Source of the DNA: Candidatus Omnitrophota bacterium
GTDB taxonomy: Bacteria > Omnitrophota > Gorgyraeia > Gygaellales > Profunditerraquicolaceae
Length of the DNA stretch: 58,868 nt
Assembly: GCA_026387355.1 (NCBI GenBank)
Contig: JAPLLW010000017.1
Span: forward strand, 46,556 to 105,423
Direction of reading: 5' to 3'
Numbering within the stretch: the stretch's first letter is position 1; every line of letters starts with the position of its first letter. The position numbers and the translations under genes are program-made. The notes beneath the pieces were generated by a model, which was not told where the DNA came from, did no database searches, and worked only from the letters and a program-made list of their open reading frames with translations. This document shows positions 1 through 58,868 of the stretch, piece after piece.

Positions 1-3000
1 ATGAAGTTACAGTTTTATCATCTGAGCCCCTGATTCCATTAATTATCCTTAATCTCCTTAAGGCGATATCTTTCCTGTGCATTACTGCTACAGCTGTTAA
101 ACCGATAAGCCGTCCAATATCGTGCAAAGCATACTGCTCTCTGCGGAAAGTTCCAATACCATAGTGCAATTTTAAAATTACTCTTTCAGTATAGGTCAGA
201 TAAGTCATTAGCTCATTCAAGTCTTCACGCGGCATTACGAATGCTCTTTGATCCGCAAATCTTTCATGGCGTTCCCTTTTACCCGAAGAATCCGCTTTAG
301 CATCAAGTGAATCTTCCGACTCATGCGCTAAAGCTAATAAACCTTTGACCACATCAACCTTTAATTCGGTTTTTTCGGCAACCTCTTCTGCTGTTGCATC
401 CCGATTCAACTCTTTACTAAATAATTCTCTTGCTCTCAGAACTTTGCGTAGTTCGTCATTCCTATTGTAAGGCACGTGCACCTGCCAACGCATATAACCT
501 CTTCCGGCAAGAATCGCCCCTCTTATCGGTTTATAGATGAAGGTAGTAAGTTTGGCTTTGCCTTTCGGTTGAAATCTCTCTGATATCGCCTTGACCATTG
601 CTAAATACCCATCTTGATAAGCATCCTCATACTCCTGGCCCCTTAAATTCATCTTGCCAAGAATGCTCTTTAATATCCCTTCGCATTTTAAACAGAGCAG
701 GTCAATAATCTCTTGGCGCATCTTACGGAAAACTCTTCGATTCGACCTGAGCGCCCGACAAAGAAAGAAGCTCTCTTTTTTGGTCATGAGCACTCTTCTC
801 TGCTTCATATCTTCCATTAAAGCCCGGACATTCTTTGGATTCAAAAACTTAGTATTAATTCTTACTCTTTTGCCGATGGTAGAAAGTGCTTCCTGATAAG
901 CATCCAGGAGCTGATTCTTAAAGCTAAGCAGAGTTCTCTCACTATCCTTATCGCCAAAATCACGCGCTGCCCCAATCATAGTATCAATAACGTATTGTTC
1001 AGTGGGAAGCAAAGAGTCGCCATTCCACTTTGATTGCGGATCGCGCACTTTAGCTAAAAGCTGCTGGCAGCTGGATGAGACAATAGCAGGAAGCCCTTTA
1101 GCAACATGCTCTTCCATTTGACGGAATAAATCAGCAAATTTTGTGCCTTCGGGATAAACGCCCTTTGCAATTGCAACTTCCAGAAATGCGCTCCCTACGA
1201 CACGCATCTTATCTCTTATCTGCATCGGACTGCCCTTTAGTGTTTGCGGAATAAAATCCGGAGGTAAATAACGGCTCTTTGCCAACAGGTCGCCGAATCT
1301 CACTCCGGTAAGCTCTCTTTCGTTATCACCAGTTACAACCACATACATCTGGCTAAAAGCATTGAAAAGAAGATTGAAAAGCCCTTTCTTATATTCGCTC
1401 TCAAGATAATGTTCTTCGACGGAAATCTTGTAATCCCTGAAAGAAATGACATCAACTATACGTTTCCTGTCCTGCTCGGTTCCACTAAGTGATAAGATTA
1501 CGAAAGGTTCTTCCCTCGGCGCTCCGGTAATGTAATTAGCTGCTTCTACGCGTCCCTCTCTGCGTCCGGACTGATAGGCAATTGCCCTAAAAACCCTAAA
1601 TTCCACAGCCCTTAAGAAGAAATCTTTATTTGATATTTTGCTCTTGGATATCCGCGATCTTAGATCCTGGGTTAAGTTTTCGTGGTATATACCACTTGAG
1701 GAGAATAAAAACTTAGGGATATTATTTAAATCGTAGTTTTTCTCGGTATCCATTCTCTTAAAATACTGGAGTATCTCATCGAGAGAATCACCTAATTTAT
1801 CCGCGAACGGACAAATAAAGATTACTTCGGGAAGAGGATTCGGCTCATTTCTCCCTGCATAAACAAGCCCTTTACGTAACTTTCCTCGAACATCAACCTC
1901 TTCCCCTTCGATAGTTAATTTACCTGATTTCATTACCCACTTTGTAGTCTGACTATTCTTTCTACAGATAAGATAATCCGCTTTAAGATGGGTAAATAAA
2001 GATACGGCGAGATTCCCCACTGGATAAACTCCGATTAGGTCACGTTGAACAGTATTTAATGGCTTGACTGGTACGGTGGTTATTTCTGCGGAGGTGTTTG
2101 AAACAACAAAACAGCCCATGGCAAGTACCGATAGTAACGCAATCGGCGGACCATGCGTGAGGATGGACGAGAGACCGAAAAATAAAACGATTAGGCCGAC
2201 AATATTACGCAACTGGCTAACCTCTACCCTGCGGGCTTCAGGAATCTTAACGTGGAATGTTGCTACGATATGATCTACGGCTTGTAAAATTCTTTTTAAT
2301 GTCTTTCTGATTGTGCCCTTACTCAAATCAGCCTTGCTCATACTAGCATGATTAATGATCGTGCGAGCCTGATGTAACTGACTCTCAATTCTTTCTATAC
2401 TGATCTCTTCGTCTGTACGCGTATCTACTTTCGGCGCAGCCATAGGAAGAGAAACTTTTTTCACTGGAGTTACTACCAACGCGGATTTTCCAACAACTGC
2501 AGCCTGAACCTGAGGGCTAACCACTACATTTTGTTTTATTGTGGCATTTTGACGGGCTCTCTTAATTTTAATAGCCAAATTAATATTATCGCGCAGGCGC
2601 GCTACTTTAGGACCCAAATTAAACGAAGCCCCAAACTTTTCAATTTCTGCTAATAATTTATCCGCATCTTCGACCATTCCAGTTTCATGCATTTTAACTG
2701 CCAAATAAAATACTTCTTGTGCATCCTTACTCACGAATTCAGACTCTTGGAGTAATAAATATTCTACTGGGACCTGCAATAAACAGGATATCCCAATAAG
2801 TTGCTGATAATCTGCTTTATGCGACGGAAGACGCGCATAATAGCTACGCGCAGGCCAATGCAAAAGGCGCTGCAACTCTTCCGGGTTAACTCTAGCAAGC
2901 TTCCTGGCCAGCTCAAGCCGCTCCTGCCAACCTTCTTGCGCAATGATTAACCTACTCCTAGCATACCCGTCAATCTGTGCACGTATCGATATTAATCCGC

Positions 3001-6000
3001 TGATATGACGCGGGTCATATTCTCCCAAGATAATCTTCTCTAATTCAATAAGCGCTGCTTTTCTCTCATCATCATGCCCGCGCTTGCCCTGGCCCGGACC
3101 AAGATAATTCTTTAAATCTCTAAGTGCATGCAATAGTTCCTTAGGAAGACCGCTCTCCGGCCACTCTGCCTTAAGGGCGGCAGCAATAATACGCTCGGCT
3201 CTCCCTTTCCTCTCCCGGACATAAGAACTGCTGAACCCTGCGGCATCCATATGCACATAGAATTCTCCGGATACTTTCACCAGCCCGGAGCAGACAAGAA
3301 ATATGTGGTGGGTCTTATCCGCAACAGGCAAAAGTGCATCTGCAGAAAAACGCATGGCCTGAGATTTAAGTAGCAGAAAATAATCTGTTTTAAAACGGTC
3401 GAACCACGGAGCAATAACTCCGTTTTCAACGCTTAAGGCCGAGGCGAGTCCGCACTCTGCGGCTATGTCTTTAGTAGACTTACCCTCATAAAAACGTTTT
3501 ATTAATGCCTCCGGATGTGCATATCCCGCATAAATAGGATTCTCAAGAATCATTCTGCACTCATCAAGTGAAACCATTTTATTTTCAAACATGAAACGCA
3601 CCTGCTCACGCGTAAGCTCGAGCGTTCTGGCGGGAGCAGCTTTATGCGCTATGGACTCGCCGGAATCAATTCCCGAAATGAGCTTACGGATGGTTTCAGG
3701 AAGACGGGTAGCTTCAATCCTAAATTCCCTGCGGCTTTTGAATTGGGTTTTGAGCTCCTCATATGCCTCATCCACCTCAAGAGGATTACCCCACTCCTTA
3801 CCTATATATAGGAGCCTAAACATCTGCTCAACCCAACCGCCTTTTTTAGAGAGAATATCAATCAACTCATCGGCTTTATTAAGCAGCTGCGGCTGTGAAG
3901 CAATCGCCTTACGACAATCATAAAGCCATCCGGAAAAAAGCTCTTTTATTTTATCGCGCGATTTATCTGCAAACTGCCCCTTAAATTCATCGGCAAGTTC
4001 ATCCAGAGTGAGGTTGCGCAGAAAATATGCTTCAAATACATCTATCCCTTTCAAGTGACCTGAGCCCTGCCTGATTATATTCTGGCGTTCCTCTTTAGTG
4101 AAAAGCACATGCAGATCACGCATCAAGAGCTCAACGAATCTTTGGGGAATCTTCTTCATGCGTCTTGCTTCTCTTTTATAGACAACAGAACCAACTAGCC
4201 CATCTTTTATTATTCCGCAAAGAAGTGGTAGTGCTAATGTCACCAGGAGCACCTTGCTGCCGAATAAAGGTAAAAGCATAAACGCAAAAACTAAACTTAA
4301 AGCCAAGCCTGTAAATCCCCATCTCCAAATAGCCAACTTAGCCACATTATCAACCGGTTTTTTTCCTTTATGAAATTTAACATGTAAAACTACTACTGGC
4401 CTTTTGAGTGCAATCGTATGATCAAGCGCCGCACTAAAGTATGATCCGCTAGCAGCCTCATCCCAGAGTATAATCCTCTTATTACTAGACAATAATTCTG
4501 CGAGATGTCGATTGAAATACGACCCCAGATATCCACAATAAGTTAAGGCTCTACGCTTGGCGCCAGTTAACTTATCAAGTTCCAATAAAACATACGGCCT
4601 TACAGATGGAGAACTATTCCAATCGCTTACTTGCTCATTATCGTATATGCTGTGAAATGAATCGCCTCTTATTAAAACTATCTCTTTGGGATTCAGGCCA
4701 ATTTTACTGAGATCTAACCCATATTTACTTACATCCGGGCCGTTAGGCCAATGAGCAATGGCCCGCGCAAGTTCGCTCTTCCCGCTCCCCGATACTCCAT
4801 CAAATAATATTAATATAGGTAGGAGAGTCTTAATGTTTCTAGTAAAACGCGCGACGAAATCTAACACCTTTCTGATACTACCGGAGTAGGTATATTCAAC
4901 CGGCGGATGATCTATTAATAATCCCAATAGCGGTGAAACTAGAAGCGCCTTAAAACCAAATATAGGTAAAAGACCAAGGAAAAGCCAAGGTAAGAGCAAA
5001 AGACCTAATGCCTTTAACTGTTTAGGGAATTTGAATCCTATTTTTTTGCTAAAATGTTTTCCGTAGAAACCTCGCGGCATCTCTACATTCAAAATATTCA
5101 CCAATTTTATAATGCTATGTTTATTTATTTCTAACCCAAAAATAGCCTCCACAAACTGATGCGTGCTGCTCACCCCCTCAAAAATTAACACTTTCTTTTT
5201 ACTCTCTATAAATTTAATTAATATCCTGCGTAGATTTTCAGTAGAGGGAATCCCGTCTCCTCCTATGTGAATAATTTGACCTCTCTTTAAGCCCATACCA
5301 TTTAGGACCATCCACTGCGTTAACTCTGTCTTCCCTACTCCCTGATCACCGTCTATAACTAAGACTACAGGTTTATTGCTCTTAGCAATAAACCTGCGAA
5401 TTAACGCAATGCCTTTACCAGTATTAAGCAACGAACCCATGAGCTTTTTATTGGGTATAGCGGCGATCTGATCTCTTAGCCATATAGCAGAACGCAATCT
5501 AGCAATGTGTCCTTCGCGCACATTATCTGAAGGTAATCCTGAACCGGCGGAAAGCATCCCTAATATTGGTAGAGCAAAAAGCGATTTCCATCCTAATACA
5601 GGTATAAGAGCACAAGCCAATACTAAAGCCAAATTAGTAGGTGTAGCGAGATTTCTTATAAAACGCTTTACATCAAAATCAACATTACCTTCGGTACCCA
5701 ATAAAACAACTGCTTCTGCATTACGAATAGCAGAAACCTCATTTGCATATTCCAGAAGAGCTTCTCCGGTAATAGCAGTAGTTCCGCCGATAACTGCATC
5801 TTGGCTACCCTTAACCTCATCTAAATCCAGTAACATAAGCGGTGCAGCGCGGTAAAGATTAGACTGCGGATCAACTACAACTCCCGCATCCATATTCTCC
5901 CAAGCAACTTTAACCGCCTCAAGCTCCGGCTTATCCACGGCAATCCCGTCTTCAAAGACTATTTGTTTACCATTTAGAAAAACCAGGGTGGGCTTTGGAA

Positions 6001-9000
6001 ATTTAGGATTAGAAACAAGAGATCCGGCAATAAAGGTTTGAATAAATGCTGAGTAGGGAGTAGTCTGCGCAACAATAAAAGTCGTATTTGGCCGTCGCGC
6101 CTTAAGCGCTGTGCCAATTCCTATTGGCCCTCCTGCACCCACCGGGATAATCAATGCGACTCTTTTACGTGGAGATATACCTACCTCGACAAGTTGACGC
6201 GCTATCTCTAAACCTGCGCTACCATGCCCTGCCATAATCGTTAAACCGCCATGCTCCATATATTCTGCGCAATTTGCCTGATTATGGACAAATCTTTCCC
6301 TGGCAATAAAAGCTGATGCGTAATCAGGATAACGCACATCAATAATTTCTTCTACCAGACGATTTATATCATTATTACCTGTAGCTTTCGCATATTCAGC
6401 AACCATATCTAACATGCCTTGCCGCTTTACTTCAGGAATATTAACGCTGGTAAATATTCTTGGTTTAATATTTAAAACATGCGGGAATCTATTTCTTAGC
6501 TTAGCAATACTTAAAGCAGTAGCTCCGATAGTAGCAATTCCATGGTTGCCGGTTGTTTGAGTTACAGGATTACGATTTCTTCTTATCGCCTGCATCACCT
6601 GCGCAGCCACGCCTCTCATCTTAAAAGACAAACCTACTTGCGTTGATTCGTCTTTAAGAAATACTGGCTTACCAATAATTCTACTTAGCCGCCTCATAAA
6701 TAGAAGCGGGGTCTCTCTAATAATGCCACGTATACTTTTTGTCGCACGATGAATCATACCTTTACTTAAGACGCTGGATTTTCTTCTCGAGTCAGGATTT
6801 ATCCAAACCATACCATTTGTCCCGGTTATTACTCCGGTTAGAAGAATAGGCCCGAGTAGTTTTAGACCAAAAAAGATTACTAAGCCTGCAACCAAGAGAC
6901 TGATAATAACTACAGCTATAATCTTATTGTAATTTGGGGCTTTTTCTGCAACAGGTGCAAGCTTGTTTCCAACATCTAAAATTATTCTCTGTTTTTTTGC
7001 TTCGTTACGTACACGGAAAGGCTCATAGATTATAGAGATCAAAACTAATAAGGCGCAGATTGATAGAAATATAACAAAAGCAGTATCTCCTAAACTTAAA
7101 GCTAATAGCATAATACTTCCCAGCTCGCAAAGTGGGGCTCCTCTGGGCCCAGTTGACCCAAGTTGAATAGCCCAACCTATGTTGGCAATATCGCCCTTAA
7201 TAATCTTTTCAAAATATTCCGGCTTAAAATCTTCAATACCCGCTAAGGCAAATTGCAACTCATCGTTAATCTCAAGGCTTCCGCTAGCTTCCACAGCTTG
7301 TTTTGCTTTATAAAGCGCTCCGCCAAACCCTCCGTAATTTAAAACAATGACTTTCTTGCCGCGCTTAAGCATCTCTATCGCCTCATGCGCTGTTCCGCTA
7401 CCTCCATTTAAAACAATTACTAGATCTGCAATCTCAGAAATAGCAACCCTGCGCTGTAACATATCAATACCCGCGTGCTCAACGACCAGATCCTGACCAA
7501 CAATATTATAATATTCTCGAGGCGCATCCATTCCTTCCGGAAGAAGAACAAAGAATTGTTTTCTAGCTACATCAGGATTGTTTGCAATGAAACCGCGACA
7601 AACATCCACACCCACGCCGCTTACGCCGCCTGTAAATAGATACATATGATTTCTATCAAAATACTGGCTTAAGGATTTCCCTAGAGCTTCTCCGTGTGCC
7701 GAACTATACCCGGTTGAAGGAGTGGTTGCGCCAATAACTGCGATTTTATATCCCGAAAATCTGTTATTTTTCAAAACACTAGTTACTAACCCTAAACTTA
7801 TGACCTTCTTCTTAGCTAGCTCAATTTTTTTACGCTGCATAAATATATTGGATACAATAATAACTCCAAAAGTAAAGACGATCGCAATGATAGCAGTAAT
7901 TAAAATTACAGGAAGAATAGTTGATAAATCAATCGTTGCTAGAGGGAGGGCGAGACATAAAGCTCCCGATGCGGTAGAACCGAACAAAGATCTCTTTAAA
8001 GAATCTTTTATGTAGTAATTTCGAATACTCCTGACAAAATGCGCTCTTATCTTCGATAATAACTCTTTTTTGACTTCCTGACTGCACGGGTAGAATGAAA
8101 CCAGCTTTGCGTATAAATATTCAGCGCTGCGTGCGGAAAATACCGGGCAAGCTGTAAAGACATTTATAAGCCAGCTATAATCACCGAAGAATTTACTGAA
8201 GATATCATCAGCTGAGCTCCAATTTACGCTCTTAAATTCTGCGTATTTTAAATCGAATAATTTGACGCTTTTCGGAGAACGGCCAAAGTAAATATTCATG
8301 CGGTGAGGATGGCCATGCCGTATCCCGAGGTAATGGAAAACAGCTAGTTTCAGCATCAGGCTTCTTAAATAAAAATACACTCTTAATGGATTAATATCAG
8401 CAAGGTCGCAACCACCACTAAGATATTCTGTAAATACGACTCTTTCGCCGGATTGCGGACGGTATATTCCGAAAGGCTGAGGAATAGCTGCGCCGGCGTC
8501 TATTAGTGCAGCGTAGACCGCAAGACTTCTATCTCCCCTCATGGCTATAGCCAGACGCCTACCATTATTTGCATCGCATAAATAGGTATGATGGTACCTC
8601 TCTTTTCTTATCTCTACACAAGTAACCTCTCCTGTTGCCACATTAATAATTTTACCGGCTGCCAAATCAATATTATAAGGCCAGTTTATTTTTGTGGACG
8701 GATCAACCAACTCAATCTGTCTATTCAGAGTTGTCGTAATGCTGGAATAGGAAACTTCGCTTAACTTTACCCTACATGCAGCAGCTGCAGGAAGTAGGCG
8801 CGGTGCCCATTCGCGGAATTCACCCCAGCTCACACCATAGTTTGCAAGCCAACCGGCCATCTTCATCTTAGCAGTCTCATAAGAAAGTCTATCTGCGTCA
8901 TCTGCAGGAACCTTTTCACCGTAACGCATTAAAACTTCTTTCTCTGCGCGGTACAATCCAGAATCCGCACTAATTATAAATAATCCCGTCTCTGCCCTGA

Positions 9001-12000
9001 TAAAACCCAACAATGCATCAAGAAGTATCAACTTCAGATCCGGTAGGGCAATATCATTCATCTTCTGCCATAGCTCCATCTTTACGTGGTTAGCATCTAC
9101 GGGACCAAGAAGCCGCTGGCCATAGTCAAGCATTTCATTGCGCGACATAAATTTACCGGAGTAAAGAAGCTGCTCAATTTTATTCATATGCTTAAACAAC
9201 TGTATTAATTTAAGTAGCGGCTTAACCATGGCAATCGGATCATTGCCCCATCTACCGCGAAGCTCCGCGCTGAAAGCGCTGAAACGATCTTCCTGCCCCA
9301 GGGTATCTAAAGCAATTTCAAATATTTTTATCAGGAAGCTCGTCTCATTTACTACTGCACCTTCAAATTCCTTATAAGCCTTTCTCATAAGCTCATAAGC
9401 CGTAATAATCTTCCTATCCGGATCAATTCCTATTGTAGATAAAGCCTGCCTTAACCCATCCTGATAATCTGCTCCGCCATGGATAAATGAATAAATGCAA
9501 AAAGCTGTAGCCACAAGGTGACGAAGACCATGATCCGGCTCAAGATATTTAAGCCAAGCTTCAGCCAACTCATGCATTACCTGATCCCTGCAAATACTTT
9601 CGTTGGTTAATGCCCGCGCGTCAAGCCGTAACGTCCTGCCCTGTAAATGCGCCAGGGCATTTCCTGCTTTTAAGTTTTCACGTATCTCGATAGTATCAAT
9701 CGGCAGAAAAATCAGGCCGCCAATTGAGAATATGACTCTCCTAATCATATCGATTTTCTCTTGATGTAGCCAATCAGCATCAATCACGGGACTCATTATG
9801 CCTTTAAGATAATTATTCTCCCCCCATAATTTCTCGAATGTGATTGTCGCAAGTAATCGTTCCGAATGGCTACTTGATGCAATGCTGACATGAGAAGTCG
9901 CTAACCCTACTTCTTGCTCAGTAAATTTGATAACCTCTTCTACCTTAAGTTTTCCTTCACCATTACGCCTGATTTCAATAACGCTAATAAAAGATTTACC
10001 TCTTCCGAAATCAATCCTCAAAACCGCTGAACTTACCTGGCCTTTACTAGTTGCGTGATTTATGGACTGCAGAGTAATTAGCGCCGGATCTCCAAACTGC
10101 CCGGTATAACTCTTTAACACAATTCCCGGAGCAATAACTAACCCTCTATAATTACAAACCGCTAATGCTGCCTGCGGATTAGCAGATTTACCTTCTAGCG
10201 CAGAAACTAAAGCCTCCTGCTGTACAAGTCGCCCCTGTAAAATACTCTTAACATAAGGCTGAAGGATTTCGTAAATTTGTTCAAGCCTTATTCTTACCAT
10301 TTCTTTGCTAAGCGGTCTTCCTGCTTTCTGGCCTTGGAATCCCTTAAGGAATAAAAAGGCGCTTACTTTATCAAGGGCAACCCGATTTATACCTCCGGTA
10401 GATGCCCTATTCTGACAGCTTGCCTCAAACATAAGGTAATCCCGCTCATTCAACACAACCCTGGCAATACGCATGATATCTTCCCGAGTAGCTGACTCAT
10501 TCGACATAAGTATCTGCCTCGGATTTAACACAGGTGAAGCAAAATAATCCATTCCGTCTCCCGCCTCATCCTCTTCATCTAAATACTTAGGCCTAATATT
10601 AGTAATCTCCTTAGCCGGCCTAAGCTTTCTTAAAAAAGCATAACGGACACCATTAATTATCCCCTGCGTAGCAAATGTATTAAAACTGGCACCTTTAGAC
10701 TTATCCCATAATTGCGCGGCAAGTAATACCCCTCTTAATCCGGCATCTTCGGTTTCAGCCATATCCAAGCCGTTAGGATTACTCTGGGATTTCAAAGTAT
10801 AACCCGTCTCTTTAAAATGCGCTCCGATAATCCTCTTGATCGGGAATTCACTAAGAAAATCCTGTGCAAGCTTGTTTGCCTGATCACTCCTCTGTGTAAA
10901 ATTACGTAAGACATGTTGGATACGCAGATAGTTAAACCTCTCTGCCTCCATAATTACCGGGCGTTCCTTGCGGATCTTTTCAACTATTTCAAAGTTAGTG
11001 GTTCTTTTGGCTATATAAAGCTCGGGGAAAACCAGAGAAATAAAACGCTCGAGAACAGCATTAGCAAAAGCGCTGCTTAAGCGCGAGCCGCTCTGCCAAT
11101 ATCTAAAGGGAAAAACTATAGTGCTGAATATAAAGTGCTGATTGAAAGATAGTTTCGGGTCTTTAAATATTCTGGCAAAAAGTGTAGCTACTTCATCGGC
11201 ACAGAGACTGCGTAGCGTACTGGCAGAAGATACTATAACCCTGAATAGCTCAACAAATGCACACTTCCTGCCGTATATCCGGACAAGATAATCAACTATA
11301 GGGCCGACAATAGACGGATCGTATAATTTCGCTTTCTCTTCGTGCAAGACCAACTCACCCAATGAAGCAAAGAGTGACGCGCAGGAGTAATTCCGGCTTA
11401 AAGAGCGCGCATGGCAAAGATTAATCAGCTGGATCACCGATGTACGCTCAAAAACGCGGGATACACGATTAAGCATATCCCTGCCTCTTGTTATAATGAT
11501 CTCTGGAGTAACAAATCCGTCAAGCTCAAAGATACCGAGTAAGTTCGATGCACAGATAAAATATATAGTGTTGTTATTTACTGTTGCCGAATTATAAGGT
11601 TTCTGTACCAGGGCCTCGCGAAATTTATCTATTGCCCCACGCATACCGTGGCCGGATTTCTTACCCATAAAAAATGTATTTATAGGGGTATAGGATGGCG
11701 GCGCTACTTTTTTATCTCCAGCTACTTCCGCGATATTCAAAGCTATAGATTTATTGCTATTCCCATCAATTCTCTTGGCCAGCAAAACTATTTTTTGCTG
11801 CTCAGAAAGCGCAAAATATCTCCTATTCTTACCACTCGTCCTAACCTTAAGTACGGGAAGTTCACTTGCGACATACCGGGCAATATCTAAAAGTGCGTTC
11901 TTTTCTTCTAAGGGTATTTCCGGATTCCTAGTATTAGACAGAGAGATAACATTGCGTAGCTTCGCTAAGCCTCTCCTGGCTAAAACAGCTTGCTTATGCA

Positions 12001-15000
12001 AAGGCGAATTCCCCTCACCTATTTTATCCAAAGCATTCCCTAAAATCTCAAGCGCGCCCTTAATAGGACGCGATTCTTCTCTTTCTACACCTAGAAGAAG
12101 ATTGGTAATAGTACTAGGGTTAACTTCCGCTATTTCTCCTACTACCTTATCCAATTCACTATATGCTGTTTTCTTCCCAACAAACGCCCAAATTAAAGCA
12201 AAGGAAGAATTTAAACCCAGGGCTTTCTTCTCGAGCATCTCTAATATCAAAGACGCATAGTATTTTATTTCTTCAGGGCTTGCAGGACCAATTAACTTAC
12301 GTAACCAGATGCGGTCTTGGTGTTCTTGGATGATTTCTCTTTTACGAGTTATGCCAAGTGACCATGGGTTTATGCCATTAGCAATGCCCCATGAACGCAG
12401 GGCATCCCTAGCAACGCCGAGCTCCTGACAAACTTCTTCCCAATAAGGACTCCTCGTCTTTTTATGGAATAATTTATCAATTGCCGCTTTAATCCGGTCC
12501 AGAGTAATAATATTCCGACCGCTGGCAATGCCATAATAACTAGCTGCCTTACCGCTCTCTCTTACCCATTTAAGCAGGTTACCGCGATATTGATATCCTA
12601 CGGCATAAGATACAATATCCGAAGTTGGGATTTCTCCTCCAGCAATAATAATTTTAACTGCTTCCCTTATCTTCTCCTCGGATATACCGTAAGCAAACAT
12701 CCCGTAATCAAAGAGTTTCTTATCGTGCTCTCTTATCCAATCAGTTAAAGTGCCGTGATTTATACCCATACACTCCGCTACTGTATTGCAGGTCGCAACA
12801 CGTAACCCCTTGCGGACTTCTTGAGCCGCAAGTAAAATATATTTGTCTTCTATCCTTGGGAAATGCAGCAGTATTCCAAAAAAACTATAATCCCGGGCGC
12901 TTTTTACCACAAAATCCTGGATGACATTCCAATTTACATTCAGCTCGCGGCTTATCTTGTGATAAACAGGGATGAAGCCTTTCTTTATAATAGCCTCTGA
13001 AGCATCATGCAGGTTCTTTCCGTTTACCTCGGTTACTATGCCATAGAATTCCAGAGGTTTCTTAAGGTACAAAGCAAAATAGAAATAAAGTTTTTCAGTT
13101 GATATCCCTAGTTCATCTGCCACACGCCAGAATAATGGAACTTCAAAGCGTTTTTTAACCGCATCTACCGCCTTAAATACTTTTACCTCGATTGTCTCTT
13201 CTTGCGGGCCTGACTGTTTCACTAATCCTACTAAAGAAACCACACCCAAAACCCCAAACACAACCATAGGCTTTGCGATTGCTACAGCGACGAATACAGG
13301 TAAGAACGCTGATATGCTGAATAAAATTAATAGCGCAGGAAGATACTTTGTTGAAGAGTTGCGCAGGAAAGGAATTGCTGACAACCATAAAGCCAAAACT
13401 GCGATCTTTATCGCTAACGGCTGCACAAAGATTAAAATAGTTAAAGGCAGTACGGTAAAGAAACTAAAATACAATACAGGACAACCAAACATTAAGCTTA
13501 CCCACAAGATTATCTCTAAAGTTATTTTGGCTTTACTCTTTAATGATTTCCATATCAGAGATAATTTCGCCTGGAATGTTGGCCCTGGCTCATTTACGGC
13601 ATACGCAACCGGGATAACTTCTATCTTTTCAATTTCGGATTGGATTAAGGCATGGATTTCTTCGTCTCGAAGCGGAAAATAAAAGTGCATGATTTCTTCG
13701 GCAATGGTAATTTGAGCAATTGCCGGAGGAGCGCGCGTAAGCATTGCCCAAGAGAAGATTATTTTTACTACTCCATCCTCTCTAGCCACTTCTGCTAATG
13801 ACCTGGACGGCGTTTCAGCGCGAAACTCAATCGGCACTAACCCACTAAATATCCTGTGGCTAGAATCTACTCTTAGCTTTTCCTTGAGACGGGCGAGGAT
13901 CTTTCTTACCTGTGGCTCGTTATTTTTCAAGAAACTTGTGGCCGCCTTACTAGGTCCCCCAAGAACTGAATCATTGACTACCATAAAATCATCAAAGTTA
14001 AAATATGCTGTTGTATACGCTTCTTTCAACGCTATTTCCTGCGGGCTAAACCTGGAATCATAATTTACTTTAATTAATGAAGTAGAAGGCTTAGACTTTA
14101 TATTTCTTAACGGAACACGCAAAGTTCCGGAGGCGATGAACAATTCCAGCTGCTTCCAGCTTAGATGCCCAAATTTCTGCATGAATCTTTCAAGTTGCAA
14201 TTTCCTCGAGTCTTCTCTATATGCGCGACTCCTGAAAACTCCGGCTAATATCTGCGCGGCGCGCTGATTATCGAGCATCCCGTTTGCATCCAGAGGAATA
14301 ATTGTTTCGGGCGTTTCTACGGTCTCAGGAAGCCCACCGATTCCCGCAACCACCACCACAGAAAGACCAGATACTTCCGCAGGAACGCGTCCAAGAGGTT
14401 CATCAGTGCTTGCCACAAGTACGCATCCGGTTTTACCGCAGGCAGCAGCATACTTAAGAAAATCATCATGTTCTAATTTCTTGCAGAACCCGATCTTTAC
14501 TCCGATTGCCTTTGCTACCTTAAGAAATTCTTCCAGCTCAAGTTTTGTTAGATCCTGACCGGCAATAAAAGCAGTAGTTACACCTGGCTCTCCTAACAAT
14601 GCATCGGCACACTTAATCCACCATAAGGCCTGAAAGACATTTTTCTTTGACCTCTTAGGGCTTCCGGTAATAAGTACTGCTCGTTTTATATTAGAGGCGC
14701 GCCACTGACGAGCGATCTTTTCACCCTCGCTGATTATTTTACGGCTAATACCTGATTTATGCCTCTCTACAGCATCAACAATAGAATAAAGAGTACATGA
14801 AAATATGTTTTTGCAAGCTTTCTCCTGCAGTTTACTAACCATAAAATTACTGATCCCCCCAACCATATTAGCCAAGCGCAAAGTTTTCACATTATATTCT
14901 TTAGCAAGATGATCGACACGCACCCAGACCTTCACAGACACCCCGGAATCACGCGCTGCATAAAGTGCACTACGTGCGCTCATCCCGGTATATGCATTCA

Positions 15001-18000
15001 TCCAGATAACCATGCGCTGCTTCTTCTTCGCTGCCACATTCACCCACTCCTTAACCAAAGGCTCTACCCTGAGGAATGCATGTTTAAACTGACGATTCTC
15101 TCCGGCAATAGAAATATTAACTAGCCGGTTTCCGTTATTCCGAATTTCTTCGGTTCTACCGACTGAACGCTCAAATGCTTTCTCATGACAACGCAAAACT
15201 ACAACTGTAAGATTTTTATGATGACTAAAAAGATAATCAAGGAAAGGCTTTAGCGAGACTTCTTCACCTACTGCCTCGCCTAGAAAATATGGATGGTAAA
15301 TGAAAAGTATTGCGTTATCCAGGTTTTTCAGTATTTTTGCTTCTGCAATAGCATCATTGTGAATAACATAAAAACTTACTCCTTCGCGATTATGGTGCTG
15401 GCTCTTTATAGCTAAGCCCCTTGCGCTGACTTCCTTACCAAAAACTCTGTTGGAAAATACCTGCGCTATACCATTAGGGCTAAGTAAAGATGCTATATTG
15501 TTTTTAAATAAATGTTGGATCTTGCCGCCGCCATCATACATCACATAGTCCCTACCTCTAGGGTCAAGTTTAGAAACCGGAAATGGCCCAGTAAAGAGCA
15601 CATAATCGTATGGTCCCTCCTGAATCAATTTGGTCCACGTCTCCTGACTCCTAAGGCAACCATAAACCGGAATCAACTTTTCTCTCTCGCCTGCAAGTTC
15701 AAAATTAATCATGGTACTAAGTAGCGCGAATACATCCGCATCATTTGCTATTGCAAATTTTGCGTTAAATTTTCTTAATCCTGCCAAGCCCAACTCACCT
15801 GCGCCGCAGGCAATATCAATAATCTTATTTACTTTACCCTTACCTTTACCCTTACCTTTAGCTAGAATCTTAAGCATAGGAATGGTGCTATTCATCCCAT
15901 GCACAAAAACTCCGTTAAAGTGATAAATAAACGGAATACCGTAATATGCCTGCTGGATGCGCGTTTCTAAATCAATGCCCTTGTAACGGAAAGACGTATC
16001 CATCAACCCTCTTACCCTGATAGATGAATAATCGCTATTCACGGACAGCGCGGAATAATTTTCCTTAAACCAAGCTATCGCCCGCTCTTCGTTTATTTTG
16101 TGGTAGTAAGACAGCAGGGCAAGGGTAAATCTTGTGGATGTATCAAGCCCTGCCTTGTTTTCGCGTAGCACCGCAACCGGACGGCCTTTGTAAATCAGAA
16201 TAAAGAGTTTACCTTTTACTTCAGGATCATATCCCTTGATTACAATCGGCGCATAAGCGGCAGTCGAATTTAACTTGCGGATATCAGCTCTGTTAATTCC
16301 GAATGCGCGGTAGATTGTTTTACTATCCAGTGTCGGCTCACCGGAATTCGTTATCATCGCGCATGAGCAGATTCCCAAGACACCGATAAACGAAGCAATT
16401 GTACATGGCAAAACGCTCAACAGCCACCATAAAGAAGCTCCCACAACAAAACATAAAACCAGAATCCCACCTATTTTTGTGACCGTACTCAAAAAACTTT
16501 TTTCTGGCTCAGTTTCTACGCCTAGGTCTGTAACATAAATACTATCTGTGTGGCCGCCAATTTCTACTTCATGTGTTTTCTTAAAACCCATTGCCTGCCA
16601 AAATCTATTAGATCTATTATTTTCGACATTGGTTTGCAAAACAAGATACCGCTGCTTTTTTTCTCTACATAGATCAAGAAATTCAGCTGTTAAAACCATG
16701 CCTACCACAAACCTGCTTCTCAGATCATCCGCAACACAGATCCTACGAATAAAAATATGTTTATCGTAAAATTTTATATCCTCATTTTTAGTTTGCGGAT
16801 ATGCCAATAAAATCCCTAGCAATTCATTATTTTCATCAAGAGCAGCGAAACTATATTCAAAACATTCTTGTATACGCTCAACTAGCTGTTCCATGTTCCA
16901 ATTGCTCTGTGGCACTAAGTTTACTAATGCCAAGACTTGATTCTTTTTCTCCTCAAAAAGTTCTTTTTTTAAAGGAACTACGTGAAAATCAGATAACGCT
17001 TTTAATTCTTGCTTAACAGGTACCCCTGCTTTTAATGCAGCAAGTCTCTGCGCCTGAGCTTCGTTGACGAAGCAGGCTTGAACAGGATAAGTGATAACAT
17101 TCGCTTCGTGGAATAAGGTAATTAAGAACTCGAGCTCTAATGTAGGGTTGTTAAACAGGGTTTCATCGAGAAACAAAATGGGGTCAGAATTATTTATTGA
17201 ACCATAAAAAGGGGTCTGACCCCTTTTTTGGAGAGAGGCCCAAATATAGGTACATGGCCCGGCGCGAACTTCAAGGGTATTGCGCATTCTAAGCAAGGCA
17301 TCGCTTAATCTCTCTTTATTATGGACTCTATCTACAGCCAGAGCCGCATCACAGATGCGTTCAAAATATTCACGGCCATCAGTAACTGGCTGTGATTTAG
17401 CACAGTCCTCTTCTATTTGCGCTAGCGTCGGATTCATGCCTTTTTTCGGACGGGCAAAATCATCTGTAAGGTATCTAAAAATAAGAAATATGTAGGAACA
17501 AAGATTATTCAGGAAATGTAGCGTTATAGGAGCGATAAGTGATCCGGTCTGCCAGTATGCGTAGGTATAAAATAGGCTAGCCCAGAATACCGGCACAGCC
17601 GGGCATGGATGTAGCGCCGCAAAAACTATAGAGCTTATAATCCCTGCAATAAATACCGCTGTGGGGATACCGAAAGTTGCACCATTAAACAACCACGCAG
17701 CCGCAAATAACATTATATTATACAGAATGCCGCGGAATAACGGTTCTTCAAGAACCGGGCAGGCAATTACAAGCTCTGCGAACAATTTGAACTTATGATA
17801 AACCAGGTCGTGATATCTATCTTCCGAGAGCTGCACAATTTCTTTACCCTTAACTACGGCGATAAAATAAGCAATACTGCCGATTAGCCCTAAAGGAAAC
17901 ATTACAAAAGCAAATAATTTAAAGGCGTAGATTATATGTGTATAAATTGCTCCGTAATGATACCAGCAAATGATCCCAAGAAAAATCGCGGAGAGTAATA

Positions 18001-21000
18001 AAATTACGCAAGCGTACGGGCCTTTTGAATCGATCATTCGGTCGATATCGATCTGGTGCGGAGTCACGCTGAAAACCCTATTCAAAACAGACGTTTTGGT
18101 TCTTGGTTTATTGGTTTTATCTTTTGTGCGATCAACTTCTAGATATTTCCCAGCATACTTAAGCACAACACGCGCTTCTCCTGTAAACGCGCAGAGCTCG
18201 TGATAAAACGGTTTAAGACTAGGAACACTCCACTTTCTTTGCCTGAAATGCGCCAGCTTTTTCAATGCTTCACCTAACCGTTGATTGGCGAAACCGATCT
18301 GCAGCCTTCTTTCTACAGGATTAGTATTACCGCGAAGCTTATTTAAATGGTAGGCCTCAGCACCATTAAGCAAAACCAGCGCATCCGCAATTTCTTGGCA
18401 GTCATTAGGAATCCTGTGCTCATGCCTTGCAACTATTTCCCTAAACTTTTCCTGCGCTGAAAGCATTGCGGAGACAACGCTTTTTTCATTCATCATCCCC
18501 AGCAATGGCAATACAAATAGCGCCTTCCAGCCGAAAACGAATAATCCTAACGCGATGAGCACAACTAACCACGGACATTGAAGATTAGCCGCCGGTTTGC
18601 TATCGCCGTTACCTGCCTTTTTTAATGCCCATTCAATCCAAATCTTACGCTGGTAGTTATTGCCATCAAACTGGTTACCGGTCAATTTATCTAATACGCT
18701 CTTTAGCCTCGCGAATACATCTCCAAACTCCCTACGTCTTCCTTCAATCATATACCCTACACCGCAAGCGGCATTCCTGTACATTACCCCACTCTCTGTG
18801 TCATCTTCAAGAATACGCATCAATTTCGGCAGATACTCTATGCTTGCCACTTTGCCTAATACATAAACAGCAATTCTTCTTGCGCTCTCTGGGACATCTT
18901 TTCGGGAAATAATCGCGGCAAATTCAGGCAGTTTATCCTCCAGGTCAGAACACAAAACCTCCATCTTAGCTCTGATAGTAGCAGCATCGAGCCTAAGGAC
19001 CCTATCCGCCAGAGACATTCCGTTTTTCGGCCAAGCCATAAGAATTTCTTTACGACGGGCGATAACTTCCTGAACCCGCTCCATCATCAAATCTCCCAAC
19101 GTCCTGCGAAAACCGTCTTTTTCCCAAAGATAAAGCGCCCAGAACATATTTACCCAAGCCACATCTCCTACATCACCTCCGGTTACATGCTGCTTAAGCC
19201 ACTCTCTCTTTGCCGGGTCTTTCATAGTATCTAATCCGCCTTCAATAAACCTGTGCAGGATTTCTTCCTTAGAAGTAGCTATGCCGCCGAAATTCAATAA
19301 CCAGCCCGGGATGACAAGTATTCCCTTTGCCAGCATATATTTCTCTAAAGCTTTTTTCTCCTCGGCGCTTGATGTTTTGTCTCCGATCGCAACATTGGCT
19401 GAAGGCGCGAATATTTTACATTTAAGTTTATCGGCAAATTCTTTTGATTTGATTACGTACGGCGGCCCGGAAGGAATCAGGATCGTCGCAGGTAAAAAGA
19501 GTAACTCATCTAATGCAACAAGCTGGTAGGGCTTAAGAACCGGATAATCAACTAACCGGAAATTATCTTTACTCTCCCTGTCTTGCGCAAGCCTATAGAG
19601 TTGGTCTAAATCAAACCCTTGAGGAGAGTAAAACGCTCCGAATTTATCGGAAATCCCTATTACTTTAAATCGGTATCCAGAATAATGCATTATCTCTTTG
19701 AGCAAGCGAACATTATTCGATCCGACTTCGCCGAAGCCCTGGATTAAAATCGTAATATCTTCCCCATCCTTAATCCCAAACTTAAGCTTTATGCCCGGAT
19801 AGTCAAGCGCAGCGCAGATCATTTCCATAACCGAAAATGAAGTCACCCGCCATTCATCATGCGAGAAATATCCGTTCTGCGAGCGACCGCTGGTGGTAAG
19901 CGGAAGTAACTCTCGGCCCAAATCTTTTCTTGCCTGCTCACCTATTGCGTCAATCCACTCCATAATAAATTGTATATCGCACTGGTCAGGACGCATATCG
20001 GGTCCTTCGATGCGGCTTACCCCCAATGTCCCCAGCTCTACAAACCCACGGGTATATTTTTCTGCTGCGTCACGAATATTTTCTACGCTTGATCCTTTTG
20101 AAGTAAGCACTCTCAACCCGCCTTTGGCGATTACGTCATCATTCTTAAACAGTTCTTCGTCTCCGTAAACGCAACCTACGGAGATAAAATTCTCTTTATC
20201 GATAAAAATAATGGTTTTCCCGCCATCAAATAATACCTCGGCCGCGGCATTCTTGTAGGACATGTCCCCGGCAAGATCCGTGACTTCTTTTACGATATAC
20301 CTATCCCCGACTTGGGGCCTACCGCTTACTGCAATGGTGTAATAAAGCGGCCTTCGGCTTACACCGATGTATTCAGAAAGCTCTCCTTTTATCATCACGC
20401 TTGCAGCAGAGGCATCTTTCCGATAGTAGAACCCGGATTTATTATCTCTTATTACTAGCTCGCGCAACTGGGGCACGGTGATCTTGCCTTTTAATTCCGG
20501 AAGGCCAACAACGACATCTAAAAGGCGAATTAAATTGTATTCCTGCTGATCAAAAATCAGCGTAGAGGGATAGTGGACAGAACTAGCATAACATCCTGCG
20601 CCTGTACCAGCTATAACATCAGCTTTTGTGACAACCCTAGCGTCAATGATCCCGCTATAAAAATGAGCATCTTCGATCCCAAGCTCGATGTAAAGTGCGG
20701 TTACAATCTTGTTAATCGTACTCAATAATTCTTTTAGGCGCGCGATATCTGCAGGATGTACTTGAAATAGCATATCGATATCACTGCGCTTGCCGGGATC
20801 ACCCATGGATACGGAATGAAAAACCCAGGCCCTTTCCAGCTTGATCCCATTTTCAAAAATATAAGCTGCAATTGCATCTGCAAGCTGCTTTCTAAAGTGA
20901 TAATTCGCTACATTTTCATCTGCGTTGATCTTATTGATAATATCTGCCCTGTCTGTTGCGTGGCTAAGTTTTCCTGCCGCTGAAAGCGAACGCTCAAATA

Positions 21001-24000
21001 AATCACACAACCCATTTGGACTATCGTTGGCAAGCATACCTAGGATAGGCAAAGCCAATAACGCCTTCCAACCGAAGAAAAATAATCCTAGCGCGATGAG
21101 CATAACTGACCACGAGGACAAATTCCATACGAACGTCGTCCGCGTGTGCTTATTTACCGGCGAATCTCCTCGGCGGGCAAGTAAAGCGTGATGATTACGA
21201 GCAGGTACACTTTGAAATCTTTTGTTTCTAGTTTCAATTATGATTAGGTCCGGGAATGCCACGATATGAAACATTCCACGGCCAGTATCATTGAAACAAC
21301 CAACCTCCCAACCCTGACAACGAAATTGTACATCTCTACTTATACGGAACCGCTTAATAGCATTACCAATCCCAGGGCCTTTATCAGTACAGATAAGTTT
21401 TAAGTATGCTAATACTTTGCGTCCTATATGCTTTCTTTCAACAAATATACGCACCCTCCCGCCCAATCCATGCAGCATGGTATTAAGGAAAAGTTCTTTT
21501 ACGGGAACATACACTCTCTCTTGCCCATTGGTCAAGCTAGGAATAGGAATTATTTCTCCAAAGGCGCGAGCAATCTTATATATTTCCTTTGCAAAAACTC
21601 TTCTCCATTGTCCAAATGCATCATCCCTTGTTGCTACCTGCGGCAACTCTAGTTTTAAAACAGTACCTGAACGCTTAAGCGCCGAATTATTTACAATCGC
21701 ACCTAAGATGGGCAGCACAAAGAGTGCCTTCGCGCCGAAGACAATTACAGTCAACGCTAAAACAATCAGCCCCACCAGCCACGGTGATTGGAGCTTGCCT
21801 AACCGTGAGGCAGGTTTGGCGCGGGAAGACGGAGATTTCTTACGGCCGAAGAATTTCTGAAGAGCATGCGTCAGGGATGCGCGCCCCTTCTTGATCTCAC
21901 CAACTAAGACCAAAGACACATTTCTATGCTCAGCTACTTTTTTGAGATCTCCAAGGAGACTTTCCCCGCCAGGAAAAGAACTGTTCAATATAATCGGAAT
22001 TCCGTTAACCTCAGGGCAAATTAGGTTTGAAAAGCTATCGCCGACTAATATCTCATCTGAAACGATTAAACTAGGCCTTCGCTTCTTAATAAAATCTAAC
22101 ACTTCTCTCGTCGTCCTGGCAGTGGCTACTTTATATCCTAACTTCTCTAAGATACAACGATTCGCTTCAAGAGCATCAACATCATCATCCAATACGAGAA
22201 TGAGCTTTGAAGATGCTTTATGCAGTGCACTGCGGTCGATGACCCGGATGTGCCGGCTATGCTTTACCTTTTCCTCTAAATGAAATACTTGAGCCCTTAA
22301 TAAGCGGGAAACCATCCTATGTCCCGTAATAATGCTTTCTAAAAGAAGGTTGAGTTCATGTGAAAGCCCAGCAAGTGCGCCTAATTCATGGGCGATAACT
22401 TCGATTATCCTCTTGTGGTCTCTAATGGCGGGGTTAATAATAACTAATTTTGTTTCGGGGTAATTAACAGCATCGGCATTTATTCCGTTACGTTTGAGTG
22501 CGCGGAACAGCTTCGGAGGGCCGCGGATAAATAAAGTATTAGCAGTAGCTTCATTAATCGCATGAAACTTCCTGTGCTCAAAACTTCTTCTTACAAAATC
22601 AGGGTATCTGTGGTCGATAATCAAACACGATGAATATTTATCGTGTTCGCCATATCTGTCTATAAGTTTCACGGCAATAGCTTCTTTTTCCGCAGGAAGC
22701 TTACTGCCGTCATGAGTTGCGCAAGGATCAGACGACCGAAGGATACCCCTAAGGGCGATGAGACTGCCTTTCTCGGGGCCAAAAGGAACCTGTTTATCTA
22801 CCTCAAAGCCTCTTTCATTAAGTAAGTTACGTACAGCATCAAATTCTTTCCTATGCCCAAATTGAGGAGCAAGATTATATCCACCGTTAAAAATTAACTG
22901 GACACTAGGTAGGCTGATCAAAATTTCCATTGCCTTACGGTTAAACAAACCATACTGCTTCCATGCTCCGATATTCGCCCAAGCTGCTGTTATTTTATTT
23001 TTTAATCTATCTAATAGAGCGGTAATATTTATTCCGGTAAAATCATCTACATAAACTTCAAAATCTATCCCCTCTTTCCAATCCTGCGCCTTAAGTAGTT
23101 CACGAGCAATTAAAGGTTCGCTAGGGTCATTATCAATTAAGATCATCTTATCCATACCTAGCCGCAGAGCAACATCGCTTAATATTCCACAGCCGGCACC
23201 AGCATCCACACCCAGCCCTCCTAAGCGGCTTGAGTAAGCAAGGGAATCAGCGACCATTTCAGCGCAATAGATATTTATTCCTTCACCTGGCACTGCCGAG
23301 AAAGGCGGGACGAAAATAATATTTGCCCGGTTGTTATTATAAAGCCCAGGGGAATATGACTCTAAGATTCCGATATATTTATCTACTTCTTTTTTAATTA
23401 CTCTTGGCAAAATTCCAACGTTGATTTTATGCCGAAGAGCATCGCGCAAATTAGATAGCTCATGAATAACTACAAAAACAAATGGCCCGATGCGGTATAG
23501 ATTATTTAAGTCTGCACTATCGCAAGCATAAACGTATCTTTTATCTTCAACAGCAATATTAAGTATTGTATGTAAAGGCAGGATCCTGTGTCTATCAGGA
23601 ATCTTATTTAACGCCTTCCTTACATTTTCGGCTAATTGTTCAGATACTTGATCACTAAACATCTTCGCTCTTAATTTCTCTTCTACAGGTGGAGCAGACC
23701 TGGCAATAAAATAATTCTTTACTGCCTTAAGCGCAATAGCAACCCCATTCATGCTGCAGGGAATGCGCAAGGTATAATCTTCTCTTGTCATGCAACCATA
23801 TAAATCTACCAATCCGCTCTCTCCAAACTCACTCATCCCCCAGCCGGTAAATTCATCAGCTCTTTCCAGAAAAGCCCAGTCCAATAATATACCGAGAATG
23901 TAAATATCCGAACGTTCATCTTTAACCTCTTCCGGTGCTCTAAAATATTGAGTCCCTGCTTTAGTCTTATGTTTCATGCGGCAGGTGATCCCAAAATCTA

Positions 24001-27000
24001 CAATCATCCATTCATAATTCTGATTCATAATAATATTTGAAGCAGTTAAATCATTATGTATCCAGCCGCATTTATGTATCTCTTCAACTACCTCAGCGAT
24101 ACCGATACAAACATCTAACTTCTCGGTGACATCAAGCCCTATCCACTCTATGCTCTTTGCAATATTATTACTCTCTAAATTTCTTATGCCTTTAAGTTTG
24201 ATCCAAACTCTACCTGCCTGATCTACACCTATCTCCTGCAACTTTGGTATATGGCGCGTTCTTTGCGCAATTTCTTTTAGATCAGCTAAAGCCCTTGCTT
24301 CTTTATAAATTAATAGGTTATCAGGAGATCTTAATCTATGCGGATGTTTACGCGCGATCTTATAAGAAATATCATCTTGGCCAGGATCCTGGAATACACG
24401 GGTAAGCTCTCCTTCGCCAAGCAAAATATCTTGAGGGATTGTGTCAGTTTGCTGATTAAGATAGGCGGATAAAACAGGGTCCTTGCGAATGCGCTTTAAT
24501 TCAATTTCCCGTCGATCTGATTGCGCGATGAATGCGCCTAAGATACCTACCGGCAATACGCCAGTTGCACAAATATATGCAAACCAAGCAAGCATTAACG
24601 GACCAAACTTATCTAAGTCTTTCTTAAAGCTTTTAAGAAGTCTCATAGAAAATGATTTTCTAGGACCATTAGGTTCATCTTTGTATGCCGCAGTAATAAA
24701 ATCTTGTACATCTAATGCAGATTCTTGAGCTATAACGCGCGCTGCCTCCTGACGGTTAAACAAAATTAAGACTACTCCCACCATTACCAGGATTACATGC
24801 CCATATATAAGACCATAAATAATTAAAGGCGTGAGTATAATGTAGCTTAATCTTGAGGCAAGCTTTGTGGCCTTAATTTCAGCACGATTTTTATCATAAC
24901 CTGTGCATTGGAGGAAACCATTGATTAACGCACGCAAAATCCTACCTCCGTCAGTAGGAAATGCCGGAATAAGATTAAATATTCCTAAAGCAAGATTTAA
25001 CAAAATCGTATAATTACCTGCATTCATGGCCGGAGTAAATGTTAAATCTACGGGTAGACCTAAGAAAGTCATAGAAACATATACAATACCAGCAAGAATA
25101 AAGCTAAAAAGCGGACCGGCAATTGCAGTGAATAATTCCGCTAACCAAGAGTACCTAGTTGAAATCTGCATATCCGCGATACCGCCGATTAAAAGAAGCG
25201 TGATTGATTTGGTACGCATACCGAATAACCTACCCGTCAGAGAATGCGCTAATTCGTGTCCGAATATAGAAATTATCGCTACTACCGCCATTGTGACCGC
25301 CCAAACAAAACCAAGTTGGAACCAGACCATAATTGGGAGCATCCAAAAACTCCAGTGTATTCTTAAGAATCGCTTCTTCAGCGATGGTGAAGATACACTT
25401 GCTAATGCGCCCAGCATACCCAAACCAATTAAACCTGCATTAAATCCGCATACCCCCAATAACAACAGGGACACCCCTAGGGCCAAAGCAGGGGCACCTC
25501 TATTAATGGGGTCAGAATTAATTCTGACCCCATTAATCTGGATGTCCTCTACCCTGGCTACCTCGCGGGATAATTCAGGACAAGCGCTGATTATCCTACC
25601 TATTTCCAATCCAGCACTTGCTATATTGAAGCTTGAGAGATGCTGCCTTAAATTTGAGAAATAAACATTCTGACGGCTGATCATTGCAAATAAATGCGGT
25701 AGATATTCAAAGGGGCCATTTGTTTCTGGCCGAGAAAGCAGATCATTGTATATAGGATATAAACCAATACCTGTGTGCGCCTCGGATGCATAGGTATCGA
25801 GCATGCTTCGTGCTGCTTGTGGTTGCGTATTTCTCAAAAACATAAAGCCAGAAATATTAGCGATAATTAAGGTAATTAATTCTCGTATTGCTGGATTAAG
25901 TCCGGGAATAAGACGGATTATTCTAAGGTCGGTAAGCTCATGCCTTAAGACTAAATAAAGAAGATCGTCATTCAAGAAACAACGCTGGTCGATTTCGATA
26001 CTATCGGGTTTAGTTTTTGAACCTCTACGGAAGGATGCGGTTTTGCGCGCACTACGTTGGAGTTCAACATTAAGATTAAAATCTTCTTCCCGAAAGAATC
26101 CGTCGCTAAGCAGCTTTCTCTTCGCTGCGTTCAGTTTAGCATTAACTAAAGCAACTTCTTGCTCATTAATACACTGCCCTTCAACCTTGATTAGGTTACC
26201 AAAAGGCCCTTTTGCAAAAACAGGCGCGTGGTGAACTCCGATCCTAAATACAAGCGCATCATTACCCTGCTCAATAACTATCTGACTTTTAATTCTTTCG
26301 AGTACGAGCGCTACTTGCACCATACTATTGGGAGAACGATTTGCAGGATTAATTGCAGTCATCTGGTGACAAAGCTCTTCTAGCCCGCTATCAAAAAATA
26401 GACTCCCATTTAGCCTGGACAAGCTCTTTTCATAAGTAAATAAATGCTGCATAACCTTGCCAAAAGAATAAATATCCGAAAGCGGAGTCTTAATGCATTC
26501 GGGCGCAAGGAATCCGTCTGTACCAGCATCTCCTAAATCAGATCCTGACCTAGCCGTAATTCCAAAATCAATCCACATCCATTCAATAAGATCATTGATT
26601 AAACAATTCCAGGGAGTAATGTCATTATGCACAAGGCCTATTTCATGCACTTTATGCATAATCCTGGAGGCGCTGATCAAAATATCCAGTTTCTGCTGAA
26701 GGTTAAGTTGTCCGAAGTACACAGAGTCGCAAAACGGAGAAGTCCAGCTGGATTTTATTCCTTTTAATTTAAGATAGACCCTTCCTTCGCTATCAGCCCC
26801 AATAGCCATCAGCTGAGGAATCCTACCAGTAGCCTTGGCTATATACACTAAAGCAGCCAGCGCCCTTGCTTCGTTAATAAGAATAGTGTTATAGCCGAAC
26901 AAATTACTTAACGAACGCTTAAAGAAAACATGCGGATCATCAGAAGATTCATGTATGATAGTAATATTGCTCTCTCCAAGAAAATTTCCCGCCCCCATGC

Positions 27001-30000
27001 TCAATGGGCACCTCGTTTCAACATACGGCCTTAACGTCTGATCCTGAAACATGATGCTTATTGCCTGGCCTCTTGACTGTGGCTCGCCTTCCAAGTCACC
27101 GTTATTTAACACGCTCATTCTATTAGCTGGCAATGAACCTGTGCTTTTTAATTTCGCTATACAGAGAGAACAAAGTTCTAACCTTGTCGCATCAAGAGCA
27201 ACGATATCTTTAGACTGCTGCATTGCGCATTCGGGATTGCTGCATTCAACGAGACCGCAAAGGTGACCGATCTCATGCATAGCATTCTTGATTGCACGAC
27301 TATGCAGCTCGCCCCTTCCCTCAGATTCAAAATGATGTATGGTCATAACGGCTATTCCTTCAGCGGGCCAGGCACGGCCGAAGATTTTCTTGCTCCTTGC
27401 CCTATCAGTAATATCTGCGTCGGTGACCAAAAGTACGCTATCGGCATAACCGCGCATAATAGCAGCTAGCCTGTTAAGATAAAGGTCATCTACAACTAAA
27501 TTCTTTTTGTCGGCAGATAAAAGCGAGTTAGAGCTGTTAAACTGTATGCAGGTAAAGCCTCCTACTGCAATATTGAACCACTGTTTAGCAACCTGAGTAA
27601 TCCCGCCCTGGAGAGTTGATAGACCATTAAGCCTTGAAAGATAAATTACATGCATTGATTTTGGCCTAGGGATAATTGCTTGAAGCGTTGCGGGCTTTGA
27701 CTGAGTATCGCCATTGTCAAAGACATTACTGTTTTCCAACCAACGATTAGTGTAAGGCCTTACTTTCAGAAAATCCGCCAATGTCTGGAATCCTTTTTTA
27801 AAGATATTTCCGGACATGGTAACAGAATCGCCTATTGCAAACCAGGCAACCGGAACTTCTTGAACTTTATTTCCAAGGCATTTTGAGCGGTAAAGCATAT
27901 TTACTTCGCCGGCATAACTGTAGACAAAATTCCTTTCGAAATTCCTATGCTCGTCTACCGGAAGGATTCTTCTAAGGACATCCCGGGTATAAGCTTTAGG
28001 ACCTTGCGTATCGCGGATAAACGGTAAAAGCCATATAGAAAAACGGAATAAGTAGAAAAATAAACTTATGCATTTACGAAAAACCGGCCGCTCCACAACT
28101 GTCCCCCAGATCCTGCGTGAACCGATAACAATAGCGGCCTTACGTTTTAATAACGGCTCAAGAAGTAGCCCATCCTCGGTACCGGGAAATGCTCCTCCTA
28201 TGTCGCGGGTAATTACATAATCTCCGTCTGCATGCCTTAGACCTAAAACTACAGCATCAGTCTTAATAGCAGAAAGTTCGCGCTTTTCTTTTGAGGAGAT
28301 TTCAATAAATTCAATCTGCGTAGCTGGGCTAAGTAATTTTCTATACCTCTCTTGCATCATAAGTTGTTTAACCAGATCAATACTCTTTTCCTGTTTAGAC
28401 TTTTTCTCCGGATTCCTATCATCGCCATCTTGAACAAAAATAATCTGGACCGACCTGTTTCCGTATAACATCTGATTCTGGAATAACAAATTCCGCAAAC
28501 AGTCTCGGCCCGCAAGATCTTCACCTGCCTTCAGGAATTTTTCCTGATCTCCATAGAGAGTGATAACTATGGAAACTTTGACATCGCTCTTCATCCTATA
28601 TACCGTAAGATATGAACGAATTAAGGACTTTGCTTCGGGAAGAATTCTTTTACTTAATAATGACTCTACGTAATCTGCGATACTGACGCCATCGGGACGC
28701 TTGAACGCGTAATACAGGGCAAGGGAGAATAAATCCACACGCTGCTCTAAATTAAACGCTTTTCTTAGATCTTTATCCTCCCAACTTCTCTTTGAAAATA
28801 TAATTCTTAAAGTTGCTTTTACTTCATCAAGGGAATCAGATTTTATTGACTCTAAATCCATGCGTTCGGAGAACCTTATGGAATATAAAGTAGCTACATT
28901 TTCATCCATACCTAAATATGCATGAAGGAGAAACTCATGATGAGCAATACACTTACTTAAATCTAAAGATGTTTTATCGGATAAATGGACGGCTTGTATG
29001 TAGATAGTTCTAGTTGCGGGTAAAAACCACATCGAAGGCTTGCCTATTACAGATGGAATAATAACAACATTGATATCTAGCGGAGGCCCGTCAATATAGT
29101 GGGAAACAAACCCGATGATCTGCTTAAATCTGTCTTGATATTTTAAATCTAGCGCACTCAGCCCACTTATTACAAATTTATCATCGCCTTTTATAGTAAT
29201 ATTTAGATAAACCGAGCGCTTAAATCCAAAGACATCTTCGGGAATAAATCTAACTAAGTCAGAAGTATTAAGCGGCTGATTAGATCTCGGCGCACCGCCT
29301 GATAATGGGATGCCTTTTATGCCTCTAAAATCAGTATCTACTAATACACCTAGATTATCCATGAGATATGCGCCAAAATATAACGCCCTGAGTAACTCTC
29401 TTAAACGCTCAGGAGAAATATAATCCGCGCTCCACGGCAGTTCAAGCACAGCCGACTCAGGGATAGGTAATCCGGGCATAGCATCTCTAACCAATTTCTT
29501 CCAATGGTCTGACTGTAATTTTCTAGAAGTACCCGGAGTCTCAATTAAAGCATCCTGATCGCGCTTCTTAATCGAAGCAAAGATATCACTTGCCTCAAAA
29601 CCCAGTTCAACGCCGTAGCGTTTTTTGCTTCCGTTTGAGGCCTCCATCTTGTAAATTTCTATTCTATTCCCTCTTGAATCAGTATCGGTCTTCTCAACTG
29701 CAGAAAACTCAATTGGAATTGATTTAGATAAACTCGCCAAAGTAACCAACTTAATACTCGGGTCCCCATACTCGGAGGCATTAATCGCATCGCTTGCATC
29801 AGCATAATCAACTGATTCTTTTCTTTCGTTAACCATAATTACATTACCTAATCTATCTCTATAAGTCTTTTTGACATCATCCCAAAGCGTCTTCCTAATC
29901 ATGGCCATAGAAATATGCGCTCTGCCTTCTCGTTCAAATTTAAGATCGCGGCTTAAAACATGTTCTCCCACAAAATATTTTTCCGCAAAGGGCGCCAAAA

Positions 30001-33000
30001 GATTATCCACATTCATATATTGCGCATATTCAACCCCTAATTCTTTTAACCAACTAGATACTTCAATTTCCACGAAGTCTCCTGCTACATTAGACCAGGC
30101 CATCCCTTTTACGCGAGTATCGGGATTTAAAACATAATCAAAGGCGTCTCCGTGCCCAGCGCCGCCGAGATTAAGCTTAGCTCTGGCTTCTAGAAATGCC
30201 TTGCCGTCATTATTGCCTTTAGGATCATTAATTAAACCTGGTAAATGTTTTTGTACAACAAAAATTACCCTCTCCTTAATTTCATCCCAATCGGGTAGGC
30301 TCTTTATAAAATCCCTTGTCTCCTTGTCTGTTTTGTTGCTAGTCATAAAGATTAGCGGATACATCTTTTTATGATCGTAGGCCCTGGCTGCTGCCTGCGC
30401 CTTATGGATTAAAGCCGCATAGAGGCTCTCGTTACTCAAAGGTGTCGCCGGAAACATTCCTTTAGAATGCTCGTACTTAAGACCTGAGCCTGTGCCGCCG
30501 CAAACTATGATACCGCCGAATTTTGTTCTATCTTTTCTATCCGTCCAACGTAAAACTCCCTCTCCTGCTTCTGCAGCTTGCTCTCTACGCTCAAGAATAG
30601 GATCAATTGAAGAAAAATCCTGTTTTCTAATATCTGCCTTGCTCTCTCTTGCTATTCTTTTACCTACCACAAGCCTCTGATACAAATCTGAAACTTCTTT
30701 CCAACTCACCTGTTTTATATCTTTTAACAGCGACTCTTTTTCCTGAAGAGTCAAAGTATTCCAATCACAAAGCAAATGCTCCTGACCAAATTGTTTTAAT
30801 AACGCAAAAATTGCTTCAAATTGAGCTTCAATATTATCTTTAGGGGACACCCTGCGCCTTAGACCGAAGGGTGTCCCTGCTTTGGCGCGAAGGGTGTCCC
30901 TAAATAAATATGCTAGGATGAAGACAGCTGCTGCAGCACCGAATACCCAACACAACAAGTTTGGATCCAAAATAAAAGCAAGGGCGAAAAACCACGGGCA
31001 CTGAAGTGCACTAGGCTCTGCGCCAATTACCTTAACTACCGCATCGAGGATGCGCTCGGTGGTCTCAATACCTTTAAGCGACGGCTGAATTACATTCGGG
31101 TTTTCTTTCTGGATAGTCGGAGAGTTAGGGCCAACATTGATTGCGACAGCCTTAGGTAACATAGTGACAAGTTTTCGGTCAATAAGGTGGCTACGGATCT
31201 GATCCACAAATATCATTACCTCATCTTCTTTTATACCTGCGCGGGTTAAGAAGTCCTTACCGGCATAACCTTTACCTACTTTTAATACATGGATATCTCT
31301 TCCGTTGGGTACATAACAAACGTCTTCAAAATCAAGGCCGCGCGCCTGGAATTTATGATGCAGCTTTCGGGTAAGGCCTTTAACTTTCTCGATCAAACGC
31401 TTACTCATGCGTATCTTTATCTTATAATCATAATCAAGCTTAAGGATTTTATAACGCTTTCCATTAAGCACGTTTTTAATTACTGTAATAAATGATTCTT
31501 TATCATCGGGAGAAAGCTCAAACTTATAATGAGGAACCTGTTCACCGTTAGCATCAAAACCAAAAGCATAGGTTCCGCATTTTGAATATATATAAAGATT
31601 CTTGCGCAGGTGCGCCGGTATCAATCCCCAAATGCGTCCATCAAGATCTTTTTCCCTCTGCATAGTAATAATTGCAATAGATCTACCTGATTCCAATATC
31701 TTAATAAATAAGTCGATAATCTTTTGTGGGACGAAGGCGCCTAATTCGGCGATGGTATGATCTAAATCAAAGATAAAGGCTTTAATTTTAGCTAAATTTA
31801 TTTTGAAGCCGTCAATAGCGATTTCAAATGGGCCTAGCTCTATTTCTTCGGGAGCTGGCATTGCTTTAGAAACCGATCGGGCATCCGCTGCCTCAGACTC
31901 AGGAGTTGAAATAATCGCCTGTGAATCCGGCTCAACTAATTCGCCGTTTTTAATTCGAGTTAAACGCTGGAGTGACTGCTCAAGTATAGCTTTAACCTCC
32001 GGCTCTTTTTCCTGCGGAATAAATTCCTGAATTGCTTCAATCGCGGATATATCGCTAAGATAACCCAGGCCCCAGGCAATCTTTTCGCGCACCACAGGAA
32101 TCTGCTCTTCATAGAGGGCAACGGATAATTCCTGGACGACCTTAGACATTTTATCTGCAAGGCAGTCGCGTAAATCTGCAAGGCCTTCAACGAGCATCAT
32201 CCTGACATTAACATCTCCCTCGGTATTGAATGCCTTAATGCCTTCATCAACTGCCTCATACCTACCCACATCCAGATACGCTTCTGCTGCGGCAGCGCGA
32301 ACCAAAGGATGATTTCTCTTCTTATTATTCATCGCGTTTAATAATGCAGGAAGTACTTCGGGAGTGCGGATTTTGCGTAATGCACCAATGCATTCGCGTT
32401 TTACTTCTGTGGCATGCGAATCTTTCTCAAGCACTTCGGCGATTTGCGGCACGAATTGCGCATCATGCAGCTTACCCAGTGAACGGGCGCATTCTGCCCT
32501 TACTTCATGCGCCATATCTTCTTGCATCCCACGGACTAAATCAACACAGGCGCTGTTTAATGCTAAAACTCCCAAAGATGCAGCTGCCCAGTAACGGGTA
32601 TTTTTATCCAAGTCACGGGTTAATGTCTGGCCAAGCGCTACTGCAATACTAGTGTTACCAGGGAATTCTCCTAATGCTGCGGCAGCATCGGCGCGGATCT
32701 TAGCATTCTTTTTATCGCCCAGTTCATCAAGGAGACGCTGAATCTTAATCCGGTTATGGTCGCTAACCACCGGTACTCCTGCTTTAGCAGGAGCAGCGCC
32801 CTTCGGGGTCAAAACTTCAAGCTTCATATCTGCGGCAGCAGGTAAAACTAAATCTTTCTTCTCCCTTGGCTCAGAAACTATCCCCATTGCCCCATGTTCA
32901 AGTTTATGTAAAATATCAGCGAGATGAATTCCAAAATCATCAACCCTGAAGAATAACTGGTCAATTCTCAAATAGTCCATATCATCAAAATATCCCGGCT

Positions 33001-36000
33001 GATGTATTCTTTCTGCTGCTTTTTTGATAACAGAATCCGGCATCTTATCGTGGCTAAGTGCCGTATTAACAAAGATCATTGCCGGACCGGATAATTCTGC
33101 GATCTCATCAATATTTAAAGCATCAGGGGTAGCCATGGTCCCCCTACGCGTATGATACGAAGAACGTATTTTTATAGCCAGACCTGCAGGATTCCAGAAG
33201 AGGAAGCGGTAGAGGGCTGAATCTTTTCTCTTAGAGGCATCATGGGCATTTTGGATCAACTGGCGTAAAGCCTGGAACTCACTCTTTTCCGAAAGGCTAC
33301 GCACAAAATCTTCGCTACGCCAGACCAGGTCGCAATAATCCGAAACACTACCGCTTGAAATAACATCATTTAAGGCTATACATAAATTAAGATAACCTTG
33401 ATGCGCATCAGGATAACGATTGTGAGTAGAGCTATCTACAACAATAATAATCGGCTTCTCAGTAATTATTCTTTGTAGTACCTGTTGACGGACAAACTTT
33501 GGATCGCAGTGATAAGGATTACCGTGGCATTCACTTGAACCGATCTTGGCAAAAAGCATCTCCACCTCATCGCTCCTCAAATCGCCTTCGATAAATACTG
33601 CAGCAAATCTTCCGAGGCTAAAGTTAGGCAATACCCAAACTTCGCGCCCGATATTACGCGCCCGCGCCTTAACCTGCTCAACAAGCTCGCGCAAGAGCAC
33701 AGCTTCATATGCGGCATAAACTAATTCACTGGCATCCTCTGCCTTTAGATGATGCATTTCTGCCGGTTTAACGCACTTTAAATAGCGTTTATAGTTATGT
33801 TCGGTAAAAAACTGCCCGACATGCTGACTGTTATCAATTATTCTGCGGAAACTGGAGTACTCGAGTTCGATATGCAAAGAATTCTTACGGTCAAAATGCC
33901 CGGTTGAAATATTGTAAGCGTGCGTCTGCCAATTGCGATAAAGTTCACGGCGGTCGCCTGCGGCTTTGGCTGTGCGTATTAAAGTCTCTGTCGGAAAGAA
34001 TCCGTAACGGATGATTTCGAATATAATTTCCAGTGCTCCACTCAAAAGCTCCTTGGGCATTCCCTTGAATACTTCTTCGTAGAAATTCTGGATGTTAAAA
34101 CCCTGTTGACGCAGGCGATGCTCAAGAAGCTCTAACGTCTCAGCAGTCTGTTCAACGTCTAGCGGACGGAAGTTAGTACAAACCTTAGCAAAAAGCTCCT
34201 TAAACATGGTCTTATTCTTAAGTAGCTCAATATCCGTGGTTTTAGAAAGAAGTTGTTCTACTATACCTATAAAATAGGCAAAATCCTTAATGTTCCCAGA
34301 GAGTTCTACTGCAACAGGAGCCTGAACTTCCAGATAATCACGGATATCTTTATCCATAAGCGAAATACGATAGGCAGACTGCACAATCATATCAAAGACT
34401 ATATCACTATCACCTTTAGGCATATGCCCTGTTGCCAGAGCCCTAACCTTAACGAACAGTGTGGGGCCGACTCCTGAAGGCATCCGACGCATCAGATAAA
34501 AATGTTCAGGGCTAAAAGATAAATCACAGGCGTATTCACTGGCTAAAGATGCATAGATAAAAGGAAAACCCAAGAAACGGAAGAACAATCTAAGTATATC
34601 AGTCGACCAGGCAAGAAATCTAAAACCAAAACCTGATTGTATGAAAAGTCCAATAGCAAACATAACCGCCCAGGATATTCCGGCTGATAAATACGTGCAG
34701 ATTACGTCTAACCAAACCAAAAGTCCGGTAATAAATGTAGCTGAGATAACCAGGCGCTTAATTGCGCGCTTGGCATTTTTGGCTCCTAACCGGGCAAGGC
34801 CTTGCATCTCTCTTGGGCTAGTCCTCTCCTCACGGGTTAAGCGCAGGGTTTCACGCATGCTCTTAAAATATGGGAGGATTACCTTAGGGTGCCCAATAAC
34901 TCCCTGGCTACGGTGATACAAAGCCCAGATAATTCCGGCTGCGACAACTACAGCTAATACAATCGAACCGAGAGGAATAATAAACTTTAGTGAAAGTAAT
35001 GTTTTAAAATCAACTACGGCTAGAAGAAGCGGCCAGGCAAGGCAGTAATCCCGGTCTCCCCTTAAGAAAATGGGGAGCTTCATGGCATAACCCCTAATAC
35101 GGGCAATGCTGTAACTGATTAATGAAGATAATAAATACAAGACTGTAAGAAGTCCAAGTGCCTCGACAATATAAATCAACTCCTGCTTAATATCCGGGAA
35201 ATGCCAGCTAGTAAGTTTCCTCCAAGCCTCATCGCCTACTTTCTTATGCAAGATGTCGAGTGTTTTTTGAGCTAACGCCCTTTCATCTTTTTCGGCTTTA
35301 AACTGATTATTCGCGATACTCATAACTCTTCTTACAACAGAAGCATCCGGATAATTTGCTAGCGCCTTAATCGTAACTAAACGCACTTCTTTATCCTTAT
35401 CACCAAGTAAACGTAGTAGCGGCTTTATTGCCCCTTCTACCGGGCCTTTAGTAAGTATAGCTTCTACTGCAGACTTGCGCACCTGCGGGCTATTGTCAAG
35501 AGTAGCTACGGATAAAGAATATCCGAAATCAGTATCTACTAGATCAACTAGGGCGGAAAGCGCGGCAATGCGTTCATCTTTACTATTAGAACGCAGCATT
35601 TCTACAGCAAGATCTTCTGCGCGCCGGTCCTTAAATTTAATCAGCGCCTTTAAGATAACCGAACGAAACTCTGTGCTTTTTTCATAAAACTCACAGACCC
35701 GCATAGCTGTCCACTCTGCCTCTTTACCTCCGATAGCGATAAGCGTATCAGTTCCCCACATTGCCAAGTTTATATTTTTACCAACAGACTCATTGGTAAA
35801 CCGAATTAACCAATCAATAACTCCCTGGCCTCCGATAGCCGCCAGTGCTTTAAACCCTGCTGCTTTAACCCTTCCTCCTTCTATGCCGTTTGAGTTACCT
35901 TCCTTATCCTCAATTAATTTCACAATACTGTCGATCGCAGTTTTATCTTTTCTTATCCCTATGGCTTTAAGCGCTGCAATACGTACTTCGTTCTCCAGGT

Positions 36001-39000
36001 CTCCCAGTGCATAAATAAGTACTTGGGCTGCCTGCGGGACAGTAGATTCAGCGAGCATATTCATCGCAGCAACTCTATGCTGGGGAACGATTGAACGCGC
36101 TAATTCAGCGGCCTGATTAAAAGAATAAGCTGAATTCTTTGCCAGCGTCTTAAGATCATCACTAAAAGTTCTGCCCTTATTCTCATGGTACTCAAGGCTC
36201 TTCCAGTAACGCAAGATAGGCATAAGCGCGCTATCATCCCCTGTTTGCGCCAAAGCCTTAGAGACATAAAACCTAACCCCATCGCTGTAACCCGTTGAAT
36301 CAAGAATTTCAATCAGCGGCTTTACTGCGCCCTGACCCATATCCTCGATTTCTTTAAATTTCCCTGCGGCAACCAAACGCATAATGATCTCTCTGTCATT
36401 TGCCGGACTCCAGCCCAACTCCTTTAGAAGATCCAAAATGAATCTATTATCTTCGGTCTCTTTCTTGTTTAACAACTCAACTAGTGCCGGGATTAATATT
36501 TTTTTGTGCTGATCTGACAAAAACAGCATCGCATGCTTACGCTTTAATATACTTTCAGAAGAAGCCCTCTCTTCAATAGGGTTTGCGGCATTACGCATAA
36601 AAGCATTGGCCTCACTGCGTGATTTAGAAAAATTATCTCCCTCTTTTGCTAAGAAGAAAACCGAAAGTATGAGTGGTAGAAGAAAGTAAAGGACAGAATT
36701 GAAATTCTCAAGCTTAGGATTGTCCTGATTCCGTTCAAAAGCTAAATATCTACCTAGGGTAACGCTAAGGACTAGCCCTATCCCTGCGATAAAAACAGTA
36801 AAGCTTAGGCAAACCGGATTAATGACCATAATTATCAGAAAAACAAGATTTAACACAACTGTCCAGATCGATGATTGCATAGATAATTTTTCATTAACCG
36901 GATGTTTAAACCTTTCTGAAGCAGGGGCGGTAATACCCCGGGATGCACTTGTAAAATTAATTAATGCCGCAAGGTGCAGTAATATATTCGCTAAGAATAC
37001 GCAGGCCATTAAGAACATTCCCCAGGAAGAAAGAATTAAAGCGTTGTAAAGATATATGCCTACTCCTATAAAAAGAATATAGTTAATGAGATTGGCAAGT
37101 CCCGAGGCGCCGCTTGCATCCATATCTCTAGCCATTGCGTAGAGCATGAATATCCCGGCTATTGCTGCACCAATAACTAATGAACCAATCAGTATCTGCT
37201 GAGATCCGAAGATAACCGCCAAGACTAATAAGGGTAGACCTAAGTTGTATAATTTTGTACCCGGGACATCTGTATATAAAGCCCGGCCTAAAATACGAGT
37301 TAAGGTAGGAAGACCTGCGGGAATAATATTTACTTCTAATGCGGGGGTAATGCCATGCTGGGCTAATAATGCCGGCAAATCTCCGCTAAGCTTGGCCTTA
37401 AATAATTCTGCTCCTGCTCCGCCGTGCGGAAGGACAATTACTTTCTTACCCTCTTCTAGCGCGCAAAACGCTTCATGCATGGTTCCGCCTGCGCCGTTAA
37501 GTACAATCAAGATATCAGCGACCTTACCAATACCAACCCTGCGTTCGGTCATATCTGCACCGCATCCGGCAACACGTACTGCACCTTGCGGGCTGAGGCT
37601 GTCGTAACTTGGTCCTGGAGTAAACCCGCGCGGAAGCATTACAAAGAAAGCATCATCATCAGTTCCACTTGCTTCAACTACTCCCCTATAAACATCTACC
37701 CCTACACCGCAGACACCTCCGGTAAATACAAAACCTCTTGTTTCAGCATACTTTCTTAATATTCTTCCCAACTCAATTCCAAATTTTGATGAATAATCCG
37801 CAGTAGGAGTAATTGCACCCACCACGCCAATCTTTACTCCGGGATATGCCTGCTTAATTACTTCTACGTCTGCGTCAACTCCGAGAGAAAGCGTGAGATT
37901 AGGCAATGCAGAATCATCAATGATATTAATGTTAGTTTTAGCAGCAAGTTCAGCGCCAAGTTCTGCTACTCGATCTGCAAGAATTCTCCGGGTTGCAAAA
38001 ATTTCCCCAACGTGTGACCCGGTTACAATATCTTCCAGTAAAATATTAGTATGATGCATTAAACCTGCTATGGCTCCAAACTCATGAGCGATTACCTGAT
38101 GAATACGTATTGGGTCAGTTAGGTAAGGATTAACGACGATTAAATTGAAGGTTTTACTATATTTTAAACAAGTAGCATGAATGTAGATACCGAGCCTTTG
38201 AAGAGTAAGGAAGAATTCCGGAGGCCCGCGGATAACCCGGGTATTAATATTAGCCTGATTTATGAGCCCTAATCCTTCTTTAGCTAGCTTACGCCTGACA
38301 TAAATAACGAATTTCTTTTCTATAAGTTCTGCTGATTCAGCAAATTTATCTTCAAAACTGCGCTTAAAATGCCTCAAGGATCTCTTTTTAAGCTCATCAA
38401 GCGCTTCCCCATTATCGGTTGCGGCCTGATCTGAATGTTCACGATTATTCTTAGAGCAAAATCTGTCGGACACGGGAGTATAATTCCAAACCAGATAACT
38501 AGATACAATCACTAGAGCAAATGCTGCTATAGCCTCAAAAACTCCTCCAATATTTGAAACTGCGGCTAAGAATAGCACAGGGATAAAAGAATTTAATGGA
38601 GTCGCCATGCTTACAGTTAAAGCTTCGCGCGCTGCGCTTGCGACATTAACACCCATCATCTCCGGAAGTTCATAACGCAGAATCTCGATTACCCTAGGAG
38701 CGGCGGCGCGTATAGCATTTTGTATGTCAGCGAGTTCCATCCCCTGCTTAACCCAAGCCGGAATAATCTTCAGCCTGTTTTTCGCTTGCGGTTGAGTGCG
38801 GCTTACCACTTCCTCGATGAATTCCGCGCTAAAGTCACCGCTGGCGTTCAACGCCTGCTTGATTAGCGATTCGATATTTTTCCTATCCTGAAGAATATCC
38901 GCAAGAATTCTCTCTCTCAGACCTACCGCAGAATAAAAAGTCTCTGAAGCAATTTCGCTGCCGAAAAGACAGAAAATAATTATCCTTTCCGCTCCTGTGG

Positions 39001-42000
39001 CATTACTAAACATAAGCCTGCCGTTATTCCTACCGGAATATGCACCATGGAAAGCCCTCACTAGCGATTGAATATGCAGACCTGACTCAAGTGAACCCGG
39101 GTTAGCTTTCTCTGCCGCTAATAATAAAGACCTCAACCAGCGATCAGCAACAAACATCTTATCCGGTTGCTCCCTATATAATTTTTCTCTATCGATAATC
39201 CGCAGGGCTTCTTTTGCCTTATCCGATGTATCCTGCCAAGATGCCTGCAAAGCCTCCCAGGCTTGCTCCCTTTCCTCGCGCGCAGCTACTTCATTCACCT
39301 GCGCCTGCGCATCTAGAGCAACCTCATCTGCTCTTGAGGCAAAATACATAGGATGCGCCGGATTAAGAGGATTAAAACGATTTGTGCCGATATCTCCGGG
39401 CATCTGCACTTCTACTGCGGGGCTTTCTCCTCGATCAGGTTTATTAACCACCCTGCCCACTACTTTGCTATCACGCACAAGAAGCGTTCCGTCTGCAATA
39501 TCTCTCAGGTTCTTTCTGGTGATTAATACGCGAATATCCCGCACTCCGTTTACATTTACCATCCCTACAACGCAAGCGCCAACTATCACTGCCAGCGGAC
39601 CGGCGGTCGCCGGATATGTAATGAGCCCGGCGATGAGCGCGATAATGCCTAATAAGACAAGCGGAACTACGGTAGACATTTTGCTGGTTAGGGTAGCGGA
39701 ATCAGTCCCTTTTTCCAGTTTCACAAACTCTTCGCGGAATTCACTGATAAATCTTAATACCTGCGCTGCGCATGATGGTCCGAGCGGGCAACGTAACTTA
39801 TAGATGCGCCTGTTGAAACAAGGCATCCCCGCAAGGACTCTGGCTAATCTTTCAATTCCATCAGTGTCACCGGGCATGCCTTCGCCGTTGACCATGCGGC
39901 GGAGCGTTTGAGCTATCCAGGGTAAACCGTTGTTGCAGAAAGTGCACTGACCGCAGCTCTCCTTCGCGTAAAATTCGGTGATCTCGGCAAGCGCTTGTGG
40001 CATGCTGACCGTATCGTCGAGCACGATGACAGCTCCCGAGCCGGACATAGTGCCTATGGCTGCTAATGAATCAAAATCCACCGGTATATCCTGCCAACCC
40101 CAGTCAAAAGCCGCTCCGTCTCTCTTGGGCCCCAAGCGGCCTTTGAAACGCTTCGCGACGTTGATCACCGGAGCGCTGGTGCCGCCGGGAATAATGGCTT
40201 TTATCTTTCTGCCTGCCGGCACGCCAGCGCAAAGGTCATTGACCAGCCGGCCAAAAGTTATCTTACCGACCTCGATCTCATAACATCCGCGCTTGGCAAC
40301 ATCACCGTTGACAGAAATAAGGCGCGTGCCGGTATTGTTGGGTGTGCCCAATTGCGCATAGACCGCAGCGCCGTTATTGATAATATAAGGAAGGGAAGTA
40401 AGTGTCTCTACGTTATTGACGATGGTCGGGCATTTCCAGAGGCCGTATTTGGCAGGAAAATCCGGCGGCTTATAACGCGGGCACCCGCGCCTTCCTTCGA
40501 GCGACTCGATAAGGCCGGTTTCTTCTCCGCAGATATATGCTCCTGCCCCGCGGTGGACGTATATTTCGAGCGAATAACTGGTCTCAAGGATGTTTTTGCC
40601 AACGAGGTTTTTCGCGCGCGCCTCTTTCAGAGCTTCGAGAAGGATCTTATAGCCTTCCTTATATTCGCCGCGGATATAGATGTAGGCGGTATGGACGTCG
40701 TTGGCGTAGGCAGCACAGATAATGCCTTCGATAAGCGCGTGCGGGTCGCGGTAGATAATCTGCTTGTCCTTGAACGTTCCCGGTTCGCCTTCATCAGCGT
40801 TAGCAATAAGGTAGATAGGTTTTTTACTAGCACGGTCCACCAGCGACCACTTTTTGCCGCAGTTGAAACCTGCGCCTCCGCGACCGCGCAGACCGGACTT
40901 AGCGACCTCGTTGCGAATATCCTTCGGCAGCATGGCCAACGCTTTCCTCACTGCCGCGTAACCGCCGGCAGCTAAATAGTCATCGATGCTGATCGAGTAG
41001 TCAGGTTGCATCATGCGCCCTGTCAGAACGCGGGACTCTGTGCCTGCCGGTTGTACCGCAGCATCTTCAAAAGGATCAATGCCGAGCTTTTGTTTAAGTG
41101 TAAGGCCGACAACACGACTCTCGCAGGGCAACGCTGCATGTTCACCGTCCTGTACGCTTACCGGCTCCCGGCGTATCATGTCATAAAACGCCGCGTTCTC
41201 CATGACACGGCCAACAGGGCAGCCGAGTTTTGCCGCTATCCACCAGATATAATTGTCGGAGATAAAGCCAAACCTGTCCTGGATAGCGTGAAACACCATC
41301 AGCATTGCGCTCTGTTGCCTGCCCGCAGGATAATGGGTTATCAGCTCATCAACTTCAGCTTCAAGTTCAGGAAGCACCTGCAAATCTTTGCTCATTTTAG
41401 CCAACCGTAACGGTATAAGATTGTCAGTTCCTCTGTAGCGCGCGCGCCGCCTAATACCTTGGGAAACATCGGACAAAGAGACCTGGGCTGAAGCCGGTCT
41501 GTCTGCGCGGCTCTGTTGGAAAAAATGGGACAGGTTAGCCGCTTCCTGGGCAACGGCACTTCGCATCTTTTTTTGCGCCTCGGCAGCCTCATATTGTTTC
41601 TGTTGATCGTACGCCTCGTTCAGGCAGAGCATAAGAGTGGCAAGGGAATGATCGTCGAGCTTCCCCTTTCTGTAGGTAAAAACACTCCTGTAAAGTATCG
41701 GATGGATCATCGTTAAGCTGCCGCGGTCAGAGCTAAGCTGCATAGCCGCCTCTTTTGCGCGGGCAGTTACATAAACCTCCCGCCAAAATAGATTTTTAGA
41801 GAGGCAGCGCACCTCTATCCCCTCATAACCGTGGAGAGCGAGCAGGTGCGACATTAAATCAAAAGGCAGTCGGAAATCACCGATAGGCACCCAGCGAAGC
41901 GTCCAGAGAGCGTTGCCTCCCGGAATATAAAAAGCGACCCAATCGCGGTCCCTGTAGGCGAAGCTGAATTCTCCCGCAACCGGTAGCAGTATCTTTACGG

Positions 42001-45000
42001 TTAATTGGGCCGGATCGCGCATTGTCCTGAACGCCTTTTTAAGCGCCTCGAGCAAGAGCTGCGTCAACTCCGGATATTTCCATTCCAAACTTTCGCAAAA
42101 ATTGGTGTGCTTTACGGTAACGACCAGCCGGTTAGAGCCCTTCGGGTCAGTTTTTACCTCTATTCTTCCATATCCGTTCCTTGTTCCTCCCACGCCATTC
42201 AAGGTTCGCGAAAGCGAACGGTTGAGCCTGCGCGCGCATTCCCGGGCACTGGGAACCAGCTTAACCCATATGTCGTCTTTTTCTGAGCCGTAAATATTGG
42301 GTATCGCGATCTCGGGCGCAGCTTTTGCTGCAGCTGATATTTGTTTTATTTTCTGATCTACCCATACCAGCAGTCCCATTATTGGCCAGGCGATTAGCAC
42401 ACAAAGGCCGCCGATCCTGATAAGCTCCCAAAAAGGAGAGAAATTAATATGCAGGTTCGGAATTAAATAACGGCAGGCAAGAAAACCCAAAATCAGCGCG
42501 CAAGCTAAACCCATAACCGCATCTTCAGATTTACTTGGCGAAACGTCCTTGCTGATACAGGCTTGCGCTAAATTCTTTGGCGCAGGCGCGTTAAGGTTAG
42601 TGTTAACTGACTTTACTCGCACCACGCCTAACAAACAGCTTGATAATAAAGCCGTCAGCGGGCCGGCAGTTGCCGGATGCGCGATGAGCCCGGCGATGAG
42701 AACGATAATGCTTAATAGAATCAATGGGACTGCGATAAAAGAAGACGGACTTGGAAAAGTAAATGTAGATAAAAATTCTTCGTCACCGAGTTTTTCCAGT
42801 GCATCAAACGCAGCCCGCGCAACATTCGGATCTTTTTCTTTACTCACTAACTCGCGTAACTCTTCAACTGCAGCTTTATCTCCGATTTCACCCAACGCCC
42901 GGGCTGAAACTTCACGGATTCTTGCATCTCCCCCTTTTAGCAAAGGAATAATCATTGCTACTGCCGCGCTTATTTTAAAGACTCCGGCAGCTTTTATAGC
43001 GGCGATACGACAATCCCTGTCCTCTTCCGCAGTAAGCGCATTTAACATCTTTTCCTGCGCCCCTTCTAATCTACAGGCAGCAACAGTGTTTAAGACTCTT
43101 CTTCGAATTACCGGATCGTGATCATCAAGCCAGACCAATAATTTTCCGGGCTCTATAATTTTAGTTCTTATAAGACACTGCAAACAAAGCCAATTACCTC
43201 TTAAAAGGTAATACGCAACTTTATCCGCACTCGCCTGCGGAATCCAGTTAGCGGAACTCAAGATTGCAAGTACTGTCCTGCGGATTTCCAAATCTACCCC
43301 GGGCTTTAAAAACTCAGCTAATTTTATAAACGCAGGTTCGCCGATTTTTTCTAAGCCCTCTTCGGCAACTAAGCTCATCATGGAGCCACGTTCATTTACT
43401 AGGGCATCAATAAACGCATCCACTGCCTCTGCCATTCTCCACTCGCCTAAGATATAGAATGCCCAAAAGCGCTTTGCCCAATCTTCTTTCTGGTTAGCAA
43501 GTTCGGCGATCTTTCCAAATGCAGGTTCACTAATAGCAACAACTGCCTCCACTGCCGCTTTTGATGTGAGACCAAAAACTTCGAAAAGACTAGTTAAAGC
43601 ATCGATAACCTTAGTCATCAACTGCGCATCTTGAATATCTTTACGGGCACCCAAGATTTGCGCTGCGTTTACGCGTACATCCTCGTCATTATTGTTAAGA
43701 GCAGTAAGCAGCGCCTCAATAGGCATATCTTGAGTTAACCCAATTCTTGTCCCTTTGTGCTGCTTTAATAGTTCCGCAAGCTCGGTAGGACTTAATCCTT
43801 CTACTTTTTTCTCCTGCGCAGCAGGCTTTGTTCCCTTTTTATAGAAAAAGTTATACCAGATTGTCGCAAGCACAGCGATAACGGATATAACGATAAAAAC
43901 AATCGTGCCAATGCTTCCGATTTTCGCCGCGGCAAGAAATAAAACCGCGCCTGATACCCAAACCGGACATTGCATTTTGTTAGCGAAATTATCCTGCGCA
44001 ACAACCGCAACCTTTAGCTCTTGCGGGCGTTGCGATGCAATAACCTCATTGTAATTATGCATCCCTTGCGACATAAAATTAATAAGCTCGGAAATACTGT
44101 ACCCATCAAAAGCGAGCATATCGTTGAATTTGAGCGGAGCAAGGTTAATCAATACACAAAGCGCGTTACTGAGAAATAGTGCAAAGGGGATGACTCCGGG
44201 AGTATATAAATATAACAACACCCCAACGATACACACTATAAGATTTACCAATATCCCAGCCGCGTAAAAGAATATTAATTTATTAAAGGAAACATGACCA
44301 AGGCCAAAACCTTCGTGAAATGCAACCGCGAAGAAAACTCGGTTCACCTTAAAATACGCTGGGATACCGATTATCCTTGCCGCTAGCAAATGGCCTGCTT
44401 CATGCACAAATATAGCAAAAAGCGTGATTATGACTGTTAAGATAATGGAACTAATAACTAACAATCCCGCTGACCAACCACCTAGGCTTAATGTTGCAAC
44501 TAATACAAGAATAACAATAACATTGGAAATAACAATTCCGAAACGGAAAACAGAACCACCCGTTAGGTAAAAACGCAGGGTGTCCCCTATAGAAAGGAAA
44601 GGTTTTTGTAAAGTCCTTAATAAGTTCGACGGAAAAACTATAGTAACCCCTTCTCCTTCTGTCTCCATTGAAAGGTCGGGCCTACAAACATCTGCTTCCA
44701 CCGAAATATGCGGGATAGTAGCTAGCCTACGGCTACATACGCGCACAACCGATAATTTCTCACCCTCGACTTTTACATAGGTACGCATGCGCTGCATATC
44801 GGAGAGTTTCGCTCCTACTCTAAATCCGAGTTTGAATTTACCCATGTTCTTCTCGTGCATTAAGTTTTCTTCGGAAATTAGATAAGCGATATTATCCAAG
44901 GTAAGCTCGGTTTGTAACCGGGCATTTGGCCCAAGCCAATCATCGTCGGAGACTTGCGCCTCAAAAAATGGCACAGCTCCTGCGGGAAGCTCAAACATCC

Positions 45001-48000
45001 CTTCAACTTTTCTAACAATAGACCACTGAATTCCCTTACCAAAGGTAGCGCTTTCATCTCTAAGCACAAAAAGATTTTTTGCCTCTTCAAATAATTGCGG
45101 AGATAATTGCTGATTATCTTTGATTATCTCGCGGCAATAATTAAAAGGAATAAACTGGCCCTGTTTTTTATCGGGCTGGATAAGACTAAAGAAAAGTTTT
45201 CTTAAATTAAGAGAGAGGCCTTCAGTAATTCCGCAGTATTCGGTGAATTCACCGCGAATACCGGCTGTACCGGAGACATAAATGATCGCAATCCATTTAT
45301 CACCATACTTCTTCGGGAAAATAAAGCGCATAAAGTAACGAATTATAATATTCAACCTGCCCCTTACAGGGCTATCTTTAATTAATATAACCTTGGCGCG
45401 TTCAAACTTAGGCGTAGCTTTCTGAGTGAGTCCTGCTGTAGCAGCATCTCCTTCGAGAAATTTACCAACATTATATTCATGGGCACTTACTTGAAGCATG
45501 TTCTTGATAGGCGCAATAATCACATCTTTTCTTTGACCTGGGTCAAGGGCGATGATTTTTAACGCTATGCCGCCGCAAGTCATTCCAATGCCGGTAGCCG
45601 CAGGATAACCATTTACCCACTTTGCTTTATTATAAAACTTCTGGCGCCAGTCATTAAATATCTGGTAACGCTGTTTAGTGCCAACGTAATCTACAATCCT
45701 TTCAATATAATTTCTCTGTTGAATTATGTCACTAAAGACAAATTTCTCGCGGGTGAGAATTTTTTCGGTGATTATAAATGCGGCTTCAGATTGTTTTTCA
45801 ATGTCTCCGTCAACATTAACAGTTAAACCACCGGCGTAGAGCCAACGCAAACCATCATGCTTAACTATCACATAACTGAAACCTTCAAGTTCTTTGTATT
45901 CTATCTCAACACCTCTACCTTCATTAGGTCTAATAAACACACACTCCAGCGCCACTTCACTATAATTAAGCGGCGGCTGAGCAATAAAAGTTACCGGAGG
46001 TATATTTTCCGGAGGGCCTCTACCCGAGAATAAGCGAATCCATTCTTTCTGTAATGCAAATTTCTTTTCGCTAAACTCTTTATTAGTATAAGCGCGCACC
46101 AAAACCGTAGCATCAATCATCGAGCTACCGTAATCACTTCCGAGCTTGACTTGCTCAAAGCAATCCGCAAGCTGCTCTTCAGGAGTCAACCCATACTGCG
46201 GGATAACGCTGAAACGGAACTCACGATAAGCGCCCATATCAACAATGCTTGAAGGATAAAGCTTGGCGCGCTTAGAAGCAAGCCATACTGCCCGCAAAAA
46301 TGGAAGTAGTAAATGTGGTTTACGCGCCGATCCAGTTTTTCTCTGCTCATCCATAAGCATCTCTTCAGTCCCTTGTACCCCGCAATTATTAAATATCTTC
46401 TGGTCAGGTTCATTAACTAAACGATACGCCGCTTTGACAGTCTGCATATCGTTATCATATTCATCACGCCAATCATTTTCACCTTGTCCTGCCACCACCG
46501 CGCCCAATAAACAACCTGCCCAGAAAAAACTAGGATCAAACAAGATACCCAGTAACAATAAAACAATGGGCGCAGCTTTTGTAATTGTTGTTACTGCTGC
46601 GGCAGATGAACCGAGCTTCTTGCCTTTATCAGGTAAACTAATAACCAACTGCGCTTTTGGAGCAATAACCGCAGTCTTACTCGCAGGATGCTGGATAACA
46701 GGCTTACCACTATACCCAGGAAATGCCACTGTTAAAGTTGAGAGCTGAGCTCTAAAACGATTTATAGCCTCTAAGATATCATTTTTATGTTCAAGGACGT
46801 AGGCGTTAGAAGCAATTTCTCCTGTCTCTGCCTTCTGTAATTCCGTTACAAATGAATCCAGCGCATTGACCACGGCAAAATCCGCAGAAACCTTTATGGC
46901 ATCAGTAGCAATTCCTGAAGCCATGAGTCTTTCGGCGATACCTTGATAGAACCCCTCCAGCACAGTATCAAAATCCGCAAATCGCTTCCAGCTCTCAAGC
47001 CCTTTTCCGCGCGCCAGCCTCCATCTTTTTTCGTTATGGTCATACAATACACCGGCCGCATAGCGTAAAGCCAGTAAATCCGCAAGCATTATCGCAACCT
47101 TGCGCTTAACAAGTTCACCGCTTGCCTTATCATAGGTAAGATAGTGTCCGGATTCAATATTCCTTACGCTCTTTAGGCAAAGTTGCGGCACTGCATTATC
47201 TTTACCTGAGAGATGCACAATAAAATCATTTAAAGAAACAGTAGTTGCGTCTATTTCATTATACAAAGCAAGGATGCGATAAATCTGGAGCGCTACACCC
47301 CTAACCAATAAAGATGCTTGTATGGGCATGAATTTAATCTTGCCATCAATATTATGCCGTAATATAAATATCAGGCGATTAGGATCAATTATGTTATGAT
47401 TAGAATGATCCTGCTCACCTTGCGGCGGTTGGGCTTTATCATAAGTAGCTTGGACTCTTGGGAAATAATCACTATTAATTTCATTTATTTCTTCTAATTT
47501 AACCGCTCCCATTTCAAGATTGTGGACCCATTGCGTAGTAAATACCGTAAGCGCAGTTCCATCGGCTAACCTTCCCTCGCCTATTTCAAAATTATCCGCA
47601 AGATAATCGGTCTTTATAGCTCTTAATGTAAGCTGGTTATCGAAATCCTTAGACATAAGGCGAACGGCTTCGGAGTCGCGGCTAATATGCACAGCAATAA
47701 ATGCCGGAGTCTTCTTATTATTTACTCTTACCACTAGCTGGAATACAAAGTCGCGCGAGCCTGCCCTTACCGCGACGTCCATTGGCCACTGAATATCCGT
47801 AAATGCAATGCCCGGATCGCCTAGGGCGTCTGCAACAGCAGTGGTCAAGTTTGCAAAATTATCTTTAGTCAGAAAATCTGACATCGCATCCAGCGCCTGG
47901 CGCAGGGTAAACTTCCTTATCTGACCAAAAGCAGTCAAATCTCCAATAGACTTTACTCTGGATAATTCCGAAGAATCAATCTGCGCATCAGAGAGCGGAA

Positions 48001-51000
48001 GAATCTTTTTTTCTGTAAGCAAACGGCTGATAATGTCCGAACTATCATCCGAAACAGCTTCCTCAGTAAAAACGCGCAGATGTTCCCTGCCTAAAATCAG
48101 CGAACTACTAGAACTATTCACCACCACTGCACCCACCAGGAATAAAAATGGGGCGGTTAAAGCCAAAGTTGTAAGAAGTTTGGCCCCAGTTAATAAAACT
48201 ACTGCAGCTCCCAGAATAATTCCGAGAACAACTAAAGAGAATTTGATATCTATTATCCCCTTGGTGTTCCTTGCCTTAATTGTTTGAATCCTTTGAATTT
48301 CTGCCTGGGCTTTACCTTTTAAAGTCTGCGCAGCAGCCTTTTGTTTGTCTCTTTCGCGAACCCTCTGCCAAACACTAACGTCAACCTTAGCTGCATCAAT
48401 CTGTTTAGCCCCTAAAGGAGCCTTAACTTGCTTAGGCATCTCTTGAACACTCAAACGTAGAACAATATTCTCGGGCTTACCGCTTATATTCTGGATCACC
48501 CAATTCTTCCTTCCGTTCTTCGGCGCCCAAACTATACAAAAGGGGAGTGTTTTCCCATCTAAAGAAAGTATGGCGCGGCTGTTTGTGTACTCATAACGCA
48601 CAATTACTTTTTTACCCGCTGCATGATTTTCTCCCTGCCCCACAGAGATTGTTGTGCCGCATCCTGAAGTTGAGCATTTACAGCTTTCATCAAGAGCAAC
48701 ATACTGTCCACAACTAGGGCAGGTTGCCATGAACATATCCCCGCTTGAGAAAATATATTCTGACTGCTTAGCGTCAGTGAAAGAAACAAAGAATATGTCT
48801 TCAGGGTTAACCGTTTTCTCTTGCACAGAATAAATCAGATTCGCGGATTTCTTTGAAGAAGAATTATTGGCTATTACCAATCCTACTACGAAAAGAACAG
48901 CTACGACAATACCGGCTATAATAAACCACTTTCCGCCAAATCCCAACCCGAATATAGCCAATATACAGAGACTGAATGGAACAAGAATCTCTCCTTTCTT
49001 CGCCCCACCGTTGCCATTCCTTATCTCCATAAGTCTTTGCTGCTTAGCCCTGGCAGCAGTAAATTGCGCCTGGTTTGCCGCTTTCAACTTTTCGGTTAGC
49101 TTGACATTTGCCCTTGCCGGATCAACAGCCTTAGCTGCTGCATTATCCTTCGGCGCCTTAGCCGCGGTATCATTATCTTTTTTATTGGTTACGGCATAAA
49201 CCCTAACATTTACCTTTCCTGTATTATAAATTACCCATCTGAAGGTTCCCTTAGTAACTAACTGGATATATACCCTAACATCATCCTTTTTAAAATCTAC
49301 GCTTGCTCCTTTCCCGCTAGCTGAATCAACTGCGGCGCTACTCCATAATGAATCCTCGCCTTTTTCATCAAAGATAAAGAAATTCTCATCTGCCTGAATA
49401 TCTTTTCCAATAATAAACTCACGCGTATCCCCGGGCTTAAGCAAATTCGGATCAACCGCAACTGCTGGCGACTTATCCTTCTTACCACCTAATAATTTCT
49501 TTGCAATGAAAACTACACCTAACATTAACCCAAAAACAAGGCTAATCCAGATTAAGTATTGACCAAATATAAATGTACCGACAATTAATGAACCTGCGTC
49601 AAAGAGATACTTTCCGCTAAGACTAGAATGCTTACCTAATTTTCGAGAAGTTCGAGATAACCTTGCATATGCTAGCTGCAATAATCTGTAAACTTCGTAA
49701 TTATTCGGGTTGATCTCCTGTTCGCGCTTTAACATAGGCAGAGCTAAATCAAATCTTCCGTTAAGTAACTCCTGCTCCACTTCAGGAAGCGAACGGATTA
49801 AGCCTCTAGAAGCTACATTCTTAAGATACGCCGCATAAACCCGCTCGAGGATTCTATAGCCTAATGAAGCAGACTTATGGTTCCTGCTCTTCTGCGCCTC
49901 CAAAATCAGTTTTTGTATTTCTTGCGCAAGTTTCTTTAGTAAGAAATCTGCGTCTTCGCTATCGGATATTGCCCTATATAACCAACCCAGCTGAACGCTA
50001 GACCCCTTAATGTTCTCAAATATCTCCCGAATGACTAAAGGATACTTTCCTTTCACGATTATACCGGATGCGCCATTGATGCTTAAAACAGCCCCCTCCC
50101 TTATTTCTTGGCCGTTTATCTCCCACAAATTACTCTGTTCATCAAAAACTAAATCTTCAATACCTACGATAGAAGCAATACCAAAATCACGCGCAATCCC
50201 TGCCGGATGGCTTGCAATCCCACCTCTTCTTGTAACTAATCCTCCGATTACCTGCTTACCTCTCCTCTTATGGACAACAAGAGGAACGTCTTTACTGGGG
50301 TTAACATCATCGCAAATAAGGATTACACCGTCTAGCTCTAGAGCAATTGCTTTATCAAAGAATTCATTTAGCTTCGACGGATTTAGGCTGTCATTAAGAT
50401 ACACGCAAAGCCCCCTGAAAGCGCCTCCCGAAGAAGGCCTACCTATACTAATAACCTTATCCTTGCGCGGTTCAAAAAGAAAAGTTGGCCCTTGCGCAGG
50501 AAGGTAAGCATCCCTTACCTGCAATGTTTCAACTTCACCATTTTGCACCGTAAATTCATACTCTACGATTGCGCCGCAGAAATGCAGTTCTAGCAGGTCT
50601 AATTTATCAGCTAAGCCCTGGAACCAGGTCTCTTTATTCAATGTCTGCACAACGCGAATCTTCTTGGCGGTATGATCGGAGAGATCCTTACCTTGCGAAA
50701 ACCATTTAAAATCTCCGTGCAAACCAGGCGCAGCAGTATTAGGATTACGGCTATAAACTATCCCTGTGCCGTTATTGCCTCTGATATTTCCATAGACCAT
50801 AGCCTGCACAATTACTGCTGTCCCATCGCCCCAGTCTCCGATTATCCCGCGGCTTTTTCTGTAAGGCTTGGTATCATTCCAAGAATTCTTAATCGCAATA
50901 ATAATTCTGGCTGCCTGTTCATACGGATCATTTGGTATGCTATCCGGTCCCTTTTGACGCTGAATCTCTTTCTTGTATAAAAGCGCTGTTTCGCGCATCT

Positions 51001-54000
51001 CTTCCCATGAAAAATGCTCCTTAAGCTCCTTTTTATACTTGGGTTTCTGTTCATTGATAATATGGTCGAATACAACGTGCGGAATACCGAAAACAGCATT
51101 AGCGTATTCTTCAAGAAACCTGCGGTAACAATCCCAGGCGCTCCAGAGGGCATCTCCTTCGCGTAAACCCCAGGACTTAAATTTGACCACAAGCGCGTCA
51201 AGATTATCTTCATTCATGCCTACGTTAGTAACTGTCGGCATCTGCCCGGGCATAGTAAAGAAAGCGCCGCTTCTTATAGCGACAAATAGCGGCTTATTGG
51301 AATTTCTATCGGCAAAGATATCGCCATATTTAGCAGTTATTCCGTTTACGCTGATATGTTCCTGTAATTCTCTCATTGCATCTTTAAAACGAAGATTTAT
51401 CTCTTCGGCAGACATACCTATCGGAAAGATCATAAAAGGAGGTACACGCATTTTATAAAGTATGGCCCTGAGCAATCCCATACCCTTAGCCCCAAAGAAT
51501 CCTCTTCCGTAATTATGAATCAGTCCATCTATCTTAGCATGCGTGATATCTGTCCCTACTATGTGATACTCTTGAAGAAGGGGATCTTTCCAGAGCTGTG
51601 GAGCAAGCCAGGGATACAAAAGATAAGCATCGGCCTCTTCAACAGCTGCCCGATCCATCTTCTTAAGCTTTTTCTCGGCAAACTTCAAGACTCTATCAGT
51701 AAACTTTGAGAGTAGCTTAAAAGTCGCCTCATCTTCTATCGCGCAGGTGGCAAGTTCGTTTAAAATAATCTGCCTTTTAGTGTCTTCTGTTACTTCTTGA
51801 TCATCTTTATATTTATCCGAGATAAAACGCGAAAGGCACGATAAGGGAAGCGAATTAACCATTCTCTCAACGCTCCCCTTTAGGGATATGCGAAATAGAC
51901 TCTCTGTATCTTTAATATCCCTTGCGATATCCTCTAAGAGATCTTTTATGCGGCTGTAATTTGAATCCTTCGCAGTTAAAAATAAAGCTGAATCCTTAAG
52001 CGATATAGTAATTGAGCATTTGGTCCTGTTAAGCAAAGCTATAGCCGTAATAAGCTCGAGCGCATCTTCAAAATTATCCTCATTGATCTGTGCTAATTCT
52101 CCGGAGATAACATGTTTTAATAGAAATTCTTCAAGCCGAACAAGGTATTTGTCCATAAAATACAGGGCTAATTTCTCATTTTTCAGAAATGCCCCTCCAT
52201 CAGCGTTACCAAGGTCATCAGTCCCATAATCCTCCTGGAATCGCTCGAGCATCTGGCCCGGGTCATATTCCTGTTCGGCAATAACTGCGCGCATCAATTT
52301 ATACCTTATCTTAACTATCTCCTGTATGGCTGACATATAATCATCGCAAGCTAACTGCAAGCTTAATGTAGTATCTTTAAATGAATAGTAACCCATAATA
52401 TCAGAGAATATTCCGCCATACATAGCTTGAACCCTCAGGAGACCTGCTATTATGTTACTAATCCCGCCGCTTAAAGCGTATCTTCTAGCAACTTCCTGAT
52501 ATGCCCATATGTAATCTGTTAATGCCCCTCTACTAGCAGCAGTTGACAGATTAGTGCCAAGTCTGGTATTAATAACTAGATAAATCTGCTTAAGAGCATC
52601 TTCGTTTATATTTCTTAAGCGCTCATAATCAGTCTCTCCTTGGATCTTGCGCACACGCATCTCCTCAAATAAAAGATTCATTATCTTCATCTTATCTGTA
52701 GGCACGCTTTCTCCGAGGTCGTAGATAACCCTTTGAGGGAAAGGAATATTAAATAGCGGTGTCTTTGACTTTGAGAATGCATCAACGGGATACTGCGGAT
52801 TAACCAAGACATTTTTGTCCCCTGTCCTCCAGTACTCAAGCGCCCTCTCCAGCTGGCCCACGCAGTAGACTCCCAGGTAATTATGCATGTTATCGCGTAA
52901 AACACCTTCTACGTTAACACCGTATTCCCCTGTGCGTGTACGCACTCTTAAATCACCCGAAGGCCCGGTTCTTTCCTGGCCGCTTAAGCCACCGGTGAGA
53001 AAAATAAACAATAGGCGCAGCAACTTGTAATTTCTCTCTACGATTGCTCTCGGCATATTTATTATATCAGTCAAAATCCAGAGAGTGCGGCCTCCTGCCT
53101 CAACCTCTTTAGCGCCATGGATTTTAAGCCCCATTAATAAATACGGAACCACATCTTCTATAAGCAGTGGCTCCTGAAGAATCACACTAAGCAGGGTATT
53201 AATAACCTCGTCCTGAAACAAGGCTTCATCGGCAACAATATTGCGTATATGCTTCTCAAAGGCCCTTAAGAATTCCCTGTTTCCGGTTTTTAGAATTTCC
53301 TCTGTAGCCTTAAGCATGGAAGATTTTTCTTTATCGATAGCAAGCTCGGTTTCTTCAAGTTTTCTTGCCGCAGCATAAACCCCCTTAAATATTGACCTTA
53401 CCGTATCTGTTTGAGCGTCAAACATGCCAACAAAATTATCTCCCAGAATTACCGAATTTATTAATTCTGCAGGGCTATTTTGCCCTGTGAACTTATCAAC
53501 ATGGAGCCAACTCTGAGCAAACTCTTTCATTCTTTCGGAGATACCTGATTGAGCCATTAACACATTGAGCGCATCATCATAAACAACCATTTCTTGATTA
53601 AATTGTTTTCTTAATCTCAGTACACCATTATAGGACCTACTCCAGAGAGAAAGATTTTCATTAAATATTGTTTTTAAACATTCCCGCATGGAGTCACACC
53701 ACCCATGCTCGGCAACAATTGCAATATTTGAATCTGACGTTACTTTAATAGCTTCGGAGAATTCCGTGCAGAAATTTCGGGAGATATATTCATCAATCAC
53801 AGCATGAATTAATACTTCTGATTCAGGATAGTAAAAATGCAGGATTTCTTCGAGCATGGTCAATTCAACAATTAAAGCTGGGGGCGCACGCGTTAATATT
53901 GCCCAATGCAAAATAACCTTATTTTTATGCACCATGCCCAGATTGTTCAGATGTGAGCTGAATTTAATCTTTATATCCTGCCTTGAATTTATCCGATCAG

Positions 54001-57000
54001 CCAAATTTTTAATCCTTTTATCTTGGGATATCCTGTTTAAGTGCTCTCTTACCTTTGCAGAGTACCCCTCTAGCCAGGGCTTTACTGTTTCATTAGCCTG
54101 CGAAAGATCAAGGGAAAAATCGCTGTTTAGAAGAATGAGTGTTTCTAACTCTCCCTTATTGCTTTCTCTTTGTGGATTCTCCACTCTTAAGCGCGAAACT
54201 TGTGGACTTGTCGGAAGGAGGAGCAAACTGGATTTATTTAAACAGGCCGCTGCGGTGGATTGATGGTCCCCACCAGCCACGGAAGGTGAACCAAAAACCC
54301 TTTTAATCCGCAGCGACCTAGATGTAGATGCCCGATCTACTACTGGTAAATCTATTTTATTTTCAATAACCCGGCAAAAACCTATAAGCATAGAGGTAAT
54401 ATGCGCTCTATCAATTACAGAATCTGAAATAATTTTCTCAAGTATACTATTAACGCTATGCTCAAGCCCGCTTAAAGCGCCAAACTCATGGGCAATTATT
54501 TTGTGAATATCTTCTGGATTAATTATATCGGAACGGATAATTACTAATTTTTTATCAGGATCATTTAAGGCGAGTACTTTCTTGCTAAGCAAGCTATCTA
54601 ATTCTGTAAATAGCGCAGGAGGCCCGCGGATAACCTGAACATCATGCTTCCTTTTGGATAATATACCCAAACCATTCTCCTCTAGCTTTCTAACGACAAA
54701 TAATAAACATCCCGAATCTAGTCTTTCGCATACATCAAAAGACCCTTCACGCCAGAATCGATCGAGTAAGCCAACCGCTATTTGAGTCTCCTCTGCATCC
54801 AATCCTTCTTCTTCCTGAGTCATTGCCACATCCATTTCGCGTTCACTCTTGCCGCCATTTACTTGAATAAACTTAAGCTCTCTATTCCTATATAAAGCAT
54901 ACCCATAAATACCCGGTCTGTCGGCAGTAATAACATAAACCTTCTGCTCTCCTACGGCTTCTGCTTTAGAACCAAGCGTAATTGACATGCAAAAACAGTT
55001 TGCATTTAATGCCGGATGATGATGCCCGGTGACAAAATACGCATCTAATCCAAGGTGCATTCTTTGTTTAAATCTCGCTACCTCCGCGGCGCCAAATATA
55101 CAAGAAGCCCATTTTGCATGGCATTCCGGCCTGCTAAATGTTAACTGGTAGACTATCGGATCAGCCATATCCAGAGGATTTACCTCACTTATAGTCTTAA
55201 GTGAAGCTACCTCCTGAACAGGACCGGCATGCGCAGCCAACAATTTATCTCCAGCAATAGCCAAAAGCGGGCTAGCCCTTATAAACTTCTTATAGAGCCA
55301 GAAATATACTCCGCCGTAAAGTTTAATTAAGAATCTTTTGTATGAATCCGCCTGGTTTACGTCACCCTTTGAGACATCAAGCAAATTATCGTGGTCCCCG
55401 AGAATAGGGTAGAAATTGTGCGGGTAGGCTATTTTTAAGCGCATAATAATATTCATCATCGCATCAGCTGCGAGCATCTCAGCTAGTTTAGTCTTATGAT
55501 CCTCGCTTTTCACCAGAGGAGAAATGGCACTTGGATGAATCATATCTCCTAATGTTATTAATATTGCCTTACCGCTTCTCATCTTGTCCTCAACTGAAGG
55601 CTCAATATACTCTAGTCCATCGAGCACACCAACCACCTTTGTCTTTCTCTGATGCAGTAAAATGCGGTGTAAATTAGTAATGTTGTCATGCAGATCCCCT
55701 ACAAGCACAACCTCCATATCAGCTGGCAGCTTTCTTAAATCAACCACTGCCCCACTCTGATATTTGCCTATTTTTATGGCTTTGATAAATCTTAACAGCT
55801 GATAATGCTGCGGCATAGAGTGGCGGAATAATAAATAGCTAACTAACATAGCGGCAGCAATTATCCCAAGCCACAAAGATACTACTACCGTAATCTTTCC
55901 TAAAATAGCATAAGATATAACTCCGATTATTGCTGCGTCAAAACATGGTAATTTTGCGTCTGGCTCATGGCTAATACTTTCTGTTTTTTGAGCTAAAGGA
56001 GCAGCAGGCAGGACAGGCGCGCTACCCTTTTTAGAAGTTTTATATTTATTATATAAAACTTCAAGCGCTTGAATAAATCCGGGTTGACTAACTCTCTCTT
56101 CCAAGATTTGCAGCAATCTACTTATATGCAGGGCAATAGGAGGGCAATATTTACATTCTGAATCTGGAAATCCTCTCTTGCTAACTTTTTCTACCTGCTC
56201 GCGGAATACATCCATGAAGCTCTTATTTGGATCTAAAAGATTGCCAAGCGGCTCTGTGCCGGCTAAAGCCCTATGACCACATGGATAGAACTGACCATCA
56301 GAACCTATAGTAGCGCAGAAATATGGATAATAACATTTAGTGCAAACAGTCTCCTTATCATTAACTATTGTAATCTTGATTTTATTACTATATAGCTCTC
56401 TAACTTTTCCTAATCTATGGTCAATTTCTTCTTTTTGTGCGTCACTAAGCCTACTGGGATCAAAATCCATTCTGTATTGGATGCCATGCGCTCCGGCTTT
56501 GATTATCTCCTGAGCAACAAGCTCTATGTCCTGATAATTATCAACACTAATTACAAAACCAACATGAATATAAAGGCCGGTCTTTGCTCGATCAGACTCC
56601 TCACGTAAAATTCGTATACCTTCCATAATAGCTGCGAAGCTGCTTTCTTTTACGCGTTTTGCGATATGCAGCGTTCTGCCGCTTCCGGCATCAAGGCTAA
56701 CCCTTAAATATGCCAAATGAATAAGCTTTCTTGCATATTCCTCACCTTGCCGCGTTTTTAAAGTCAACCCTAACCCGTTGGTAAACATCCTGACGCCCAC
56801 ACCATTCTTTTTCAGGATTTCAATTGCTTCAAGAGTCCTTGGATTTACCAATGGATCTCCAGTTGAACCAACTAATTTTACAAACCTTACTTTATCGCCA
56901 TCGACTTCTGCATCTGATATTTTCCTGATAATAGTAGGCAAATTCTGGTCAATTTTAAGAAGATCCGGCAACCTTTTTTCTTTTCCCCAACACCATTTAC

Positions 57001-58868: not shown

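Follow-up and report, generated by a model that had tools for sequence, protein, structure and literature searches.

The window (the whole stretch of 58,868 nucleotides analysed here) is best explained as the inside of one giant protein-coding gene whose product may be an exported multi-enzyme effector or coat, a reading that we favour as a whole with moderate confidence. That the gene belongs to a family of giants with a conserved head is highly probable; the effector-or-coat function itself would be the somewhat favoured choice. The function of the Omnitrophota giants in print has been called poorly understood, and the subject bears on the synthesis, folding and export of bacterial chains that measure 20,000 to 57,000 residues.

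A giant frame and its domains

The minus strand of the window is open from position 58867 to position 2, a run of 19,622 codons in which a six-frame stop scan found no stop and no N. The other five frames hold 1464, 1043 and 625 stops on the plus strand and 1948 and 1399 on the minus strand, and the longest open run outside the giant frame, within the window, measures 906 nt. From base composition alone about 1,243 stops would be expected, and the natural logarithm of the probability of finding none is about -1284, which rules out a chance open frame. The sequence-only reading had claimed a single frame of sense codons open from edge to edge, too long to be accidental and with recognisable domains in one phase along its length; the scan and the Pfam searches agree with it on each count. 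Scored by host codon usage, the giant frame and its continuation rank first among the six frames in every one of 106 segments, each 300 codons long, with a mean log score of 0.190 and a lowest of 0.006, as compared with a mean of 0.199 and a 5th percentile of 0.096 for 205 stand-alone ORFs of the source genome (G000). This scoring of the six frames rules out several genes lying in other coding phases. In-frame Shine-Dalgarno sequences followed by ATG number 3 as against 9.8 in codon shuffles, with none in the frame of 20,993 codons described below; those followed by TTG number 5 (8.3 expected), and those followed by GTG are in excess (10 observed, 5.7 expected), which counts against the explanation favoured here. 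A clear depletion of internal Shine-Dalgarno start sites is thus seen for ATG only.

The assembly amounts to 1.59 Mb in 36 contigs and is 92% complete, and the window forms the last part of a contig of 105,423 bases (C17:46556-105423). Omnitrophota origin, also part of the earlier reading, is corroborated by a SecA fragment of the source genome: 73 of its best 80 matches carry Omnitrophota or Omnitrophica in their titles, with identities of 85-86% at the top, and the other seven bear another phylum name or none. The 5′ end of the gene is out of view because the end of the window is the end of the contig (C17:105423); no overlap between this right end and any other readable contig end was found, and joining by sequence overlap failed. 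On the other side the frame continues past the window for 4.1 kb and meets a TAG at C17:42441-42443. Counted from the contig end it spans 20,993 codons, a figure that bridges a 28-N scaffold gap touching the first base of the window; both flanks of the gap carry identical 8 bases, and 28 + 8 is a multiple of 3. As had been supposed, the window shows the gene only in part. An in-frame stop had been named as one of the observations that would refute a single frame; none occurs in the window, and one is met outside it, at the TAG. Past the TAG a further 10,977 codons stay open in this phase, to C17:9507, or 31,970 sense codons in total if the TAG is no real end.

The TAG may be a true gene end, a consensus error or a readthrough site, and with both sides weighed we cannot decide among these; its splitting of the frame, outside the window, counts against the favoured explanation. 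The chance that it is a true end and that the next frame is a separate, adjacent giant gene is put at slightly below even. After the TAG come AGGAG and, at a distance of six bases, TTG, an arrangement resembling the genuine end of one gene and start of the next, and TAG is the terminator of 45 of the 205 stand-alone ORFs; however, the second frame shares the phase of the first and lacks the head found at the start of complete giants in three relatives (G096, G097 and G040). It is hardly credible that the giant frame is an artefact of assembly. The contigs are of short-read type, 141-base overlaps exist between some other contig ends, one N gap lies just outside the window and the frame of a second giant, on contig C14, is broken. 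Yet there is no exact repeat of at least 100 bases anywhere in C17, complete giants are present in separately assembled genomes, and a giant frame occurs in a genome of a single contig (G197). More giant frames of the source genome lie on C14 (5,843 + 11,663 codons, one frame shift between), on C7 (3,100 codons, both ends open) and elsewhere, and the listed pieces together amount to 196 kb, or 12.3% of the assembly, with small overlaps included.

Domains were called by Pfam and NCBIfam searches of the window in 20 pieces (Table 1). All NCBIfam models listed for the window stay below their curated cut-offs; the domains are accordingly diverged relatives of the families named, and this too counts against the favoured explanation. 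Four of the 20 pieces gave no usable Pfam match at E ≤0.01, three of these no match at all, which leaves a large share of the length without assignment. No NADH_4Fe-4S domain besides the NuoF-like one of the window was found in the source genome, at its 92% completeness. The Pfam matches of the continuation include signalling and proteolysis domains (PAS, trypsin-like, histidine kinase ATPase, M48, GlnD-like), enzyme domains (glucosamine-6-phosphate isomerase-like, GT1, GH3, transketolase, 3-dehydroquinate synthase (DHQS), PPDK) and HEAT domains near its C-terminus.

Table 1. Giant frame and domain matches, in positions of the window
Feature	Position	Strand	Basis
Internal part of giant ORF, 19,622 codons, open at both edges	2..58867	-	stop scan, codon usage
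Radical SAM domain, CPWGHCTFC; 81% identical paralogue in second giant (C14)	58076..58669	-	Pfam/NCBIfam
Second radical SAM domain	56480..57034	-	Pfam/NCBIfam
SPASM-like match, below Pfam cut-off	56141..56335	-	beside second radical SAM
Pyruvate phosphate dikinase-like N domain	50504..51502	-	Pfam/NCBIfam
PEP-utilising mobile domain, catalytic His motif GGIASH intact	50063..50332	-	Pfam, motif by eye
Chorismatase-like (FkbO/Hyg5)	44654..45832	-	Pfam/NCBIfam
HEAT repeats	42767..43717	-	Pfam
NuoE-like thioredoxin [2Fe-2S] fold, cysteines lost, below Pfam cut-off	41216..41350	-	Pfam
NuoF-like FMN/NADH + 4Fe-4S domains, motifs intact	39719..41008	-	Pfam; NCBIfam E 1.2e-141
SLOG-like domain	37427..37834	-	Pfam
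HEAT repeats	31967..36085	-	Pfam
UDP-sugar pyrophosphorylase-like	30137..30511	-	Pfam
Archaemetzincin-like peptidase M54, HEIGH intact, third ligand His to Glu	27146..27619	-	Pfam/NCBIfam, motif by eye
Site-2 protease M50, HELAH + PTDGG intact	24668..25309	-	Pfam, motif by eye
Protein kinase-like, HND..N + DFG intact	23882..24421	-	Pfam/NCBIfam, motif by eye
Response regulator receiver, partial, below Pfam cut-off	22052..22201	-	Pfam
Glutamate dehydrogenase-like NAD domain	19253..19864	-	Pfam/NCBIfam
CAAX protease-like (Rce1)	17501..17650	-	Pfam
GNAT acetyltransferase	16583..16912	-	Pfam
SLOG-like domain, second copy	7319..7750	-	Pfam
PLP enzyme (threonine/serine dehydratase-like), SFK + GNHG intact	6005..6769	-	Pfam/NCBIfam, motif by eye
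P-loop NTPase-like, weak	5255..5383	-	Pfam
Sigma-70 factor-like; Pfam regions 2 and 3, NCBIfam over whole length	47..709	-	Pfam/NCBIfam

The conserved head and the locus

Two heads are present in the source genome, one in the ORF that occupies the left end of C17, with its ATG at C17:7260, and the other in an ORF on C15 (25954). They consist of a hydrophilic stretch, a hydrophobic stretch ending in FLPEQVAQA and a C39-like peptidase (Pfam C39 match, E 2.3e-9). The frame of the C15 head measures only 409 codons and is broken near repeats and N gaps, a point against the favoured explanation. The same head opens a giant frame in a further genome (G010; 57,756 codons with one 100-N gap, running off the contig), and a model built from the alignment of these three heads matched in 65 of the 128 genomes of the order and, in a phylum-wide draw, in 155 of 384 genomes, some in part, or 120 of 249 among good assemblies. 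Many weaker matches outside the order cover the peptidase part only, and their frames measure about 1,000-5,000 codons, lengths that may include N. This weighs against the favoured explanation, and since so many of the weak matches are partial and in short frames, the share of genomes with a true giant is smaller than the match count.

Seventeen heads were read, namely the two of the source genome and 15 returned loci that comprise the strongest matches and four chosen genomes rather than a random draw. The Cys-Gly, His and Asp of the C39-like triad are intact in all 17, and all 17 show, by eye, a signal-peptide-like end at FLPEQ or near it; in our own reading the stretch is probably a signal peptide. 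Judged from these sequences, related giants start with a predicted signal-peptide-like stretch (FLPEQ..A-x-A or close to it) and a C39-like peptidase with a putative Cys-His-Asp triad. The shared head offers a handle for locating the starts of giants, for classing them across the phylum and for testing export. The frame of the window starts beyond the contig end, and its gene presumably has such a head as well; the two heads of the source genome stand at other contig ends. That this head is out of sight, and that the link of C15, C17 and C14 comes from the gene order of relatives, is counted against the favoured explanation.

The setting of the giants can be read in three relatives. Those of G097 (30,185 codons) and G096 (35,009 codons) are N-free from the ATG of the head to the stop, and that of G040 runs from head to stop over 42,913 codons with one 100-N gap. 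TadB/C-type genes lie within about 3.1 kb upstream of all three giants and solute-binding-protein-type genes downstream, followed in G096 and G097 by two permease-type genes. A PilZ-like gene between giant and importer occurs in G097 only among the three, and PilZ genes also stand between the two in the source genome. Ten flanking genes are confirmed by Pfam (eight of the source genome, two of G097), the remaining identities being our own readings; on these assignments the giants of relatives lie between genes of predicted Tad and sugar-importer types.

In the source genome, a secretin gene, a ParA-T2SSE gene and two T2SSF genes precede the head on C15. On C17 the giant of the window is followed by two PilZ genes and a head. 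The second giant comes with two PilZ genes and a sugar importer on C14, the PilZ stretch of which is 91% identical in DNA to that of C17. The PilZ pair of C17 sits just downstream of the continuation of the window's frame, the next gene after which encodes a small membrane-type protein, in our reading, alongside the PilZ proteins. From the gene order in G096, G097 and G040 we infer the order C15, C17, C14, in which two giants would stand in tandem where other genomes have one.

Exchanged bodies and diverged enzymes

N-free frames of 30,185, 35,009 and 57,099 codons are found in relatives, and Omnitrophota giant genes in print reach about 85,800 aa; the gene of the window is therefore large and no record, contrary to the earlier suggestion that it is one of the largest genes of any organism. 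A frame of 70,450 codons in G033 was rejected as a size, since it includes a long stretch reading N and about 46,400 codons are readable.

Two relatives of the same genus, G096 and G097, are particularly informative. Nine of their flanking ORFs, those matching at E 1e-20, are about 50-90% identical and their heads are 72% identical over 296 residues, and only 1,617 of 35,009 and 1,605 of 30,185 residues of the giants match, head included. On this comparison of sequences the head and the flanks stay, and nearly the entire body is replaced from one species to the other within the genus. The end of the G096 giant resembles a gene flanking the G097 giant (70.6% DNA identity over 874 bases), a likeness that hints at growth by in-frame capture. 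The giants of the source genome, G012 and G029 share only scattered matches (22-54%), and the body of the window is collinear with none of the giants compared. Among four headed giants (the ORF at the left end of C17, G040, G096 and G097) only the head family spans all, and no repeated module common to them was found in a comparison of matches of at least 60 bits and 60-450 residues that left out pieces C1 and C15a. An HExxH reading of the repeated module of C14 was rejected, the sequence being HExxxH. Searches of genome and viral contig collections for giant pieces were unproductive, with none confirmed among the viral contigs.

Certain themes recur. GT5 starch-synthase domains above the Pfam cut-off occur in frames of more than 3,000 codons in 11 of 58 relatives, and a GT1 search returned mostly stand-alone genes. 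CofD, PrmA, GNAT, HAD, M48, HATPase and HEAT domains each recur in at least two of the giants that were scanned or sampled. PFK, GPI, two PGM and phosphorylase domains are present in the second giant, on C14, and the giants of G012 and G029 hold debranching enzyme and starch synthase domains; the Pfam scans of C14, G012, G029, G096 and G097 covered part of each frame, as ten 1000-aa pieces.

Nineteen enzyme domains of the source genome were judged by eye against the catalytic motifs of their families, the glutamate dehydrogenase-like, CAAX, isomerase and AIRS domains and the debranching enzyme of G012 being left out. The motifs are intact in 16 of them: two PEP-utilising domains, NuoF, M50, the kinase, the PLP enzyme, the trypsin-like domain, M48, GH3 (NagZ type), transketolase, DHQS, PFK, GPI, two PGM and CoaE. 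The three altered sets, a point against the favoured explanation, belong to radical SAM (with an additional residue separating the first cysteines), archaemetzincin (in which Glu replaces the His of the third ligand) and NuoE (cysteines missing). The DHQS domain of the continuation is 38-47% identical to 20 stand-alone Omnitrophota DHQS and 45.5% identical to the stand-alone copy of its own genome. It retains 57 of the 62 columns invariant in the 20 homologues, the five changes being V/M, T/V, L/F, A/C and L/F, as compared with 62/62 to 62/69 for stand-alone rows in a leave-one-out control. A tree of the 20 stand-alone sequences and the giant copy did not place the latter, the branch of which is long (1.9 as compared with a median of 0.38, one stand-alone row being longer still; support 80/78). 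By sequence search, the closest solved structures are those of NuoF (E 1.6e-95), serine racemase (5.6e-11), DHQS (8.4e-61) and a GH3 N-acetylglucosaminidase (2.1e-39).

The first 575 residues of the window's ORF have a paralogue in C14, with 81% identity in protein and 89.5% in DNA. Over 530 codons this pair gives dN 0.085 and dS 0.264, a ratio of 0.32, with 51/38/87 changes by codon position, and two PilZ genes flanking the giants give dN/dS values of 0.065 and 0.080. Selection thus keeps the giant protein, less tightly than the PilZ genes, and this weaker constraint (0.32 as against 0.065-0.08) counts against the favoured explanation. As far as motifs and substitution patterns tell, the giant bodies of the source genome seem to be strings of diverged enzymes with their catalytic residues mostly intact. 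Together with the exchange of bodies within a genus, the mostly intact active sites raise two questions, namely whether the domains function as enzymes and in what place they do so.

Known giants and possible function

Giant ORFs in Omnitrophota are already in print. One report on V. archaeovorus LiM places its Tad locus at CP019384.1:12382-29832 and describes a giant ORF of 39,678 aa, peptides of which were reported to be increased 3-fold in attached cells; the protein is proposed to form a coat (PMC10066038). In the one-contig genome G197 the head model matches at base 29,841, in a frame of 39,687 codons. These values lie so close to the printed Tad end (29,832) and protein length (39,678 aa) that G197 is presumably the LiM genome. 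Its giant frame, the length of which may include N, contains a starch-synthase-like domain above the Pfam cut-off (E 3.7e-8). The giant ORFs of Seymour et al. (2023; PMC10066038) exceed 20 kb in an Omnitrophota genome and have multiple predicted TM helices; the window alone holds 58.9 kb of open frame, and the frame of 20,993 codons has many TM-like segments, by hydropathy only. Our giants resemble that of LiM and those of Seymour et al. in phylum, size class and many TM-like segments, and presumably in having Tad genes nearby, and differ in that most giants of the LiM class are reported to carry few annotated domains (PMC10066038), whereas the two frames of the source genome have about two dozen of enzyme type. 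The presumed LiM genome has the head in common with the source genome, and its giant frame holds the starch-synthase-like domain. The gene of the window most likely belongs to the same family as the giant of Candidatus Velamenicoccus archaeovorus.

Other very long or modular proteins invite comparison. Polymorphic toxin proteins combine a fixed export head with an exchangeable enzymatic remainder; the giants are far longer, and no single C-terminal toxin or immunity gene was recognised in the neighbours read. PKS/NRPS megasynthases are very long multi-enzyme chains as well, but the Pfam matches of the window and its continuation include no domain of KS, AT, ACP, condensation or adenylation type. 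The giants of West-Roberts 2023 reportedly have secretion and sugar-import genes adjacent, and divergent SecA-like DEAD domains are said to be common in them. Unlike these, the source genome yielded no SecA-like DEAD domain besides its ordinary SecA; elsewhere in the order such domains do occur in long frames. The likeness lies in the phylum and in lengths of tens of thousands of residues, so far as West-Roberts et al. (2023) are cited in PMC12057145. No paper describing the shared head, the exchange of bodies or the enzyme content was found in the literature searched, which did not extend to the West-Roberts 2023 preprint and Kizina 2022, and we make no claim that these features are unprinted.

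In the explanation favoured here, the giant would be translated as one chain, the head would take it through Sec, and the C39-like peptidase would trim it. The neighbouring Tad apparatus may help display or delivery and serve contact, and the variable body would serve as a multi-enzyme effector or coat that works on or in prey or partner cells, in agreement with printed proposals on predation by LiM. The domains of sigma factor, response regulator, NAD, TPP and FMN type are of cytoplasmic kinds, odd for export, and count against this; the sigma factor, the kinase and the cofactor enzymes fit action inside a cell, be it the producer or the partner, better than action outside. It is tempting to speculate, though we consider it rather unlikely, that the giants are a new kind of polymorphic effector, with a fixed self-processing exported head at a fixed locus and, behind it, a species-specific chain of working enzymes (metabolic, signalling and proteolytic) that runs to tens of thousands of residues, is built by in-frame capture of gene copies and is supplied to prey or partner cells as portable metabolism.

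A purely structural role, as a surface layer or tether of recruited enzyme folds in which catalysis is incidental, is less likely again. It would agree with the HEAT repeats in giants of three genomes, with the coat proposed in print for the LiM giant (PMC10066038) and, by crude hydropathy, with 51 and 28 TM-like segments in the frames of 20,993 and 10,977 codons as against 21 and 13 in one shuffle each. However, the density of such segments varies widely (1 in 15,605 residues of the G012 giant by the same crude measure), the Pfam matches of the window include none to adhesion, Ig or cadherin-type families, and a mere fold would not need the 16 of 19 catalytic motif sets and 57 of 62 DHQS columns that are intact. 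The cytoplasmic kinds of domain, the sugar enzymes of the second giant (PFK, GPI, two PGM and phosphorylase) and the debranching enzyme and starch synthase domains of G012 and G029 could also belong to a chain that stays in the producer and channels sugar and amino-acid intermediates. This we regard as improbable in view of the signal-peptide-like head in 17 of 17 cases, the stand-alone copies (DHQS in the source genome, ordinary-size GT5 in most of the 58 relatives) and the almost complete difference of bodies between congeneric species, unlike a pathway. Neutral accretion, in which gene copies fuse in frame and decay slowly to leave a giant of little function, might account for the likeness of the G096 end to the gene flanking the G097 giant and for the constraint being weaker than that on the flanking genes, but appears more improbable still: the N-free frames of the relatives hold no stop over 30,185, 35,009 and 57,099 codons, dN/dS is below 1, the motifs are mostly intact, and peptides of the LiM giant are in print (PMC10066038).

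The frame to the left of the window and the start of another giant

The phase that runs through the window is interrupted 4.1 kb beyond its left edge by an in-frame TAG, on both sides of which it stays open. This codon is followed by the sequence AGGAG-N6-TTG. Another giant begins on the same contig with a signal-peptide-like head and then a C39-like peptidase, and the contig end in this locus carries 60-base tandem repeats.

Locations of the features described
Feature	Location	Open frame (codons)
In-frame TAG	C17 42441-42443	20,993 and 10,977
Start of another giant	C17 1-7260 (L002)	
NADH_4Fe-4S (NuoF-type) domain	window 39719-41008	
Second giant of the source genome	C14 99399-151869 (L065, L096-L098)	5,843 + 11,663
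Frame shift in the second giant	near C14 134,340-134,390	
Tad-type locus	L094 7324-8925 and 8933-11098	
Tandem repeats, relative G029	L085 (G029:C6, first bases)	57,099
C-terminal end of giant, relative G096	L263 (G096:C9, about 33,500-34,700)	

Domains within the giants of the source genome

The NuoF-type domain lies inside the giant and is the only such match in the genome. The second giant is split into its two frames by a frame shift; ten 1000-aa samples of it contained PFK, GPI, two PGM, phosphorylase, CoaE, AIRS and CofD domains, and 11 copies of a module (..LYHELISHI..) occur within it. SecA DEAD-like domains, looked for in the giants of this genome, were not found there; other genomes of its order carry them (G048:C38, G049:C20, G020:C213, G030:C110 and G039:C7), inside frames that range from 1,915 to 8,199 codons.

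Giants of relatives and a Tad-type locus

Tandem QKEVLGGKIDE repeats at a contig start of G029 open an N-free frame of 57,099 codons. At its C terminus the giant of G096 is similar to a surface-protein-like gene located downstream of the giant in G097, another species of the same genus (70.6% DNA identity over 874 bases). The Tad-type locus encodes a secretin, which bears a TonB C-terminal domain, and a single protein in which ParA-like and T2SSE ATPases are fused.
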